Shown here: positions 1 through 64,000 of the stretch, one piece after another
How positions within the stretch are numbered: position 1 is the stretch's first letter
Layout of the letters: each line of letters starts with the position of its first letter
Assembly: GCA_905221605.1 (NCBI GenBank)
Contig: CAJNDS010000247.1
Span: forward strand, 744,138-808,137
Source: Symbiodinium natans
Taxonomy: Eukaryota > Sar > Dinophyceae > Suessiales > Symbiodiniaceae
DNA: 64,000 bases
Direction of reading: 5' to 3'
Position numbers and translations under genes: made by a program
Notes under the pieces: model-generated
What the model saw: only the letters and a program-made list of their open reading frames with translations
What the model was told of the DNA's origin: nothing
Databases searched by the model: none

Positions 1-129
1 AGAGCTTAAACAGCTGCTTCAGGTTTGTAAGGTCCCCGACCAATCCCCACCTGTAGACTCGCCCATAGCACTCTGCTTATTGGCATCTCGGCAGAGCCCT
101 AAACCCTAACCCTGAACATGCCCAAGCAG

Positions 130-231
130 GAAAACTCCGACTCAGCCTGCATGTCCTTGGTTGCGTTTGGAGCTGATTTGACGTGGCCTTTAAGGCTTAA
201 CTGCTTGGGGCAAAGTTGTAGCAAGTTTCTG
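130..231 (+). CDS. Exon, unknown protein, bracketed by telomere-like tracts
   Basis: The frame runs open from the ATG at 118 to the TGA at 280 and reads ENSDSACMSLVAFGADLTWP after the AG at 128-129. A C-rich tract (CCCTAAACCCTAACC) ends just before it at about 112 and G-rich sequence (GGCTTTAGGTTCGGG) starts at 231, the bracketing seen at most exons here. I do not recognise the product. The donor is not certain; G|GGCTTTAGG near 231 is the likely zone. Confidence 0.4.
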
Positions 232-620
232 GGCTTTAGGTTCGGGTTTCGGAGTCCCGAATCTGATTCTTCTGCTTGCTGAAGCACTCCTTTTGCTTTC
301 TGGTCGCAACTTTCTGGTCTGTTTGCTGAATAATTATTTTTTTTGCCAGTTTTTGTTTACACCTCCGCCGCTTCCTGGGTTGCCCGCCTCCTGAAACCCT
401 GCTTTATAAGAAAGGCAGTGCTCATGATGCTAATCTGATTATGGAGAATTGCGGTCCCGCGTTTTGTCTTCATTATTTGTCTGAAAAATAATGTGACAGG
501 ACAGATGCGGCCCGGAAACAGTAAAGTGTTTCTTTCGGTTCTTTCGGGTTGCGTGAAAGCTCTAGAAGGCCCCAAGCCCTAGCTAAGCCCTAAACCCTAA
601 GCCCTTAATCCATTCGGCAG

Positions 621-711
621 GCGCGACGGTCCCCCACGGGAGCACATGCAGCTCAGTCTGCGCGCTGGGTGCCACGGCGGTGCCTCTGCGAGCGATGGGA
701 TCCCTCACCCG
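621..711 (+). CDS. Exon, unknown protein, bracketed by telomere-like tracts
   Basis: After CCCTAAACCCTAAGCCC (584-604) and an AG at 619-620, one frame stays open to the TAG at 724 and includes GPPREHMQLSLRAGCHGGAS. The donor would be CCCG|GTTTACGG at 711-712, immediately followed by TTTAGGG copies. The next putative intron is only about 85 bases and is itself a hairpin (TTTAGGG at 724-737 against CCCTGAACCCTC at 745-756). Family not recognised. Confidence 0.35.
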
Positions 712-939
712 GTTTACGGTTTTTAGGGTTTAGGGTTGTGGACCCTGAACCCTCAATCCTGACCCCAAATCTAAACCCTCAACTCTAGTCCCTCGGCCCT
801 CATATCCATGACCCTGTGCCTAAAACATCAAGTCTAAAGCATGGTGATGGCGCCTGTAAGAGGCCGTGCGCGTGAACACATTTTATAGGGTACATTAGAC
901 CCTTGCGTCCTTTAGACACAGCAGTTGCATGTGTCGAAA

Positions 940-1225
940 ACAGCGAGGGCTGTGGCGATTTTTTCACGAAAGTGCATATTCGCTCGAAGCCTGATAGGAT
1001 TTGGGGCGTTTTTCTTTTCAGGGGGGGGTATATTTTTTTAAGTTTTGGCACGCCTATTTTGCCCAAATCACGCTCTCGCCACAGCGCTGGCGCGATTTCA
1101 GAATTACTAGCGCTGAACTTTAAAATCGCCCCCTTTGGTTTGGGCTTTCTTTGTCCGTGAATTTGCTGAGACATTCCTGGCTTGAAATCGCGCAATGGCC
1201 ACAGCGTGGGCGCGTTTTGCGAAAG
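940..1225. repeat. Diverged GC-rich short repeat, three copies
   Basis: Related segments occur at about 940-975, 1064-1103 and 1180-1225. They share CCACAGCG(T/C)(T/G)GG, gCGCG or GCGATTTT, and CGAAAG elements, partly in inverted order. They lie between the C-rich tract ending near 795 and the long G-rich degenerate tract 1252-1660. Open frames exist on both strands (about 180 codons on the minus strand) but composition gives no clear winner, so I do not call a gene. Confidence 0.35.
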
Positions 1226-1251
1226 AACAACTAAGTTTCTGCCAATATATT

Positions 1252-1665
1252 TGTAAAGGTTTAGAGTTGCAGGTTTTGGGTGCAGGGTTTGGGCTTGCAC
1301 TGCTTCGACTGCTCCTTCGGGTTGAGGGTGCAAGGGTTTGGGCACTTTTGGGGTTTAGGCTCACGGGTTCAGGTTCAGAAGGGTTTCAGGGGTTGGTTGC
1401 AGTGCTCCCGCTTTTGGTGTTGTGCTGTAGTGTTGAGAGGGTGTAGGGTTTAGGGTTTCAGGTTCGGGTTGCACTGCTGCCACTGTTTCTGCTGCTTTGC
1501 TGTTGTGTTTATATAGGGTTTAGGGCTGAGGCTTTGGGGGTGTAAGGCTTAGGGTTCAAGGTTTAGGGTTTCAGGTTGCGCTGCTCCGGCTGCTCCTTTC
1601 GGGTTGAAGGTGCAGGGGTTTGGGATTACACGGCTGGGGCGTTTGGGGTTTAGGCTCACGAGTTT
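1252..1665. repeat. Degenerate G-rich telomere-like tract
   Basis: About 400 bases of irregular TTTAGGG relatives (GTTTAGGG, GTTCGGG, GTGTAGGG, GTTTGGG, TTGAGGG) are mixed with CTGCTNCTGCT-type spacers. There is no convincing exon. It has the G-rich orientation expected at an intron start on the + strand. Confidence 0.6.
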
Positions 1666-2007
1666 GCTGCCAAGGTGTAGATGGGGGGTACGAGTGCAGC
1701 ATCGGCACCAACACGGGCATAAGCGAACAGTTTCTAGGGGTACCTTAATATGGTCCCTCTTTAAAAGGCGCTGAAGTGTGGGCCCTTGGGTTGCAGCAGG
1801 GTATATAAGGGTATGTACGGGGTCCCCTTTTCACGGCCTATTTTTTGGGACCATCAGTTTCAAGACTTTAGTTCAGGGTTTAGGGCGTTTGCTTCAAGGT
1901 GTTAGGCCATTCAGGCTTATGCCTTGCAAGCTACGCCGCATGTTTAAACCTATCATTGATACACACGAGTACCCTTGTTCAGTCTCCTGGTAGGTTATAC
2001 TTGGGAA

Positions 2008-2127
2008 CCCTCATCCTAAACCGCCTGAACCCTTACAACCCTTATAGCCCTTAAGCCCTGAACCCCCTGAACCCTAGAACCCTTCAGCCCTAAGCCCTTA
2101 ACCCTAAAACTCGAACTCAACACCTCC
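2008..2127. repeat. Degenerate C-rich telomere-like tract
   Basis: A run of CCCTAAAC, CCCTGAAC and CCCTTAA variants ends at CCCGCAG (2131-2137). A short open stretch with PQLFGAGMGT before TAG follows and could be a small terminal exon. The tract has the C-rich orientation expected at an intron end. Confidence 0.6.
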
Positions 2128-2209
2128 AACCCGCAGAAGCTGCCCAGGTGCCCCCAGCTCTTCGGTGCCGGGATGGGCACCTAGTGGCCCCAGGCCCAAC
2201 CATGTCATT

Positions 2210-2382
2210 TTGGGCCGTTCCTCCTTAGACTAACAGCTCCTTCATAGGGATTACAATGGGGGTTAGTGGAATCCCTATTGAGGACTCTAGAATACTAAGA
2301 GTACTTAATAGGGATTATCATAGAGGGGTAGTAGAATCCCTATTTAGGAAGGTTCGTATAAGTGGGAAGATCCAAAATTCAA
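2210..2382. mobile_element. MITE family A, copy 1, with 8-base target duplication
   Basis: Inverted-repeat element starting TTGGGCCGTTCC and ending in a reverse-complement-like arm (GTATAAGTGGGAAGATCC). Identical 8-base flanks ATGTCATT lie at 2202-2209 and 2383-2390. Internal inverted blocks AATAGGGATTA and AATCCCTATT match the other family A copies near 16.4, 22.2, 30.9 and 54.4 kb. No coding capacity, so non-autonomous. An 8-base duplication is typical of hAT-type transposition. Confidence 0.65.
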
Positions 2383-2747
2383 ATGTCATTCATCGCAGCT
2401 GAGCACTGATGGGTATATGGTGTTTGCGTACCTTATGTATCTGTGACCTCCAATATCATGTCCGTGCATCTTGCGTATCTGTACATACGTGCCTATGTGT
2501 GGTTGTTCATGGCGAACGCATCATGGACGCTTACATGTGCTTGTTCCTGGACTTGCCACGCCATGTTTCTTGCAAAACTTTCAGGCCGCACCGGACCTTC
2601 CTAGTTGAATTCAGACCCTCAGAGGTGTCCTAGGAAAGGGATTCCGAGAGTTTTGGGGGTTAGGTGAAGTGCTGGGGCCAAAGCCCCTACTCAGGGCTCC
2701 TGCAGCTTTTAAGTATCGCGTGGAGATGAAGCGGATAGGGGGACCAG

Positions 2748-2890
2748 GTGGTTCATTGTGGTTCATTGTCTCGGCGAAGAGTTGAGGGCGACCGCCCTGA
2801 GAGAGGCTACTATCAGGAGTTCATCACTTCCACCATTACCACCTCCACCTTTACGCGCACGTCGGCAACCTCGACGCCCTCAGCTCAGCT
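2748..2890 (+). CDS. Thr/Ser-rich protein gene, exon with module 1
   Basis: Opens after an AG at 2746-2747 (GGGACCAG|GTGG) and stays in one frame through SRRRVEGDRPERGYYQEFI and then a Thr/Ser stretch, TSTITTSTFTRTSATSTPSA. Thr and Ser are written with mixed codons (act, acc, acg, tcc, tcg, tca), which is what synonymous drift in a selected Thr/Ser run looks like. This is the first of about nine such modules to 6.14 kb. Thr/Ser runs of this kind are typical of O-glycosylated surface or secreted proteins. The stop TAA near 2897 implies a donor before it. Another + frame is open across this region (2758-3186), so exon limits are uncertain. Confidence 0.45.
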
Positions 2891-2973
2891 TTATAGATAA
2901 GCTCCGGTATAGTCGTCTGACATCTCGGTTCCGGTATGACAACGAGTGGCTTGCTGTGCAGCTTGAAGGTCAG

Positions 2974-3017
2974 TCACCAGCCGTACAACCACCAGCATCT
3001 CGCACACGTCAACACAG
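2974..3017 (+). CDS. Thr/Ser-rich module 1b
   Basis: Follows GGTCAG (AG 2972-2973) and reads TSRTTTSISHTSTQAG-like sequence. It would end at ACACAG before GCGGGG, a GC-type donor of the kind known in dinoflagellates. An overlapping frame gives a His-rich and then hydrophobic reading (GGAWIMWPLILLLLDKFFFA), so the assignment rests on likeness to the neighbouring Thr/Ser modules. Confidence 0.3.
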
Positions 3018-3138
3018 GCGGGGCGTGGATCATGTGGCCTCTCATTTTGTTACTTCTAGACAAGTTCTTCTTTGCTTTTTCGCCTCCATTTCTCTGAATG
3101 ATGGGAAAGATGAGAATGATAATAGTAAGATGGTACCA

Positions 3139-3298
3139 AGATGGTACCAGGGGTTCGGAGTGACGGTCTGGCTATTCAAAAGGTGATATCCCGTGAAGCA
3201 GCAAGACCCTTAGCGGACAAGTCGTTGAGCATCACGACAGATGATTTCCACCTCGACGACATCAAGGACATCCTCCTCGCTACTGGGTCTACCTACGG
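3139..3298 (+). CDS. Exon with Thr/Ser module 2 or alternative acidic frame
   Basis: Two + frames compete. Starting after GACAG at 3240, the frame ISTSTTSRTSSSLLGLPTG continues the Thr/Ser theme and ends at a GT donor (CGG|GTAGTG, 3299). A second frame, open from the ATG at 3140, reads KVISREAARPLADKSLSITT followed by DDFHLDDIKDILLATGSTYG to a TAG at 3300 and looks like ordinary protein. Transcript evidence is needed to choose. Confidence 0.4.
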
Positions 3299-3545
3299 GT
3301 AGTGTATGATGTTCAAGAAAGCCGTGAAACCTGAATAGACGCTTGAAGATGTGGTTAGTCGGCTCGTGCTGCGGCACTGGCATTGAAATCATTCGTAAAG
3401 AAGGGTTGTGCAGATTGCCACATTGGGTATCAGAAGGACTCCGAAGGCCACACCCCACCCTCACTCCCCCTAGGGACCTTTGAAGCCGCTTAACCAGATG
3501 AAATATCCAAGCCCGAGGTTGACCCAGGCCCCAAAGCTACACAAG

Positions 3546-3643
3546 GTCCGTCACAAGCACATCCTCAGCAACCAGCACGGCCAGTGTGAGCACAACGACT
3601 ACGGCCAACCGATCCATCGAGGAGCACCGCTTTGAGACTTCGA
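3546..3643 (+). CDS. Thr/Ser-rich module 3
   Basis: After ACACAAG (AG 3544-3545), the frame reads SVTSTSSATSTASVSTTTTA and then a charged tail with SIEEHRFETSRAWE. It ends at CGAG before GGCTTGGGAGTTTAGGG, so a G-rich telomere-like tract (3650-3685) follows directly, as at other exon ends in the window. Confidence 0.45.
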
Positions 3644-4145
3644 GGGCTTGGGAGTTTAGGGTTTGGGGTTTAGGGCTTATTGCAGGGGTTTCGTAGGGTT
3701 GCGCTGAGTCGAGATCCCCTAGAGACAAATTACCTTCAGAGACCAAACCCCTTCGATCCCCTGTTGGGAAGTCAACGTCTCCTCAGATGGTTGAGTTGTG
3801 AGCGCATGAACGGCGAGAAGCACAGACAAAGTGCGCCCTTGAGCTCCCAACTGAAGGCACGACGGATGAGCAGGTAGTTCAAGTGTAAAAGGAGGTCAAA
3901 GACCCTAAGCCCGAAACCCGAGAATTCGGGTCTCTGGCAACTCTGAAGGCCCAGCAAGTCTTAAATGTGGACTGCGGTGTAGCACCTTACCCCGCTATAG
4001 TCGCTATATTTCGCCTAAACCCTATACGTCCAAACCCTAAACTCCAACAATGTGCTGGCTCTGGGCCTACGCCTGAATTTACTTCATCACGAGGTACAGA
4101 AGCCGAAACCTGGCAGCCTTAAGCCTAGTTAAGCAATCTGAGTAG

Positions 4146-4232
4146 GCCCCTTGGGATGTTTCGCATTTCCCTCATTGGGTTTGAGAGGATCACGTTTAGG
4201 AGTGTTTTTCAGAGGGCTTTAAGGGGCCATCC
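4146..4232. repeat. Dispersed repeat family K, copy 1
   Basis: Segment containing GGGTTTGAGAGGATCA and GGGGCCATCCTAG. It is about three-quarters alike to 58498-58583 in the same orientation. It has no coding frame and no clear inverted ends; probably a degraded non-autonomous element. Confidence 0.5.
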
Positions 4233-4309
4233 TAGCAACCCTTAATGCGCGACTTGAGTTATGTAGCCGCCCCAAACCATGAGTCCCAGAGCACAAGCCT
4301 GAATGCTAG

Positions 4310-4393
4310 GAGACCACAACCACCTCGGCAACAACGGGCACTACTTCAGTGGGTCCCTTGGCAGAGCATGCTCCGAACAACCATCCTCACAAG
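4310..4393 (+). CDS. Thr/Ser-rich module 4, well-bounded exon
   Basis: The clearest bounded exon of this gene: GCTAG|GAGACC at 4310 and CACAAG|GTGTCC at 4393-4394 give 84 bases, exactly 28 codons. It reads ETTTTSATTGTTSVGPLAEH and ends PNNHPHK. Phase is 0 at both ends, so the exon could be duplicated or skipped without a frameshift. That suits a repetitive Thr/Ser spacer built by exon duplication. Confidence 0.5.
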
Positions 4394-4599
4394 GTGTCCG
4401 GAAACTTGGCAGGAAGACCAGGTTTGAATCGGGGACCAACAGGCCACATAAACATACAGCTCCTATCACCAGGGATCTGCGCCCACCGCCCAGGCTTTGA
4501 AGGAAGGAGCTATCTCAACTATATGCGAGCATGGGCATCTCTTGTTAGTGTGTCGGGCTCATTTTAGGGGTATCATGGAGTGCGAAGTGCAAGAGACAA

Positions 4600-4770
4600 A
4601 GAATGCGATAAGGATCACACTGATTGCAAGGGCCACGAGTGCGATCAAACAAGCCCGAAACTACAAGCCTGTCAGGGGCAGAGGTCCGAGGGCCACAACG
4701 AAGACGAGCCCAAAAGCGCATGGCATAAGAATCTGTGGAGCGTACGGCTTCCATGAAGCGTCAGTTTTCT
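4600..4770 (+). CDS. Basic exon of the Thr/Ser-rich gene
   Basis: The frame, open from 4497 to 5033, reads ATSAIKQARNYKPVRGRGPR followed by ATTKTSPKAHGIRICGAYGF. It is basic with a short Thr/Lys stretch. It lies between Thr/Ser modules 4 and 4c in the same strand. The boundaries are not resolved. Confidence 0.35.
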
Positions 4771-4820
4771 TCTTTTCTTCTGATCCTATGGCACCGTGGC
4801 CACGCGAGCAAAGGCTCCAG

Positions 4821-4880
4821 CACTTCATCGACGAAGACCCTGACAAGCACCCTATCAAGCACTACAGCCGCAATCTTAGT
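4821..4880 (+). CDS. Thr/Ser-rich module 4c
   Basis: After GGCTCCAG (AG 4819-4820), one frame reads STSSTKTLTSTLSSTTAAIL to a TGA at about 4885. A second frame (REQRLQHFIDEDPDKHPIKH) is also open and protein-like. I prefer the Thr/Ser frame because eight neighbouring segments have the same property at the same kind of AG boundary. Confidence 0.35.
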
Positions 4881-4963
4881 CTGAATTCCGGGGCTTTTTT
4901 TGAGAGCCAGTGCTGCGATTTCAGTTCTGACGGGCTTTCTGCTCTTTGCTTGGTGGAGGCCAG

Positions 4964-5024
4964 CTTCACTTCAACGATGTCCACAAGCAGCTCTACGTCG
5001 CAATCGTCCACAAACTCATCTGGG
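4964..5024 (+). CDS. Thr/Ser-rich module 5
   Basis: Bounded by GGCCAG (AG 4962-4963) and CATCTGG|GGTGCC (GT 5025-5026). Reads FTSTMSTSSSTSQSSTNSSG. An alternative frame (HFNDVHKQLYVAIVHKLIWG) is open further downstream, so the frame choice depends on the module pattern. Confidence 0.4.
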
Positions 5025-5136
5025 GTGCCATGACTGCATCCGCTCATGCGAGCAACGCGGTCTTGCTCTTCACGGAATGCGCAGTAGGTCAGTTAGGGGT
5101 TTCTAAACCGTAATCAGAAGCAGTGCGCGGTTCCAG

Positions 5137-5213
5137 GTCAATACCTCGGGGCAGGAAGTCGTGAGCACGACTGCAACAGCCACGTCTTCCACTGCCAGCA
5201 ATTTGGAATGCAG
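5137..5213 (+). CDS. Thr/Ser-rich module 6
   Basis: After GGTTCCAG (AG 5135-5136), the frame reads VNTSGQEVVSTTATATSSTA and ends near GAATGCAG. The rival frame QYLGAGSREHDCNSHVFHCQ stays open to 5287. The boundary type and Thr/Ser content match modules 1 to 7. Confidence 0.4.
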
Positions 5214-5550
5214 GAGTGTTTGATGGTGTTTGCTTCGGAAGTCGGCAGACCCACTCGAGCCTTGAAACAAGGCTGGTTTCTTTCTTAGTGTATTCTTTAT
5301 AGTTACAAAAGGTCTGTCGGCGACTACTGGCATCAGAAACCTACAGGTGCTACGAGGCATGCGACCAACCCACTAGACTACCTTTTCTTTGTGACCCTGA
5401 ACTCTGAACCTTCTGAAAGCAATGTTGGGCCCAAATCCTAAGCTTTACACACCCTCTCAGCTGTGGTGTGGGAGTGGGACTGTCGGGTGGTAGGCCCAGG
5501 ATTCCCAGGATGCCATCTCACGATTTGGAAGCGTGTGCCTTTCTGGTGCA

Positions 5551-5672
5551 CCAGACCCTGAACCCTAAACCCTGAACCCTTAACCCCTTAACCCTTAACC
5601 CCCAAAAAAGCCTAACCCCAGACCCTAAACCCCTATCCCCAAAAAACCCTTAGCCTCGAAGCCCCAAACCCC
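5551..5672. repeat. C-rich telomere-like tract
   Basis: CCCTGAAC, CCCTAAAC and CCCTTAACC copies followed by AAAAAACCC variants. It sits between Thr/Ser modules 6 and 7 in the orientation of an intron end. The next 60 bases (VPMSHLATHAWLLRACLRPR in frame 5675) may be a small exon. Confidence 0.6.
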
Positions 5673-6049
5673 ACTTGGTGCCTATGAGTCACCTCGCAAC
5701 CCACGCGTGGCTCCTGCGCGCGTGTCTTCGGCCCCGGATGGAGGGATGGCTCCTTACGCCCTACCTAGTGAGTCCTAAAAAGGCTTTATGGTTCATAGAC
5801 CTCACAGGGGCTAGAACCACATACCTTAGCAGGAAGTATAGTAGTATAGCGCACATGGCCCAGTCCCTATCTCACTCACCCTTAAACTGTGCCCGCGGCT
5901 GTGCACTGTACGCTTTATAAGCCCATGATTGCAACATGTCTCCCAGCCAGGCCCGTGCGCGTGTGGATATTTCCTATTCCCACAGTGGGTTGAGGCAGAC
6001 AAAAACATAGGAATGTTGGGCTCATGGGGTCTGTTCATGGTCAACCAAG

Positions 6050-6139
6050 GCACAACAGCAACTACCAGCACCACCCAAACTTCGACATCCTCAACTACGC
6101 TCACCACGGCAACAGAGCTGAAGCAGTTGTTGGCCCAGG
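6050..6139 (+). CDS. Thr/Ser-rich module 7
   Basis: The frame is open from 5929 to 6162. After CAACCAAG (AG 6048-6049) it reads TTATTSTTQTSTSSTTLTTA and then ELKQLLAQG. In this frame the second codon base is almost always C while the third varies freely, which favours the Thr/Ser reading over the His/Asn-rich and Val-rich shadow frames. A GC donor (CCCAGG|GCGC) is possible at 6140. Confidence 0.5.
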
Positions 6140-6250
6140 GCGCTCTCAACCCCAAACCCTAGTTAACCTTCGGCGAAAGCTTTTCGGGGAATGTCTCATT
6201 GAGTTTGGTTGCATTAGGGGGCACAGGCGTGAAGCCCAAATCTCCTGAAG

Positions 6251-6405
6251 GTCCTGCATGTCTCATCTTGGGGTAGTGGATCTACGTCGTTCTCTGCTTT
6301 ACTCGACCCAGCCAGTTCTTGTGAAAAAGCACTTGCCAGCAAACGCCAAGACGCCTGTATCTCTTGAGAGTTCGACTGGACCGTGCTTTGACATCTCTGT
6401 TTTGG
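6251..6405 (+). CDS. Exon 5' of the family F intron, unknown domain
   Basis: After CTGAAG (AG 6249-6250), the frame reads SHLGVVDLRRSLLYSTQPVL and continues to SSTGPCFDISVL. It ends TTTTGG|GTAATA, where the donor is the first bases of the MITE F copy. It ends with one codon base left over, and the next exon starts in the matching phase, so the joined frame stays open to a TGA at 6699. It probably belongs to the Thr/Ser-rich gene upstream, though the join to module 7 is not resolved. Confidence 0.55.
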
Positions 6406-6519
6406 GTAATATAGGGGTCGGAAGAATTACTAATAATATTCCCTGATGGTCCTTTATAAATCTACTACTACAATAGCCCCGCCCAAAACCAATGCTAATT
6501 ATTCAGGCCCCTATATTAG
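6406..6519. mobile_element. MITE family F, copy 1, acting as an intron (introner)
   Basis: 114 bases with inverted ends GTAATATAGGGGTCGG and GGCCCCTATATTAG. The first two bases are GT and the last two AG. Removal joins the exon ending at 6405 to the exon starting at 6520 with phase kept. A second arm pair (AGAATTACTAAT and GCTAATTATTC) lies inside. Related copies are at 53232-53333 and, in opposite orientation, 41952-42055. Confidence 0.65.
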
Positions 6520-6701
6520 CCAGTTATGGCCAGCAGGTGACGGTGACACTTCCGCTGGACTTGCCGCCCAGCTTCAGCTGCGCCCGAACGCCCGAGCTGC
6601 AGCTGGAAGTCTCAGGCTCTCGCACTGTTACTTCACAGCTATGCTCTGGAAACAGGGTTTTGGGATGCATCATGGTCGTGGTCAGCCCAGCTGAAACGTG
6701 A
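6520..6701 (+). CDS. C-terminal exon following the family F intron
   Basis: Reads SYGQQVTVTLPLDLPPSFSC, then TPELQLEVSGSRTVTSQLCS, then GCIMVVVSPAET and TGA. It has 60 open codons in the phase set by the upstream exon. The alternating hydrophobic/polar pattern suggests a beta-sandwich extracellular domain, which would fit a Thr/Ser-rich surface protein, but I cannot name a family. Confidence 0.55.
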
Positions 6702-6772
6702 AATGTGCCCCACACCGATCCTTCATCCCTGGAACTTCCCTTCATGGCATGGGCGTTCTGAAAGACTCCGGC

Positions 6773-6890
6773 ATATGGGGGTTTAGGATTTTAGGGGTAC
6801 CTTACTCTCACTGGGTCCTTTTTTTTAAGGGAATCCTACTACTTGGGGGTCTGTTTTCGGGGTCCCCTGTTTTCGGGCACCCCCCATATT
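6773..6890. mobile_element. MITE family D, copy 1
   Basis: Ends ATATGGGGGTTTAGG and CGGGCACCCCCCATAT form an inverted repeat. Inside are GGGGTACC and GGGGTCCCC blocks shared with copies near 16.2, 29.0, 29.3, 30.0, 38.3, 42.4 and 60.1 kb. No coding sequence. Confidence 0.6.
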
Positions 6891-6906
6891 GGCTGCCCCG
6901 ATGCAG

Positions 6907-6996
6907 CTTGACCCCATGGTCAGGGCAGTTTCACTCTGGAGGAGCACCAACTGGTCACCCAGAAGCATGCAGCATGCTATGGCCGCAGGATGCAAG
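6907..6996 (+). CDS. Exon next to MITE D, frame uncertain
   Basis: Starts after GATGCAG just downstream of the MITE. One frame from 6907 reads LDPMVRAVSLWRSTNWSPRS. Another, from CAG at 6921-6923, reads GSFTLEEHQLVTQKHAACYG. Both look like protein; the second has the more even composition. Unknown family. Confidence 0.35.
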
Positions 6997-7268
6997 TTTT
7001 GGGGTTTGCGCATGTTTGCGCCGTAGGTTGGCTCAGTAGATTTCACGAAGTTGTCAGGTAGGATTTCAGGCCTACAGGGTTGCAGGTTGCACCTGAAGCT
7101 CTCACTCCACTATAGCGGCCTCGAGCCATTTGCGGCTTAGGTGAGGTTGAGGGCTTCTTTGCATTCAGGACTCCGAGTGCTTTGAGGCTGCCCGTAAACA
7201 CCCTTTCATCTTCAGGTCAGGGTTCTCATGAGGCACGACATCTAAAAGGCTTCCTGCGTTATTGCTAG

Positions 7269-7372
7269 CTTGCTGGCGAACGCCTGGCGATCCTAGGGAC
7301 CATGGCGCGCCCTCCTGGCAAAGCCCGAATCCTTGGAGGAAGTCCTGCGTCATCAACTCCCCCAGACTGGCT
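7269..7372 (+). CDS. Exon, unknown protein
   Basis: After TTGCTAG (AG 7267-7268), the frame reads LAGERLAILGTMARPPGKAR, then ILGGSPASSTPPDWLF. It is basic with a Pro/Ser tail. The opposite strand is also open (62 codons, 7165-7356), which lowers certainty. Confidence 0.35.
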
Positions 7373-7506
7373 TTTCCCCCCCGCTATCCCCCGCTTTTGC
7401 TTTCTCAGGGGGGGTTCCTATTGCCCGAGATCCAAGAGTGGGCCCTTATACCTTACCCTTAACCAAAAAGCCTAGACCCTAAACAACCTTTCTACCTTAA
7501 GTTCAG

Positions 7507-7615
7507 AGGTGCCGTGGCGGCTGCTTTGTCCACGCCCTTTGGTGTCGGACTTGCTGTGGCTTTCCAACTGTCAGGAGAGACCCGCCACAGGAAGCGCTTC
7601 ACCCAAAACCGTTGA
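7507..7615 (+). CDS. Hydrophobic exon resembling a ZIP metal-transporter helix
   Basis: After TTCAG (7505-7506), the frame reads GAVAAALSTPFGVGLAVAFQ followed by a basic tail ETRHRKRFTQNR and TGA at 7613. A hydrophobic helix with the order small-residue, STP, G-x-G resembles the transmembrane helix after the metal-binding helix in ZIP (zinc/iron permease) proteins. The match is to one helix only, so this is a suggestion and not an identification. A C-rich tract (7445-7495) precedes it. Confidence 0.4.
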
Positions 7616-7667
7616 GCCAACTCAGGTGACTGCTGTGTGGGTCTAGGATCTTGTTGTTGCTAGTTCC

Positions 7668-7862
7668 GTGCCCATGCCACAACTCGTGCCGCGTTTTGGT
7701 CGGGGTCGGGGGCGCGGGGGAGGGCAGTGGTGTGGTCAGGGCCAGTCAGGGCGTGTAGGGCGTGTAGCGAGTGCTACACTAAACGCAGGGACTCCCACAA
7801 AACACAGGGCAACTCTTGCAAAGAGCTGCACCCTGGGCCGTGGTCCGATATTGTTAGGCTAG
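7668..7862 (+). CDS. Gly/Arg-rich reading frame (RGG-like)
   Basis: 64-codon frame containing RFGRGRGRGGGQWCGQGQSG, similar to RGG boxes of RNA-binding proteins. The Gly/Arg run comes from a G-rich sequence and could be a by-product of base composition. No splice context supports it strongly. Confidence 0.25.
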   Translation: MPMPQLVPRFGRGRGRGGGQWCGQGQSGRVGRVASATLNAGTPTKHRATLAKSCTLGRGPILLG

Positions 7863-8343
7863 TTGTTAGCTGCTAAGTGTCTTGGTCATTCAAATCGCCC
7901 TTGTCTTATCGGCTGTGGCGTCAGCTGTTGTGCCATCCGGGTGGCCTGCACCACATCACTTCTCGACATTTCCTGCATGGTTTTATGCTCCTGTCTTTCT
8001 CACAACTCACTCAATCACTTGACCTACTCTTCCTTGCACATGAGCTCCGTGTGTCGCATTTTTCGGTTCAGTGATCTTACAGCTTATAGCTGATTTCTAG
8101 CTCAGTACAGGAGCGCTGATGCTGACCACAGGGCACAAGCTGCCGGAAGGCAGGGGCAGCTTTCTACATGCTCTTTTGACTGCCATCACTTGGCTATCAT
8201 AATGTCAGCTTCAGCGCACCCTGATGGTCTTCGGCGAACTGCTGCACCCTGATCTCCCAGGGCATGCTAGGACGGATGGGACCTCGAATGCCTCCCTCGC
8301 ATTGTGCGGTTTAGGCTCTAGGCCTTAGAGTTCAGGGTTGCAG

Positions 8344-8537
8344 GGGCACACGGCGGCCAGCACAACCATGGTTCCAAGGAGCACCTTTACGTCAGGCTTC
8401 GGGTTGTGAGGGTCGACATTTACAGAAGCCACCGAAGAAGCTCTTCCACGCGTGAGGCAGATGGCAGTGGGGCCCCGCGGCCACTCTTCATGATGGCCTT
8501 GGCATCACGCAGGCTGCGGAAGCGCAACTTTTCGTAG
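8344..8537 (+). CDS. Exon, basic protein of unknown family
   Basis: Opens after GGGTTGCAG and runs 64 codons to TAG at 8535 with GGQHNHGSKEHLYVRLRVVR and later LFMMALASRRLRKRNFS. A C-rich tract follows at 8722-8757. A second frame from 8445 (ATEEALPRVRQMAVGPRG) is also open. Confidence 0.35.
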
Positions 8538-8721
8538 TGGCTTATGCAGTGTTGCTGTGCTTTGCTACATGATGTCCCCTTTTCATATCACGAAGTACAA
8601 GCAAAGTATCAGCCCTACAAGAAGGGGGAATCCAAGCAGTTCATCGTGAGAGCCAGGAGGGCCTAGGTCCGAAGCTTGATCAGCTCCCATGCGCTGCCCC
8701 GGAGATCGCCATCTTGGTAAA

Positions 8722-8757
8722 AAACCTAACCCTAAACCCTAAACCCTAAACCCTAAG
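8722..8757. repeat. CCCTAAA telomere-like tract
   Basis: Four near-perfect CCCTAAA units in C-rich orientation. What follows (8760-8900) has no clear exon; 8975-9045 has a frame with QYAREPQPLQRHASGLRG after GCGCAG that may be one. Confidence 0.7.
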
Positions 8758-9167
8758 AACCAAGTGGAAGTACAGGAGTCGAGGTTTCGACTTTTGCATA
8801 TGCAAGAGGCGCAAGACAAGAAACTTGGTGCTTAGGGTCAAGGGGAATGAAATGCTGGTAACATAGTGATCTCGACATGCTGAAGGCTGATTCTCTCAAG
8901 AGAACGCTTGTCGCCGCATGCCGCATGCCGTGTTCAAGATGTTTGGATGAGGCCAGAGATTAGTTGCCTTTTGTCGAGCCATCCACTGCGCAGTATGCCC
9001 GCGAGCCTCAGCCTTTGCAACGTCATGCTTCCGGGCTTCGGGGATGAGTTTAGGGGTAGGCGGGGGTGGGGGTGCAGTCTGGGGCTGAGGGTTTGGTGGC
9101 GCCCCGGTCCCTCCAAGGAGCTTAACGGTAGCGCTCGAACTTCTGAAGGCTACCATCGCGACTCAGG

Positions 9168-9515
9168 ATGCAGCATCCTCTCAGGGCTGCAGCTTCTCGC
9201 ACACATGTGCAGTCAGCGAGTGGGCGTTTAACATGTGTCCACAGGGCCCGCGAAGAATCATACGGGAGCGTCCTCCATGGAGAGTCCGTGCTTCACGCCC
9301 ATCATGGCATCCTGCTTGTCAGCCCTATTTCCAAGCGCACTTGCACGCTGTGCCGCGACTTGCTTTTGCTGCCGGGCATGCACTGCCGCATGCCATTGCC
9401 GGCATACAATGTTGCAGCCCTGAATGGCTCAACGAATCCTTATTGCATGACCCCGTGCCATAAATCTAGATGTAGACCAGGGCGGCTGGTTCATATCGCA
9501 GATGCAAGATGCTGA
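9168..9515 (+). CDS. Cys-rich reading frames upstream of the exon duplication
   Basis: Three overlapping + frames are open here. One has 115 codons (ESYGSVLHGESVLHAHHGIL). Another reads TPIMASCLSALFPSALARCA followed by ATCFCCRACTAACHC, a small-residue and Cys-rich pattern like the start of some multipass membrane proteins. I cannot decide the frame, and I list the region because the downstream unit 9411-9670 is duplicated. Confidence 0.3.
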   Translation: MQHPLRAAASRTHVQSASGRLTCVHRAREESYGSVLHGESVLHAHHGILLVSPISKRTCTLCRDLLLLPGMHCRMPLPAYNVAALNGSTNPYCMTPCHKSRCRPGRLVHIADARC

Positions 9516-9670
9516 TTGCAGGCTTCTGCTCCTGGACACCCGTGCCGCTCTTGCATCATGGTTTGAGATGACGGCTTCGTTCATCGCCGATAAGGTTTCC
9601 GGGCAGCACAGTGAGTGTTGCCAAACACCTTGGTCGAGCTTCAAACCTCGGCAAAGTCGTTCCCTGGCAC
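9411..9670 (+). CDS. Tandemly duplicated exon unit, copy 1
   Basis: The frame 9502-9744 includes ALASWFEMTASFIADKVSGQ. The same exon recurs 363 bases later, with flanks also conserved from GTTGCAGCC to the GTCGTTCCCT-type end. The best conserved part is the block around TGGTTTGAGATGAC. Unknown family. Confidence 0.45.
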
Positions 9671-9773
9671 TGACCCAGCCGTGGGCATTGTTCAAGCAAG
9701 CGCGCATGCCAAATAGCAAGCCTCCGCAAAACCATCCCCTATAAGCCCTAACTAAGTTTAGGCGGCGCGCAGT

Positions 9774-10044
9774 GTTGCAGCCATTCAGGGCTTCCATGGC
9801 AACAAGTTCCATGCATCCTTTTTGCACGACCGCGTGCCGTAAAGTTGGATGCAGTTCAGGGTGGCTGCTGGATCATGTCGCAAGTGCAAAATGCTGCTTG
9901 CAGGTTGCTGCCAGTCTTGCATTATGGTTTGAGATGACCGCTTCCTTCATCGCCTATAAGTTTTCCGGGCAGCACAGTGGCACAGTGAGGGTTGGACTTT
10001 AAAGCTTTGTCGAGTTGCACACCTCAAGCACAGTCATTCCCTAA
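9774..10044 (+). CDS. Tandemly duplicated exon unit, copy 2
   Basis: Reads LALWFEMTASFIAYKFSGQH in frame 9772-10002. Differences from copy 1 in the core are partly third-base (acg/acc, tcg/tcc) and partly amino-acid changes (D to Y, V to F, S to L). A C-rich telomere-like tract (CCCTAAGCCCTAAGGGCCC) starts at 10040. Confidence 0.45.
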
Positions 10045-10276
10045 GCCCTAAGGGCCCTACGCCCTAAACCCATTGTCCAGGATGCTCCCGTGATGTGTTG
10101 GCATTGACACATCAATCGAGCGTGCAAGCCCGACAGACGTGAAGAAACCGCCGACCATATCCTGATTGTGCAGATCGTACCAAAAGAGCTCATAGCTCTT
10201 AAAGTCCGAGCTCGATGGCTCCTAAAACCGACCCCCGCCCTTCAAGCCCTTCAGCGCCTGACCCGGCGGACATGAG

Positions 10277-10561
10277 TTGCATCAGTGCAGGGAACTCAGT
10301 TTCCACCATGCTTCACAGCTCCTCGGGGCAGTTCTGGACAGGTACCCTGCACAGCCTTGTGTTGCAGAAGTGATCCGGGTCCTGTTCCTGATGCCCCGTG
10401 AGAACTTTGCCGGGGAGCCTCTGGGGCACATACCCGAGGCTATCCCGAGGGCACTTGGCGCAACGGTTTCGTTGAAGCCCACGGTGCAAGTGAAGATCCC
10501 TAAAGCATTCGAGTGGCAGGCTAAGTGGACTGAGTGGAGCTGTATGCAGAGCTCTTGGTAG
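10277..10561 (+). CDS. 94-codon frame, unknown protein
   Basis: Reads VAEVIRVLFLMPRENFAGEP, then LGHIPEAIPRALGATVSLKP and FEWQAKWTEWSCMQSSW. An AG at TTGTGTTGCAG (about 10368) could start an internal exon. The opposite strand is also open (123 codons), but + composition is more even and agrees with the neighbours. Confidence 0.4.
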   Translation: MHQCRELSFHHASQLLGAVLDRYPAQPCVAEVIRVLFLMPRENFAGEPLGHIPEAIPRALGATVSLKPTVQVKIPKAFEWQAKWTEWSCMQSSW

Positions 10562-10764
10562 GTCCCAGCTTTGTCAGCCGTTTGTGGGCAGTTGCCATGC
10601 ATCTGGATGGCCTGAGCCACAACAGTCAAGCCCAAGAGGCTTCTTGAAGCCACCCTTTGTAGCGTTTAGCGTCGTTTGCTCACCGCGCTTGACGTCGTGG
10701 AGCCGACAGCATCTGTCCGACTGATCCGGCTTCAATTGTAAGATGCCTAAAATGCTTGTTGCAG

Positions 10765-10843
10765 GAAGAGGTTCACAGGGCAATCGTGTCAACTCATTCT
10801 CGGAAGTCCCAATCTTCCACTTGCAATTTTCATGCAGTCTAAA
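10765..10843 (+). CDS. Small exon, unknown protein
   Basis: After TTGTTGCAG, the frame reads EEVHRAIVSTHSRKSQSS to TAA. It lies 200 bases downstream of the 94-codon frame and 40 bases upstream of the next exon. Confidence 0.3.
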
Positions 10844-10879
10844 GTTTAGGTGACTTCCCGCTCCTGCCCCGGGCTGAAG

Positions 10880-11028
10880 ACCTTCAGACAGCTTTTGCTG
10901 CTCTTCAATGTGGTTTCTATCTTGGAGCTGTCAAGGACCTCCCTCGAGCTCCCACCCCCCCTCCTTGCAATCCAGGGAAGGCCCTCCAACTGGCTGCCCC
11001 ACCGACAAGGGAGGAACAGCTGCTGTAG
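10880..11028 (+). CDS. Exon, unknown protein with Pro-rich linker
   Basis: After GGGCTGAAG, the frame reads DLQTAFAALQCGFYLGAVKD, then LPRAPTPPPCNPGKALQLAA and PPTREEQLL before TAG at 11026. An amphipathic segment is followed by a Pro-rich linker. A C-rich tract follows at 11165. Confidence 0.45.
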
Positions 11029-11224
11029 CAAGCAATAGCGGCAAGTGTGCGAGAAAAATTTATGCGCCGCAGGTTCCAGCCGCTTGGCATGAGGTTTCAT
11101 GTTTAGGCAAGCTGCCACGCTGCTCCCGACATTTCCCAACATTGCCTGTGCTTGCTCTTGGCTTCAAACCCTAAACCCTACACCCTGCACCCTAAACCCT
11201 AAACCCCGGTCCACGCAGCCTTAG

Positions 11225-11336
11225 GCGGCCTCGCTTGAGGCAGCTTAATGGGGACGACCAACCTGTGTCATCCCCTGAATTGGCGCGGGACTCGATGAAA
11301 CTTCCGGAGACTTCGGAATCGTTGGCTTTCACCTGA
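11225..11336 (+). CDS. Exon after a C-rich tract, polar protein
   Basis: Directly after the tract 11165-11208 and GCCTTAG (AG 11223-11224), the frame reads RLRQLNGDDQPVSSPELARD, then SMKLPETSESLAFT and TGA. This is polar, Ser/Glu-rich linker-like sequence. Confidence 0.45.
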
Positions 11337-11352
11337 GAGTCCCTCCTCTCAG

Positions 11353-11454
11353 ACAGCCCAGTTGTGGGATGCCGCTTCAGCTTTGGGCTACGAGGGCTCG
11401 GTGGGTTCGCCTAAAAATTCCGAGCTCATCTCCCTTTTAACCACTCAAGACTGA
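11353..11454 (+). CDS. Exon, unknown protein
   Basis: After CCTCTCAG, the frame reads AQLWDAASALGYEGSVGSPK, then NSELISLLTTQD and TGA at 11452. It lies 17 bases after the previous open segment but in another frame, so the two are either joined by a tiny intron or are alternatives. Confidence 0.4.
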   Translation, partial: TAQLWDAASALGYEGSVGSPKNSELISLLTTQD

Positions 11455-11582
11455 GACTGCACCTCATCTTGGAAGGTTCAGACCTCCATGGTCCATGAGG
11501 CGATACTTTAAGTTTGTGCAGCCTTGCCTTTCCGCCCAAGATCAAGAATGAAGGGCTTGGGCGCTCTTTGCGATGAGGAGGT

Positions 11583-11681
11583 GACCGCGTGTCTGAGCCT
11601 GTAGCAGCAGCAGCGTGCTCCAAAGCTCATCTCCGACTGGCTTTAATGCCATCACAAGCCCTCGGCTCCCTCGACTCTTAA
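11583..11681 (+). CDS. Ala-rich exon
   Basis: Reads DRVSEPVAAAACSKAHLRLA, then LMPSQALGSLDS and TAA, just before a short C-rich tract at 11685-11720. Family unknown. Confidence 0.3.
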   Translation, partial: DRVSEPVAAAACSKAHLRLALMPSQALGSLDS

Positions 11682-11845
11682 ACCATCTTAAACCCTAAGC
11701 CCTAATCCCTAAACTCTAAGAACCTCTTGAGGGATACGGACCTCGGCAGCCCAGTCCAGTTCCAGTTGCGACCGGAGAGGCCTGAGCTGATGATGAGGGC
11801 CCTGCCTGCCTGCAGGCATGTGGTTCTCTGAAGTAAGATTCCCTT

Positions 11846-12106
11846 TTGCAGACCTCCCGAATTCGGTGGCTCCAAGACCCTACTAGAAATTGGGTGGTTC
11901 CAAAGCCCTATAATTGCCATGGTCCCCGAATTCGGTGGCCGCTTAAGGGAGCCCACCCGGATTCAGAAACCTCCGTGAACGGCTCTGGACTCGCAGCTTT
12001 CGACACGCCACGTGTGGGGCGCCAATCCACATGCCTTGTGGTGCCTCGAGCTGCATTTGATAGGGTTTGTAGTTTAGGTTCTACTGGCTGGGTACGAGTT
12101 TCTTGA
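11846..12106 (+). CDS. 86-codon frame, unknown protein
   Basis: The downstream half (NGSGLAAFDTPRVGRQSTCL, then VVPRAAFD) looks like protein and is followed by GATAGGGTTTGTAGTTTAGG, G-rich sequence as at other exon ends. The upstream half holds two copies of CCCGAATTCGGTGGC (11869 and 11925), a small direct repeat. Confidence 0.35.
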   Translation: MQTSRIRWLQDPTRNWVVPKPYNCHGPRIRWPLKGAHPDSETSVNGSGLAAFDTPRVGRQSTCLVVPRAAFDRVCSLGSTGWVRVS

Positions 12107-12291
12107 GCACGTGGTGCTGGCGTTTGCAAGGGTGTGGGCGTGTTGCTTTAGCTTCTTCCGCTGCAGCATCCTGATTTGAGGACGTCTTCTTCACGTCATC
12201 ATTCATACGGGAGGGCCTCAAATGCAAGAGCCTGAGGGGGTTATTCGAGATATTAGAGAAACTCGAATCTAGTGACTAGAGAAATTGGACC

Positions 12292-12774
12292 ATGAAGACA
12301 AGTCGCAAAACACAAGACCAACACGCCGGGTTCACAACATCATTAAGCAGGGACTCGCAGCGAGTCTTGCCAGTCCCCTTCCTGGCTTTGCTGATCTTTG
12401 TGGTTAACTCTTGGGGACAGGGCTCATACTCTCCTTTTGAACACTGGCCATCCGGCCAAGCCGGTGTGCAATACACCGGGTCCCCGGCTTGTGGCTGTCC
12501 ACTCGATCTGATCCATCGGACGACCGGAGGAGTATTGTACCTTGCGCTCGTAATGCAGAAGCTGATGAGAATCCAGCCTTCATCTCTCTGTATCATTGAT
12601 GCGACACCGACCTGCAGTCGCCACAGGCTGCCCTCCGTGCCCTCCGTGCCCTCCGTGCCCTCCGTGCCCTCCGTGCCCTCCGTGCCTCAGCCGGGTCGCA
12701 AGAGAACCTTGAATGGGGCTCTTGTGGCCGCTTGGAGCCGGCACAATCCACTTGACATGGGACGTCTTGTCTAG
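12292..12774 (+). CDS. 160-codon frame with PSV repeats
   Basis: The longest + frame of this part. It holds a hydrophobic stretch PVPFLALLIFVVNSWGQG and six copies of a nine-base unit (CCCTCCGTG, 12632-12685) coding Pro-Ser-Val. The minisatellite keeps the frame because its unit is nine bases. A long minus-strand frame overlaps, so it may not be translated. Confidence 0.3.
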   Translation: MKTSRKTQDQHAGFTTSLSRDSQRVLPVPFLALLIFVVNSWGQGSYSPFEHWPSGQAGVQYTGSPACGCPLDLIHRTTGGVLYLALVMQKLMRIQPSSLCIIDATPTCSRHRLPSVPSVPSVPSVPSVPSVPQPGRKRTLNGALVAAWSRHNPLDMGRLV

Positions 12775-13152
12775 CTGCCGGCAGCTGCACTCCAGCTGTG
12801 CAACTCTGAACAACAGGCCGCGTAGCATTGAGCCCTTTTTGTACATGACCGTGGCTCTGCTGACCTGCATCGTCATCGACTTTCTTGGCCCGCGTGCATA
12901 GTTACATCGACGGCAGCATCTCAATTGGCCCACCCCGGAGCCCCAAACCTTTCCGCAAAGCCCCGGCATCCCTTTGAACGTGCCTTGCCGGCCTTGCCAT
13001 TGTACCCGTCCCTTGCAGAGGGACGCAAAGTGTGAGCGTGGCTGCAACATGCAGTCTCCATTCCCGGGGATTAGGGTACAGTAGGGATGCTTCAGTTGTG
13101 AAATGCAACCAGCAAGTGATAAGCTGCAGAGCTAGCAAGGATAAGCAGGACA

Positions 13153-13485
13153 ATGGCCTCTCTACTCGCTCAATTGCTTTTGCTGACAGGAGGAGTCGAA
13201 ATGGCCTGCAGCTCGGGCATTGGGAGAAGGGTACTAGGATCTGCCTCAACAACTAAGGGGCCACCCTTGCCATTTGTCCCCAAACAATCCACCATTGTTA
13301 GTCAAGTGCCTCTGGGTGGTGCCTACGTGTATCAGGGCAACATCTCTAGGCATTTTCTCTCTTTGCAGCTGTTAGGCCTTCTGAGGCCTTCTGATGTCTT
13401 ACAAAAGTGCCTGGGAGGGCTAGTCGCATGCAGACCGATGTGCACACCGCGGGGGCTTCTTGCTGGCTGGCAGTCCACGCCTTAA
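13153..13485 (+). CDS. 110-codon frame with possible signal peptide
   Basis: Starts MASLLAQLLLLTGGVEMACS, a good secretory signal shape. It continues with LPFVPKQSTIVSQVPLGGAY and SRHFLSLQLLGLLRPSDVLQ. A minus frame of 116 codons overlaps its first part. Family not recognised. Confidence 0.35.
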   Translation: MASLLAQLLLLTGGVEMACSSGIGRRVLGSASTTKGPPLPFVPKQSTIVSQVPLGGAYVYQGNISRHFLSLQLLGLLRPSDVLQKCLGGLVACRPMCTPRGLLAGWQSTP

Positions 13486-14331
13486 TTTCCTTCCCACACA
13501 AACGCCCTCTATCCAAGCAATTTGCCCGGCGTGAGAAAATGGCATCGGCATTTTCCAAGGCCCCCGCTGTGAAGAGGTGGGGGATCCCAAAGGTGGGGTC
13601 TCCATAATGTGTCAGGTCAAGCCAATGATGCAGGGCCGGTGCTCATGCCTTTTCCCCCCTTTGAACATGGACAGACCCCCTGCGCTTAATCAATGTTGCA
13701 GTGGCGGGGGGTGCATAGTTGCAGGAAATCTTTTCCTACAATTGCCAGTGTCCGTGTCCAGCGGAAATAGGGGCATGCGTGGCTTGCCCTGCAGGAGGTA
13801 GCTGCAAAACGTGGACCCAGACGTGGGATCCTACAATTGGCACATTCGTATGGTTGGGGGAGTGAGAATTGTACTCTACATTTTCTGCTCCCCCCCATCC
13901 TAAGCACCGGGGGCTATGGACAGCAACACCTGGGACTGTGGGCCTGGCGTGCAGCTGAGCAGGCCCCACCCCTGTGCCTATGCTTCCGCCCGTCGCACAT
14001 GCAAGTTGCACCTTTCTGACACACCGGGCAGGCCACATACCTGGATCCGCATACCGTCACTTTTCATGGGTAAGGTCCACTTCAGGGCCTCTGCGCGCAA
14101 TCAGTGACCCGAACGGCATGGAAGTGAGTTTAACCCGCCAGTGGTTCAACTCACAAGTCAGGTACCGGATCTGGACTGCAGCCCGTATCCCTTAATCTGC
14201 TAAGATCATGCTGAAGTGGCCCAGGCTGTTCACGGCGCTCGTGTTCAGTCCTGGCCCGGGGCAACAATCAGCTGTGCCAGTGAGACGGACCACTTAGTTG
14301 ACTGCTGGACCGCTCCAGTACTAGGCTGAGC

Positions 14332-14940
14332 ATGGCCATCAGCTCAGCGTGGCAGTTGAGCCGGTGCATCCGGCGCGGCTTTGCGCGGCCTCGTCTGTTT
14401 CTTTTGAGAGGCCTTTCGCTGAAGCAAGAAGATGCCCCGCTGACCACGGTGACCCTGGGGGTGCGCAACAGGATGTTGCAAACTATGCTGCCAGGTAGGC
14501 CACGCCATCCGGCCAAGAGTTGCTGTACCAACATCCTGGATGTCCTGCTCAAGGCAGAGACCCGGCATCTGTTTCACGTTGACAAGTTTCACGTTGCCAA
14601 CCTTACCCGTACGCCGTACGAAAAAAAGGGGCAACACGGGGCCACAAGGCCTTCTTTGTCATTGGGATGTGTTTCTGTATGTTTCTGTATATATTCATTC
14701 GCATTCGAGGCGCAGACTGCGGGAAAAGGATACCAGGTCGCCGACATTGACATCGCACAGACTTGCTGCATATCAAAGGTAATTAGACCGGTCTCAGCGT
14801 TACAAATTTGCCAGGGGTTCCGGACTCGCGTCGCCCCCCTCCGCGGTGATGCGTTGGCAAGCGCAGTGGTGGCAGCCTTTCGGGACGACAACGGCAGGCA
14901 GGGTTGGCAGGGTTTTGGTTTTAGGATGCGGTCAGAGTAG
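14332..14940 (+). CDS. Longest + frame (202 codons), unknown protein
   Basis: Open without interruption from 14332 to 14940, with ETRHLFHVDKFHVANLTRTP, GKGYQVADIDIAQTCCISKV and, at its end, GDALASAVVAAFRDDNGRQG. It stops exactly where G-rich sequence begins (GGGTTTTGGTTTTAGG at 14911), as the bracketing rule predicts for an exon end near 14905. Several exons may be merged in it. Confidence 0.4.
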   Translation: MAISSAWQLSRCIRRGFARPRLFLLRGLSLKQEDAPLTTVTLGVRNRMLQTMLPGRPRHPAKSCCTNILDVLLKAETRHLFHVDKFHVANLTRTPYEKKGQHGATRPSLSLGCVSVCFCIYSFAFEAQTAGKGYQVADIDIAQTCCISKVIRPVSALQICQGFRTRVAPLRGDALASAVVAAFRDDNGRQGWQGFGFRMRSE

Positions 14941-15282
14941 GGTTTTGGATTTAAGGCCTTCAGGCTTTTCTGGTTGAAGGGTTTTGGATGGAGTTGCGGG
15001 ATGTCCAAGTGGCAGAGCCTTGGTGGGCCAGATGCTGCATGCCGCAGTCTTAGCGAACCCGACCTGAGGGGTTAGTATACTTGTTTTATATGGTAAGATA
15101 GGCAAGGGGTAGAGGGGGTAGTATACTTTGGCCATGCAAGCCACATCTGCTGATTCTGTGCTGAAGTTGAAGTTGCCGCAAAAGAAGCCTCGCCACGGTT
15201 GCACGCGCCTGGAAAAGCATCCTCTTGCAGACTCCAAAAACTCTCCAAGAGCCGTATCCCTCCTTGCTCCCACCAGAATCCT

Positions 15283-15382
15283 TAACCTAAAGCCCTAAAC
15301 CCCTAAACCCCTAAACCCCTAAACCCCTAAACCCCTAAACCCCTAAACCCCTAAACCCCCAAACCCCCAACCCCTAAACCAA
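15283..15382. repeat. CCCCTAAA-type tract
   Basis: About ten copies of an eight-base variant, CCCCTAAA, rather than the seven-base motif. It has C-rich orientation and is directly followed by the exon at 15410. Confidence 0.85.
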
Positions 15383-15409
15383 ACCCTCAGCCGAAGGATT
15401 TCCCTGCAG

Positions 15410-15489
15410 CCGGCACTTCTCCCCCCGCGCGGCTTGGCGCCCAGCCTGGGATGTGCCGTGGACGTGGGGGCCCGGAGCCTGGCAGGAGG
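15410..15489 (+). CDS. Bracketed exon, unknown protein
   Basis: Sits between the CCCCTAAA tract and GTTTGAGGTTTAGGGTTTAGGG. After CCCTGCAG (AG 15408-15409), the frame reads LAPSLGCAVDVGARSLAGGF and ends GGAGG|GTTTGAGG. It is about 70 percent GC, far above the surrounding tracts. One of the cleaner examples of the bracketing rule. Confidence 0.5.
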
Positions 15490-15692
15490 GTTTGAGGTTT
15501 AGGGTTTAGGGTTTGGGGGCATAACTGTGGGGAGTGGATTTAGGGTTCACAGTCGAATGGTAGGGACTGATGGGACTTATAGGGTTCATGTAGGGATTTA
15601 GACTTGGAGTCTTTTTATAAGCCGAAAGAGATTCACGGCTTGTCGGGCACCAGCGGTTTTAGGCCTCCGGGTATGTGCTTTGGAAGAGGTTT

Positions 15693-15840
15693 GCCAGGAG
15701 CATGTTGTCGAGCACTCATGGTGTTCACGGTGCCCAGGGTGTTTGGTTCAGACTTGGTCGTTTATGCTTTCAGAGCGCAGCGTGCCAAGCCAGTGTTATG
15801 TGTCATTGTCTCTTGAGGAGGGCCGGGGCCTGGTGATCTG
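15693..15840 (+). CDS. Exon, unknown protein
   Basis: After TTTGCCAG, one frame reads EHVVEHSWCSRCPGCLVQTW and SERSVPSQCYVSLSLEEGRG to TGA near 15838. A second + frame (15604-15816, 70 codons) overlaps and cannot be excluded. Confidence 0.35.
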
Positions 15841-15914
15841 ATTCACGTGGGCCGGAAGGGGCGTCCCTTGTTGGCGAGCCTGTCTAGAGTAAGGAGTCTA
15901 CGAACAAGTAACTC

Positions 15915-16023
15915 ATGAGGGGGATGCTCATCTGGCCCAGGCCGCGGCATCTCCAAGAAATCATCAAGCTTGAGTTGATGTCATCAGCCATGTGGGGTTC
16001 ACCGCTTAGGTACTGGAATTCAG
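15915..16023 (+). CDS. Exon ending at a G-rich tract
   Basis: The open frame from the ATG at 15915 reads HLQEIIKLELMSSAMWGSPL and then RYWNSG. It ends TTCAG|GTTTTTTTAGGTTTAGGG, so the donor GT is the start of the G-rich tract. Confidence 0.45.
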
Positions 16024-16048
16024 GTTTTTTTAGGTTTAGGGTTCAATC

Positions 16049-16170
16049 ATGTCCGTTTTTGTACTGGAAGAGCTGGCTTTGAAGGCCTCTGTGGATGACC
16101 TGCAGCTCTTCGCCTCCTCTGGTGGCGTGCTGTGGTTGCTCTACAGCTCAGAAGAAGGCACGTTACAATG
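16049..16170 (+). CDS. Exon, unknown protein
   Basis: Reads MSVFVLEELALKASVDDLQL, then FASSGGVLWLLYSSEEGTLQ. It ends ACAATG|GTGAGC, a good GT donor. Helical amphipathic pattern; family unknown. MITE D copy 2 begins 20 bases downstream. Confidence 0.5.
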
Positions 16171-16190
16171 GTGAGCTGCATTCCGAAAAG

Positions 16191-16278
16191 AGGGGTACCC
16201 TTTTTGGGGTCCCTTTCAGGGGGATTCTATTCTATTTGGGGAATAAAAGGGGTACCCCTATTTTAGGAAACCCTCACA
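16191..16278. mobile_element. MITE family D, copy 2
   Basis: Starts GGGGTACCCTTTTTGGGG and ends GGGGTACCCCTATTTTAGG, with an inverted repeat and the family's GGGGTACC and GGGTCCC blocks. It lies inside the intron that starts at 16171. Confidence 0.5.
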
Positions 16279-16360
16279 TAATGTTCATAATGAAGGATTC
16301 TCTACGGTCCTGTGGTCGATGGGTGTGAGTAAATTGGGGCGCTTATGTACCCGATCAGGC

Positions 16361-16454
16361 TGGGTTGTTCCCCCTTATACGAACAGTCCTTCATGGGGAT
16401 TATAATGCTCGAATCCTTATTAAGGACTATGAGTATATGGGAGAACATCCCAAG
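16361..16454. mobile_element. MITE family A, copy 2
   Basis: TGGGTTGTTCCCCCTTATAC at the left pairs with TATATGGGAGAACATCCCA at the right. Inner arms AACAGTCCTTCA and TTAAGGACTAT also pair. No matching 8-base flanks were found for this copy. Confidence 0.65.
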
Positions 16455-16556
16455 TTTCCGTCTCCAAAGGGTTCAGTGGTTGGTGGCCAGCATTGCTACT
16501 TCCGTTTCCACGATTTCGGGTTTAGGGCTTGGGAGCCTCTCAGCCAACCTACTGTA

Positions 16557-16713
16557 CTACTTGAAGGTTCATGGTACTTACTAACCAATTATAACTGTAC
16601 TTATAACCCTACTTATAGTACCCCTAAAGGGCCTTACAGGGGTTATCCCAATTATAAGTAGGGTTATAAGCCCAGTTATAATTGGTTTGTAAGTACCATG
16701 AACCTTCAAGTAG
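16557..16713. mobile_element. MITE family B, copy 1 (best preserved)
   Basis: 157-base near-palindrome: TACTTGAAGGTTCATGGTAC pairs with GTACCATGAACCTTCAAGTA, and inner arms of AACCAATTATAACTG and CAGTTATAATTGG also pair. The ends read TA|CTTG ... CAAG|TA, consistent with a TA target duplication of the Tc1/mariner (Stowaway) type. Six related copies are in the window. Confidence 0.75.
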
Positions 16714-16932
16714 CTCCACCCACCCTCACAAAAACCCAAACCAAAGCCACCTCAACATTCCTGAGCCGACAACATCCAAGCGACCTTCCCAGTTCTTCCC
16801 CGCACCTACAATCCAACAAGACTCTTGTGCCAAGATAGAAATTCCAGAGAACCGCTCTCTAGAACCAGTCAGCAAGCAGGGTTTGGGGTTTTTTGCTTGG
16901 TTAAAAGAGTGAGCTGTGCCGCTGTGCCCCGC

Positions 16933-17042
16933 ACTGTCATGGTCATGTGTCCCATGCTTGTTTTTACTTTGCTGTGGCCCTGGTTGTGCACGACAACCTC
17001 GCCGCGCTCATGGCAAGTTTCAGCAGGGCAATTTTAGTCTGA
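16933..17042 (+). CDS. Exon with hydrophobic helix
   Basis: Reads HVSHACFYFAVALVVHDNLA and then ALMASFSR. It ends near TTTCAGCAG at 17027 or the TGA at 17040. It contains one likely membrane helix. A second frame (RTVMVMCPMLVFTLLWPWLC) is also hydrophobic, so topology and frame are unsure. Confidence 0.35.
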
Positions 17043-17141
17043 CAAGTGGTCTTTAGTGGTCTTTCCGTCGAGAGGCGAAGCTGGGGAATGTCCTCATCCA
17101 CTTCACTTGGAAGCTGTGTGCGGTTCTGCTTGCCCTTTCTA

Positions 17142-17486
17142 TCAGCGCTTGTCTCGGGCCACTTTGGAAAAAGACGCCCGAATCAGCAAGCCATCCTGCT
17201 CCCCGGCGAACTCGCCCAGTGAGTCTTGAAGCCCATTGTGGTTGGCCCGGCAGCTCAACTCACGAACAAGCGCTGCACTGATGTGTGCACGTAGCCGAAG
17301 CGCATGCGCTTGTGAACGGCAGCCGGCTTGGCCTGCTTTAAACGAACGCTCGCGCTTTTCGCTTGCCTCCAACTTGCTACGGGCCACCTCACGAGCAAGG
17401 AAGGAAACACCAGCATCAGCTGCGATTGGCGAGCTCGAGATGCTACCTGTGTACGGCTGTGTAAGGGTGCTGGCATAAGAATCCAC
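17142..17486 (-). CDS. Minus-strand frame, 114 codons, unknown protein
   Basis: Reads FLAREVARSKLEASEKRERS and LRAHISAALVRELSCRANHN; charged and helical, with the most protein-like composition of any minus frame here. A + frame of 80 codons overlaps. If real it breaks the + strand rule of the window. Confidence 0.3.
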   Translation of the reverse strand: MDSYASTLTQPYTGSISSSPIAADAGVSFLAREVARSKLEASEKRERSFKAGQAGCRSQAHALRLRAHISAALVRELSCRANHNGLQDSLGEFAGEQDGLLIRASFSKVARDKR

Positions 17487-17538
17487 CGTTGTATATAACC
17501 TCCGGCAGTGTTTGTCTTTTCAGCAGCTTCACACTTAA

Positions 17539-17712
17539 TTGATCATCGGTTTTTGGAGAACCCCCGTGGTAGGCCTGGCCCACATCCGCGCTGTGCGCGG
17601 GCTGGGTCCCTGGCGAATGTCGTTGCAGGCAGGTGCTCTGAACCCAAGCTGCGAAGCCCTCAACCGCCCTGAGTCTATTGATTCTAGGCAGAAATGGATG
17701 TTTAAGCTGTAA
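17539..17712 (+). CDS. Exon, unknown protein
   Basis: 57 open codons with VVGLAHIRAVRGLGPWRMSL, then AGALNPSCEALNRPESIDSR and QKWMFKL before TAA. Even composition; not recognised. The next frame starts 11 bases later. Confidence 0.4.
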   Translation: MIIGFWRTPVVGLAHIRAVRGLGPWRMSLQAGALNPSCEALNRPESIDSRQKWMFKL

Positions 17713-17722
17713 GGTCCGTTAA

Positions 17723-17893
17723 GTGAAGCTTTGCGCCCCTCTGTTGCCAGTGGCCGCTGTTGGGCCTAGCCAACACCCTTCCGCAGACAACTGGCATGTT
17801 GCCCTGGTTGAGTGCTTTTCCGCCGACGCCCTGTGCAAGAATCAGAAGGTTGGCTCCGCCGATCGAAGCAGTTTCTTTAGCATTGTCAGGTAG
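17723..17893 (+). CDS. Exon, unknown protein
   Basis: 56 open codons with SQHPSADNWHVALVECFSAD, then ALCKNQKVGSADRSSFFSIV and TAG. A likely acceptor is CTGTTGCCAG at 17741-17750. Probably the same gene as the preceding exon. Confidence 0.4.
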   Translation: MKLCAPLLPVAAVGPSQHPSADNWHVALVECFSADALCKNQKVGSADRSSFFSIVR

Positions 17894-18196
17894 ATAAGTG
17901 TCAACCTAGTAGAAGCTATAGGCACCTCGAGAAACCATGTATTGAATGTTGGGAGAGGAATTAGATCAGGTGGCAAAGGGTTCATGAGCATGCGAATTTG
18001 AGACCACCACAGGCAGCATTTCAGCATTGAAGGTTTGAGGCCGCTAGGACTGTGAACGACTGTAGTCGCAGGTGACTTTGAAACGTGCTTGTGGCGATCT
18101 GAAAAGTAATGGCTTGCTCAGACTTGAGCATGAACTTGGCTCTTGTAACGGGCATTTAGGGTTTTTGTCACGTTAACAACACCCTAAAAGCGTCAG

Positions 18197-18310
18197 GTGT
18201 CGCCCGACGTCGTCCTCTCTGCCGGCGTGACAAAGGTGACTGGCGTCGCTGTGGCAGCCTCGGCCTCCGTTCATCTCCTGAACGACTGGGCCCTGAGCCC
18301 TGAAAATCGA
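18197..18310 (+). CDS. Bracketed exon, exact GT/AG limits
   Basis: Bounded by AACACCCTAAAAGCGTCAG| and |GTTTAGGGGC, giving 114 bases or exactly 38 codons: VSPDVVLSAGVTKVTGVAVA, ASASVHLLNDWALSPENR. Phase 0 at both ends. The donor GT is the first two bases of the telomere-like unit. Composition suggests a secreted or membrane-proximal protein; family unknown. Confidence 0.5.
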
Positions 18311-18418
18311 GTTTAGGGGCAATGGGCGCCTGGAAAGTTTCGTTCTGCTCGCCGACGCCTCCGCCGAATGGTTGATACTGGTAGGGCCTTTAGGGTACTG
18401 GGGGTTTAGGGTCCTGAG

Positions 18419-18598
18419 ATGTCTTATACGCTCCTTGGTAGGCCTGTGGACCCCGATGCAACTTGGGTTCTTCGTCAGGCCTGGGTTCCAAAGTGCCCAG
18501 AAAATCTCAGAGCGAAATTCGAGGACAAGCTGGGTGTCAGGGTTCAGGGCTCAGAGTCGGATTCATTCAAAAAAGTGCCATTGCCAAGGTGGACTTGA
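18419..18598 (+). CDS. Exon, unknown protein (59 residues)
   Basis: Begins MSYTLLGRPVDPDATWVLRQ, continues AWVPKCPENLRAKFEDKLGV and KKVPLPRWT, then TGA. A possible internal donor/acceptor near CCAAG|GTGGAC joins to DLMTPHALYDTRNCTSKSL in another frame. Strong amino-acid balance. Confidence 0.45.
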   Translation: MSYTLLGRPVDPDATWVLRQAWVPKCPENLRAKFEDKLGVRVQGSESDSFKKVPLPRWT

Positions 18599-18767
18599 TG
18601 ACCCCTCACGCGCTTTACGACACTCGGAACTGCACCAGCAAGTCTCTTTAAGTATTCTGGGGCCAAGGAATCCCCGGGTCGGGCTGGGGGTTCTTCAGAA
18701 TTTGCGCCAGTACGGGCTCATGTATGGCGTTGAAAAACGGAGGGGACTGTGCTCAAAACATACACCC

Positions 18768-18876
18768 TACTTGGAGGTTCGTGGTACTTCATAAAGTGAG
18801 AACTGTATTTATACCCAACTTGCAAGCCCCTGAAGTGCCCTAACGTGGTTAAGGCAGTACCAAGAACCTCTAAGTA
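18768..18876. mobile_element. MITE family B, copy 2
   Basis: TACTTGGAGGTTCGTGGTAC pairs with GTACCAAGAACCTCTAAGTA. Shorter and more diverged inside than copy 1. Confidence 0.65.
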
Positions 18877-18964
18877 GGCCTGACAACTTGCCAAGCTTCC
18901 CAAGCTTCGTGGTGGATGAGCTGGTTTTTCTGCCCTTGCCTGACTTTGCCCTGAACGAAGAGCA

Positions 18965-19008
18965 CCCCTAAACCCTAAACCCTAAACCTTAAACCCTAAA
19001 CCCTAAAC
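18965..19008. repeat. CCCTAAA tract left of exon 19010
   Basis: Six CCCTAAAC units in C-rich orientation. With the G-rich tract 19116-19208 it brackets a 106-base exon; the two tracts are complementary and could pair. Confidence 0.85.
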
Positions 19009-19009
19009 C

Positions 19010-19115
19010 GTGGCTCTTGAGGCCGTGCTCCTCTATGAGGTCCAGAGCCAAGAGGCTGCCACCACGCCACTCACGCTGACCCGCGTGGCCAGGCTGGAGG
19101 CGTCCTCGGGCTTTG
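19010..19115 (+). CDS. Type example of a bracketed exon, helical protein
   Basis: Frame VALEAVLLYEVQSQEAATTP, then LTLTRVARLEASSGF. It is GC-rich between AT-balanced tracts. It ends GGCTTTG|GTTTAGGG, so the donor is the telomere-like motif. The acceptor may be CTCTTGAG|GCC at 19021. It resembles coiled-coil sequence. Confidence 0.55.
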
Positions 19116-19208
19116 GTTTAGGGTTTAGGGTTTAGGGTTTAGGGTTTAGGGTTTAGGGTTTAGGGTTTAGGGTTTAGGGTTTAGGGTTCAGGGTTCAGGG
19201 TTCAGGGT
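19116..19208. repeat. TTTAGGG tract right of exon 19010
   Basis: Ten perfect TTTAGGG units followed by three TTCAGGG units. The switch to a variant in a block points to local amplification. Confidence 0.9.
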
Positions 19209-19288
19209 AGTGCCTTAGGTGTTTTAGGGTAGCTCCCCAGTACCTTTAGCTTTCGGGCTTCGGGGTCTTGGGTCTGAGCGACTCGCAG

Positions 19289-19421
19289 GGTCGAAGGGAT
19301 GCACAAAGATTCTGGGAAAGTCGAGCCACAAACGATCAAAAACCATGCAAAAGCGGGCAAAACAGTTAGCAACGTTAACTTGAGTTCTTTGAAGACGATG
19401 AATGAAGAACTAAGAAGTTAA
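19289..19421 (+). CDS. Exon, Lys-rich protein C-terminus
   Basis: After GACTCGCAG, the frame reads VEGMHKDSGKVEPQTIKNHA, then KAGKTVSNVNLSSLKTMNEE and LRS before TAA at 19419. Hydrophilic and Lys-rich. A second frame (RRDAQRFWESRATNDQ) overlaps its start. Confidence 0.45.
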
Positions 19422-19429
19422 CTTCCCGT

Positions 19430-20130
19430 TGCAAGTAAGTGGAATATGCGTTTGTTTGGAGGGCGAGCATTTGCTGTTTGCAAGAAAGCCCACGTTTCAG
19501 GATTGTCTCATCTTCACAACCGGGTCTGTTACAGTTCAGTCGACTCTCTGCTTTGATAAAGTGATCCGTGCTTCCATAGCAATCATACTAAAGGTCCTTT
19601 AAACCTCATTCGCGAACCACAGTGGATGATTCACAGACTCGGAAAAGTGATGTGATATATTCTCATGGACAAAGCGAAGCACATGAAATCATATGTCTTG
19701 GGATATCAATCGAATGAATCAACAACATACCCTGCATCTTAATCTTCTTCATTTCGTAGCTATGAGTTGATGTTATGTCAAGGAACCTTGCCTGCCTGAA
19801 CTGTATACACAAATTTAGACACTGATGGAACTATAGATTTGTCAAACCCAAAACGGCGAGCGAGTCATTAAAGAAGCAACAGATGACAGCGAAACCTGGT
19901 TCTCTAAATTTCAGAAATGATATATTGGAATTCACCCCTTCGTCCACCAAATGGCCGAAGCACATTGACGCACCAAAGTTCGATACACTGTCATCTAGCC
20001 ATGTATCTGATGTCGCAGTTCTCGTCATGATTTGTTCATGTTTGCGCGGAAGTGGAGGCCTGAAGTCCTGGACATAAAAGCAGGTTGTCGAGCTTGTAGT
20101 TAGGGATGGTGCTTCGATGAAGATCTTCCA
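19430..20130. other. AT-richer stretch with one 64-codon + frame
   Basis: GC content drops compared with neighbours. A + frame at 19883-20077 (GSLNFRNDILEFTPSSTKWP) and a minus frame at 19831-20028 overlap. I see no repeat tract, MITE or splice-bounded exon that decides it. It could be an untranslated or intergenic region. Confidence 0.3.
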
Positions 20131-20188
20131 AGATCCGACGCATTAAGCCCTAAAATCCCTGGATTTTCATCAGCCTTTGTATGTTATG

Positions 20189-20242
20189 CACATACATATA
20201 TATGTTATTGCTATTGTGTATATATATATATATATAGATATC
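20189..20242. repeat. AT microsatellite
   Basis: Runs of TATATATA with ACATACATATATATG on the left. A second AT array lies at 20920-20997. Confidence 0.85.
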
Positions 20243-20282
20243 GTAATAGTAACAGTACGCGTAAGACTAAGAACAACAACAC

Positions 20283-20411
20283 CCTGTTCCTTCGGCTGCT
20301 AAGCCCGAAGCGAAGCCCAAAAGTCTAAAGCGCTTGGAGGATCCCTCGAGCACGCCGGTCCTTGGTGAGGAACAGGTCTTGAATGAGGCGGCACAGAGAA
20401 TGCTCTCCTGA
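20283..20411 (+). CDS. Terminal exon, charged protein
   Basis: Reads AAKPEAKPKSLKRLEDPSST, then PVLGEEQVLNEAAQRMLS and TGA. A Lys/Pro-rich linker is followed by a helical C-terminus. Downstream is G-rich GGGTTTAATTCGGGTTTAGGG. Confidence 0.5.
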   Translation, partial: PVPSAAKPEAKPKSLKRLEDPSSTPVLGEEQVLNEAAQRMLS

Positions 20412-20672
20412 TGTTGCATCTCAGGGGGGGCAGGGAGGGTTTAATTCGGGTTTAGGGTTGAAATCGGAAACCCGAAGCTGCCGGTTTGCAGTTTCGTCGT
20501 GATACAGCGCCATACCAGGAGCCTTGAGAAGCCTAGGTGCCAAAGTGCCAAAGATGCGCGTTTTATAAGCGAAGCTCCCTTGCCTTTACACCACAGCCGG
20601 GCGCACAAGGGAGCCATCATCCTTGCCAGTACGCCAGTATGCGCTACTCAGGTATTGTAGGTATGGAATTAG

Positions 20673-20822
20673 ATCACCACTCACCTCCCACATCTTGCCA
20701 ACTTCACCATAGAACTCCTTGAGGGCCCGATCCTCTTCCCCGACTTGGTTGCCCTCTCTGATGGGCGTGTCGCTTGCAGCTTCGTAGCGCCTGGGTTGCA
20801 GTGTCGAGTGGAGGGCTTGTAG
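20673..20822 (+). CDS. Exon, possible beta-rich extracellular domain
   Basis: 50 codons open after TAG: PHLANFTIELLEGPILFPDL, VALSDGRVACSFVAPGLQCR, VEGL, then TAG at 20820. The alternating hydrophobic pattern and two Cys suggest a beta-sandwich. I cannot name it. Confidence 0.4.
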   Translation: MTTHLPHLANFTIELLEGPILFPDLVALSDGRVACSFVAPGLQCRVEGL

Positions 20823-20911
20823 GGGTTCAGAATGGGGCGACTTGACTGTTACAGGAGGTGTGCAGCTCAGGAAAATCTGGGCCTGAAGTGGCGCTAGGCA
20901 TCTGGAAGTTC

Positions 20912-20998
20912 TTTTCTATATATGTAGCCATGAAATATATATATATATATATATTCTTTTATACGTACACATTTTTATACATACATATATATATATGG
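20912..20998. repeat. AT microsatellite pair
   Basis: Two (AT)n runs separated by CTTTTATACGTACACATTTTT. Confidence 0.8.
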
Positions 20999-21105
20999 CT
21001 CACTCGGCAAGTGCTGTGAACGGTTTCTGCATTTTCTGTTGAATCCCGAGGCCCCAGAACCCGGTACTCCAAAGTCCCAATGCAGACTACACACATCTAT
21101 GCATC

Positions 21106-21202
21106 CTAAACCCTGAGCCCTAAGCCCTAAACCATAAACCCTAAGCCCTAAACCCTGCGCCCTAAACCCTAAGCCCTAAACCCCCGAACCCCTAAACCCT
21201 TT
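21106..21202. repeat. CCCTAAG/CCCTAAA tract
   Basis: Mixed CCCTAAAC and CCCTAAGC units in C-rich orientation, just before the exon at 21230. Confidence 0.8.
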
Positions 21203-21229
21203 TTGTCTGAGAATATACGCAGTTCGCAG

Positions 21230-21310
21230 GATGCACGCCGCCCATCCGCCTCCTCCACCCTTCGCCTGGGTCGCATTGGCGGGTGGTCGCTGAGCAGAGT
21301 AGTAGAGTCA
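21230..21310 (+). CDS. Exon after a C-rich tract, basic protein
   Basis: After CAGTTCGCAG, the frame reads DARRPSASSTLRLGRIGGWS, then LSRVVES. Arg/Ser-rich. The true end may be at GAGCAG near 21297. Confidence 0.4.
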
Positions 21311-21377
21311 TAATATGATGGCTCAATGAGAATATTGAGAAGAATCGTTCTATGCTGAAACTAACAGTTTCATACTT

Positions 21378-21611
21378 GTGAGTAGAATCTTAGTAGAAGT
21401 TCAGAGTCAAGTCGCGGGCGTTTTCTTTCATAGTTTTTTCCGGGACGAGGACCATGCGGGCCCTGTTAGTCTTGATACTGACCTGGAGCTGCCACCAGCA
21501 CAACCCCAAACGCTCGCCGCCTCGAAAGCCCCAAGCCTCAGGCCCGGACAAAAGAGAGGTAGATTTCATTCACCTCCAACGATCTCAAAGACTCTCATCC
21601 TCAAACCCTAA
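21378..21611 (+). CDS. 77-codon frame, unknown protein
   Basis: Reads SRILVEVQSQVAGVFFHSFF, RDEDHAGPVSLDTDLELPPA and QPQTLAASKAPSLRPGQKR. A GT donor (AAAGAG|GTAGAT) at 21559 would end it. Another + frame overlaps from 21454. Confidence 0.4.
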   Translation: MSRILVEVQSQVAGVFFHSFFRDEDHAGPVSLDTDLELPPAQPQTLAASKAPSLRPGQKRGRFHSPPTISKTLILKP

Positions 21612-21669
21612 AACCCGTACGCCCTGTAAGGGTCTGTAAGTCCTGAAGTCCGAAACCCGATGACCCCAG

Positions 21670-21777
21670 CCCAGGCCCGAGGATGAAGTGCTGGAAGAGG
21701 GCTCCACTTGGGCGTTGCTTTCCTGGGGTGTGCCTTTGATGATCAGGAGGGAGGTGGGGGAATTTTCGAGAAGTTGA
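21670..21777 (+). CDS. Exon, acidic start
   Basis: After GATGACCCCAG, the frame reads PRPEDEVLEEGSTWALLSWG, then VPLMIRREVGEFSRS and TGA. A possible donor is GGGAG|GTGGGG. G-rich sequence follows at 21785. Confidence 0.45.
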   Translation, partial: PRPEDEVLEEGSTWALLSWGVPLMIRREVGEFSRS

Positions 21778-22022
21778 GAGGGTTTGGTGACTTGGGGTGG
21801 CTTGTGGGATGTAGGGTTCGGAATTTGGGGCTAAAGGCGGCGGTTAGATTTCAAGCCCTAGCAACTCTCCGTGCCTACCGACATGTAACGCTGCCTTCTT
21901 TTCGCGACTGTAGCGAGATCTCCATCTTCTGCCCTGGGGACTATATGCACTTGCACTCATAGCAATCAGAGCATGTAGAAGAGGATCCTAACTTAGCACC
22001 AAAACCCTTGAAGACGTTTTAG

Positions 22023-22151
22023 ACATCTGAGGAGATGGTGGGTGCCGGGACCACGCCCGCGCGCCTCGCAGCCTTCGGCGTTGATGGGCACTTTGGCCGC
22101 GGCCACCATTTTGTGATGGTTTGGGGGAGACTCTACAACTGTAAAGTTTGA
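22023..22151 (+). CDS. Exon, unknown protein
   Basis: After GACGTTTTAG, the frame reads SEEMVGAGTTPARLAAFGVD, GHFGRGHHFVMVWGRLYNC and TGA. It lies immediately upstream of MITE A copy 3. Family unknown. Confidence 0.45.
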   Translation, partial: TSEEMVGAGTTPARLAAFGVDGHFGRGHHFVMVWGRLYNCKV

Positions 22152-22163
22152 TAGGTTTCTATT

Positions 22164-22263
22164 GGGATGTTCCCCCCTTGTACTGACAGTCCTTAATAGG
22201 GATTAGAGTACCCCTATTATAATCCCTACTAAGGACTGTGGGTATAAGGGCGAGCCGTCCAAG
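22164..22263. mobile_element. MITE family A, copy 3
   Basis: TTGGGATGTTCCCCCCTTGT on the left and GTATAAGGGCGAGCCGTCCAA on the right, with inner arms ACAGTCCTTAATAGGGATTA and TAATCCCTACTAAGGACTGT. It is flanked by GGTTTCTA and GGTTTATA, a 7-of-8 target duplication that supplies G|GT on the left and AAG| on the right. Confidence 0.7.
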
Positions 22264-22766
22264 GTTTATAGTACGTGCATGGGCTACGCATCTCGCGGCA
22301 TCCAGAGTCAGAGGCGATTCCCTCTGGCACCCCACAGAGAAATGTCAGAACCAAGCGACAGCTCCGAGTTGGGATGAGATCGGCCATTGTCAAGCCTTAG
22401 CAGTCTCCCTCCATGCCTTCAGAATGCCTTCCCCATTTTGGACCAGACGCAAGGGGGGGAAAGGATGAAAGGAGAGGACATCAGTACCCTCATGTTGCGT
22501 GCTTGTTTGGGCTGGTATTCCAAAGCACCCATAACTCGCAGGTTCTTCAGCGCCTTTTAGCACCGTTGACCTGTCGTCCAGGCCTTTGCTCGCTGTTTCG
22601 GCGACGTCTGCCCGATGGCTCCATGCCTGGGGGAGGCCCTTTCCGTGAGTCGGTACATCTATCTGAGGGTAATCGTAACCTCTTCGCTCTGAGGTCCTTA
22701 ATTACCTCTTACACTACGCAGAAAGTTGTAGACTGTGCGAAGATCAAAGTTGTGTTCGAGTTGTAA
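22238..22766 (+). CDS. Two overlapping + frames, unknown protein
   Basis: Frame 22238-22468 reads AWATHLAASRVRGDSLWHPT and QATAPSWDEIGHCQALAVSL. Frame 22413-22766 reads VACLFGLVFQSTHNSQVLQR, LLAPLTCRPGLCSLFRRRLP and ALRSLITSYTTQKVVDCAKI. They probably represent two or three exons. The junction is not located. Confidence 0.35.
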
Positions 22767-22930
22767 TTAAAGGGCAAGCTCATCCCAAGCCCTTGGCTGT
22801 CGCATGTGGTGTCGACGCTGGCATACAGCAACGTGCAGGTCCAGAACCGGCACGCGAAATCACCAGGAACACGCATTAGTCACAACATACGGCGCGGACA
22901 GACCAAGCAACAACTATATTCCTCAAAGAA
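22767..22930 (+). CDS. Exon ending at a perfect GTAAGT donor
   Basis: Reads IPSPWLSHVVSTLAYSNVQV, QNRHAKSPGTRISHNIRRGQ and TKQQLYSSK. It ends TCAAAGAA|GTAAGTGC, the consensus donor. Directly after it come AT-rich sequence and an (AAT)n run. Basic protein of unknown family. Confidence 0.5.
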
Positions 22931-23037
22931 GTAAGTGCAGAAATAATTGGCCACTGTCCGAGTTCCTTCATGTAGGCATGATAATACTAATAGTAATACT
23001 GAACAGAGTGCTTGTAATACGAAGGTTACTAGTATAT

Positions 23038-23078
23038 ACAAATCATAATAATATTAATAATAATAATAATAATCAATA
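23038..23078. repeat. AAT trinucleotide microsatellite
   Basis: AATAATATTAATAATAATAA type array; one overlapping frame translates it as Asn repeats, which is an artefact. Confidence 0.8.
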
Positions 23079-23085
23079 AACAGTC

Positions 23086-23208
23086 ATGCCAGGCTCGTGG
23101 CGCTGGGACCTTCCGAAGCAGTGGCTGGACGTGTGGGATCCTCCACATGGCCGGTGGCCCTACACCGGGACGAGGCCGAATTCTTCGTGCCCCAAGCATC
23201 TGCCCTAA
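23086..23208 (+). CDS. Exon, Trp/Pro-rich protein
   Basis: After AATAAACAG|TC, the frame reads MPGSWRWDLPKQWLDVWDPP, then HGRWPYTGTRPNSSCPKHLP and TAA. It contains five Trp residues. Unknown family. Confidence 0.45.
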   Translation: MPGSWRWDLPKQWLDVWDPPHGRWPYTGTRPNSSCPKHLP

Positions 23209-23394
23209 ATTAGATCACCCAAATAGTAGGATCCCCTCCTTTTTTATCCGGACCCCAAAAAGGTACCCCGAATATCGTAAATGCTGATATTCCTTGTTTC
23301 GAAGTCCCTATAGGCCTTTTACACCCTCAACTATATAGGGCTTGGTGGCTTCCGGGGCTTATAGGTACCTTTTTTCAACCTCAGCCATGGGGCT

Positions 23395-23486
23395 GAAAAC
23401 CCTGAACCCTAAACCCTAAACCCTAAACCCTAAACCCTAAACCCTAAACCCTAAACCCTAAACCCTAAACCCTAAACCCTAAACCC
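23395..23486. repeat. CCCTAAA tract, 12 units
   Basis: Near-perfect seven-base units in C-rich orientation that run straight into the AG of the next exon (AAACCCAG|TCATC). Confidence 0.9.
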
Positions 23487-23488
23487 AG

Positions 23489-23550
23489 TCATCGAGTTCT
23501 GCGATCCAGGTGGCGATGTTGCTGCCCGTTGCAGGGGACTCTTGGCCTAA
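23489..23550 (+). CDS. Exon whose acceptor is the end of a telomere-like tract
   Basis: AAACCCAG|TCATCGAG: the frame reads VIEFCDPGGDVAARCRGLLA and stops at TAA 23548. This is the most direct case of a CCCTAAA tract supplying the 3' splice site. MITE B copy 3 follows. Confidence 0.5.
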
Positions 23551-23583
23551 CGAAGGCATTCAACCCAGGATCCGTGTACCCAT

Positions 23584-23708
23584 ACTTGGAGGTTCATGGT
23601 ACTTATAACCCTAATGACAACTCTACTTATACGCCCTCTATAAGTCCCCCAAGTAGGTTGTAAGTAGTGTAAGAACTGAGGTTATAAGTACCTGTGAAAC
23701 TCCAAGTA
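23584..23708. mobile_element. MITE family B, copy 3
   Basis: TACTTGGAGGTTCATGGTAC against GTACCTGTGAAACTCCAAGTA, flanked by TA. Confidence 0.65.
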
Positions 23709-23886
23709 TAGTATATGCTTGGGCCTTAAAGGGGTTCGTTCCTCTATAGTAGCTTTAAGGCCCAATTATATACCATATAGGCGCACTTAGGGTTCCATTC
23801 GCAAAGGCGAGAATGCCGGTACGTGGAAGATTCTTCCGGCCCGCACCATCTCGGAAGTTTAATTAGGGTGTAGGGTTTTGGGGATC

Positions 23887-24015
23887 GTGTTTGAGTTTGA
23901 GCAAATTTTCAGTGCCGAGCGTCCTCTTTTCAAGGCAGCCCGCTTACGTGCAGGGCCCTGTCTAGATACGGGCACTGCGCAGGTGTTGCCGTTTCACCCA
24001 GCTTGTTGCAAATAG
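23887..24015 (+). CDS. Exon, unknown protein
   Basis: Reads FEQIFSAERPLFKAARLRAG, then PCLDTGTAQVLPFHPACCK and TAG at 24013. It follows a short G-rich stretch, so it does not obey the bracketing rule. Confidence 0.35.
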   Translation: MFEFEQIFSAERPLFKAARLRAGPCLDTGTAQVLPFHPACCK

Positions 24016-24033
24016 CCTGCTTCTTCCGCCCAG

Positions 24034-24158
24034 GGGTTCGCAGTTCCATGGAAGAGAGCCATGTAGAAACTTCAACTGATTTGAGGAGGGGGCGTGGAAC
24101 CGGCTTTTTGTGTACGTTGGGCGTGCCGAAACCCTTTGCAATCCCTTTGGCATATTAA
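24034..24158 (+). CDS. Terminal-like exon, unknown protein
   Basis: After TTCCGCCCAG, the frame reads SMEESHVETSTDLRRGRGTG, FLCTLGVPKPFAIPLAY and TAA, directly before an AT microsatellite (24161-24257). Confidence 0.4.
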
Positions 24159-24160
24159 AA

Positions 24161-24257
24161 CAATATATACGTATATGTAGAGGGAGATATGTATACATGT
24201 ATCTACATGTGTGTACATGTATATACATATACATACATATATATATATATATACATG
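24161..24257. repeat. AT/ACATAT microsatellite
   Basis: ATACATGTATCTACATGTGT followed by an (AT)n run. Two minus frames of about 100 codons here read as Tyr/Ile/Met repeats and are artefacts. Confidence 0.85.
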
Positions 24258-24670
24258 TGACCTCCAAGCCCTCATCTCGATAAGGCCTTTTCTTTCAACC
24301 CCGGGATTTGAAGCAACGTCAGGGAATCCCGCATCCTCCCCATCTCCGTGACCTTTGTGTGACCAGTTTGTGGGCACCCTAAATGCAGCGTTTTCTGTTT
24401 CCTCGGCAAAGACGAACCTATTCAGGTCGACGAACCTGTTCAGGGCTGTTTAGTACAGCGCCATTCAAGTCTCCAAGGACCCCGGCGCAGTGCACCAAGT
24501 GAACCTGGAGTGGCCATGCTTCCTGCCACAGGCATCGTGTCGCCTATGAGCTAGGGTTTGGTTCAAGTGCAGTTCAGAACATGTCGGCTTGCACCTCCGT
24601 GTTTGTGGGCGGTAGGGATAGACGACCATGCTCTGCTTTCTTACCACTTGACCGCTTGAGGACACGACAG

Positions 24671-24803
24671 GGTTCGTCACAACGTCATGTTTGGCAAGCA
24701 CGGTGCCAGTGCTCCAAAAGGACGCAGCTGCATGATGCTTCATGAGCCGCTGACGGCACTGTTTTGCTTCGTTTCCTGTCAGCCAGACTTGCACTTCCAG
24801 TGA
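24671..24803 (+). CDS. Exon, unknown protein
   Basis: After CACGACAG, the frame reads NVMFGKHGASAPKGRSCMML, HEPLTALFCFVSCQPDLHFQ and TGA at 24801. An overlapping minus frame of 113 codons (24465-24806) is also open, so strand is not proven. Confidence 0.4.
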
Positions 24804-24829
24804 CAACGTTAGTATGCAGTGTCTTACTC

Positions 24830-25054
24830 GATGCGGGTTTCTGGACTGGCTTATGCCGAAGGACTGCCGAGTCTCATGTGCCGATGGCTACATCGTGGAA
24901 GGCCCACTGCGCCCGAAGCTCCCTGGGATCATTGACAGACAGATCTCCTGCAGAACTAAAGAAGGCACGTTGCAATCTCATGCGGCTTGAATCGGTTCAT
25001 ACCTGGACTGAGGGGATTACCACTGGACTGCTACTTGTCCCACCTGCTGAGTAG
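24830..25054 (+). CDS. Exon, unknown protein
   Basis: Part of a 96-codon frame from 24764: GFWTGLCRRTAESHVPMATS, RSSLGSLTDRSPAELKKARC and TWTEGITTGLLLVPPAE. Polar, helical. The next 90 bases hold direct repeats of GTTGTTCAC. Confidence 0.4.
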   Translation, partial: DAGFWTGLCRRTAESHVPMATSWKAHCARSSLGSLTDRSPAELKKARCNLMRLESVHTWTEGITTGLLLVPPAE

Positions 25055-25257
25055 TAGTTGCTACTGTGCATGGGTTGTTCACTGGTTGCTCGCAGGTTGT
25101 TCACGGTTGTTCACGCCTTTACAGTTCATCCATAGGTGGGGGATGTGGCACTGACGATTTGTGATGGCTCCTTAGGTCGCTATACCCGAAACCCTGAACC
25201 CGAAACCCCAGGGTCTTGGGCTGTTTTTGCACATTTGCTGGGCCAGGCCAGGGCCCG

Positions 25258-25400
25258 CAAGCAATTTGCCCACTGCCGCCAGCCGCATGGCGGCACTCGT
25301 TCTGGTCTTCACGGGTCTTCTTTCGACAGATCCTGCTGAGTTCTTCGACCTCCAAACCCTACAGCCCCAGTTGCCTGAATGCAAGTATGAGTATCTAGGG
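25258..25400 (+). CDS. Bracketed exon with one membrane helix
   Basis: The frame, open from 25227 to 25442, reads RMAALVLVFTGLLSTDPAEF, then FDLQTLQPQLPECKYEYLG. Upstream is CCCGAAACCCTGAACCCG; downstream is TATCTAGGGTTTCTTTTTC. The hydrophobic stretch could be a signal anchor. Confidence 0.45.
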
Positions 25401-25470
25401 TTTCTTTTTCAGGGTGCTTGGGCCAAAAACTCTAAACCCTAAACCCTAAGCCTCTTCAAATCCCCACAAG

Positions 25471-25550
25471 AAAGAAGGAGGCGGCCTTCTTTCGGCTGAG
25501 CGGCTGCCATCCGCAGCCCTGCACAGCGCCGCAGGGTGTCCGGGTCCAGG
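25471..25550 (+). CDS. Bracketed exon, unknown protein
   Basis: Lies between CCCTAAACCCTAAGCC (25436-25452) and GGGTTTTTTTGGG. After CCCCACAAG, the frame reads KKEAAFFRLSGCHPQPCTAP, then QGVRVQ. It ends TCCAGG|GTTTTT. The two Cys and flanking residues suggest an extracellular or folded domain; family unknown. Confidence 0.45.
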
Positions 25551-25559
25551 GTTTTTTTG

Positions 25560-25692
25560 GGTGCTTGGAGGGTCCAATGTAGGGTTTCCAAGGCTTATGG
25601 TTTATGATAAGGTGCTTATAGGGTCGAGTCGGTTTTTTCAAGGCTTAGGGTTTTTTTAGGTGCTTATAGGGTCCAATGTAGGGTTTTCACGG
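25560..25692. repeat. Three tandem ~50-base repeats
   Basis: Units begin GGTGCTT(G/A)(G/T)A at about 25560, 25611 and 25659 and share GGGTCCAATGTAGGGTTT and AAGGCTTA. Periods are 51 and 48 bases. They lie at the start of a G-rich intron. Confidence 0.6.
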
Positions 25693-25695
25693 CTT

Positions 25696-25787
25696 GCCCA
25701 AAGGCTCCAATGTAGTTCCTTTTTTGGGTTAGTTATAGGGGATTCTGGTATACTAACGAAAAGGTACTACACAGGAGCCTTTGGGTA
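25696..25787. mobile_element. Single inverted-repeat element (family M)
   Basis: GCCCAAAGGCTCCAATGTAG pairs with CTACACAGGAGCCTTTGGG. Single copy in the window. Its left arm shares TCCAATGTAG with the tandem repeat just upstream. Confidence 0.55.
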
Positions 25788-25844
25788 GCGACTGATTTGG
25801 CGACACACTCCCGCACTTACTAGCCTGAAGCACAGATATATTCT

Positions 25845-26012
25845 ATGGGCATGCCCACGAAAGGTCTCCACGACGGTCCAGGCCCAAAGCGAACGCCCAA
25901 GTGGACAAAGCGGCAGCGGCCCAAATTTGGCTCAATTAGCTTGGCCCTGTCGCCAGGCATTCTGAATGCTGCAGAGGACGCTTGCGCAAGTCCTGATCTT
26001 AGAGGTTGGTAG
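25845..26012 (+). CDS. Exon, basic protein (55 residues)
   Basis: Begins MGMPTKGLHDGPGPKRTPKW, then TKRQRPKFGSISLALSPGIL, NAAEDACASPDLRGW and TAG. Lys/Arg/Pro-rich. It contains CCAAATTTGGCTCAA, which faintly resembles the dinoflagellate spliced leader but is inside the frame. Confidence 0.4.
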   Translation: MGMPTKGLHDGPGPKRTPKWTKRQRPKFGSISLALSPGILNAAEDACASPDLRGW

Positions 26013-26155
26013 CGGGATGGCTATTTCTTCAGGCGCCGATGTATGCATACAAGTCTAAGTCTGAGTAGTTGGAATAGATCTTTGTGCTTATAGCCGATGC
26101 AGGAGTAGACGCCCGGGCGTGTCCAGATGTGTGGGAAGAGCGAGATGCATGATCC

Positions 26156-26425
26156 TTGCGGGTGTTCTTGCAGCTCCAGACAGTCTCACTGAGAGACTTC
26201 CCACACTTCACCAAGCATGTCCACATCTGGCACGTGCAAATTCCAGGTGAGTTGGCTCCGAGGGAATGCCCCTCCCTGAAAAAAGAGCCATTTTTCCAAA
26301 GGCAACCCGTATCCCACAACAGCATCCCCAAACCAAGCCCTAAAGCATCGAGGTGGTTGGGCCATCCCACATGGTGGCACTTGCAAGACAATGTGTGCGC
26401 CAGGCGATGCTCCTGTCAAGCATGA
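26156..26425 (+). CDS. 89-codon frame, unknown protein
   Basis: Reads FLQLQTVSLRDFPHFTKHVH, VQIPGELAPRECPSLKKEPF and SRWLGHPTWWHLQDNVCARR. A minus frame overlaps. Exon limits not resolved. Confidence 0.35.
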   Translation: MRVFLQLQTVSLRDFPHFTKHVHIWHVQIPGELAPRECPSLKKEPFFQRQPVSHNSIPKPSPKASRWLGHPTWWHLQDNVCARRCSCQA

Positions 26426-26580
26426 CATCTTTGGATAGGGGATGTTCTTACGGTTTGCTTTTCATGTTTCGGAAGCTAAAGTGGCGTGAAGATCTGGGAA
26501 GCCATCCGGCGGCGACAGATCCTGGCATTCTCTCCGATTTTGGTGGTAATCGGTACGCTGTTGTTGCCATGCAATCATGA
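26353..26580 (+). CDS. 75-codon frame, unknown protein
   Basis: Reads RQAMLLSSMTSLDRGCSYGL, LFMFRKLKWREDLGSHPAAT and DFGGNRYAVVAMQS. It partly overlaps the previous frame, so a splice between them near 26380-26420 is likely. Confidence 0.35.
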   Translation: MVGPSHMVALARQCVRQAMLLSSMTSLDRGCSYGLLFMFRKLKWREDLGSHPAATDPGILSDFGGNRYAVVAMQS

Positions 26581-26888
26581 TGCCGCATACGTTTTCCTTC
26601 GACGTGCTTGTAGGTAATCTGATACCATGCTGCATTGAGTGCCATGCTTGGTTCGCGGTTCGCAGCTGCACATCATGCAGATGCAGGGTTGAGGGTGCGG
26701 GGTAAGGTTCCGAGACCCTACCAAACACTAAAACTCCCTCCAGCTACCCCAAGCCTGCAGGGTTCACCCAACTGCAAGTGCCCATGAAAGTAGTCCCACA
26801 GCAAAACGTGTCATTTTGTGAGGCTTTACGCCCACCGTTGCCGCACTCCAGTGCCAGGCCTGGCGCGTGGCTCAAAATCTACTATTTG

Positions 26889-27015
26889 CTTAAGAACCCC
26901 CCCCCCCCCAAAAAAAAAAAAAAAAACAACAACAACTAGAGAAGAATAGTCCTTATGTGGCCCTTTTAAGGAAGAATGTCTGTGTGTGTGTGTGTGTGCG
27001 TGTGTGTGCGTGTTT
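26889..27015. repeat. Family L copy 1 with poly-C/poly-A and GT microsatellite
   Basis: TGCTTAAGAACC followed by a C run and an A run, then (GT)n. The start TGCTTAAGAACC plus C run recurs at 47219, so the block behaves as a dispersed repeat. Confidence 0.5.
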
Positions 27016-27082
27016 TTTTGTTGGTGGTTCTTCAGCAACTAGTAGTACTCAGGGTGTAGGGCTGAGGGTTGAGGGTTGCGAG

Positions 27083-27393
27083 CTCGAGGTTCAGGATCGT
27101 GTGCGAGGGACAGCCTTTGAACTTCACATGCCGCCATTAGATAAGTTGAGCACTGCTTGTGTGCCCAGGTTGGTGTCTTCCAGCCGGCCACGTTTTCTTG
27201 CAAAGCTGCCTGCTGCCGCTCGTCGGGGGTTGTAGATTCTTCTCGAACTCGCCATGGTACAAAGATTTCACCACAGGCTCTAGCAGTACGTTCAAAGTCT
27301 ACTCCTTGCTTGAGAATGGCAACGCTGGTAATGTCTGGCACTCATGAAGATGATGGCTGCCTTTGGAGTCAGCTGCCTTTTTGTGTTGAATAA
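27083..27393 (+). CDS. Overlapping + frames, unknown protein
   Basis: The frame ending at 27235 reads GTAFELHMPPLDKLSTACVP and RPRFLAKLPAAARRGL. The frame 27157-27393 reads GVFQPATFSCKAACCRSSGV and SKSTPCLRMATLVMSGTHED. A 100-codon minus frame also spans here. Strand and frame not settled. Confidence 0.3.
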
Positions 27394-27485
27394 ATGGCAG
27401 ATCTTGCCAGTGTTGCAATTCCCTAAAGTGGCCCAGGCGAGGAGCAACCCGAGGACAACACGACCTCCTGTGCTCCCTGCCTTAG

Positions 27486-27577
27486 ATTCTGTATAACACT
27501 CTACAGGATGGAGTTGTGTTCAAGGTCCCAGTACGGCCATTCGAGACTCGTCTGCTGAGAGCCGAGAGCATTGGCAG
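27486..27577 (+). CDS. Exon with AG/GT limits on both sides
   Basis: GCCTTAG|ATTCTG and TTGGCAG|GTATGG bound 92 bases that read ILYNTLQDGVVFKVPVRPFE, then TRLLRAESIGR. Composition is ordinary folded protein. It continues open past the donor for 80 codons, so the GT may be unused. Confidence 0.5.
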
Positions 27578-28201
27578 GTATGGCTGTGCAGATGTGACCA
27601 TATCTTCAAACGCACCAACCATCACCTTCTGCAGCTCTCATGTGAAGCCAAAAACATGTAGAAGTGAACAAGAGCCTCAAACACAAACTCAGTCAATCAT
27701 TGGGCAAGCTTCGCTGAGGGCTGGGGAAGTCTTTGTTCAGCCATTTATTTTCGCACTTGTGTGTCTGTTCTTCCGGATCAGTAAACATGATAGCCCTCTA
27801 CCGACGACCACACCTTGAAAGAAACCTGGAATTGGTTTGCACTTCTTTCCTGAGGGGCATGCGTACTCCTCCGGGGATCTAAGCCCGAAACCTGGCGCTG
27901 GGAATTTACCCTGGGACTTTATTTACATATGTGTCCCGAAACCCTAAACCCTAGAACCCCTATATCCACATATGTCATACATAAATTTGTGTCTTTATTT
28001 ACTTCTCAATATTTAGATCACGTTTAAACATATAGACACACCCCGAACCGCTGTTCTCAAGGTGGCCCTCCCACCTCAGGGCCTTCCCTGCGCTGCGCCG
28101 CTGGGAGTGGGCTTGGCCAAGGCGCCACATGCCCTTTTTTTGGGGGGGGGGGGAGGGGAGGGGGGGGTTTTGGGGGGTTTAGGGTTTAGGGTTAAGGGGG
28201 T

Positions 28202-28615
28202 ATGGGGTCCCCGACCCTGGGAGGAGATCAAGAGAAAGTCGATCTCACTTTCCGGGATCCTGTAGAATTTGCCCGGTTAGGAGACAGGCAATTTGACGCT
28301 TCCAAGACACCATTGCAACTTCATCTTCCAGCCTACCTTTCCGCTTCGCTCCGCGCGTTGCAATTCTACAGTGACTACAGGGGGCCCTGGAGTCGCATGC
28401 CGAGTGTTACCCCAAATCAGAATTCGTATCCTGTGGTTTGGGTTTTCACTGCGATGCTTTTCTGCGATAGTGGAACTTTCGAGAAGGTTTGGGTTGGCCG
28501 TGTCCTTCCTGGTACCAAGATCGCTCCACTCGCTGAAAGCAACAAGAATGCGCCGAGTCTTGACTTTGTAACTGTGAGCCCTAGAGCCGTTAATGGAGAC
28601 CACCCAAACCCCTAA
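28202..28615 (+). CDS. 137-codon frame, unknown protein
   Basis: Reads DQEKVDLTFRDPVEFARLGD, QLHLPAYLSASLRALQFYSD, SYPVVWVFTAMLFCDSGTFE and KNAPSLDFVTVSPRAVNGDH. Convincing composition, but it lies between a G-rich tract (28145-28205) and a C-rich tract (28606-28735), the position predicted for an intron. It may be an exon with the tracts belonging to neighbours, or a retained intronic frame. Confidence 0.35.
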   Translation: MGSPTLGGDQEKVDLTFRDPVEFARLGDRQFDASKTPLQLHLPAYLSASLRALQFYSDYRGPWSRMPSVTPNQNSYPVVWVFTAMLFCDSGTFEKVWVGRVLPGTKIAPLAESNKNAPSLDFVTVSPRAVNGDHPNP

Positions 28616-28735
28616 ACCCTAAACCCCGAAGCCTAAACCATAAACCCGAAACCCTAAACCCTAAACCCTAAAACCTAAAACCTAAACCCTAAACCCTAAA
28701 CCCTAAACTAAACCCTAACCCTAAACCCTAGAGCC
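28606..28735. repeat. C-rich telomere-like tract
   Basis: CCCTAAAC units with CCCGAAGC, CCTAAAAC and CCCTAAAC variants over about 130 bases. Confidence 0.85.
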
Positions 28736-28845
28736 CCTTAATGAAGACCACTGCGTCGAGACGCGAGGACCCAAGCTGCCGGGAGGGGTTCCAGATCCCC
28801 ATCGGCCAGCGATGTCGCCCTGCCTGCCTTGAGGGCCCGGGGCCC

Positions 28846-29405
28846 TGAACCATACAAGGCGTTCTGTACCTGGTTGGTACTACTATAGTTGCTATTCCGA
28901 CCCTACAAGGCGGTCTGTGGGGGTTTCCGAAAATAGCGGGTACCTTGTTACTTATTGGGGTCCTTATTGTAGGGGATCCTAGTAAGGTCCTAGTATTTGG
29001 GGGCTTTGTGTTAGGGGTTACATGAGTAGTTGTGTGGGGGTTTCCGAAAATAGCGGTACCTTGTGGGTCCTTATAAGGGGATCCTAGTAGTTGGGGGTCT
29101 TTTTTGGGGGTCCCTTTTTTCGTAAACTCCCTCCCATACAATCTGGGCGTTATATGCCTGGTTAGTATCGGGGCCTACATTTTCAGAATAAGGTTTTTGG
29201 GGGGTCAGAATTAGAACAGGGTTTTTGAGGGGTCATACAATAATGTATATGGGGGTGATAAGGGAATACTGCTAGTAGTTACTCCGACCCTACAAGGCGT
29301 TCTGTGGGGGTTTCGGGAAATGGGGGTTCCTCATAAGGGTCCTTATCGTAAGGTTCTTTGGGGGTCTCTATTGGGGGTCCCTAATCTTCCTAAACTCCCA
29401 TATAC
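28846..29405. mobile_element. Cluster of MITE family D copies (3 or more)
   Basis: Copies start at TGTGGGGGTTTCCGAAAATA (28911 and 29032) and TGTGGGGGTTTCGGGAAATG (29302), and end in AAACTCCCTCCCATAC or AAACTCCCATATACC. The lead-in CCGACCCTACAAGGCG occurs at 28897 and 29283, so element plus flank was duplicated. The region is non-coding. Confidence 0.6.
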
Positions 29406-30018
29406 CTGGTTAGATCTCGAAAGATATTGTCTTTTCAAGATGCAGACCGGACTCGTATTCTGTTTGAGAGTAGTTGTTGGAGACGTGGGCCGGAAGTGCC
29501 TCAGAGGTTACGAGCCGACGGTGGCCGTGCTCCGATGCAACGCAAGTGGCACAGGCTAGGTGGGGAGGGACTCTGAGGTCCTCTTGCACTCTATTATTTC
29601 CATGCAAAATCTATAGTGACTGTAACCTCATGTCTACTTAAGCACAGAAGAAGGTTCGCTGATCCACAGTGAAGGTTTAGCAAGTTTAGCCTGATGTTGA
29701 GCCCCATGAGGCGGACCATTCAGGAAGTCTCCCGTTGCTTGATACTAAGAGCTCTGACAGGGGGCGAGTAGGATCGCAAAGTGCTTTGGTCTTTGGGGCT
29801 CCCCTTTGCAGGTGAGCTGTCGCCAGCAACCTTCCGATGCTGCTTGGCGTCTCACTCATGCCAATCGGTCCAAGCACGTTCTGAAACTCCGGAAGCCCGG
29901 TACTCTAGGATTTCTGCGACCAGGCACCCTTTACCCACCTAGCCTTGTAGTATAGGCTTTGAGAAACGTTGTCCAAGAGAGCAAGAGGGTAGAGAGTAGA
30001 GCGAGGTGCCTTGCCACA

Positions 30019-30123
30019 TATGGGGCTTTCCGGAAGTAGGGGGCGGGGGTACCTTGTTGGAGTCCTTATTATAAGGAAATTCTAGCATCTGGTGGTACTT
30101 AGGGTCCCCTATTTTCGCAAACA
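30019..30123. mobile_element. MITE family D, copy 5, with target duplication
   Basis: TATGGGGCTTTCCGGAAG on the left and CCCTATTTTCGCAAACA on the right. It is flanked by TTGCCACA (30011) and TTGCCACC (30124), a 7-of-8 direct repeat. It lies just before an exon. Confidence 0.6.
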
Positions 30124-30137
30124 TTGCCACCAGCCAG

Positions 30138-30218
30138 GCCAGCGCATTATTGCGAACTCGTCGGGCTCGGAGGAGAACAATGGCCCGGACGGCGGCGAGT
30201 GGGGTGCTTATCTGGCTG
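30138..30218 (+). CDS. Exon between two MITEs
   Basis: After CACCAGCCAG (AG 30136-30137), the frame reads IIANSSGSEENNGPDGGEWG and AYLAG. MITE D ends 13 bases upstream and MITE C begins at its 3' end. Acidic, Gly/Asn-rich. If MITE C copy 1 is removed at GT 30204 / AG 30298, the frame continues WGAYRGGGG. Confidence 0.5.
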
Positions 30219-30297
30219 GTTCTTAGTAGGGAATGAGGGAATGAGGTAGCCGGGTACCCTATGTAATTGTAGAGCCTTCATTCCCTACTAAGGACCA
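30211..30297. mobile_element. MITE family C, copy 1, inside an exon
   Basis: Contains TGGTTCTTAGTAGGGAATGA and CATTCCCTACTAAGGACCA as inverted arms. GGTGCTTA occurs at 30203-30210 and again at 30298-30305. GT at 30204-30205 and AG at 30297-30298 would excise 95 bases and restore the single GGTGCTTA exactly. Confidence 0.65.
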
Positions 30298-30589
30298 GGT
30301 GCTTACAGAGGGGGTGGGGGTTTGCAAGGCTGCTTGAGTGCGTGATATCCCAAAACTCCAAGCAGTACCGATCAGTAATGTTTACATCTAATAGGGTTTG
30401 GGACGTTTGGGACTTCTCGGGGTGTAGACGTTGCGTTTTCAGACGTGGGGTTCTGAGTCTCTGGTGGGACCCGATTGAGTTGGCAGTGCGAAAGGATGCA
30501 GCCTCAAGATCCGCTCAGATCGCGTGTCCCAAATTCACCATGCGAATATCTGCCTTTTAAGAATTGAGAGTGATATCGTGTGTGTGTGT

Positions 30590-30692
30590 GTAATCAATGA
30601 ACAGAGGAAAGAAATACATACATACATCCATACATCCATACATCCATCCATACTGTATATATATATATATATATGTGTAAATGAATGAAAAT
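30590..30692. repeat. CATA/AT microsatellite region
   Basis: (CATA)n and CCATACAT repeats followed by (AT)n. Confidence 0.8.
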
Positions 30693-30837
30693 TTATATAT
30701 AATATTGCGGGCCAGTTGGGTCCAGAAAAGCACGTTGCCTCGGAGGTCGGCGGGCCTCTTCTTGGTCCATGCAGAGCTTCGTGAGCTGCTCAGCCCTTGC
30801 CTGCTCAGGTTGAGCATGAAGCCGTTGGGATATGGGG
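30681..30837 (+). CDS. Exon, Leu-rich helix
   Basis: The frame reads LVHAELRELLSPCLLRLSMK and PLGYG. It ends TATGGGG|GTTTGGG, a telomere-like intron start in which MITE A copy 4 is inserted. Confidence 0.4.
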
Positions 30838-30844
30838 GTTTGGG

Positions 30845-30945
30845 TTGGGATGTTCCCCCTTACACTAACAGTCCTTAATATGGATTCTAGTACCCCCTGT
30901 TAGAATCCCTATGAAGGACTGTTCGTATAAGGGTTAACATTTCAA
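30845..30945. mobile_element. MITE family A, copy 4, perfect 8-base duplication
   Basis: TTGGGATGTTCCCCCTTACA and TATAAGGGTTAACATTTCAA ends, with GGTTTGGG on both sides (30837-30844 and 30946-30953). GT at 30838-30839 and AG at 30945-30946 would remove it and leave one GGTTTGGG. Confidence 0.7.
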
Positions 30946-30964
30946 GGTTTGGGGTTTAAGTAGG

Positions 30965-32250
30965 GTGTGGAGGCCAGATCGGGCTGGGGGGGGGTGGGAG
31001 CGGGCTCGAGTTCAGGCACATTTTGACCTCTTCCTAGCTGGACAGCAGGCGTTTGGGCAGTGGTCCTTGGCGTTCGCAAGATCGAAGCGAATAGCTTCCA
31101 CCATCTACGCAGAATGCACCCAATTTGTGTGTCAACAGCCTCGTTGAAAACCTTGTTCTACGCCATTCCTCTGCAGAACTCGGAATCTATGCCGCTCTGG
31201 GATGATTCAACATGTCCTGTCAGGTTAATATCGAATGGAATCCTCATTACAACCCGTCGTGGGGAATGTTTCAGGCTATATTACTTCTTGACTCAAGGCC
31301 CGAAACCTCTTGTCTCGGAAGGTCTGGACATCTTCCCGGTGAGTCTGAACACTCCAGCCTCTGTCAGCACCTTATTCATGTTTTTTCTCAAAGGGGTATT
31401 TAGTTTCTGTTGCACTCTTCCGGGCAGACTGTCAGGTTGCTCCCCTCGATAGGCCCTGCGCCAACTGCAGTTGCAAAGACCCCGCGCAAGCAACCTTCGC
31501 ACAGGAATGTAACATTTTCAACTCAAGGCAGGTTGGCGCAAAACCTATCATGTGATCTGAGTAAAATGCTTGCAGTCAGAGTTCACTGGTCTGCAGTGTT
31601 GCTAAAAGGGGTGTGCTGCGCGACCTTGGCGAAGCTGACCTTCCGAATGTTGTCATCACTACGGTCTGCGCAGAACTGGTCAGTGCCTTTTGGGCAGAAA
31701 GGTTTTGGACAGCAAAAGGCATCGGACAATTGTTCCCCGGGTGCTACCAGATGGTGCCATTGACGTGTGCCAAGGGCTGCATTTGTCCGTGACGGTTGAA
31801 AGTCCTGGCGCCAGGGCTGCTTCCATGAGCACATGGGGAAGCTCGCTCTCCTGCTAAGCAAAAGGTTTCCAGCCTTTGCCCAAGAAGTTTGAGCCGGTAG
31901 CCTTCATTGGAAAGAACTTGGCCTTTCCATGACAGAGCACAGTGTACCTCCGAGCACTCCGACCCGAAAGACGTGCTGTCACTGGCATCAGCAGTTCGAA
32001 AAGCTTGCTGCGTTGGATGCCAGGCGAAGTTTGAAGATTGTCGAAATGCCATCGGGAGGGATGCACCACCACATTGTAGGTTGCAAGGACAGCGCAGTTC
32101 TCAGAAGTGCCAGTTCGAAAATCCGGTATACTGCCTTAGGTCTATCCTGCAGACCTGTCGACATGCGACGAGCATTTGAACGGCCAATCTACGGGGGTGA
32201 ACCATGACATTCCTCCAGTATTCTGGCAGACTGCTATCCTGATGCATCCT
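30965..32250 (+). CDS. Stretch with several long + frames, exons unresolved
   Basis: Frames at 31060-31452 (130 codons; ICVSTASLKTLFYAIPLQNS), 31410-31763 (117 codons; VHWSAVLLKGVCCATLAKLT) and 31907-32179 (90 codons; ECRNAIG-type basic sequence) overlap in turn. Likely AG/GT pairs are plentiful and I could not pick a consistent chain. No MITE or telomere-like tract interrupts this 1.3 kb. Confidence 0.3.
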
Positions 32251-32621
32251 GGAGTGAAGCTTTGACGACGTTCACAAGAATGAGACAGACCTTGCGCTCA
32301 TAAGCCGGTGGACCTTAAGACCCTTGAACGATCCAACGGCTCTTTAGGCCCCAAAACTTACTTATTAAGACTGAGGGCTCAAAAGGCTTCAATTGAAGCC
32401 TACAACTCAAAGCCAAAGCCCCATAGCGTCCATGTTAGGGTTCTTGCTGCAGCTAGTTTTGACAATCTTACTCGTAGGGCAGTGGGGCCTACAAATATGT
32501 GTGTATATACATATATATATATACATATACTTATATTTATTTATATTTTGTCTTTTAATTTGAAAGGTTCGAAGCCTCACTCTTTCAGGCTAGGGCTTCA
32601 GGGGCTTCGAGTAAGCTTGAG

Positions 32622-32742
32622 GTCCTGGCTGAGCTGCCCGTTGCGCGCGCCGCCCTTCGCGCGGCCTCCAGCGCCGATGCACTCCGGGGGGCCGCGGCCG
32701 CTGCCTTGCGAACACCGGAGGAGCAGGCAAGGCTTGCGGAGG
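32622..32742 (+). CDS. Ala-rich exon, 5' side of the best-resolved telomere-like intron
   Basis: After AAGCTTGAG, the frame reads LAELPVARAALRAASSADAL, RGAAAAALRTPEEQARLAEG. Strongly coding: Ala-rich amphipathic helix, about 70 percent GC. It ends GCGGAGG|GTTTGAGG with one codon base over; the next exon opens in the matching phase. Helical proteins of this kind often form coiled coils or scaffolds; no family assigned. Confidence 0.6.
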
Positions 32743-32992
32743 GTTTGAGGGCTTGAGGGTTTTGAGGGTGTTGAGGGGTTGAAGGCTTGAGGGTTTTGAG
32801 GGTTTTGGGGTTTTGATGGTTTTGAGGGTGTGAGGGCTTAAGGGCTTGAGGGCTTGAGGGTTTTGAGGGTTTTGAGGGCTTGAGGGCTTGAGGGCTTGGG
32901 GGGGATTCAGGGTTTTGGATTGGGTTTTGTTGAGGGTGCGGTGCTGTTGTTGGGGTTTAGGGCTTCCTAACCCTAAACCCTAATCCTTTTAG
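32743..32992. other. Intron bounded by telomere-like repeats
   Basis: 250 bases starting GTTTGAGGGCTTGAGGG and ending CCCTAAACCCTAATCC then TTTTAG. The first 210 bases are G-rich variants (GGGCTTGAGGGTTTTGA), the last 25 are C-rich, so the two ends can pair. Splicing keeps the frame open on both sides. Confidence 0.6.
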
Positions 32993-33109
32993 GGCTGGAG
33001 GGTCCGGCCAGGCGGGGAAGTCGGAGGCTCGGACTCTCTAAGCCTCATCTAGTCCTCTTTTCTTTGACATTGCCATTCCTGGCTTTAGTTGAAAGGGCTT
33101 ATGTGTGGG
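32993..33109 (+). CDS. Exon, 3' side of the telomere-like intron, with hydrophobic stretch
   Basis: In the phase set by the upstream exon it reads GLEGPARRGSRRLGLSKPHL, then VLFSLTLPFLALVERAYVW. A basic patch precedes a likely membrane or signal-anchor helix. It ends GTGTGGG|GTTTAGGG at the next G-rich tract. Another frame stops early (TAA at 33047). Confidence 0.5.
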
Positions 33110-33264
33110 GTTTAGGGTTTAGGGTTTCGGGTTTAGGGTTTAGGGTTTAGGGTCTTCATCGTAAACCAGCCAGATCCAGACCCTTCTATCCTTCCAAGAC
33201 CATCCCCCCAAGCAATCTCAAGTACTGTGTGCCATGACGGGGCCCGTGTGCCCATGCAGAAAAG

Positions 33265-33409
33265 GCTTACTGTTGGTTAGCAGGGAATGGGGGACTGAGA
33301 TACCCTATATAATCCTTTCAAGGGTATATATATCTATAATCATATTATATATATTTATATTTATATTATAGGGCCCTAATTCCTTCAATCCCTGACAGTC
33401 AACAGTAAG
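33265..33409. mobile_element. MITE family C, copy 2
   Basis: CTTACTGTTGGTTAGCAGGG pairs with CCCTGACAGTCAACAGTAAG. An (AT)-rich centre makes a long hairpin (ATATATATCTATAATC and so on). It ends CAACAG|T, directly before the next exon. Confidence 0.7.
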
Positions 33410-33490
33410 AAGGTGGCCGTGGTCCTTCACGGCCAGGGCAGCAACATCTCCCGGCGTCTGGCAGAAAGCGAAGAGGCTGCCCCGCATCGA
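33406..33490 (+). CDS. Exon between MITE C and an inverted-repeat element
   Basis: The frame reads KKVAVVLHGQGSNISRRLAE, then SEEAAPHRT, starting at the AG that ends MITE C. It looks like the edge of an alpha/beta domain (VAVVLHGQGSN), but is too short to assign. Confidence 0.5.
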
Positions 33491-33643
33491 ACTCATCCCC
33501 TCCCCCTAATATTGAACCCCCCCTTTACCCCCTAGTAGCAAATACACCTCCCCCCCCCCCTCCCCCCCTCAAAAATTGCGATATCTGTAATGGGAGTATT
33601 TAATATTAGGGGGTAGGAGGGGTGTAATATTCGGAGGAGGGGA
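33491..33643. mobile_element. Inverted-repeat element, family I (single copy)
   Basis: ATCCCCTCCCCCTAATATTG on the left and TAATATTCGGAGGAGGGGAT on the right, plus an inner TAATATTAGGGGGTAGGAGG. A 10-base C run lies inside. Confidence 0.65.
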
Positions 33644-34093
33644 TTACGTCGAACCCGAGCTGTCAGTCATAGGTTGGATTGTCTACAGACCGTGGGCTCG
33701 CAACCAAGCGGATGAAACGATGTTAGGCATCCGAGCAGCAAGCTGCTCTGTTGATCAGTGTAGAGATTATCCGATGATCTAAATGAAACGGGTCAAGCAT
33801 GAATCTGGAAGACTGCAGAGAGGCCATCAATGTCGAAATCGCACCTCGAACCACAGCACTTTCTCGCCGAAAGGTTCTATCGAACCTCACGCTCTACAGC
33901 CTGTTTCTAGGCCAAAGCAATGCCACGGAGGCGTGATCACTTGTCCTTGCGCTTGCGCGAGTTTCGACGCGAGGTCTTGCCTGTCATGTAGCAGATGCAC
34001 TGGAAGGTTTGTGATTATAGAAGCACTCTTGTCAGGAAAGACTGAAGACCCTGCTTCACACGGGTCACCGGAACGGTGCGTGAAACTTGAATC

Positions 34094-34462
34094 TTGAAGA
34101 CAACGCTTCCAAAACATGTGCGCACTGCTGGCTTCCGCGGCAGACAGAAGCTGGCTCGAATCCTTGGCTCGCCTCCCCAGCTCGTTTCCATGCTGCTCTC
34201 GCGTGTCGATACCTTATCTGACTCCGAGAGCGAGGACAGCAACGAGAAGAAGCCACATCCACACGGGGGCCTCACCCGCGCCGAGATCACGAAGCAAACC
34301 ATTCAGAAAACGCAGGCCGAGCTGGCGCGCAAGATGAAGAAGCTCCGGGAGGACAAAGAGAAAGCCAAGCTGGCAGCGCAGCGCAAGGCCAAGGCCAAGA
34401 AGGAGTTGGAGAAGAAGGTGAGGGCTGGCAAAAGGGCCGAAAAGGCCCTCCGAAACTTCTGA
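34094..34462 (+). CDS. Lys/Glu-rich coiled-coil C-terminus
   Basis: 122-codon frame. From about residue 40 it is clearly protein: SRVDTLSDSESEDSNEKKPH, then TRAEITKQTIQKTQAELARK, MKKLREDKEKAKLAAQRKAK and RAGKRAEKALRNF before TGA. An acidic Ser/Glu patch (a good casein kinase target) is followed by a long basic coiled coil with heptad-like spacing. Such tails occur in nucleolar and RNA-binding proteins; no specific family can be named. The upstream third may belong to an intron. The high charge and clean stop make this one of the best coding calls in the window. Confidence 0.6.
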   Translation: MKTTLPKHVRTAGFRGRQKLARILGSPPQLVSMLLSRVDTLSDSESEDSNEKKPHPHGGLTRAEITKQTIQKTQAELARKMKKLREDKEKAKLAAQRKAKAKKELEKKVRAGKRAEKALRNF

Positions 34463-34598
34463 GTTCTGAGGTGCTCTGTGCGCCTCAGAGTTTCTGAGTT
34501 TCTGAAGGGGGTACAATCTGTTTGTCCAGCAGGGGATTATGACCGGGCGCGGGCGTGAGCAGTTGAAGTTGGATGGGAAGTTTCAGCGCGCAGTCGCG

Positions 34599-34762
34599 CG
34601 CAGTCTCTCTCTCTCTCTCCCACATGCACTCACAGACACACACCAGAGACAGAAAGAGACAGAAAGAGACAGAGAGAGACAGAGAGAGACAGAGAGAGAC
34701 AGAGAGAGATGGACAGACGCAGACAGACAGTCACACTCACACAAAGACTCTCACAAGCACAC
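34599..34762. repeat. CT then AGAGAC/ACAGAG simple-repeat tract
   Basis: A (CT)n run, then GAGACAGAAAGAGACAG-type hexamer and decamer repeats to about 34720, then CACACA sequence. Frames across it are artefacts. Confidence 0.85.
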
Positions 34763-34839
34763 ACAGACAAACATCCTCTTCATCCCTCGACCCTTTCACG
34801 CCTCCGCGTCACATGGTCACACGGATTCCTGCTTGCCAG

Positions 34840-34903
34840 GCCGTGCTGCAGATCCAGGAGCTCGTGGCGGGTGGCAGCCCAGCTCTGCTCTTCGAGGCGG
34901 AGG
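34840..34903 (+). CDS. Exon bracketed by complementary simple repeats
   Basis: After GCTTGCCAG, the frame reads AVLQIQELVAGGSPALLFEA, then E. It ends GGCGGAG|GGTTTTCC (GT 34904). A GA-rich tract lies on the left and a CT-rich tract on the right. Typical helical coding sequence, GC-rich. Confidence 0.55.
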
Positions 34904-34984
34904 GTTTTCCTTTTTTTTTCTGTTTTGCTGCAGGCACTGCATGCAAAGGGGGAGGATGGCTAAAGGGTCTTTGGATTTCTAATC

Positions 34985-35075
34985 GCTCTCAGAGCCTCTC
35001 CCTCTCTCTCTCGCTGTCTTTTTTCGTCTCACTCTCTGTCTCGCTGTCTCTCTGCCTCTCTGCCTCTCTGTCTTT
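34985..35075. repeat. CTCTCTGTCTC simple-repeat tract
   Basis: Pyrimidine-rich array complementary to the GACAGAGAGA array at 34650-34715. Confidence 0.85.
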
Positions 35076-35741
35076 GTTGATGGACTGTCAGAGGAAGATG
35101 CTTAGTTTGGAGCCCGGAAGTTCTGGGCCTTACAGAGTTTACACGTGTTTAATTACACGTTGCAACTTGAAGTCGCTCGACTGAGCCTCGAACTCTGTCG
35201 ATCACGAGGAATGTCAGCCATGAAGTTGTGAGTCTACGCCAGGAGGCACTCCGGACCAGCCTCCCTGAGCTGTTGGGCGATCAGGAGCATTGCGTCTGAC
35301 GTTAACTGTGGTGCAGGTATATCGACAACAGTGCCAGACAATGTCCCATGGGCAGGCCCCTTCCCTGCTCATTGCGCTGGCAGAAGAGGCCTCTCTGGAC
35401 TTTCCATTGGAGTATGTTGGAGTACACGTTTCACTTCATGCACCCTAAGCCGAATCCTTGACTCAACCTTAACAGCAGATTCGTTGCAGCATGGATGCAC
35501 CCATGCCGACTTGGCACACTTCGGCTTTTTCGCTCCCCAGGTTCCGCCGACCCCGGATGCTGAGAATCCGTAGACCTCAACCCATTGCATCCAGGCCAGT
35601 TCTGGCTGGATCTCGTCTTTACACCAGCTGCCGAGCTCGGACATTCGTCCCTTCACTCAGTCTTGGCAGATGAGGTCTTAGAGGGTTTCAGATTTCGGGG
35701 GTCAAGGGGCCTTGTGTAGAGTTTGGGGGTCTTGGTTTCCG

Positions 35742-35863
35742 GTCCGGTTCATGGTACTTAATAACCAATTATAACTGTACCTATCACCTGCTTATAAGCC
35801 CCAGAAGTGCCCTAATATGGTAATAAGTTATAACTGGTTCATAAGTACCATGAACCTCCAAGT
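35742..35863. mobile_element. MITE family B, copy 4
   Basis: GGTTCATGGTACTTAATAAC at the left and TAAGTACCATGAACCTCCAA at the right; ends CCAAG|TA. MITE C copy 3 starts only 14 bases later. Confidence 0.7.
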
Positions 35864-35877
35864 AGAACCATCGATTT

Positions 35878-35990
35878 CCTGGTTCTTAGTAGGGAATGAG
35901 AGAATGAGGGCCCTTTTCATGCCCTATATATACCCTTTAAGGGATTATATAGGGTGTCTCATTTCCTCACTCCCTACTAAGAACCAGGGG
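35878..35990. mobile_element. MITE family C, copy 3
   Basis: CCTGGTTCTTAGTAGGGAAT pairs with TCCCTACTAAGAACCAGG. Inner TATATACCCTTTAAGGG pairs with itself. The last bases CCAG can serve as the acceptor for the next exon. Confidence 0.75.
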
Positions 35991-36112
35991 GTCGAGGGTT
36001 CGAGGGTTTCGGAGACCTGCCGAGTTCTTTCCTCGGTGCCCACCTCGGAAGCCGCTGGCTTCCTCCCCGCGGAGTTGGACACCTTCCTGGCCAAGGCGTA
36101 TGGGTGGAAGGG
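35988..36112 (+). CDS. Exon from MITE C to a telomere-like tract
   Basis: Open directly from the AACCAG end of MITE C: VEGSRVSETCRVLSSVPTSE, then AAGFLPAELDTFLAKAYGW. The second half is clearly coding. It ends GGAAGGG|GTTTAGGG. The intron on the left thus ends in a MITE and the one on the right starts with TTTAGGG. Confidence 0.55.
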
Positions 36113-36170
36113 GTTTAGGGTCTAGGGTTTAGGGTTTGGGGTTTGGGGTTTAGGGTTTAGGGTTTAGGGC
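36113..36170. repeat. TTTAGGG tract
   Basis: GTTTAGGG, GTCTAGGG and GTTTGGGG units; G-rich orientation. Confidence 0.8.
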
Positions 36171-36860
36171 ATGGTCCCGATTATAGCAACCACTATTTGT
36201 ATCCTTACGGTTACCGCTTGCTGCAGCGTTGTGGAAGTCGATATTTTTTTGGTTAGAAAGTCTTTCAGCGCCACCCCTCCAACGGAGCACTTGATAGGGG
36301 CTTGGAGCCTAGTAGTTGACATTGACGGCATCGGGGAGCATGCAAGGCGTGAAAGGTTGAATGATGGGGTCGTGAGGTTTTCGTTCTGTTGCCGAGCTTG
36401 CCAGCTGGAAGAAAAAAGCGGCTTGAGAAAACATTGAAGTACCGCATGCGACGATGCACCAGCACCTGCGCCAGTGGAGGACTGCATGGTCCGGGTTAGG
36501 TCTAGGTTCCGTCCCAAAAACACTGCCAGCCATCACAGCCACCAAGCCGCATGCGAACCAGCAACTGCAGTGGCAGGGCCAAGGCCAAAGCCTTCATGGA
36601 AGCCGAGCGACAACAAGGAGCCACCACGACGAAGAGAGCAGCCACCGTGAATAACCGCACAACGCAATCGGGAGTGCAGGCCATGCAGTCCTCCGAGATG
36701 AAACAAGAATAGCCAATGATTGTAAAGACACGTTGGTTTTCTGCAGATTGATGGTCGTTCTAGAAAGTGAAGCTTCGCAGCAATTAACCACGATAAACGG
36801 CTTTCAAACGGAGTTTATTGTACAGCGACCGCTTTCGTAACATGATTCGTTTTGGTGGTT
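36171..36860. other. Region with overlapping frames on both strands
   Basis: Three + frames (36171-36437, 36454-36654) and four minus frames overlap. The + frame QWQGQGQSLHGSRATTRSHH is low-complexity. I see no bracketing tract or clean AG/GT pair and make no gene call. Confidence 0.3.
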
Positions 36861-36861
36861 T

Positions 36862-36909
36862 CTATATCCCCCATGGGAATAGTTTTTTGTTTATTTAAAT
36901 CCCAAGAGG

Positions 36910-36941
<32 letters not shown>

Positions 36942-36972
36942 CATATTTTTATTAAGGTTCCCCTTAGAAGGT
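36862..36972. mobile_element. Family J element, copy 1, expanded by a poly-A run
   Basis: TCTATATCCCCCATGGGAAT, then TTTTTTGTTTATTTAAATCCCA and AAGAGGATATTA lead to a run of about 28 A, then CATATTTTTATTAAGGTTCC. Copy 2 at 54208 has the same flanking sequences without the A run. Confidence 0.6.
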
Positions 36973-36999
36973 TTAAGTGAAGACGAAACATGATTAATA

Positions 37000-38260
37000 G
37001 CACGGTTTACACAAGATTGATCTTCCTCCCAAAGGAGTTGTTAGAAGATTCTTCAACGTCTCCACGCACCACTCTTTCGCCACGGACAAGCTACACCACT
37101 TTGACTTCAATCGGTGCACCATCTGGAAATGGCCCAGTGGTGCTCTTGACATTTTGTCCGTTTGTTGCCCTTTGCAACTCCTAATTCCATCCATCATTGC
37201 TACTATCAGTATGGACCTCCAAAGCTTGCCAGCCTGCAGGTTTTCCAGGAAGTCGACGATGGAGGCGAGGCGACTTCCGACGGCGAGGAAGGCTGGATTT
37301 CCGGATGCATAGGTTGCCGTGGACGCACATTGCAGCGGCGATGTAGGCTTTGAGGAACGACTTTGTGTTAGTGACCCTGGGCACTCCTTAACGATCCCAT
37401 CGAGAACAACTCTGCATGTGCTGCTCACAACCTAGTGCATAGGTACTTAGCAGACTCCAGACTCCCTCAGCCGGCCTAAAGATCTATCGCAAGTGACGCC
37501 AGGTTTCCCCTACACCGATGGCTTTCTGGATTTTCTTGAAGGCTCGCTGCTGTCACACTGGGCCGACGGTTCCACTTCTTTGAAGGAAAGGCTTTGCTCC
37601 GGCTGCCATGAATGGTGCAAGATGTGTAATACAGTCCTTAGAGCATGCCCCAATCCCCGAATTTCAATCCAGCGCAGAACTGCAGGATATGCTTAGTTCG
37701 TGAACACTTCTACCCTGCTGGACAAGGGTTCTGAGAACGCTTTTGTTACACGTTCAAGCACCTTCCCTGATGAGTTCAGTATTCTTGGTCTTCTTTCTTG
37801 TGTAACAGTGAAGGTATCTGGCTCCTTCAGGCGACCCGCATCCAGTTGGCAACCAGGCCAGGCCATCGTTCTAGGATGCATCGAGCTTTAATATTATTTC
37901 GGAAACCCTAAATTCCATAAGTACCCTAAATACCCTTGTGTTACTGTGAAGAGAGCACTTATAATGCAGAGTTACAAGCGGGATGAATAGAATGAAGGTA
38001 GCGCGTGAACTATATGATTATGCGAACGAAACCCAAGAACGAATTCGCTCACTCATGCACTACATTCACATTTAGTACATTCATCCTCTATTAAAATTAC
38101 TATTCGAATTACTATGAAGAACACAAGAAAGATATGAAGGGAGTGAAAGAAGTGAACGAGCGCATATACGAACTAATGCTGATCGCACGCAGAATATTAA
38201 TAAAGGTGCGTACGCGTGCTCCTTTTATTGTTGTATTGCAAACGCGCGCATGAATAGAAG
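37000..38260. other. 1.2 kb with weak coding evidence
   Basis: A 144-codon minus frame (36994-37428) and + frames at 37493-37696 (LEGSLLSHWADGSTSLKERL) and 37700-37891 (KGSENAFVTRSSTFPDEFSI) exist. The + frames look moderately like protein. From 37900 the sequence turns AT-rich with no coding signal. No MITE seen before 38267. Confidence 0.3.
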
Positions 38261-38266
38261 CATTAT

Positions 38267-38381
38267 TTCCCGAAATAGGGGTACCCCTCCCAATATACCC
38301 CAATTCCTATAAGCCTTATAAAAAAAGGAACCCCCAAAAAGGGTACCCCTGACCCTTATTTTCGGAAACCCCCCCACATGC
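38267..38381. mobile_element. MITE family D, copy 6
   Basis: CCCGAAATAGGGGTACCCC on the left and AAAGGGTACCCCTGACCC, then TTATTTTCGG on the right. It ends in ACATGCAG, which is the acceptor of the next exon. Confidence 0.6.
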
Positions 38382-38383
38382 AG

Positions 38384-38513
38384 GTTGGGCAGCGGCTTCG
38401 CCACGGACACCGTCCTCGCCCTGATCGCCTTCATGTTCTTGTGCCTGGTGCCAGCCTCTGGCTCCTCTGCAGCTGCCTTTGCGACATCAGAAGTTCAGCA
38501 TCAAATGTCCTGA
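38384..38513 (+). CDS. PLAC8-like gene, exon 1 with hydrophobic helix
   Basis: Starts at ACATGCAG|GTTGGG, at the edge of MITE D. Reads GSGFATDTVLALIAFMFLCL, then VPASGSSAAAFATSEVQHQM and TGA at 38511. One hydrophobic helix of about 15 residues with small residues after it. It may be the membrane anchor or signal peptide of the Cys-rich protein whose later exons lie at 39.7-41.2 kb; that link is inferred from strand and proximity only. Confidence 0.45.
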
Positions 38514-39669
38514 GTGCTCTATGTACAAGTTCACACGAGCTCCACTAGTCTGCATTTGTGCAGTGGGTCTTGGTGGCTTCAACCCAGCTCGTCGGGGAAG
38601 GTGGTCTTCGCTTTGGCCGCCATCCACTATCGTTGCTTCGTGCGGCCGCGCACAGCATTTCAGCTTGGCGCCACGGTGGCACTGCGCGACCTGGGGATTT
38701 TGGGCAGCCTGGGTCTTGAGCTCTCATTCAGGGAACCGGGTTCTTGAAGGCACCTGGACAAAGGTGAATCGTCTCGTAAAGCAGGAGGTTTTTCTCAAAG
38801 AGACTCCATCTTCGAGCTCAGCTTGCTAGATGCTAGTTACCAGTTGTTTTCTCCGAGATAGTTGGAGTTTGAACTTGCTGGTTCAAAAACCCAGTAGCAT
38901 ACTGGTAGACACAAACTCGGTCATTTTCTGCAGTTTCTCTCAACTTTTTCCCGATTTTGCCCGGGCGTTGGATTCTTGGTCAAGGCCCGATTTGAAGCCC
39001 AACAGTATGTGCGTAGTTCTTTCAATTCGGGTCCCCTTTAGGGGTACTTTAGAAGGTGTTGTACTATGTATAGGACCCAAAAAGGGTCCCTAGTTTAGAG
39101 CACTACCCATGTGCTGTTGGGAATCTCTGAGGATCTTTTCTGGAGTAGAGTTCAGATTCAGAGGCCCACTAGGACAGGCTCGAAGTTTTCACCAAGCAGC
39201 TGCCCCTTTAGGGCACGCATCTCTTTCGGGGTCTTGTGGTAGGGTCTATGGTCATTGGCCTGTGCAGTCGGCTTTTGAACTCACGGAATTCAGGGCTGGA
39301 AGGCTGCAGTCGCGGTTTTGGATCGTACAAGTGGTAGGTTTAAGTCGACCCTGCCGGGGTGAAGTCGTGCCAAGCCCATGTGCCGCAGGGTTTGGGCTTA
39401 CTTTCCCATATCCCCAACATATCTGGGTTGAAATCGTGTCCTGGTCTATGACCGACCTGAGATTCCCCACACACTGGTAGCCTCCGTGTCCAGGAAGGGT
39501 GCAGAACGTTCAAGGAGTTTAGGGTTTCAGGACGGGGGCAGCCCAAATCACCCAATCGCAGAGTTTGCAGCATGGTGTTGAATGGCCATCTTACACTCCG
39601 AAACTCCTAAACCCTGAGACCCTGAGCCCCCACTCAACCTTCAAGCTTGGCATGGCTGGGCTATCTTAG

Positions 39670-39728
39670 GCGGCTGGGACGAGACCTCCTACCGGTCCGT
39701 GTACATCATCCCGGTGGGGCCCTCCAGG
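39670..39728 (+). CDS. PLAC8-like gene, exon 2
   Basis: After GCTATCTTAG, the frame reads GGWDETSYRSVYIIPVGPS and ends CCTCCAGG|GTAGCC. A C-rich tract (39605-39640) precedes it. Strongly protein-like. Confidence 0.5.
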
Positions 39729-40054
39729 GTAGCCCCTCTGTTCGGCCAGATTTTAGGGCACAGGGATGTTTAGGATTTTGTAGAGGCTTAGTTTTTTTAG
39801 AAGTGGTCTCTGGTACGCGCCCCAAACAAGGGGGCCGTCACCATGGCCTGTAGGCTGTTTCAGAGATTGCGGGCACCTGTGACAACATGGGGGAGGCTTC
39901 ATGTTTAAGTCTGAAAAGCCTGATCAGAAGTCCACTGCTCTGCAGGGCAACGGCTGGCGGCTTTTTTCAACAAATTTTCAGGAAACCAGACTTCCCAAAC
40001 ACCTCTGAAAACTTTCTTATCCTTGGGGGGGGTTTGGGGTGGGGCCAAATCTAG

Positions 40055-40146
40055 GCTGTTTGGAGTCTCTGGGACGGCATCCTGACATGGGCTCGGGCAG
40101 GAGAGCCATCGCTACAGCTGGGCGCCCCTGTCGGACAGCCGTCTGG
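40055..40146 (+). CDS. PLAC8-like gene, exon 3
   Basis: AAATCTAG|GCTGTT to CCGTCTGG|GTGAAG, 92 bases. Reads SLWDGILTWARAGEPSLQLG, then APVGQPSG. A Trp-rich amphipathic start fits the region before the first Cys cluster of PLAC8 proteins. Confidence 0.5.
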
Positions 40147-40351
40147 GTGAAGTCCTCAGCTGTGCTGGAGCCCTCGGCCCCCTACTCTTGTTCAGAAGGT
40201 CTCGGCTCCCAAGAACCCTTGAATAGAATGCCAGGGCTGCTAAGGGTTTTGCTATCATTCGGCGCTTTCTGCACCTTTGAGCATCCTTGAGGCGTGCAGG
40301 ATCCATGTTGGTCTGCCCTTGCAGTCCTGGCGCCCCTGTAGCCCATTCCAG

Positions 40352-40463
40352 GAGATGTGACCACGCTGTGCGCCGTGTGCTGCTGCCCCTGCCTCCGCAT
40401 GCCCACCACTTGGTACCGCGGCGGCGTGCTGCCGTACTGGCTAGGACTGGGCTCCCAAAATTC
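40352..40463 (+). CDS. PLAC8-like gene, exon 4, Cys cluster
   Basis: After CCATTCCAG, the frame reads DVTTLCAVCCCPCLRMPTTW, then YRGGVLPYWLGLGSQN. The order D-x(4)-C-x-x-C-C-C-P-C is like the first motif of the PLAC8 (DUF614) domain (Cys cluster followed by CPC). It ends AATTC|GTGGGC. A minus frame (131 codons) is also open, but the Cys pattern favours +. Confidence 0.5.
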
Positions 40464-40799
40464 GTGGGCGACGTCTTCGCTACACGGGTAGTCCGGTATT
40501 TCCCCAAATCCCCAAAGTACTTTAATTGAATGTAAAGCTGGTCCTCTCATTTGGGGAAAGCCGCGCATCTTAGAGGCTTTGGTGGCACAATTCCCCAACC
40601 ATGGTGGGGAGGCCGCTGACCCAGGAGTTTTCGGCTCAGCAAACTTCTAATTCTGAGCACTTTCTTGACCGAAAGGGGAGCAGCACTAACAACTCTAACG
40701 CATCAGGGCTCAGAAGCCTCGCCGGCCGAAAAGCAAGAGTGGCTGATTGGAGTCTTGGCTGACTGGCTGCTGGGCTCGGGTGGCTTCTGCCGAACAATA

Positions 40800-40836
40800 A
40801 AAGAACCCTAAACCCTAAACCCTAAACCCTAAACCA
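40800..40836. repeat. CCCTAAA tract
   Basis: Five units in C-rich orientation between exons 4 and 5 of the PLAC8-like gene. Confidence 0.85.
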
Positions 40837-41101
40837 GCTTTCTAACTTTTGTCTTCCGTTAGATTCTTGGGGTTGGCTGCTCGGCAAGCTTCTGCCGAAC
40901 CAAAAAAGGTTGTGGCTAAAAAGAAGTCTGTACTAGTCTCTTAGTTTTAACCTTCGGGCGGAGCCCCGAAGCACCACAAAGCTACGAAAGTTGTTCCAAG
41001 ATTTCAGTGCCCTTTTAAATTTCCACACCTCAGAAAATCCCGGCCAACTGTAGGGTTCATATGGGCATCCAGGGACACGGCCCCTGGCACTGTGCGGGCA
41101 G

Positions 41102-41199
41102 GAGTTTGCGTCTGCTGCTTCTTCGGCCCCATTTGCTGGTCCTGCCTGGGGTGCACCATGCGATCTCGAATGGCTGCCTCTGGACGCAATATGGGGGGA
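41102..41199 (+). CDS. PLAC8-like gene, exon 5, second Cys cluster
   Basis: After GCGGGCAG, the frame reads VCVCCFFGPICWSCLGCTMR, then SRMAASGRNMGG. A hydrophobic Cys-rich stretch followed by S-C-x-x-C-x-x-R-x-R matches the C-terminal half of PLAC8 domains, where a membrane-embedded Cys helix precedes an R/K-x-R/K motif. Together with exon 4 this is the best family hint in the window. Known PLAC8 members include plant FCR and PCR proteins and animal PLAC8, acting at membranes in metal or ion balance. Confidence 0.45.
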
Positions 41200-41581
41200 G
41201 TCTCAAAAGTAGGGTCCTTTTTTGAAGTTACTCTAAGGCGGCCTCTAATATTTAGGCCACCCCAAAAAGGGGCCATCATTTTGAGAGCCGACCACATGGA
41301 GCTGCGAGTGGAGGCTTGTGATTTCAGGGCTTGCAAAAGTTCACAAGGAAGGCTGCAAGGTCTCGATCTTTTTTTGGGGAGGTCGGTGCGGCCGAATTCT
41401 GAACGCTAGCTGAGGTCGTTTTCGGAATTCCTGGCTCGATTTTCTCTCGCCTTTACATCTGGCTTTGCTGCTGTTGTTGCGCTGGAGTGCAGGACACACC
41501 CGATTTGCAGAGTGGATCAAGCAAAGTCGCAGGTTTGGCTTGGGGGATTCCGGATGGTCATGAGATGTGGGTCCATACCCT

Positions 41582-41684
41582 AAGAGCCCAATACCCCTTA
41601 ATTCAGGAATATTGCTTAGATCATACTAAGGATCCCTTTATAATTTAAGGTATATTCCTTAATTAAGGGGTAGTGGGCTCTCTG
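41582..41684. mobile_element. MITE family E, copy 1
   Basis: AAGAGCCCAATACCCCTTAATT pairs with AATTAAGGGGTAGTGGGCTCT; inner TATTGCTTAGAT and ATAATTTAAGGTATA. Flanked by TA on both sides. Confidence 0.7.
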
Positions 41685-41921
41685 GGTACCGGTGGTGAAG
41701 GCGCAGTTGGGTGGTCGCCTTTCCCCTTGAGCACAGTGGCTGGATGGCACTTTCGGTGCTTACGGTCTTTTATTATGACCATAGTCGAGACCTTCCTGCT
41801 ACTCCTGTCTATGTGCTCATCATAGTGGTGGCTGTATGTGTTGCTAGCTGCTGCTGATGGTGAGTGAGGCAGCGTCATGTGCTGACGTGACACACAATGT
41901 TTCGTCGACGCACTTCTCCAG

Positions 41922-41951
41922 GTCAGCGGAGCTTCCGGTGTGCCTTTAGTG
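41922..41951 (+). CDS. Small exon before a family F intron
   Basis: CTTCTCCAG|GTCAGC to TTTAGTG|GTACCA, 30 bases: VSGASGVPLV. Phase 0 on both sides. Joins in frame to the exon at 42056 if the MITE F copy is removed. Confidence 0.4.
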
Positions 41952-42055
41952 GTACCATAGGGTCGTACTATAATTAGAATAGGGCTCTGGGGGTCATAAT
42001 CGTATTATACGATAATGGGACTATGAGGGGTTCGTAATTATTCCGATTCCTACAG
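41952..42055. mobile_element. MITE family F, copy 3 (reversed), candidate intron
   Basis: Starts GTACCATAGGGTCGTACTAT and ends AATTATTCCGATTCCTACAG. The reverse complement matches copies 1 and 2 (GGAATCGGAATAATTA, CCTATTCTAATTAT). GT...AG in the + orientation, 104 bases. Confidence 0.55.
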
Positions 42056-42151
42056 CAGGCATTGATGAGATGGAATCATGGCCCAGTGCTGTACATTGCC
42101 CTGCCTGCAGGAATCATTACACGTCGATGGGGCCTTGCGGGCATTGCATGA
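42056..42151 (+). CDS. Exon after a family F intron
   Basis: Reads QALMRWNHGPVLYIALPAGI, then ITRRWGLAGIA, to TGA at 42149. A hydrophobic stretch (VLYIALPAGII) is followed by a basic one. Phase 0 join with the 30-base exon upstream. Confidence 0.45.
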   Translation, partial: QALMRWNHGPVLYIALPAGIITRRWGLAGIA

Positions 42152-42381
42152 GGCTGGTATTGGTGCCTGCTCATCTGTGAGTTGCTGATAAGCAAATTTC
42201 AGCTGCTGCCCAGCTGGCACCACAAGCTTGCAATCGAAACATCGCAACTTAAGACCTTCGGGAAACCCGAGTTTCTCTACGGCCCTGGAGAAGGCCTCCA
42301 AGCAAGCGGCCGAGACACGAGGGGAGGCGTGGCCGGGCCTCCTCACAGGTATCACAGGTGTTTCGTGCAGGTCTTTAGATT

Positions 42382-42491
42382 GTATATGGGGGTTTCCGAC
42401 AATGGGGATACCCTTTGGGGGGTTTTCCACAATAAGGATAATCGTGTTTTGGGGCATAGTAGGAGTACCCTATTTTGGGGAATACCCCATA
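42382..42491. mobile_element. MITE family D, copy 7
   Basis: TATATGGGGGTTTCCGACAA against TATTTTGGGGAATACCCCATAT; typical inner GGGATACCC. Confidence 0.6.
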
Positions 42492-42799
42492 TGTAGACAC
42501 CGTATTCACAGCAGGAGTCACTTCTGTGTTTGTGGCAACGGTGCCTTCGCCCAAATTTACCTTCAAGCCGGCCTATTGACGACCTTAGCAGTCCCTATAT
42601 ATGCGTAGCATCTCCGGATTCAGCGTCGCAAAACATCACCAAGCTACTGTGCACACTGGCGCGGTCTGTTTGAGTGTGTGTGTGTGTGTGTACAGTGTGA
42701 ATGTGCATGGCTTCACGTGTCAAAAACTTGGGCAGCCTAGCTAGCTACCGAACATGTCCATGAATCCTACATCCGGCGGCGTAGCCTCGGCAATTTTCG

Positions 42800-42911
42800 C
42801 AACCCTAAATCCCAAACTCTAAACCCTAAACTCTAAACCCTAAACCCTAAACATCCCTAAACCCTCAACCCTAAACCCCAAACCCCAAACCCTAAACCCT
42901 AATCCCTAGAC
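42800..42911. repeat. C-rich telomere-like tract
   Basis: CCCTAAA units mixed with CTCTAAA and CCCCAAA; ends CCCTAGACAG|, the acceptor of the next exon. Confidence 0.85.
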
Positions 42912-42913
42912 AG

Positions 42914-42989
42914 GTGCAGAGCCAGCTGGAGCCACCGCGCCCACCTGAACAGGCCACCATGGAGGCCGGAGGGTTGGTGAAAGCTGGGG
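42914..42989 (+). CDS. Bracketed exon, Pro/Glu-rich
   Basis: CTAGACAG|GTGCAG to AGCTGGGG|GTTTCC: 76 bases reading VQSQLEPPRPPEQATMEAGG, then LVKAG. The left tract is CCCTAAA; the right is GGTTTAGTGTTTAGGG. First of several Pro/Ala-rich exons to 44.9 kb. Confidence 0.55.
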
Positions 42990-43269
42990 GTTTCCTTTTT
43001 AGGGGTTTAGTGTTTAGGGTTTTCAGGGTATCTAGGGTCGAAAGAAGGACTTTTCAAAGTCCCTTATGGTCCTTATATAGTTTTACTCGAATAACACCCC
43101 ACACCCTATTCCAAGTATTCTGGGCCCAAGAAAACCAATAATGTAAGCCCTTACACCTTCAACCTCAAAAACTGAAACCTATGTAAACCCACCTTCAACC
43201 TCAAAAACTGAAGCCTTTCAACCAAGAAAGCCTCACAGCCTTGCACCCCCAACGCCTAAAACGAGAGCG

Positions 43270-43372
43270 ACCTAAAGCTAAACCCCAAACCCCAAACCCC
43301 AAACCCCAAACCCCAAACCCCAAACCCCAAACCCCAAGCCCCAAATCCCAAAGCCCCAAACCCCAAGCCCAA
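43270..43372. repeat. CCCCAAA-type tract
   Basis: About twelve seven-base units of CCCCAAA instead of CCCTAAA, homogeneous within the tract. Confidence 0.9.
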
Positions 43373-43379
43373 ACATCAC

Positions 43380-43452
43380 TTGATGGGGTTTCGAAGGCGC
43401 CGCCACCACGCCGCCGCCTCTCGCAGCGACTCCAGAAGGCTGAGGGGTTTTG
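43380..43452 (+). CDS. Bracketed exon, Pro/Arg- or Ala/Pro-rich
   Basis: Between the CCCCAAA tract and (TTTAGGG)n at 43478. Frame one reads LDGVSKAPPPRRRLSQRLQK, then AEG. Starting after CGAAG (43402) in the phase left by the previous exon, it reads AATTPPPLAATPEG. Both suit a Pro-rich linker. Confidence 0.45.
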
Positions 43453-43477
43453 CTTCAGGGGTGGAGGAGGGGGTGGG

Positions 43478-43545
43478 TTAGGGTTTAGGGTTTAGGGTTT
43501 AGGGTTTAGGGTTTAGGGCTTAGGGCTTAGGGCTTAGGGCTACAC
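43478..43545. repeat. TTTAGGG then CTTAGGG tract
   Basis: Five TTTAGGG units followed by four CTTAGGG units. Confidence 0.9.
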
Positions 43546-43736
43546 AATTTCGAGGTGCAGCGGTCAGGGTTTCAGTGGGGTTGGTGTTGAGAGTTAAAGG
43601 GTTTAGGGGTTTCGAGTTCATCAGAGTTTTGGGTTCTGAGGTTAGTTGCATGGGGCTTTAGGCTCTGGAGGCTTATAGGGTCCACGGGGTGCAGGGGTCT
43701 CAGCCCTCAACCCTGGAGACCTACTTCAACTTAGGA

Positions 43737-43797
43737 CATCGGGCTTCGTAAAGCTTGCGGCTCGCGCGTGCTTGCTTGAAAGCCTCGCGAAAGCCGG
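43737..43797 (+). CDS. Small exon, helical
   Basis: After CAACTTAG, the frame reads SGFVKLAARACLLESLAKAG and ends AAAGCCGG|GTTGAT. C-rich CAGCCCTCAACCCTGG precedes at 43698. Confidence 0.5.
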
Positions 43798-43959
43798 GTT
43801 GATTTCTAGATGAGGGTGTAGAGGGTTTGAGATGTTTTGGTTTTTAGGAAAGTGGTTCAATTTAGGTTGAGAAAGAGAACTTTGCCACCAAAGTCTGGGC
43901 CTCGGCTCAAATCATGTTTAGATGGCTGTAGGGCCTAAACATTTCGAGGTCCGAGGTTC

Positions 43960-44130
43960 GGTGGCCCAGAGACCTCAAAGCCCGGACCTGTGCGCGGACT
44001 CCACCCGCAGATGGCCCGCCGCGCTGGACGTTTGTCTCTGCTGGCGTGCCTGGGATGGCCACCTTCGAGTCTCAAGAAACCGTCCTTTCGGGGCTACACA
44101 GCGGAGGGCTTGCTTCTTGAGGGGCATTGC
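43960..44130 (+). CDS. Exon region, frame uncertain
   Basis: One frame reads CADSTRRWPAALDVCLCWRA and RVSRNRPFGATQRRACFL. Another, from the ATG at 44011, reads MARRAGRLSLLACLGWPPSS. Either could be used. Confidence 0.35.
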
Positions 44131-44220
44131 AGAATGGGTGGAGACTTGAGGCCCCTTCTGTTGTCTTGACAGAACTGCCTTGCCCCAATTCAAGCTCAAG
44201 CGCGGCCTGAAGACTGTTAG

Positions 44221-44381
44221 GGGCCAGTGTGGGCTCAGAGGTGCGGTTCAACGAACCTCCGAGCCTCGGAGCCGAGACTCCGCCACTAAGGCGGCCCTCG
44301 CCCAGCAAGATCGCCGGGGCGCCCCCGGCAGCCGCCGCGGCCGAAAGTGCTGCTCCGGCAGACGCTTTCGAAGCACTTGGG
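44221..44381 (+). CDS. Pro/Ala-rich exon
   Basis: GACTGTTAG|GGGCCAG to CACTTGGG|GTTTTT. Reads SEVRFNEPPSLGAETPPLRR, PSPSKIAGAPPAAAAAESAA, PADAFEALG. Low-complexity linker with PSPS-type phosphorylation-like motifs; very clearly coding by composition. It probably joins to the Pro-rich 3' part at 44.55-44.93 kb. Confidence 0.6.
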
Positions 44382-44547
44382 GTTTTTCTGGTGTCATAAA
44401 ACCCCTCTTAGGGACCATGTCATTTTGTGCAGCATGTTGCATGCCCGAGATCGGCCCCATGCTTGTACTTGTGCAAAGCGTAAGGAAGTATCCACTCCTG
44501 TGGCAAGTTCCGCCGCTGGGCAGCACTTCCTCTGAAGTGCCAAGTGT

Positions 44548-44928
44548 TTGGAGTGCAGCTCCTCAACTTGTGCAAGCCACACACCCAGCTTTAGCAATTG
44601 CAGCATTCCCGTTTCACCGGTCCCAGGGGCATCCTACTACCAGGGCAACCACGCCAAAAACACAGCCTGGACAACTGACTCGCAGGTTCCCCAACCACAG
44701 CCCAAACTTCTAATTGACCCTATGTCCCCTACAGAAACCCCAAACATCCCCAAGCCCTCCCCACTACGCTTCTTAAGCCATAAACCCAAGAAGCCCGCAC
44801 AACAAGAACCGTCGAAAAACGCTGAGCCCGCCGCCCCCGGAACCCCTAAACTGAAACCCTACACTGCCCTACACCCTGAAGCCCAAGCAGCTGCCTCAGG
44901 CTCCCTCGAGCTCAAGGAAGTCCCTTAG
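44548..44928 (+). CDS. Pro/Lys-rich C-terminal part
   Basis: 126 open codons. The last third is convincing: KPKKPAQQEPSKNAEPAAPG, TPKLKPYTALHPEAQAAASG, SLELKEVP and TAG. The middle is built from CCCAAAC/CCCTAAAC-like sequence and may be intronic. Disordered, basic and Pro-rich. Confidence 0.4.
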   Translation: MECSSSTCASHTPSFSNCSIPVSPVPGASYYQGNHAKNTAWTTDSQVPQPQPKLLIDPMSPTETPNIPKPSPLRFLSHKPKKPAQQEPSKNAEPAAPGTPKLKPYTALHPEAQAAASGSLELKEVP

Positions 44929-45348
44929 CCGCTCCAGTTCCGCAAGGTCCCAGTCTCAGGCAGGGGCCTCAGCCGCCCAGTTTTGTTTTTTTAACAGTTT
45001 AGGGTTTAGTGTTTAGGGTTCAGGGTTTGCCCTGTTCCGAAGAGGGTTGAACTTAGAAAGTCGCAACCTGTTGAGCGAAAGGGAGGAGGGGGCAGAGAGA
45101 GATCCGAGAAAGCAACGGGCCCGAAGGATAGCGCGACAAGTTCGAGGAGCTCCAGTGTCTTCGGCGGAATTTTGAGAGTCGCCAGAGGAAGATTTTTTGG
45201 GGAAATATCGATAAGATAAGCGGTATACAACAATCCCCATAGCGGGTGTATATCCGGGATATTGAAAGTGACCATGTAACCTTATATAGATACACATAAA
45301 CATCTCCATAATGTAGAAACATCTTGTAGAACTCATGAGAATGAAGCA

Positions 45349-45352
<4 letters not shown>

Positions 45353-45381
<29 letters not shown>

Positions 45382-45466
45382 CGGATAGACATATATATAT
45401 ATATGTATATAATGATATATATATATATATGTATAAATACATACATATGTATATATATATAATACT
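45353..45466. repeat. GATA and AT microsatellites
   Basis: (GATA)n from 45353 to 45390, then AT-rich runs. The 211-codon minus frame 45053-45688 crosses this array and owes its length to it. Confidence 0.9.
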
Positions 45467-45761
45467 CACAAAGACATATGTCATAACAGGTGGCATCCCT
45501 AAGTCACGCCTGAACTCCGATGGCCCTCCAATTGCGAAGCGCAAGCCGCAAGCTGCTCGGCGCCCATCCAAGAACTGAGCTCCTGCTGGCAAGCCCGAAG
45601 GGCCCAAGTCCTGAACGCCCCAAACCATTCTTCCTACTAGTTCATATGATTTCATCATTATTGTGATTCCTATGCGATTAATAGTCATATACTGTACTCG
45701 TTTAGTACCTAGTAGGAGTATGTTTTTTGTTACTTGCTGCCCTTCCTGCTTTCCTTTTGGA

Positions 45762-45850
45762 GCCTTCAGAGACGCCGAGACTCCTCGCGCAGCAAGTCCT
45801 CGAAATCCTCGAAGTCCTCGAGCGCCTCCTCAGGGAGCCACCTGGCTTAA
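45762..45850. CDS. Exon, strand ambiguous (Ser-rich on +, acidic on -)
   Basis: On + the frame reads LQRRRDSSRSKSSKSSKSSS, then ASSGSHLA and TAA. On - it reads EALEDFEDFEDLLREESRRL and TGA. Both are low-complexity and plausible because TCCTCGAAG repeats are read as Ser-Lys one way and Glu-Asp-Phe the other. Neighbouring exons are on +. Confidence 0.35.
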
Positions 45851-45871
45851 GGGACGAAAGTAGGGGACTAG

Positions 45872-46018
45872 AGGAGGGACCCTGAAGGGACCTTACGGGT
45901 TATTAGGGGTTATTTAGGGGTGACTCAGCTACATAGGGACTAAAAAAGGAACATTTCGGGGTCAAAAAGTGGAACAAGATTGAGGGTCCCTTCTAGGGGT
46001 CTCTCCTTATTATACAAC
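45872..46018. mobile_element. Inverted-repeat element, family N (single copy)
   Basis: GAGGGACCCTGAAGGGACC on the left and GAGGGTCCCTTCTAGGGGTC on the right. Inner sequence GGGGTTATTTAGGGGTGACT. No coding frame. Confidence 0.45.
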
Positions 46019-46252
46019 CTTCACTGACGATTTGTTGAGCCGGTGGAAACCCCCACGCCTCTTAAGGGGGTGGAGGGGTTTTAGGGAGCCTGAAGGATTC
46101 TAGATGTTTTAGGGATTTTCTTGGGTTTGGCGTGGGGAGTTCATGTATGGATAGGTTCAGGATGTAGGCTCAGGAGCCTCACATGCACAAGCCACGAACA
46201 CTAGCCGACTGGCCTCCCCGAACATGGCCTTGACAAGCCCAGAAACCCTAAA

Positions 46253-46393
46253 CTTACTGTTGCCTAGCAGGGAATGAGGGAATTGGGACCTACACACATA
46301 TATATATATATACATATCTATATATACATTTTTCCCCTTTAAGGGATAAAATGGGGTACCTCATGCCCCCATTCCCTGCTAACCAACAGTAAT
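46253..46393. mobile_element. MITE family C, copy 4
   Basis: CTTACTGTTGCCTAGCAGGG pairs with CCCTGCTAACCAACAGTAA; AT-rich centre. Closest to copy 2 at 33.3 kb. Confidence 0.75.
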
Positions 46394-46689
46394 TAAACTG
46401 AGGCAGGTTCCTGAGACGCTGTTCATGTGGACAATTCTCGAAGTTATGGTCCCTTTGAGGGTTCCTACTTCTATGTAGTGCGGATCCTGAGATGTAGGGT
46501 ACCACCAAAACGGGACGATCATGTAGAGAGCTGCCCCTGTTCTTTTGAATCCAAGCAGGCGTGCAACTACGTGCATTCTACCATTTGCGAGTTGCGGACA
46601 CACTCATGCCGCTTTGCCCGAACTGCCCTTAAAGCCGACATGCAGATAGGGCGGCAGTGATTCCTCCTCACGTTTGCGCATGCACCTCT

Positions 46690-46893
46690 AGAGTCGTGGG
46701 AGAGCCTTCAGCGCAGAATTCTGAGGCTCAACCAGTTCGGCCGGTGATCAAGACGCGAATCGAGCGTGACTGGCCGAAGGAACCAGCTTTCTGGGTGTCT
46801 AGCCTTAGGCGCAGGGCAAGATACCATCTCGGCCCACTAAACACGGTGGAGCGGGCGATGAAGGAACCGTTGCCTGCTTGCCCTTGTACATAG
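46690..46893 (+). CDS. Gene at 46.7-49.5 kb, exon 1
   Basis: Within the frame 46657-46893: GEPSAQNSEAQPVRPVIKTR, IERDWPKEPAFWVSSLRRRA, LGPLNTVERAMKEPLPACPC. Ordinary folded-protein composition. Family unknown. An (AAT)n run separates it from the next exon. Confidence 0.45.
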   Translation, partial: RVVGEPSAQNSEAQPVRPVIKTRIERDWPKEPAFWVSSLRRRARYHLGPLNTVERAMKEPLPACPCT

Positions 46894-47022
46894 GCCCTAG
46901 AGGAGGCCTGGGCACATGCAGACAGGAACTGAAGCCTTTGGTCCCATGTTTATAATAGTAATAATAATCATAATGCTATATATTAGTAATAATAATAACC
47001 ATCAGAATAATAATATTATTAG

Positions 47023-47160
47023 GGTCGGCAGTCGGCTGATGCTCTTCCGCCCGGTGTGGCAGAAGCTTCAATCTTATGATCTATTCACGAGGTTGTTCGA
47101 GTTAGTACTGGCATGGCTGGATTCGAAAGCTGTGCTCTTCTGCAGACACAGGCAACCAAA
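47023..47160 (+). CDS. Gene at 46.7-49.5 kb, exon 2
   Basis: After ATTATTATTAG, the frame reads LMLFRPVWQKLQSYDLFTRL, FELVLAWLDSKAVLFCRHRQ. Hydrophobic helices. The frame runs to 47224, but the last part is low quality. Confidence 0.45.
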
Positions 47161-47218
47161 CAAGCATGTGCAACCTTCTGCGCGGCTCTCCTGTTCGAGT
47201 GTTCTACTACTACTAATT

Positions 47219-47325
47219 GCTTAAGAACCCCCCCCCCAAAAAAACAAAAAAATCTTCCTTATTGAGGGTAATATAGGGATTAATAATATTTTATTCTTTT
47301 GGGGTCTTAAGCAAACAGGGGACTA
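47219..47325. repeat. Family L, copy 2
   Basis: TGCTTAAGAACC plus C run and A-rich run, as at 26889; ends TTTTGGGGTCTTAAGCAA, which is the inverse of the start. So it is a short inverted-repeat element with homopolymer growth. Confidence 0.55.
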
Positions 47326-47585
47326 CGTGTCTGCATGGATCCTGCACCTTCAGCTTAGATAATGAACTGGCATCTTCGCAGTGGCTGCGCCACCGTGAAG
47401 TGCATGTAGGTGTCCGGCATGCAGAGTCGATCCCAATGAGACCTCTGTACCAGCTTCCAGTGCTTAGTTAGAGATACCGTTTAGGGTTTAGGGTTTAGGG
47501 CCCCCTCCCTGAACCCTTTTCCCGGCCTCCGCGTTCTGTCCCCAGATGTCCCCAGATTTCTTGGGATGGCGGGTATTTGTTGCAG

Positions 47586-47647
47586 AGGATCATGGCCAGG
47601 TTCAGAGGTCCCTTAACGACTTCGAGCTGTCCAACGTTGACCTGTGA
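47586..47647 (+). CDS. Gene at 46.7-49.5 kb, exon 3
   Basis: After TTTGTTGCAG, the frame reads DHGQVQRSLNDFELSNVDL and TGA. Preceded by a TTTAGGG tract (47478-47503), so an intron started there. Acidic, clearly coding; the TGA may be real or spliced out. Confidence 0.5.
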
Positions 47648-47766
47648 TCGGTTCCCTGTTCTGGTACCATGGATCTTTCCTTACACTTGCAGTCGGGTCC
47701 CTCCCCCCCTCCTCAACACTTGCAGGGGTGGGTGTGTGATTGAGATATCTAAAGCCTAAACTCGAA

Positions 47767-47867
47767 ACGTGTGCTGACATCCTGATGTGCTGCGGCTCTG
47801 CAAGCCGGGTTGCATTGAAGTTAACGAGCCGGGCGATTGTCTCCAAAGCTCCCCAGTTCATGGGCAG
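47767..47867 (+). CDS. Gene at 46.7-49.5 kb, exon 4
   Basis: Reads ILMCCGSASRVALKLTSRAI, VSKAPQFMG and ends TGGGCAG|GTGACT, a consensus donor. The minus strand (47613-47861) is also open. Confidence 0.5.
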
Positions 47868-47990
47868 GTGACTATCGGGTTAAAAGGTCTCTGCTGCATG
47901 TATATGGAATGTGCATGAACTCAAAATACTCTACTGTACCAGGCCACAGTTCATCTGTTGCAATTCGGAATGTGTGGCCTGTGTTTGTAG

Positions 47991-48130
47991 AGCTGCAGAG
48001 CGCAACTTGCAGGTTGCATCTCCGGCCCGTCGTGTCAAAGAAGCATGCCTAAGGAACGGCGTCGTAGATGCATTCCAGGAAGAAGGCAACCAGCAGCAGC
48101 CGCCGCAACGATCTAGGTTTCAGAAACAAG
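47991..48130 (+). CDS. Gene at 46.7-49.5 kb, exon 5
   Basis: After TTTGTAG, the frame reads AAERNLQVASPARRVKEACL, RNGVVDAFQEEGNQQQPPQR. Helical with a Gln-rich tail. A CCCTAAA tract (48143-48178) follows directly, so the intron here is only about 60 bases and almost wholly telomere-like. Confidence 0.5.
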
Positions 48131-48190
48131 ATGCAACAATCACCCTAAATCCTAAACCCTAAACCCTAAACCTTAAACCTTCTGATGGAG

Positions 48191-48307
48191 AGTGGAGAGG
48201 CAAGATAGCGTACCAAGCCGGAGTTCCCAAGCGCCGCCTGATCGATGTACCGTGGGCAAAGGCGTGGGAGCGATCAAGCAGACAGGCTCGTCGGTTCACC
48301 TGCCTCT
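48191..48307 (+). CDS. Gene at 46.7-49.5 kb, exon 6, bracketed
   Basis: Between the CCCTAAA tract and CTCT|GTGAGTTTAGG. Reads GKIAYQAGVPKRRLIDVPWA, KAWERSSRQARRFTCLC. Basic, Trp-containing; very protein-like. The donor is GTGAGT merging into TTTAGG. Confidence 0.55.
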
Positions 48308-48449
48308 GTGAGTTTAGGATAGAGTGCGGTGGGGTTTAGGGCGTAGGTTTTAGGCATCCGGGTCCAGGATTTAGGGTTTAGGGTCTATGTGTGTCCTGAG
48401 TTTTAGGGAGTCTGGGGCTCTGTCCGGGCATCGTGCCTGAATCACGCCC

Positions 48450-48533
48450 GTTCTGGTTCGTGGAGTTCGTTGGTCAAATGGGTGGGCGATGACAGCTGCA
48501 TGCTTCAACCTGTGTTCCATGAGTTCTGCTAGC
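48450..48533 (+). CDS. Possible exon
   Basis: Reads PVLVRGVRWSNGWAMTAACF, NLCSMSSAS to TGA. Lies after the G-rich tract 48318-48390. Confidence 0.3.
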
Positions 48534-48798
48534 TGAGATGAGCTTTGGACTCTTGGTGGCACGAAGCTCCCTGGAAACTAGTGGCTCCCAGCCTCATGGC
48601 TAGTGAGCATTGTTCAACGACACCCTTTTGTCATCCTTGAATCCCAATCCCAGCCTCCAATCTCCTAAAACGTCCCCACTGCTCCCACCCTGTCACTGAG
48701 GGCTTAGGGCTTTTGAGCCCAACTCATGACAGCAACCATTTCTTGCCTGAGCACGTCTAGTCTGCCGAAAAACCCACAGAATATCAACTGCCATCGAA

Positions 48799-49194
48799 TT
48801 GCTTGCAGTACCTTCCACTTCGTTGTTCTTCAAAGCCTGTGCAAAGCCTGTGCACAACGGAGCTATAGGCCCTACAGTGCGTCGCATCTGGTCTATGGTC
48901 GGTTTCGGCAGCGGAGGCGGCAAGAGTGCTTCCGTTCTTGAAACTCCCGGGTGGGTCAGAATTCCTTTTGCCTGCAGTATTCGGTCAGGTTTCCTTTGTC
49001 ATCTCAGGTTGCCCCTTGCCCGAGAGCCATTGAGAATCCCAAGGCTCCTAAGTCGCATAGCTAAGCAGCTAAGTCGTGAAGCATGGCCTGTGCCGTGGGA
49101 TGTGGGCAGGCCCCGTACATACCAAGACAGAGCTAGTCTGTACCAAGTGCGCTCAGGGGGCACTTGCAGGAGGGTCGTTGCAAGTTCCAAGTAG
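48799..49194 (+). CDS. 131-codon frame, unknown protein
   Basis: Reads KPVHNGAIGPTVRRIWSMVG, FACSIRSGFLCHLRLPLARE, RIPRLLSRIAKQLSREAWPV, RASLYQVRSGGTCRRVVASS. Basic, helical. It ends CCAAG|TAG at a poly-G run, where an intron (49195-49262) probably starts. Related in strand and position to exons 1-6. Confidence 0.45.
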   Translation: MLAVPSTSLFFKACAKPVHNGAIGPTVRRIWSMVGFGSGGGKSASVLETPGWVRIPFACSIRSGFLCHLRLPLAREPLRIPRLLSRIAKQLSREAWPVPWDVGRPRTYQDRASLYQVRSGGTCRRVVASSK

Positions 49195-49227
49195 GGTCGA
49201 TTGCCTTGTGATGGGCAGGGGTGGCGG

Positions 49228-49251
49228 GGGGGGGGGGGGGGGGGGGGGGGT
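49228..49251. repeat. Poly-G run
   Basis: About 22 consecutive G on the + strand within a short putative intron. Similar runs occur at 49611-49627, 52741-52754 and 54774-54793. Confidence 0.9.
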
Positions 49252-49262
49252 GCAGTGCTCAG

Positions 49263-49395
49263 GGAGAAGCCCGAGGATCCGACCAAGGATGTTGCTGACA
49301 TTGCTGCGGCCTCATGAAAGTCGCAATCTGCTTTGGGATTGGGCTCGAAGACTGAATCCTATACAAGCAGCCTTGAAGCCTCATAACCCTCGCTG
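49263..49395 (+). CDS. Exon after the poly-G intron
   Basis: After GTGCTCAG, one frame reads RIRPRMLLTLLRPHESRNLL, WDWARRLNPIQAALKPHNPR to TGA. A second frame (EKPEDPTKDVADIAAAS) is also open for 17 codons. The first is longer. Confidence 0.4.
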
Positions 49396-49416
49396 ATTCT
49401 CTTGGCTCCTAGCTAG

Positions 49417-49522
49417 ATCGGCGGTCTGCTCGTGGGCCTGTGTGTTCAAGCTATCCGAATTGGCCACAATGGAAAAGGGCCTAGTGGAATCTACCCTCAA
49501 TGGATACTTAGGAAGGGGATGA
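49417..49522 (+). CDS. Exon, unknown protein
   Basis: Reads VCSWACVFKLSELATMEKGL, VESTLNGYLGRG to TGA. Helical, three Cys. It may be the last exon of this gene. Confidence 0.4.
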
Positions 49523-50098
49523 GGCATTCATGAACCTAGCATTGTTGCAAGGTCACTGGGACTTTCGGGTTTAGGACCCGAAACCTGAAGTCACACACAA
49601 GCCTTGCCTGGGGGGGGGGGGGGGGGGACCCGAACAAAATGGGGCAGGTTGCAACTGCCTGGATGACCCTGAGGCCTCCAAAACCTCTCAGCCCCAAAAC
49701 CTCCTAGGTGACTGAGCTCCTGGAGCCACCGGCCACAGTGTGAGAACCCGAGAGCTTGGGCGGGTTCTTGTCTTGCGCCTTCTGTTGCGAAGGTCTTGGT
49801 TGACATCTGGTAAGTTCCCTGAGTTTTCATATTGGAGTTTGGGCTTTTGAGTGAGGAGCAGGGTTTATCGAGCCAAGGGGGCTGTCCTGGCTTCGTTTAA
49901 GGCCAGTTTACGGCTGCCGTCGGACTCAACTGGCACAGTAGGGGAGGGGTCTTGCCCACTGACACCACAAGCTGAAAACTAATATAGATCCTGCAGCCCT
50001 CAAATGACACCCATCAAACCCGGTGTCTTTTAAAGGACCCCAAAAGCTTACGCCCGGAGCCCCCATGCGCCCTTTCCGGTCATGAAGGCAGCCACCAG

Positions 50099-50152
50099 CC
50101 ACAAAGAGCTCCGCAATGGTCCTCGAGTGCCTAGAGGTGCACGAGCTCGTTG
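50099..50152 (+). CDS. Micro-exon ending in a telomere-like donor
   Basis: GCCACCAG|CCACAAAG to GCTCGTTG|GTTTAGGG: 54 bases. The most likely frame reads TKSSAMVLECLEVHELVG. The first bases of the TTTAGGG-like tract (50152-50250) are the donor. Confidence 0.4.
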
Positions 50153-50851
50153 GTTTAGGGTCTAGACTTTAGGCTTTAGGAGTTCAAAGTCTGGGTTTAA
50201 CGGTTTTAAGTAGGGTTCTGGAGGGATAAGAGGGGTTTGAGGTCTGAGGCGGGAGCTTTTCATAATGCATGCTGGCTAACCTTTTGGCTTGAAGAGACCC
50301 CCCCCTATGTGCACAGTGCCGTGTCTTAGTTCAGCTTCTAGTTGCTCTGCTTTGGCTTCGCTCCTCTGCATTGTGACGGTTTTCCTGAAGTGTTTGTATT
50401 TGCTACTATGGGAGGCTCTGGAACCTGGACTGGGAATTCCAGGGGTGGTTATGGCAGGCTCCTCCCTACATGCTGAACCCCAACCTCCCCCCCGTGCCCT
50501 AAACTCCAAGCAGCTCCAATCTCTCTACCTCCTGTGCGGCACCTTCCTAGCGTAGAATACGAGACTCCCCAATAGACCTCATCTCCAAAAGGGACTGTAT
50601 TAGAGCCAGTAGAGACTCCCACAAAGATCCAAGAACCTTCCCGTAAAGTTCTATCAAGCCAAGCCCACTGCGAAACCTCCCCAACCCCCAAAACCCGAAG
50701 CCCTTAAAACCACAAGTCCTAGAATGGGTTTACACCCCAAAGAAATCAAATGGTGGTTTAAGTTATGTGCCTGTTTTGGGATATTCCTCACCCTTACAGC
50801 CCTAATAACCCTCGAAGCCATCTTTCCCCCACGAACTTCTCAATCACGTAA

Positions 50852-50992
50852 ACGCTGAACCCTAAACTATAAACCCTAAACCCTAAACCCCAAACCCTAA
50901 ACCCTAAACCCTAAACCCTAAACCCCAAACCCTAAACCCTAAACCCTAAACCCTAAACCCTAAACCCTAAACCCTAAACCCTAAACCCTAAC
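50852..50992. repeat. CCCTAAA tract, about 20 units
   Basis: Long near-perfect seven-base array in C-rich orientation. Confidence 0.95.
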
Positions 50993-51019
50993 CCCCCCCC
51001 GTCTCACTATGGGCCGCAG

Positions 51020-51062
51020 CGCAGGTGGCCCTCGCAAAGTTAGACCGCGAGCCGCCCTGGAG
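51020..51062 (+). CDS. Micro-exon with consensus splice sites
   Basis: GGGCCGCAG|CGCAGG to CCTGGAG|GTGAGC. Reads AQVALAKLDREPPW. Bracketed by the CCCTAAA array on the left and TTTAGGG copies from 51090 on the right. Confidence 0.45.
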
Positions 51063-51084
51063 GTGAGCTCCGGGCTGAAATGCA

Positions 51085-51330
51085 CGGTTTAGGGTTGAGG
51101 GTTTGGGGTTTAGGGTTAGGGTTTAGGGTTTAGGGTTTAGGGTTTATAGTTTAAGGTTTGTGTTGTCGTGTTAGGGGTTCGGGCGTTCGGTTTGGGGTTG
51201 GCAGTTTGTTATGTTGGGGGTTTTGAGGTTGAGAGTTGTAGGTGGTTTGTGGTTTAGGGTTTGGGGATTATAGTTTGGGGTGTGGGGCTTGGGGTTCAGG
51301 ATTTGACTTTTCGGTTGTAGGTTGAAGGGC
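51085..51330. repeat. G-rich degenerate telomere-like tract
   Basis: TTTAGGG units, then GTTGAGGG, GTTTGGGG and TTGTAGG variants fading with distance from the exon. Confidence 0.8.
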
Positions 51331-51339
51331 TTGAGAAGA

Positions 51340-52450
51340 AGAACCGCGCCTGCTGCAAGCTTTATACCCACCGAGGAGCAATGAACCAATAACCAGAAGC
51401 TGAATTCCAACTTCTCTTATGAGGCGACTTCTAGACCCTCCCAGACCCCAACACCCTAAACCTCATGAAGCCACACCGCCCACCCAAGATTCAAAATTGC
51501 TTCCATGTCTTGTCAGGGGGTCATCCTGGCTTAGGCGTATGTTTTCAGGCAAAGCAGCCCATGAGACTGAGACCATGGATTAGGGTTGCAAGCCTCCGAT
51601 GCCCATGAGGAGATTTCTTGTTGGGAACCATGTGTGACCTTGGCAATGACTTTAAGTTTACCCTGGCACGCTCTACACCTGGTGCAGTTTGTCATCTGAC
51701 TGCGGTGCCTTGCACGAGGCAACTCTGAAGAACTTGCGTGACCCACCCGGTAGCACATCGGTTCCTGTCCGAAACGACATCACTGCAAAGCGCTAGACGA
51801 ACTGTCACGGTGCAAACACACGGTTAAGATCTCGAGATCTTGCTCTTGGAAGCATCTGCGGCATGGTTCAGGAGTCAGAGGTCCATCAGTCAAGTCCACA
51901 GTCTAGCATCTTTGCCGCAGGCTGGCTGGAAGCGGTTTTTTCGATCGCACCGTCAGCTCCATGGTCACGGCTGTCTCAGCCGAGCTTCAGGTACGGTTGC
52001 TTCGTGGGATTCTGCCTATGCTCACGGGTGCTTGCCTTCAGCTGGTGCAGTTCTTTGGTGTTCCTGTCGCGACACCTCCCCCAACCAGGTATTGGAAGGA
52101 GAGTCAAATCTGTTCAGCAAGTTCCTCAAAGTATTTCGCTTGTCATCTTCCTCTTGGCAACATGATGGTGTTCGGATATCCTGCTGGATGCGAAATCACG
52201 AATGCAGACACCATCACCGGAGCCCCTGCCTCGTAGACCTTCGCAGGCGGGTCGCAACAAGCGACCTTGGCTCCTAAAGCGCGTGGAGGCCAGGAAACTC
52301 GGTGTCGGGGTGGGGGGTTCGGAGCTTGTGATTTCAATGTCCCGGCAGCTTGCTGACTCTTGGCAGGGACTACGGAGTTGGGTGTCCACAACATATGCCG
52401 CCTTGAAGCGGTATCATTATACGGGAATATGGGGAAAGGTCGGGCTTTGT
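51340..52450 (+). CDS. Region with overlapping + frames, exons unresolved
   Basis: Frames 51840-52277 (145 codons; SQVHSLASLPQAGWKRFFRS), 51863-52165 and 51961-52236 (SAELQVRLLRGILPMLTGAC, LQLVQFFGVPVATPPP) overlap. The last has the most even composition and could be a membrane segment. No tract or MITE lies between 51.5 and 52.46 kb. Confidence 0.3.
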
Positions 52451-52464
52451 TTTTGAATCACGAT

Positions 52465-52548
52465 CCCAGAGAGCCCAATACCCCTTAGCTAAGGAGTATG
52501 CTCATGAATAGGGTTTAAGGTATGTTCCTGAATTAGTATTGGGCTCCT
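52465..52548. mobile_element. MITE family E, copy 2
   Basis: CCCAGAGAGCCCAATACC pairs with GTATTGGGCTCCTTG; inner GTATGCTCATGAATAGG matches copy 1 in layout. Confidence 0.65.
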
Positions 52549-53231
52549 TGAAAGTTGGATTTGTGTCAAAAAATATAGCCCTGATGCGAGTCGCAACGTT
52601 GCGAGGCTTCACAAGAGCGTCTCCAGCACCTCTCGTCGCTTCAAGCCGAGGAAGAAGAGAGGCGTCCTGCAGACAAAGGGTTCAAAGGGGGGGTTGGGGA
52701 GGACTTCGGGGGCGTTCTACAGTTCTATAGGGGAGGGGGAGGGGGGGGGGGGGGGTACCTATTGTTTTTCGGTGGTGGGTGGAAGGGGGGGGAGGAGTCT
52801 AGCACAGGTACATTCCTTACAGTTTAGGTCCCGAAAGAAGAGCCCATGTGTTCGATCAACCCCCATGTTTGCCCACATTTTTTAAAGATACTGTGATGGC
52901 TCCCAAAATGCTTATAGGTGGAGTTTGGGGATGGCACATAGTGCCATTGTCTTGGCTCCCCGCAATAGATATTGGTACTGTTTACAATGGGGCTCTGATG
53001 AGACGGTCCCGATTGAGAGCAATACAAACGATTCTGAATCATTCAGGTAGCTTGAATTCTGGAATCTGAAGCCGGTGTCCCAGCTTTTACTACGACCCCA
53101 TCGGCCTTGTTCCGCGAGATTCCACAAGATTCAAATGCTCGGGGCCTGTAATGTGAAGTCAGGACTAGCCACAATGGCTTAAGGCTTAGGGAACCTGCTA
53201 CCTATAAAGCCAAAAAAGCCGCGTGCTGCGG

Positions 53232-53333
53232 GTGAGTAATGTAGAGGTCGGAATCATTACCAATAGTATTCACTTCTGGTCCCCTTATAATTAGACTGAA
53301 ACCCTATTCTAATTATTCAGGCCCCTAGATTAG
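53232..53333. mobile_element. MITE family F, copy 2, candidate intron
   Basis: GTGAGTAATGTAGAGGTCGG at the start is a consensus donor, and GGCCCCTAGATTAG at the end an acceptor. 102 bases. It is followed by an exon opening at 53334. Confidence 0.65.
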
Positions 53334-53459
53334 GTCATCGACGGTTTGCGGGCGAGGGCTGAGCTTGCATACCCCTTTCTGCAAGGTGGGCGACCGAAGA
53401 CGCCATCTGCTGCAGCACCCTCGGAGTTCAGGTTTCACAGATCGAGTTTTTGGATTTAG
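53334..53459 (+). CDS. Exon after a family F intron
   Basis: Reads VIDGLRARAELAYPFLQGGR, PKTPSAAAPSEFRFHRSSFW. It ends at TTTTTGGATTTAGGGTGTAAGG, the start of a G-rich tract. Good composition; family unknown. Confidence 0.5.
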   Translation, partial: VIDGLRARAELAYPFLQGGRPKTPSAAAPSEFRFHRSSFWI

Positions 53460-53714
53460 GGTGTAAGGTATGTCGGGTTCATGGGAAGTCCTGTGTTTTG
53501 CAAGTGTGCACGGGGCCTTGGATGGCTTTCGGCTGAAGAACTAGTGTGGGGAGGGGGGCGGGGATAGAGGGTTGTTTGGGTTACCTTTGTTGCCGGGGAT
53601 TCACCTTGTGCCTCTTGCCTCTTCGGGCTGACCCGTTCAGACTCACGGAACGCTACCCTGCTAAGCAGGATGCCCACCCTTATGAGTATTTTCTATTTGT
53701 ATATCCTACACAAA

Positions 53715-53785
53715 TAAATGCATATATATATATATCTATATCTATATACATATACATATATAAATATGTGTGTGTATATATACAC
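53715..53785. repeat. AT microsatellite
   Basis: ATATATATCTATATC and TGTGTGTATATATAC runs. Confidence 0.85.
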
Positions 53786-54061
53786 CTCTTGGTTGGCCTT
53801 CTTCCAAGCCCTTCCTTGTCGTTTCCCCCTCCTTGTCCTTTCTTTGACGACCGGGGATCCTAGTTAAAGCCTCTCGGATTCAGGCTCGGGGCCTGCAGGG
53901 TTTGGGGCTTGCAGAGTCAGAGACACTTCTCGCCGGAGGCCTGAAAGAACCCTAAACCTCAGCACGTACGCAGTAGGAGCTGAGATCAACTTCAAGCACT
54001 GAGCGTTGGTCTTGACAGATCTTCTGAAGCAGGCTCTTTCACAAGTCTTGGTGGCAACTTC

Positions 54062-54147
54062 CCTAAACCCTGAACCCTGAACCTACACCCCGAACCCTAA
54101 ACCCTGAACCCTGAACCCTGAACCCTGAACCCTAAACTTGAACGACC
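54062..54147. repeat. CCCTGAA-type tract
   Basis: CCCTGAAC units dominate over CCCTAAAC, so this tract has its own variant. Confidence 0.85.
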
Positions 54148-54207
54148 CGAAGCGCCAAAGTCCCGGATTGGACTCAGATCCTGCTGCCCACATGGGAGCC
54201 GTTCTCA

Positions 54208-54330
54208 TGTCTATATCCCCCCTTGGGGAATTATTTTGTATTTTTGTTTATGTAAAACCCAAGAGGATATTAAGCATATTATTTTTATGAAGGTTCTGAG
54301 GAGAGTAGCGGGCCCCCTCTTGAGGAACCT
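54208..54330. mobile_element. Family J element, copy 2
   Basis: TCTATATCCCCCCTTGGGGA, AAACCCAAGAGGATATTAAG, then CATATTATTTTTATGAAGG. Collinear with 36862-36972 apart from the A run. Confidence 0.65.
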
Positions 54331-54346
54331 TCTTATTAGGTAGCAG

Positions 54347-54457
54347 TTGAGATGTTCCCCTCTTCTACTAACACTCCTAAAAAGGGATTATAGTAAGGGG
54401 ATACTCTAACCCCTAGGCCCTATTCATACCCCTTCGTAGAAAGGGGGAACATGCCAA
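54347..54457. mobile_element. MITE family A, copy 5
   Basis: TTGAGATGTTCCCCTCTTCT and AGAAAGGGGGAACATGCCAA ends. It is flanked by GGTAGCAG (54339) and GGTATCAG (54458), a 7-of-8 target duplication beginning GGT. Confidence 0.7.
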
Positions 54458-54509
54458 GGTATCAGGTATCCGATATGAGGACCCTTTGAAGCAACCCCGA
54501 CACAAACAG

Positions 54510-54557
54510 GCCGAGAGCTGGAGCTGTCCAGGGCAGAGCTGCAAGAGGCATTGGGGG
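54510..54557 (+). CDS. Coiled-coil gene, exon 1 (micro-exon)
   Basis: CACAAACAG|GCCGAG to CATTGGGGG|GTTTTG. Reads GRELELSRAELQEALG, a heptad-like helix. A G-rich TTTTAGGG tract starts 20 bases on. First of about eight Glu/Gln/Arg-rich exons running to 60.26 kb. Confidence 0.55.
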
Positions 54558-54576
54558 GTTTTGTCCGAAGTTGGGG

Positions 54577-54757
54577 CAGGGTTTTAGGGTTTTTGGGTTT
54601 TAGGGTTTTAGGGTTTTAGGGTTTTAGCGTTTTAGGGTTTTAGGGTTTTAGGGTTTTAGGGTTTTAGGGTTTTAGGGTTTTAGGGTTTTAGGGTTTTAGG
54701 GTTTTAGGGTTTTAGGGTTTAGCGTCTAGGGCTTAGGGTTTAGGGTTTAGTTTTTGT
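54577..54757. repeat. TTTTAGGG tract (eight-base variant), about 20 units
   Basis: The unit is GTTTTAGG, the form known as the green-algal (Chlamydomonas) telomere, with one unit GTTTTAGC. It ends in TTTAGGG and a T run followed by a G run. Confidence 0.9.
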
Positions 54758-54762
54758 TTTTT

Positions 54763-54794
<32 letters not shown>

Positions 54795-54799
54795 GTGTG

Positions 54800-54960
54800 G
54801 AGGGACGCTCAAGAGGAAACGAGCTCAAAGCGCTGAGGAAGTATGTTAGGAGCATGTCGGAGCCTTGTGGCCCGACGGATCCTCATGACTTCGAGGCCCG
54901 CGACAGGAGCCTTTCGCAAAAATGCAGGTTCCTTTTCACTGCGATCTACAACTGTATAGC
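54800..54960 (+). CDS. Possible coiled-coil gene exon 2
   Basis: After the poly-G run, the frame reads GNELKALRKYVRSMSEPCGP, TDPHDFEARDRSLSQKCRFL. Charged, helical. The acceptor is not clear and the tract on the left is G-rich, so it breaks the bracketing rule. Confidence 0.35.
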
Positions 54961-55372
54961 GATGCAACAATACCGACTTGAGTAAATCGGCTCCCTCTAT
55001 GGTGGTAGTCTTTGCATACAGGGCTTCGCGATTGAGTAAAAACTTCTTTCATCCGCAACACAGGGCGTTTGCTCTGCATGCCATGCCTTACACCCTAATT
55101 CTGATTGGGAGCAGTGCCACTTGTATTTTTGCTTTGGTTGCGCAGCCACATCCTGTGGAAAGTCTTGTTGAGCTGCTGGGTGGCAGCTTTTGAAGAGCTC
55201 GAATTGACCGGGCTAAGGGTTTAGGTAGGGTTTCCAGAGTGTCAGGTTGAGGGTTGTTTCATGGGGGGGTTTCTCTGGTTCAAGGTGGTTGGATGTTGTG
55301 TCAACGAAGAACTCTAGAGGTTTGACTGTGTCTCACGGCTGTGGCGCTGCCTGTCTCCCGAAACCCGCACCC

Positions 55373-55504
55373 TACTTGGAGATTCATGGTACTTTATTAA
55401 CCAATTACAAACCCCTTAAGTACCCTCATATGGTTATAAGTACAGTTATAAGTAGAGTACAGTAGATTTATACTTGGTTAATACGCGCAATGAACCGCCA
55501 AGTA
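55373..55504. mobile_element. MITE family B, copy 5
   Basis: TACTTGGAGATTCATGGTAC at the left and the AATGAACCGCCAAGTA arm at the right; inner AACCAATTAC and TTGGTTAA. Confidence 0.65.
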
Positions 55505-55559
55505 TAGACCTCGCCGTAAGCCAGGCGGCACGCTGCCAGAGAGTTGAAGAGGAGATTGC

Positions 55560-56550
55560 CCCATGATCACTCTTGGGGACCAAATACACCCTAGAAGGGT
55601 TTATGCTTCAGATACCTTAATCGGAATTTCGGGTATATGACCCCAATTGGGAAGTGCTATACCCAGTATGAGACCGTTACCGGTTTTGAGGAAAGGCCTC
55701 TCCTTTGCGCAGTTTGTTGGCTATCGAAAGGAAAGTTCACGGCATGACCTACATCTTTATGCACTGCCTTCCACTTCAACTGAATCCCGATATTCTACAA
55801 CAGGGCACGACATGGCCACATACACAGTGACCTAGAGTGGTCACAATCCCATTTAGCCTGATTAGTAAAGGAGTGAACCTCGTTTCTGGGATGACTTGCG
55901 CGTAAACGATGCGACATGACAGAGATTCTGATGCAGACACAGGAAAGGACCACGGATTTGCTGTTCATGATTCCTTTAAATTCCAGCCCTCCTTTCTCCT
56001 GAAGCTTTCAGCACGACACGTTCAGGAGCTGATGCAGACAACACGTGCCACGCTTGAGGCCACACTCTCCTTTGCACCCTGGCCCTGCGGTGAAAGTCTA
56101 AGAAGTTCCTATCTGGGCCACCTAAACCCCTAAACCCCTTAACCCAGTTCCACATGCATACCAAACAGCAAAGTCTTGCCCCGGGCTCTGAAGCAAACTT
56201 CATGAAACGGATGCAACGGAGATTGAGAGACTTGGTACTTATTTGTGAGCCGCGAAGCGACATTGCAAGACTCTGTTCTCCTTAGCACAGGGTCGACTCC
56301 TGCATGCCGCCTCTGGATGGACTTACTTGGCGGTCAAGAGTCGAACATTTTAGGGTTTAAGGCTCAGGGTTCAGGAGCTTTTGGCTCTCATGATTGTATG
56401 CCAACAAGGAATGTTGGGCCGTGTTGTTCCGTGGCTGTTGAGTCTCAGAACGTCACTGTTTTTCAGCCCTCAGCCCTAAGCCAGCCTGAGCCCGCCCGTT
56501 TTACGTCGTGAGGGTTGGTCTCATATGGGCCAATTTTGGCACTCAAGACC
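55560..56550. other. Stretch with weak + coding signal
   Basis: Frames 55647-55835 (GKESSRHD-type) and 55909-56133 (SFLLKLSARHVQELMQTTRA) are moderately protein-like. At 56528-56547, GGCCAATTTTGGCACTCAAG resembles the dinoflagellate spliced leader with two insertions. No tract until 56560. Confidence 0.3.
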
Positions 56551-56559
56551 ATAAACGAG

Positions 56560-56660
56560 CTTACCCTAAAACCCTACAAGCCTAAAACCCTAAAGCCCTA
56601 AAACCCTAAAACCCCAAAACCCTAAAACCTAAAACCCTAAACCCAAAACCCTAAACTCTA
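56560..56660. repeat. CCCTAAAA-type tract
   Basis: Eight-base CCCTAAAA units, the complement of the TTTTAGGG array at 54577-54757, at the other end of the same intervening region. Confidence 0.85.
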
Positions 56661-56677
56661 CAAACCCCTTTGGGCAG

Positions 56678-56755
56678 GCCCTCAAGCAGCGTGCCCATGA
56701 GGCAGAGCAGGTGCGTCTCGAGGCTCGCTGTCGGCAGGGGAAGCGTTCAACTTGA
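56678..56755 (+). CDS. Coiled-coil gene, exon 3
   Basis: CTTTGGGCAG|GCCCTC. Reads ALKQRAHEAEQVRLEARCRQ, then GKRST to TGA 56753, or ends earlier at CGGCAG|GGGAAG. Very strong coiled-coil composition. Confidence 0.6.
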   Translation, partial: ALKQRAHEAEQVRLEARCRQGKRST

Positions 56756-56935
56756 AGCTGAAGGTACCTAATAGGGCTTATAGGGTTAGAGGGTTTTCAG
56801 GCTTTCGGATGTTTCGGGTAATTGCCTTTCACCCCAAAACAGAGGGTAAGATGTTGTGTGGGTCATTGTTATGTACGGGGGGCTGCTGTGCGACTCCCGC
56901 CTCTCGACGAAGGTCGCCCGCTGGACACAAAGTAC

Positions 56936-57058
56936 CCTAAACCCTGAACCCCAAACCCTAAATTAAAAACCCTAAACCCTAAACCCTAACCCCTAACCCC
57001 TAAACCCTAATTAAACCCTAAACCCTCAACCCTCAACCCTCAGCCCTCTACTAAACCG
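56936..57058. repeat. C-rich telomere-like tract
   Basis: CCCTAAAC, CCCTAACCC and CCCTCAAC blocks, each repeated two or three times in a row. Confidence 0.85.
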
Positions 57059-57065
57059 CCCTCAG

Positions 57066-57122
57066 GAGCAGCAGCGGCAGCGCGAGCAACTTCTTGACTG
57101 CAAGGACTCCTGGGCATGTTGA
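57066..57122 (+). CDS. Coiled-coil gene, exon 4 (micro-exon)
   Basis: CCGCCCTCAG|GAGCAG. Reads EQQRQREQLLDCKDSW, with TGA at 57120. A GC donor (CTTGACT|GCAAGG) would avoid the stop. Bracketed by C-rich and G-rich tracts. Confidence 0.55.
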   Translation, partial: EQQRQREQLLDCKDSWAC

Positions 57123-57139
57123 CCGAAGGCCACGTAATC

Positions 57140-57208
57140 TAGTTTAGGGTTTAGGGTTTAGGGTTTAGGGTTTTTTAGGGTTTAGGGTTTAGGGTTTAGG
57201 GTTTAGGG
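57140..57208. repeat. TTTAGGG tract
   Basis: Nine units with one TTTTTTAGGG interruption. Confidence 0.9.
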
Positions 57209-57459
57209 GTGGTGCTGGGAGTCCATGCGAATCGGCTGTTTGGGTGGGGCCGGGGGGCTGACTTCTGGCTTTTGGGGGGTCACTGGCTTCATGGTATTTA
57301 CGGTGACGTTGAAAAACATGTTATGGGCGTCTTACTCTTCGTACGCCACACCAGCGGAATGGACCGATGCTTCCGTCCAGGCGCATTCATTCCCTATGTA
57401 TTTATCCAAACCCTAGAATCCCGAAACCCAGCAAACCCAAATCCGCAAGTTCGTTCGGA

Positions 57460-57572
57460 AACGTTTTAAGGCCTAAAGGGCTCAAACGCTCCGATGCAAG
57501 GAAAGAAGCGTCAGGACCTGAAGAGTCCCAAGCGGGTCGAAAAATTATTCACACCCGAAGCCGAAGAATCTT
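57460..57572 (+). CDS. Coiled-coil gene, possible exon 5
   Basis: Reads RPKGLKRSDARKEASGPEES, QAGRKIIHTRSRRILG and runs into TTAGGGTTTGGGTTTGGG at 57571. Basic, charged. CCCGAAACCCAGC lies on the left at 57420. Confidence 0.4.
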
Positions 57573-58053
57573 AGGGTTTGGGTTTGGGTTGGGGGTTTAG
57601 GGTTTGTATTAGGGTTTAGGGTTTAGGGCTTAAGGGTACCTACCCAAGATCCTGAAATTCCCGGCCTCCAAACGCCCAGAAGGTCATAATTAAAAACAGC
57701 AGGTCCCAACAACCACAAAGTATGGGTTTGCGACGACCTAGCGGACCTGGCCCACCTGAACCCCGCAACCCAAACTGGTGGTTCAAACCGCCCGTATGTA
57801 ACTCTAAGCCCCAAGCCCCGAAACCCTGCATAAACACCACCTAAACAAACCCCAATACCCTAATGACCTAAATACGCCCTTACCCCCTCAACCCGCTAAT
57901 CTCTTAGAGTATTCACATTGTCCGTGAATATGGGCCCTTACAACGGGACCCCCTTACATACCCTTGTATACCCCCATAAAGCCCAAGGCCCATACTTCAG
58001 ACCCCTTTAAACCATGAAACTACAAACCCTAAACCCTTAAATACCCCCTACTG

Positions 58054-58150
58054 TACTTGGAGGTTCGTGGGTACTTAAAACCACAGTTATAAGTCTACTT
58101 CTCACCTACTTAGGGGACTTAGGGGGTTTATAAGTAGATTTAAAATTAGG
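58054..58150. mobile_element. MITE family B, copy 6 (degraded)
   Basis: TACTTGGAGGTTCGTGGGTA at the left; the right arm is lost, replaced by TTTAAAATTAGGGTTAAG and then a CCCTAAA tract. Confidence 0.5.
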
Positions 58151-58154
58151 GTTA

Positions 58155-58206
58155 AGCCCTGAACCCTAAACCCTAAACCCTAAACCCTAAACCCTACAAA
58201 CCCAGA
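58155..58206. repeat. CCCTAAA tract
   Basis: Five units directly after the truncated MITE B. Confidence 0.85.
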
Positions 58207-58213
58207 ACCCTAG

Positions 58214-58260
58214 AAGGGCGCGAAGCTGTCGCCAGGATGGGCTCCAGCGCCTCCTAGGGA
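58214..58260 (+). CDS. Coiled-coil gene, possible exon 6 (micro-exon)
   Basis: After ACCCTAG, two frames fit: EGREAVARMGSSAS to TAG, or RARSCRQDGLQRLLGKL. Between a C-rich tract and GGGTTTAGGGGTTAGGG. Confidence 0.4.
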
Positions 58261-58497
58261 AGCTTAGGCCTGTCTCACGGGTTTAGGGGTTAGGGTTTAG
58301 GGTTTCCGGCGAAGGGCGTGGAGAAAGTGTAGGGTTTTTGAGAGTCAGGGTTCTTGGTTTTGGGAAACATCAGATACTCGCATAGGCATTCGGCATGAAG
58401 TGCTTGTGTTAGGTTGTTTCCGGTCGGGTGCAAGCCGGAGTTCGAATCAGTGCCTGCCTGCCTCTGCCGGCTAGTGCCAAGCCTAGGTAGGCTCTTG

Positions 58498-58583
58498 GGA
58501 CATGTTCTATTCTCCCTTAGTGGGTTTAAGAGGATCATAGTCAGGAATATCTTTCAGAGGGGTTCAAGGGCCATCCTAGTAGC
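58498..58583. repeat. Dispersed repeat family K, copy 2
   Basis: GGGTTTAAGAGGATCA and AGGGCCATCCTAG match 4146-4232. Confidence 0.5.
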
Positions 58584-58892
58584 ACACTGCTATGCCATAG
58601 TAAGGTCATGTGCATCACGGCTTGAGCTTCAAGACGTTCAGCCAGAGCCTGAAAAGACCTGAAACAACCCCTACCTGATCCAGCAAGATTAGGACCGGGA
58701 GCAGGCCCTTTTTCCCTTTTTTAAGGGTTGGGGTTCCCTTATAATCCCTGGTAAAACTAAGAAGGGCGCCCTGTTTCTTCCTAGGTTACTCCCGGGTCTA
58801 GAAGAGTTCGCGAAAGCAGCTAGCACTTCCTAGGGAGCCGCAATCGTCGCTGATCTGAGCTCCAAGAATTTCATGATGACCCCAAACGCTAC

Positions 58893-58981
58893 AGGGTTTA
58901 GGGTTTAGGGTTTAGGGTTTAGGGTTTAGGGTTTAGGGTTTAGGGTTTAGGGTTTAGGGTTTAGGGTTTAGGGTTTAGGGC
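58893..58981. repeat. TTTAGGG tract, 12 perfect units
   Basis: One of the longest perfect arrays in the window. Confidence 0.95.
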
Positions 58982-59027
58982 CCTCAACCCCAAGCGCTCA
59001 AGCGAAGCACTCCCTTGAAACCCGAAG

Positions 59028-59096
59028 CCGCGAGGGAGGAGTATGATCAAGATGTGAGCAAGCTCACAGAGGTGAACGAAGAGGTGCCGCACTCTG
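59028..59096 (+). CDS. Coiled-coil gene, exon 7
   Basis: AACCCGAAG|CCGCGA to CACTCTG|GTTGTG, 69 bases: AAREEYDQDVSKLTEVNEEV, PHS. Heptad-like. Downstream G-rich array at 59110. Confidence 0.6.
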
Positions 59097-59109
59097 GTTG
59101 TGGAATGGT

Positions 59110-59216
59110 TCTGGGGGTTTAGGGGTTTAGGGGTCTAGGGGTTTAGGGGTCTAGGGGTCTAGGGGTCTAAGGGTCTAGGGGTTTAGTAGGGGTTTAGGGG
59201 TTTAGGGGTTCTGGGT
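59110..59216. repeat. TTTAGGGG/TCTAGGGG tract
   Basis: Eight-base units GGTTTAGG and GGTCTAGG in alternating blocks. Confidence 0.9.
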
Positions 59217-59337
59217 TTGTTCGTGCGATTCGGGCTTTAAAGCTGTGGGCGTAACTATAGTTGCGCAAGTTCCCATTCCGAGTACTGGTTGTACTACCTT
59301 TTCATGTGCTCGGCAGGAGGTGGGAGGGTTTTTCAAG

Positions 59338-59418
59338 GCGCCTCTGCAATGAAGGAGAAGAAGCTGGAGTACGAACGCGAGCTCACCATGCTCGAGGCCG
59401 CGGCCCTCCTGTTGCCAT
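59338..59418 (+). CDS. Coiled-coil gene, exon 8
   Basis: TTTTTCAAG|GCGCCT. Reads ASAMKEKKLEYERELTMLEA, AALLLPFQRDPI to TAG at 59439. Strong coiled coil; a donor around CTCGAG|GCCGCG or later is not determined. TTTAGGG copies from 59452. Confidence 0.6.
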
Positions 59419-59476
59419 TTCAGCGAGACCCTATTTAGGGGATAGGTTGTGGGTTTTAGGGTTTAGGGTTTAGGGT

Positions 59477-60050
59477 TTAGGGTTTGGGGTTGGCCAATCC
59501 CCTTGTTTTGTTCAACGCTCCCCTGCGATTACAGACCTTCCGCGAACCGTTTGTATTCAGGTTGCGAATCTTGCGGTAGAAGACGCCATGGCTTCGGACG
59601 CCATCGCAGCACCGTCTGTGACTACGCGAACTTTTCTTGCCGCCCCAACCTAGTGGCCACGGCCAAACTGTGTATAGCCTCCGCCCATCCGTGCAAGGAG
59701 CGATGGTGATGGACTTTCTTGGGTTACACAGAGCCACACCGCTCAAGACCCCTTTAGCCCCTGGAATCCTAAAGCGCCTGAAGCCGGGTTGCGGCAACGC
59801 TCCCAGGTCGCCGGTCTCTCCGAAGTTGAGGAGGCGATCACCGCACTGGAGGTCACCGTTTCTTATCATGACTTGCGGCGGGCTCTGCTGGTCAATGTTT
59901 ACAGACGAGAGCTTTGCTGCGATGACTCGGAGTAGCAGACTCTTCATTACCGGTCGCCCCCCCCCCAATAGAACAAACTGTCTGCTTGCGATGATCTGCG
60001 CAAACGCCCAATTGCAGAGTTTGAGCCTTTTACGCTACAGGCTCTCAGAG
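59477..60050. other. Intronic stretch with long frames on both strands
   Basis: A 163-codon minus frame (59477-59968) and a 181-codon + frame (59637-60182) overlap. The + frame (KRLKPGCGNAPRSPVSPKLR, WSMFTDESFAAMTRSSRLFI) is the more protein-like but runs into MITE D and telomere-like repeats at its end. It lies between a G-rich and a C-rich tract, where an intron is expected. Confidence 0.35.
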
Positions 60051-60077
60051 CCGGATGCTTTGGGATGCCAAGGGGTC

Positions 60078-60211
60078 CATATATGGGGGTTTCCGATATT
60101 GAAATTGGGGCTACCCTATTGGGGTCCTTCTTACAAGGGAACCCTAAACCCTAAACCCGAAACCCTAAACCCTAAACCCTAAACCCCCTAGTTTCGCAAA
60201 CCCCCATAATG
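60078..60211. mobile_element. MITE family D, copy 8, with telomere-like repeats inside
   Basis: TATATGGGGGTTTCCGATAT at the left and CCTAGTTTCGCAAACCCCCATA at the right are the normal MITE D ends. Between them, after TTACAAGGGAA, lie six CCCTAAA units (60139-60186) that other copies lack. Confidence 0.7.
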
Positions 60212-60215
60212 ACAG

Positions 60216-60263
60216 GAGCAACAGGCCATGCTCCAGAAGGAGCTGCAGCGACTCACGGCTTGA
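60216..60263 (+). CDS. Coiled-coil gene, last exon
   Basis: ATAATGACAG|GAGCAA follows MITE D directly. Reads EQQAMLQKELQRLTA and TGA at 60261. Same Gln/Glu/Leu heptad style as exons 1, 3, 4, 7 and 8. Because all of these lie on one strand within 6 kb and share composition, I take them as one coiled-coil protein ending here. Confidence 0.6.
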   Translation, partial: EQQAMLQKELQRLTA

Positions 60264-60274
60264 ACCTGAGCCCT

Positions 60275-60368
60275 CGGTTTAGGGTTTAGGGTTTAGGGTT
60301 TAGGGGTCAGGGTTTAGGGTTTAGGGTGTAGGGTGTAGGGTGTAGGGTGTAGGTAGGGTGCATACTTT
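60275..60368. repeat. TTTAGGG then TGTAGGG tract
   Basis: Four TTTAGGG units, then five units of GGTGTAG. Downstream of the presumed stop codon. Confidence 0.9.
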
Positions 60369-60372
60369 CAGG

Positions 60373-60492
60373 GTCTTGGAAGCTCTTCTGACTTAGTAAG
60401 TCTACTTAGTATCCCCTAGAAACCCCTCTTATAATCCCCCCAACCCACCTTGCTAATCCTACTTACTAAGTCAAAAGGGCTTCTAAGCAGGC
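60373..60492. mobile_element. Inverted-repeat element, family H (single copy)
   Basis: GAAGCTCTTCTGACTTAGTA pairs with TACTAAGTCAAAAGGGCTTC, about 24 paired bases per arm. Non-coding. Confidence 0.65.
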
Positions 60493-60654
60493 TTTTGGTG
60501 CCCAAAGCTTGCTGAGGGAAGCACGTCTCCCAGGTTTTGGTTCTTTTCTGGAGCGTTGCGGTGGGCCTTGATGTGTTGCTGTCTACGGAAAGGGGCAAAC
60601 CGGTCGGATCATACCCACGAGGACCACTTGACCCAAAGGGTCCTGGTATCTTTT

Positions 60655-60730
60655 TTAAATCAAAAATATGTAGATAAATAAATATAGTTAGAGAGAGAGA
60701 GAGAGAGAGCCAGAGAGTAGATATGCCCCA
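60655..60730. repeat. AT-rich sequence with (AG)n microsatellite
   Basis: TAGTTAGAGAGAGAGAG then CCAGAGAG. Confidence 0.8.
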
Positions 60731-60849
60731 AGGCTAATACAATGGAGCCTGCTTAAGACCCAAGTACATATCATATATCATATTATGTGGGTACATAGGC
60801 CCTTTAGGTAAAGTTGCCCACGCTGAACGCAACGTCAACGGCCTAGGCC

Positions 60850-61535
60850 TGGCCCTGAACCCTAGAATCTTAAACCCTAAACCCGAAACCCTGGCCTATA
60901 CAGGTTTTGTTTTGAGAACCCTGAACCAAAGCCCTACCCACGATCCCCAAAAGGGAGCTACATTTCGGGGTCTAGGTAGCACCGAAGCAGCTCAGATGAC
61001 GCTCAAACATTCCTAACCTCATCCCTTAAACCTAAACTTATAAACCCTAAAACCCGAAACCGTTGAACCCTTAAGACCTGAGATTTAAATTAAACCCTCC
61101 GCCTTGCGACCTGACACCCAAACCCCCAGGCCTAAACCCCAAACCCTAAACCCCAAACCTAAACCCTGAAACCTACAATCCCTGAACCCCCAAACCTAAA
61201 CCCTTCAACCTAAACCCTAACCCCCCAGACCTTAACCCTTTAACTCTGAACCCTTAAACCCTTAGCCTTTAAACCCATAATCCCTGAACCCCCAAACCCT
61301 ATAACCTAAAACTTAAACCTTCAGCCCCTAAACCGATATTCCCAGAACCCCCAAACCCTAAACCCCAAACCCTAAGCCGCTCGTTGCAGCAGCAAAATGC
61401 CAACACACTTCTAAAAAACATCCAAATCCTAAACCCTAAACCCTAAACCCCTAAACCCTAAACCCTTAAACCCCTAAGCCCTAAACCCTAAACTCTAAAC
61501 CCTAAACCCTAAACCCTTATAAACCCGAAGTTGCG
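60850..61535. repeat. Long degenerate C-rich telomere-like array
   Basis: Nearly 700 bases dominated by CCCTAAAC-like units with many one-base variants, most regular in the last 120 bases (61430-61520). It ends at an exon. Confidence 0.85.
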
Positions 61536-61542
61536 ACCCCAG

Positions 61543-61587
61543 GCGTCTACGCCGCGCGGCCGGGGGACCAGGCCTGGGTCGCTCAGG
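61543..61587 (+). CDS. Bracketed micro-exon, 45 bases
   Basis: GCGACCCCAG|GCGTCT to GTCGCTCAGG|GTTTAGGG. Reads GVYAARPGDQAWVAQ. 75 percent GC between a 700-base C-rich array and a 220-base G-rich array. The neatest micro-exon in the window; product unknown. Confidence 0.55.
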
Positions 61588-61830
61588 GTTTAGGGTTTAG
61601 GGTTTAGGGTTTAGGGTTTGGGGTTTAGGGTTTGGGGTTGAAGGTTTCGGGTTTGGGGTTTAGGGTTTGGGGTTTAGGGTTTGGGGTTTAGGGTTTAAGG
61701 TTTAGGGTTTAGGGTTTGGGGTTTAGGGTTTGGGGTTTCGGGTTTAGGGTTTGGGGTTGAGGGTTTAGAGCTTAGTCGAGGGTTGACGGTTGAGGGTTTA
61801 GGGTTTAGGGACCCTAAACCCTAAACCCAA
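61588..61830. repeat. G-rich array with terminal C-rich units
   Basis: TTTAGGG, TTTGGGG and TTGAGGG units to 61808, then ACCCTAAACCCTAAACCC. The whole can fold on itself. Confidence 0.9.
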
Positions 61831-62192
61831 TGGGGAGTACTGGTAGGGGATGAAAAAGATTAGGGGTATCATTGTCTCGCATGGGTCCCTGTGGTCGGGG
61901 GTTTTAGGTTTTCAGCTCAGGTTTTGGTTTCTTGCAATTATTTTTTCTGTTAAGGGTGTAGGTTTCTTGAAAGGAGTTCAGGGTTTTTTGGGGGTTCTTG
62001 TTTTTGCATCTCACGGCGGCTTTGGGGTGTTTGGGATCCTTTAGGGGGGGAGTTTCTAGGGCTTTAGGGTTTTGATTCCCTAAACAGCGTTTAGGGGTGT
62101 AGGGATGGGCTTAGGATGTTGTAGCTCCGGACCTCGTCCGTGGTGGTTGCAGCTTCTGCTGTGAGGCTTCCTACCGATGTTTCTGTTTGCTT

Positions 62193-62365
62193 GCAGGGCT
62201 TAGGGCTCATGGAGGCCTTAGATCTCGACAGGCTACATTCGAAATTGCTTTGGCATGTGCTGCTCGGGGCGCAGGAAGATCAAGCTGTTGTTGTTTGTTG
62301 CGCCCGCGTTTGTTTGCGAAGATCCCTGTCTTGAAAAATACCACGCTGCCTTGACGGCCAAGCAG
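62193..62365 (+). CDS. Gene at 62 kb, exons before a tiny intron
   Basis: After GCTTGCAG, one frame reads GLGLMEALDLDRLHSKLLWH, VLLGAQEDQAVVVCCARV. A second frame, after GGGCGCAG (62272), reads KIKLLLFVAPAFVCEDPCLE, KYHAALTAKQ and ends GCCAAGCAG|GTGACG. Probably two exons. Leu-rich, with four Cys. Confidence 0.45.
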
Positions 62366-62397
62366 GTGACGTGCTGTAGCCTTCTCTCGCCCCCCAG

Positions 62398-62568
62398 GAA
62401 TTCTGTGGCGCACAAGCCGAGCGGGCACAGACCGTCCAGAGCACTGTGAGCCACTGCGGAAGAGTCGAAGTCGTAGAGCTGTGGCAACCGCCCACCGGCA
62501 TTCTTTCAACTGTTCTTGCTCGTTTCGCCGGAATTCCTATTTGCTGGATATACACAGTTCTCAAGTAG
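62398..62568 (+). CDS. Gene at 62 kb, exon after a tiny intron
   Basis: After CGCCCCCCAG, the frame reads EFCGAQAERAQTVQSTVSHC, GRVEVVELWQPPTGILSTVL, ARFAGIPICWIYTVLK and TAG. The frame is closed by TAG at 62377 just upstream, as expected if 62366-62397 is an intron; phase 0 on both sides. C-terminal hydrophobic helix. Confidence 0.5.
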   Translation, partial: EFCGAQAERAQTVQSTVSHCGRVEVVELWQPPTGILSTVLARFAGIPICWIYTVLK

Positions 62569-62659
62569 GCAGCCGTTTGCCCTGAAGGGGACGGCAAGGG
62601 CAAGCCAAAACTTTTTAACCGGGACCGCGGTTCCGCAACACTTGGAAAGCTTGAATTTA

Positions 62660-62723
62660 GGAGGGTTTAGGGTTTAGGGTTTAGGGTTTAGGGTTTAGGG
62701 TTTAGGGTTTAGGGTTTAGGGTT
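62660..62723. repeat. TTTAGGG tract, 9 units
   Basis: Perfect seven-base array, G-rich orientation, about 90 bases after the preceding stop. Confidence 0.95.
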
Positions 62724-62925
62724 GCTTCAAAAGAGCCATGCCAATGCCACACCCTCACACAGCGTGACAGTTTAACGCCCCGGCTCCCGACCCCCCGGCT
62801 TGAGACCCAGACGTGGTACATGTTCAAAGTCAAAAAAATGGGTTTAAGTTTTATGTTTTTGTTGGGTTGAGCCACTTTCAGTTAAGGCCTCGCATGAAGC
62901 AACAGGGCTTAGGGTTTACAATTCA

Positions 62926-63013
62926 GGTGGGAATAAGAGGTATTGTTCTCTCTGCTTTCGAGCAGCCTGTCAGCCTCGCGTTCCCGAACGAGGCCGCGCG
63001 CAGATACGAGTGA
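62926..63013 (+). CDS. Exon, unknown protein
   Basis: After TTACAATTCAG, the frame reads VGIRGIVLSAFEQPVSLAFP, NEAARRYE and TGA. Good composition. Confidence 0.45.
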
Positions 63014-63154
63014 TTGCCCCACTCACCCTCACATACCTCCACGCAAGACCAGCGCCCGCTCATTCTCCGACAAGCATGCCTGAAGACAAGGGCTAGGGGT
63101 TTGGTTGCGGCTTGAGGGCTGCGGCGTCAGTCGAGAGGGCTTTCCAAGTTCTCT

Positions 63155-63514
63155 GTGCTGCCAAAGGCAGCACGCCTGGCCGCCCAGCCGGGCTTCGCGA
63201 GAAAAGGCATTCACATCAAGGGTCATGTTATGACGATGATCCTCCACACTCGTGTACTGAATGCTGTCACAGGCGTGCTGCTGCTTTGGGCGCTTGCTTT
63301 GCACCATGGACTGCGTGCAGTTCATGATGTCAATGTCTGTCGCCACACCCACAGGGCTCTAACCTGTAGCTTGCGACATGCCGCCAGTGTGTGTATGCTG
63401 AGAATTCACTCATTGACATGTGCAGGTACTTACGAGCACACAAGTGCTTCTTTCTTGATGCGAAAGTCAGTTGGGTCATACGGGTCACAAGTCTCAGACT
63501 TACCTTCCGGCTGA
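63155..63514 (+). CDS. 119-codon frame, membrane-like
   Basis: Reads AARLAAQPGFARKGIHIKGH, NAVTGVLLLWALALHHGLRA, and later RALTCSLRHAASVCMLRIHS. One clear hydrophobic helix. Several exons may be merged; overlapping + and - frames exist. Confidence 0.35.
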   Translation: MLPKAARLAAQPGFARKGIHIKGHVMTMILHTRVLNAVTGVLLLWALALHHGLRAVHDVNVCRHTHRALTCSLRHAASVCMLRIHSLTCAGTYEHTSASFLMRKSVGSYGSQVSDLPSG

Positions 63515-63695
63515 CTTCGTCGAAGACTTAGAAAGCATACAGAAGTCGAACGCATCCATGTCAGAACTTAGAACTTCAAGGGTGCCATCAGCTTCTGCAA
63601 TGCCTTCCGTTTGGGGAGAGGCGATGAAGCTAGTAGACAAGTGCGACTTGCCTGAATCCAGCGCCTCGTTTTCCTGGAGTCCTCTTGCTACATGA
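63471..63695 (+). CDS. Frame, acidic/Ser-rich protein end
   Basis: Reads YLPADFVEDLESIQKSNASM, SELRTSRVPSASAMPSVWGE, AMKLVDKCDLPESSASFSW and TGA. The minus strand (63500-63757) is open and also plausible (ENEALDSGKSHLSTSFIASP), so strand is not settled. Confidence 0.4.
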   Translation: MGHTGHKSQTYLPADFVEDLESIQKSNASMSELRTSRVPSASAMPSVWGEAMKLVDKCDLPESSASFSWSPLAT

Positions 63696-64000
63696 CAGGT
63701 TCCGTTAGGGCTAATTTGGTGCATTTCCCCCCCCCCCCCTTTCCTCCCAAATACCACGATCCCTACTACCCCTATTATAGGAACTTTCGAGTAAGTGTAC
63801 CAATTTTTTGAAAACTCATTTTAGGGTTTGGGCTTAGGGTCGAGGACGCTCTCGAGTGGCATCAGTCACTCGCTTTTAGGATCCTGAAACCATGGAGTCC
63901 GATACCGAACTTCTCTAGACGCTGCGGGGCCCTAAACGCAAAGTCTAGAGTGAATTGGTTTCTTGATCCCACTTTTGGGATGCCAATTCTGATAGCCTCC

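Follow-up and report, generated by a model that had tools for sequence, protein, structure and literature searches.

Orientation-biased telomeric tracts beside exons of Symbiodinium natans and an apparent telomere-born intron

The origin of introns is an old question with few recent, readable cases. It is raised by a 64-kb stretch of nuclear DNA of Symbiodinium natans (the window), in which coding-like islands stand next to telomere-like repeats. An earlier note had proposed that these repeats are the ends of introns, which would start with TTTAGGG, end with CCCTAAA and form hairpins. What are the tracts, do they form intron ends, and how did they come to lie beside exons?

The tracts were located at the positions that the earlier note had given. 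TTTAGGG occurs 163 times and CCCTAAA 146 times in the window, and the density of TTAGGG and CCCTAA tokens was 6.0 per kb, compared to 0.49 per kb expected from base composition. A genome-wide search with the 21-mer (TTTAGGG)3 gave 1,185,204 and 1,184,385 matches on the two strands; the reversed control gave 41 and 33. The heptamer AAACCCT was found in 36 of 43 sequences and reached 2,814 triple-repeat positions. The next heptamer reached 212, and the commonest units of 5, 6, 8 and 9 bases reached 10, 64, 82 and 137. Variant telomeric units were common. The dominating unit, TTTAGGG, is the telomere unit reported in PMC11453091 for dinoflagellates, not for S. natans itself. Profile searches with PF12777, PF00118 and PF00069 revealed mostly long open frames among the matches listed. 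Ten kinase-profile stretches out of 50 contained 7 tokens altogether in 11.5 kb, which is near chance; these stretches are largely coding and no fair control. An Rfam search of the window gave 0 matches.

Gene models were taken from the published annotation of S. natans and mapped by protein-to-DNA spliced alignment. The genes of the annotated proteins P0121, P0001 and P0003 were mapped exactly. P0121 (757 amino acids, "Sushi domain-containing") corresponds letter for letter to positions 14332 to 34960 of the window, on the plus strand, with 39 exons, 38 introns and an identical translation. All 55 mapped introns have the donor (GT, GC or GA) and the acceptor (AG, usually followed by G) of dinoflagellate spliceosomal introns. 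The donors were GC in 32 introns, GT in 15 and GA in 8, and the acceptor was AG|G in 55 of 55, a regularity that is partly a matter of construction because the aligner prefers GT, GC or GA with AG where a junction can slide. In the mapped genes, the tracts lie within introns that are absent from the annotated products. A spliced-leader remnant was sought upstream of P0003, and none was seen.

All five islands inside the P0121 gene overlap an annotated exon, as had been supposed. Exon 15397 to 15469 is bracketed by a C-rich tract (15293 to 15387) in the 3' part of intron 14898 to 15396 and by a G-rich tract (15487 to 15546) in the 5' part of intron 15470 to 16084, which has a GC donor. Exon 19022 to 19099 is likewise bracketed by a C-rich tract (18966 to 19007) ending 15 bases before the acceptor and by a G-rich tract (19117 to 19187) in intron 19100 to 20339, where it starts 18 bases downstream of the GC donor. 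Exon 18197 to 18250 has one CCCTAA upstream and TTAGGG downstream, and exon 25478 to 25535 has a C tract upstream and, 109 bases into the following intron, its first TTAGGG downstream. The C-rich tract at 21106 to 21200 precedes exon 21230 to 21285, and the intron after this exon contains no TTAGGG. The C-rich tracts at 28610 to 28729 lie upstream of exon 28768 to 28834, with 43 bases between their last CCCTAA and the acceptor of this exon; the intron holding these tracts also carries G repeats near its donor. Exon 32622 to 32726 is shorter than the island marked there (32622 to 33109), which extends into the intron. All of these exons are on the plus strand.

Elsewhere in the window, the same order of C tract, island and G tract was found at 588 to 736, 42802 to 43022 (candidate coding-like island 42914 to 42964), 48142 to 48408 and 50859 to 51145 around candidate islands. 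It was also found at 56934 to 57208, 60141 to 60327 and 61429 to 61810 around the predicted exons 57066 to 57113, 60216 to 60257 and 61543 to 61587. A protein search with the 36- to 64-kb region of the window gave no match, and for a protein query including islands of this region P0121 was the sole match. The claim that islands stand between an upstream C tract and a downstream G tract held, within 100 bp, for 10 of the 14 islands listed in the earlier note, including 18197 to 18310, which has an additional TTAGGG upstream. Islands 130 to 231, 32622 to 33109 and 43380 to 43452 each lack one flanking tract, and island 59028 to 59096 is flanked by G tracts upstream and downstream, without any C tract.

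The claims about the intron ends themselves fared less well. None of the 55 mapped introns starts with a tract in the manner of the proposed donor G|GTTTAGGG, and four end within 8 bases of a CCCTAAA while the remaining introns do not. The acceptor that had been placed at 23489, just behind the C-rich tract at 23397 to 23485, maps 20 bases further, at 23509. G repeats near the donor and C repeats near the acceptor of the same intron were present in just 4 of 55 introns, which contradicts the proposal that every intron has complementary ends. Hairpin-ended introns are therefore rare.

The orientation of the tracts relative to exons was strongly nonrandom, as the earlier note had maintained. In 47 mapped introns, 97 of 103 CCCTAA tokens lay in the 3' half and 44 of 60 TTAGGG tokens in the 5' half (Fisher P = 0.0004 for the mean token position per intron and P = 0.005 for tokens no more than 100 bases from a splice site). 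G tracts alone gave 13 versus 6 in a sign test, which was not significant (P = 0.17). Of the 19 introns containing TTAGGG, 12 had the first such token 18 to 130 bases past the donor, and the other 7 had it 176 to 1,072 bases past the donor. The last CCCTAA ended 6 to 43 bases short of the acceptor in 16 of 23 introns and 63 to 945 bases short of it in the other 7. Coding score beside tracts was significant in the window; outside the window, it was P = 0.14 for G tracts and a weak P = 0.03 for C tracts.

Pairs of tracts were commoner across exons than across introns in two genes. Nearest-neighbor gaps of 60 to 180 bp made up 32 of 49 C-to-G gaps and 2 of 43 G-to-C gaps (14 of 43 sequences), and all four strict C-to-G units in the three mapped genes held a complete annotated exon, compared to 0.54 expected. 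Genome-wide, matches at a spacing of 80 to 110 bp numbered 83,227 in C-to-G order and 35,412 in G-to-C order; at 300 to 330 bp, the numbers were 143,516 versus 134,098, and at 20 to 50 bp there were 3,854 C-to-G matches. Co-occurrence of G and C tracts within one intron was near or below expectation (4 versus 3.4 or, alternatively, 4 versus 5.1 among 47 introns). Exon pairing was not exclusive, and a C tract near an acceptor coincided with a G tract near the donor of the preceding intron somewhat more often than expected (5 versus 3.0 and 7 versus 4.6). Since the pairs favor exons over introns, the loop of a foldback would contain the exon instead of the intron. The tracts look like separate insertions of a single orientation and do not resemble the paired termini of a single mobile element.

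Direct repeats of 8 to 13 bp stand on either side of some tracts. Direct repeats of at least 8 bp were found beside 15 of 242 tracts, compared to a mean of 1.35 and a maximum of 3 in 60 shuffles; 227 tracts had none. After six telomere-like or tandem repeats were set aside by eye, a sorting that was not applied to the shuffles, 9 of 242 remained. Duplications of the kind that insertion into a break would leave accompany 9 to 15 of the 242 tracts, together with a 13-bp case in P0003. The direct-repeat scan also revealed a G tract at 51244 to 51304 of the window between two copies of the 9-bp repeat GTTGTAGGT.

Intron 4 of P0003 comprises 71 bases and consists of a telomeric C tract between two copies of GCTGGAGGCTGAG, a perfect 13-bp repeat. 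Removal of this intron yields the annotated P0003 protein. In the homologues P0002 and P0006, this site lacks an insertion. The empty-site comparison covered paralogues alone: in fitted gene models, C2089 has no intron there, and C846 has an unrelated intron of 782 bases at the same position. In two copies that are 99.3% identical, the tract measures 71 and 64 bases, one repeat unit apart. Judged from sequence and annotation, a telomeric tract appears to have entered a coding sequence and turned into a new intron. The intron of C846 could mean that the site is older instead of freshly gained; an old intron would not readily yield a perfect 13-bp repeat that spans both junctions. Direct repeats carrying both splice sites were found in P0003 intron 4 only, the one clear telomere-born intron.

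These results lead us to an explanation that, taken as a whole, we hold to be somewhat better than an even bet. The tracts would be interstitial telomeric repeats of S. natans, almost purely telomeric with the unit TTTAGGG, inserted in single orientation, most likely in the repair of staggered double-strand breaks and possibly with telomerase; splicing would filter their orientation, and the insertions would occasionally create introns. Insertion of the tracts is supported; the role of telomerase and the splicing filter we infer. The mechanism would build on the tracts that the mapped genes show in introns, often near exons and biased in orientation, and on the short direct repeats that surround the tract in some cases, as staggered-break repair would leave them. 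In one gene, insertion at a coding AG|GC with target duplication would have produced a GC donor and an AG|G acceptor. Such an insertion carries its own splice sites and is missing from the annotated product; it would therefore be an intron from birth. Subsequently, splicing may have filtered orientation. Near an acceptor, the C strand has no AG, whereas TTTAGGG would offer AG|G, the motif of all 55 mapped acceptors; the G tract near the acceptor of P0003 intron 5 counts against a strict rule of this kind. G-triplet sequences act as intronic splicing enhancers, and near a donor the G-rich strand may act likewise. The outcome of such a filter would be the order C tract, exon, G tract.

In intron gain by staggered-break repair, or the AGGT duplication model, the target duplication supplies both splice sites. 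The same would apply to S. natans, but with a telomeric filler and a GC donor. Interstitial telomeric sequences of humans and horses were also inserted at double-strand breaks (PMC7215372), as short tracts that sometimes carry a direct target duplication. According to that paper, coding exons contain none of the human tracts, and an effect on splicing is called worth testing. The tracts of S. natans differ in their much larger number (2.37 million 21-mer matches), in lying beside exons with biased orientation and in having formed an intron in one case. Amorphochlora amoebiformis resembles S. natans in its exons of about 100 bp, its long introns with simple repeats and its gains at AG|GN; its repeat is (AT)n, and the excerpted text reports no telomeric unit or orientation rule (PMC12730881). 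Neither "telomer" nor "introner" occurs in the main text of the S. natans genome paper, and titles and abstract openings among the literature matches listed do not describe telomeric intron ends. With more than 1 million telomeric 21-mer matches per strand arranged around exons, S. natans is a large natural experiment in which break repair, the birth of introns and the tolerance of splice sites can be studied, and the tract pattern is open to an immediate test with RNA and long reads that are already published.

A bolder version, which we put forward tentatively and do not expect to hold, makes the healing of breaks with telomeric repeats a main source of new introns. Coding insertions would be tolerated because a permissive AG|G[CTA] code would splice them out at once, and telomerase would extend the exon-side ends, giving the outward-facing bracket.

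Compositional seeding is unlikely. Here, a G/T-rich donor side and a C/A-rich acceptor side would let telomerase prime on outward exon-side 3' ends after a break, and orientation would result from mutation, not selection. This accounts for G reading outward on both sides of the exon and for exon-clustered pairs, and the first 60 bases of tractless introns contain more G (0.296) than C (0.236). Their 3' ends, however, show almost no bias (C 0.242 versus G 0.232; n = 16 introns).

Introner-like mobile introns with telomeric terminal inverted repeats, starting with G, ending with C, spreading as units and folding into hairpins, are improbable. Symbiodinium microadriaticum is reported to have introners that carry terminal inverted repeats together with target duplications (PMC9860276), and for Amoebophrya introns containing both inverted and direct repeats are described (PMC7789003); on dinoflagellate introner elements, Roy et al. 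2023 is also cited. The introns of S. natans share with them intron gain, short junction duplications and inverted repeats near intron ends. Two introner-like introns of P0003, intron 3 in one copy and intron 8 in the second, are about 84% alike and contain no tracts, and direct repeats at intron junctions averaged 3.19 compared to 2.78 in shuffles (1 of 1,000 as high). The interiors of G-to-C units gave 1,206 nonself matches; among 25 listed, 14 lay at tract edges and 11 were stretches of 26 to 86 bases shared with other places. Yet introners with telomeric ends were rejected: no more than 4 of the 55 introns have a telomeric inverted-repeat pair. Co-occurrence within introns matches the expected value (4 versus 3.4) or falls short of it (4 versus 5.1), the genome-wide excess at 80 to 110 bp is C-to-G and not G-to-C, and direct repeats adjoin the tract itself in several cases. 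Unlike introners, most mapped introns lack paired telomeric ends, and those bearing tracts have no demonstrated whole-intron family, short common stretches aside.

Plain microsatellite slippage from chance seeds, with neither break repair nor telomerase, is consistent with the one-unit length difference between near-identical copies and with the variant units. It is a poor prospect given the dominance of a single heptamer, the telomere unit (2,814 versus 212 positions), and the nontelomeric direct repeats at tract flanks, which indicate insertion. Assembly artefact or contamination, for which no supporting point was found, is scarcely credible, as annotated proteins of S. natans align exactly over tract-bearing introns and the pattern is genome-wide (83,227 matches).

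The window covers bases 744138-808137 of contig C247. Its positions 14332-34960 were found to encode the gene P0121, with an identical translation, in 39 exons (median, 55 bases; range, 27 to 261) and 38 introns (median, 419 bases); the final intron, of 37 bases, is doubtful. The earlier note had listed 14 coding-like islands bracketed by telomere-like tracts. All five islands inside the P0121 interval overlap annotated exons; two of them begin exactly at an exon start (18197 and 32622), while the island ends overshoot the true exon ends by 15 to 383 bases. A protein search matched no annotated protein outside the P0121 interval, so the other nine islands are coding-like at best; exons are predicted in that part of the window at 42914, 43397, 57066, 59035, and 61543, among others. 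One P0121 intron contains a lysine/glutamate-rich open frame on the same strand (34118-34450, plus strand) with a coding score among the strongest; a Pfam search of this frame returned no match.

Splice sites were analyzed in 55 introns: 38 from P0121, 9 from P0001 (short-chain dehydrogenase family, placed on stretch L007), and 8 from its paralogue P0003, placed exactly on contig C2151. The published gene models are described as combining RNA-seq, IsoSeq, and ab initio tools (PMC8045281) and are thus evidence of splicing, not proof for each junction. Donors were GC (32), GT (15), and GA (8), and the acceptor AG was followed by G in all 55 introns, tallies partly shaped by the aligner, which picks such preferred sites where a junction can slide. 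A telomeric token (TTAGGG or CCCTAA) was present in 34 of the 55 introns. None begins with a tract, contrary to the proposal that the introns start with TTTAGGG; the proposed CCCTAAA end applies to four, which end at most 8 bases past such a unit, and not to the rest.

The asymmetric orientation of the tracts was borne out. Across P0121 and P0001 (47 introns), TTAGGG (G strand) occurred 44 times in the 5' half and 16 times in the 3' half, and CCCTAA (C strand) occurred 6 and 97 times, respectively. Scored per intron by mean position, the 5' and 3' counts were 13 versus 6 for G and 3 versus 20 for C (Fisher P = 0.0004); the per-intron sign test was significant for C (P = 0.0005) and not for G alone (P = 0.17). 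Inclusion of P0003, whose intron 5 carries a G tract beside the acceptor, counter to this bias, gave 14 versus 7 and 4 versus 20 (P = 0.0009). Within 100 bases of the splice sites, G lay near the 5' site in 10 of the 47 introns and near the 3' site in 5, and C in 4 and 18 (17 under a 6-base narrower window; P = 0.005); the 55-intron counts were 12 and 7 for G and 5 and 19 for C (P = 0.011). The first TTAGGG lies 18 to 130 bases from the donor in 12 of the 19 introns having one, and the last CCCTAA lies 6 to 43 bases from the acceptor in 16 of 23. Outside the window, coding asymmetry beside tracts was weak.

A hairpin between complementary ends of the same intron had also been proposed. Only 4 of the 55 introns combine G near the donor with C near the acceptor, and among the 47 introns 4 were observed versus 3.4 expected. 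A G tract lay downstream of 6 of 15 exons preceded by C but of only 3 of the 30 exons without an upstream C (Fisher P = 0.026; range, 0.003 to 0.026 across four distance settings). In within-gene shuffles, the 150/150-base setting gave P = 0.012 and the 100/60 setting P = 0.12, and one neighboring offset was likewise slightly above expectation (5 versus 3.0 and 7 versus 4.6). These results from two genes at several settings are suggestive of pairing across exons, which runs against the intronic hairpin.

Spacing was also analyzed genome-wide (759.4 Mb, 2,543 contigs; the published assembly is described as 0.76 Gb in 2,855 scaffolds [PMC10666404]), requiring two exact units per side and using no annotation. 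At 80 to 110 bp, C-to-G spacings numbered 83,227 versus 35,412 G-to-C; at 300 to 330 bp, 143,516 versus 134,098; and at 20 to 50 bp, C-to-G spacings numbered 3,854. These are match starts, so long arrays are counted several times. Among nearest neighbors in 14 sequences, 32 of 49 C-to-G gaps measured 60 to 180 bp and none was below 60 bp, compared with 2 of 43 G-to-C gaps at 60 to 180 bp. All four strict C-to-G units of 30 to 240 bp in the three mapped genes contain a whole annotated exon (0.54 expected), which indicates that the exon-sized spacing is exon related where testable.

The repeat itself is abundant. The window holds 163 TTTAGGG and 146 CCCTAAA units; base composition predicts 0.49 tokens per kb, and the densities were 6.0 in the window, 4.7 across its four flanks, and 15.8 for six more stretches (contigs C1, C2, and C80), two of which (L005 and L006) are biased upward because they were chosen at (TTTAGGG)3 match positions. 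Whole-genome (TTTAGGG)3 matches numbered 1,185,204 forward and 1,184,385 reverse, versus 41 and 33 for the backwards-read pattern. The telomeric unit was the top tandem heptamer (2,814 positions; runner-up, 212; 36 of 43 sequences). Dynein loci (L021 to L032) and kinase loci (L033 to L042), with long open frames, had 0.34 and 0.61 tokens per kb, near chance, but are an unfair control because they are mostly coding.

One clear telomere-born intron was found. P0003 intron 4 (71 bases) consists of GCTGAG, a C-strand telomeric tract, and a short stretch ending CTGGAG. GCTGGAGGCTGAG is complete at either side, so that splicing at AG/GC and AG/G restores an unbroken coding sequence. The homologues P0002 and P0006 lack any insertion at this position. 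A second gene copy (C2051:256687-261027), 99.3% identical by blastn to that at C2151:158390-162737 and in opposite contig orientation, encodes the same protein with an intron 4 of 64 bases, one unit shorter; the copies are either alleles or a recent duplication. In fitted models, the paralogue on C2089 lacks an intron at this point, and that on C846 has a tractless 782-base intron of the same position and phase. P0003 shares none of its 8 intron positions with the 9 of P0001 and one with C846. This pattern fits intron loss and then regain, with repeat gain at one AG/G site; possibly, intron 4 instead marks an inherited intron site, not a fresh gain.

Direct repeats were sought as insertion scars (non-telomeric, at least 8 bp, between 22-base flanks). 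They flank 15 of 242 tracts with both flanks, versus a mean of 1.35 and a maximum of 3 in 60 flank shuffles; 9 remain after by-eye removal of 6 that were telomere-like or in the L005 tandem array, the shuffles being unsorted. Examples are CTGCTTTGTG (L006, 6480-6533), TTAAAAGGT (L004, 3503-3563), GTTGTAGGT (window, 51244-51304), and CCACTGCC (L007, 7561-7607, within a P0001 intron). The other 227 tracts had no such repeat in these flanks; age or slippage could have erased it. In L005, a tandem array with CACCATTT repeats (6459-6562) encloses telomeric tracts.

In mammals, telomeric repeats are reported to be inserted by break repair with target duplication (PMC7215372). We lean toward single-orientation telomeric insertion during break repair, some insertions becoming introns and splicing filtering their orientation. 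A staggered break would duplicate the target around the insertion. The splicing needs of S. natans appear small (AG/G on the 3' side and G plus T, C, or A on the 5' side), and with such needs, judged from the mapped sites, a duplicated AG/GC would suffice. A splicing filter is a plausible source of the orientation bias because TTTAGGG holds AG/G and CCCTAAA has no AG; a donor-side cause of the G orientation would be a guess. The cause of the bias is the least certain part of the explanation, and the main rival to the filter is that telomerase priming at the exon-side end sets orientation. Mobile introns (introners) with telomeric inverted ends are improbable, even though some interior stretches are common to several places.

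Introns 3 and 8 of P0003 (108 and 109 bases), on C2151 (L017/L014) and C2051, are tractless and introner-like; intron 3 of one copy and intron 8 of the other are approximately 84% identical by blastn, and direct repeats of 4 bases mark their junctions. In L007, a long palindrome-like stretch (5795-5915; GGTTGTCAAAATTATGGTCCC ... GGGATCATAATTTTGACAACC) surrounds a single TTTAGGG and resembles a small inverted-repeat element.
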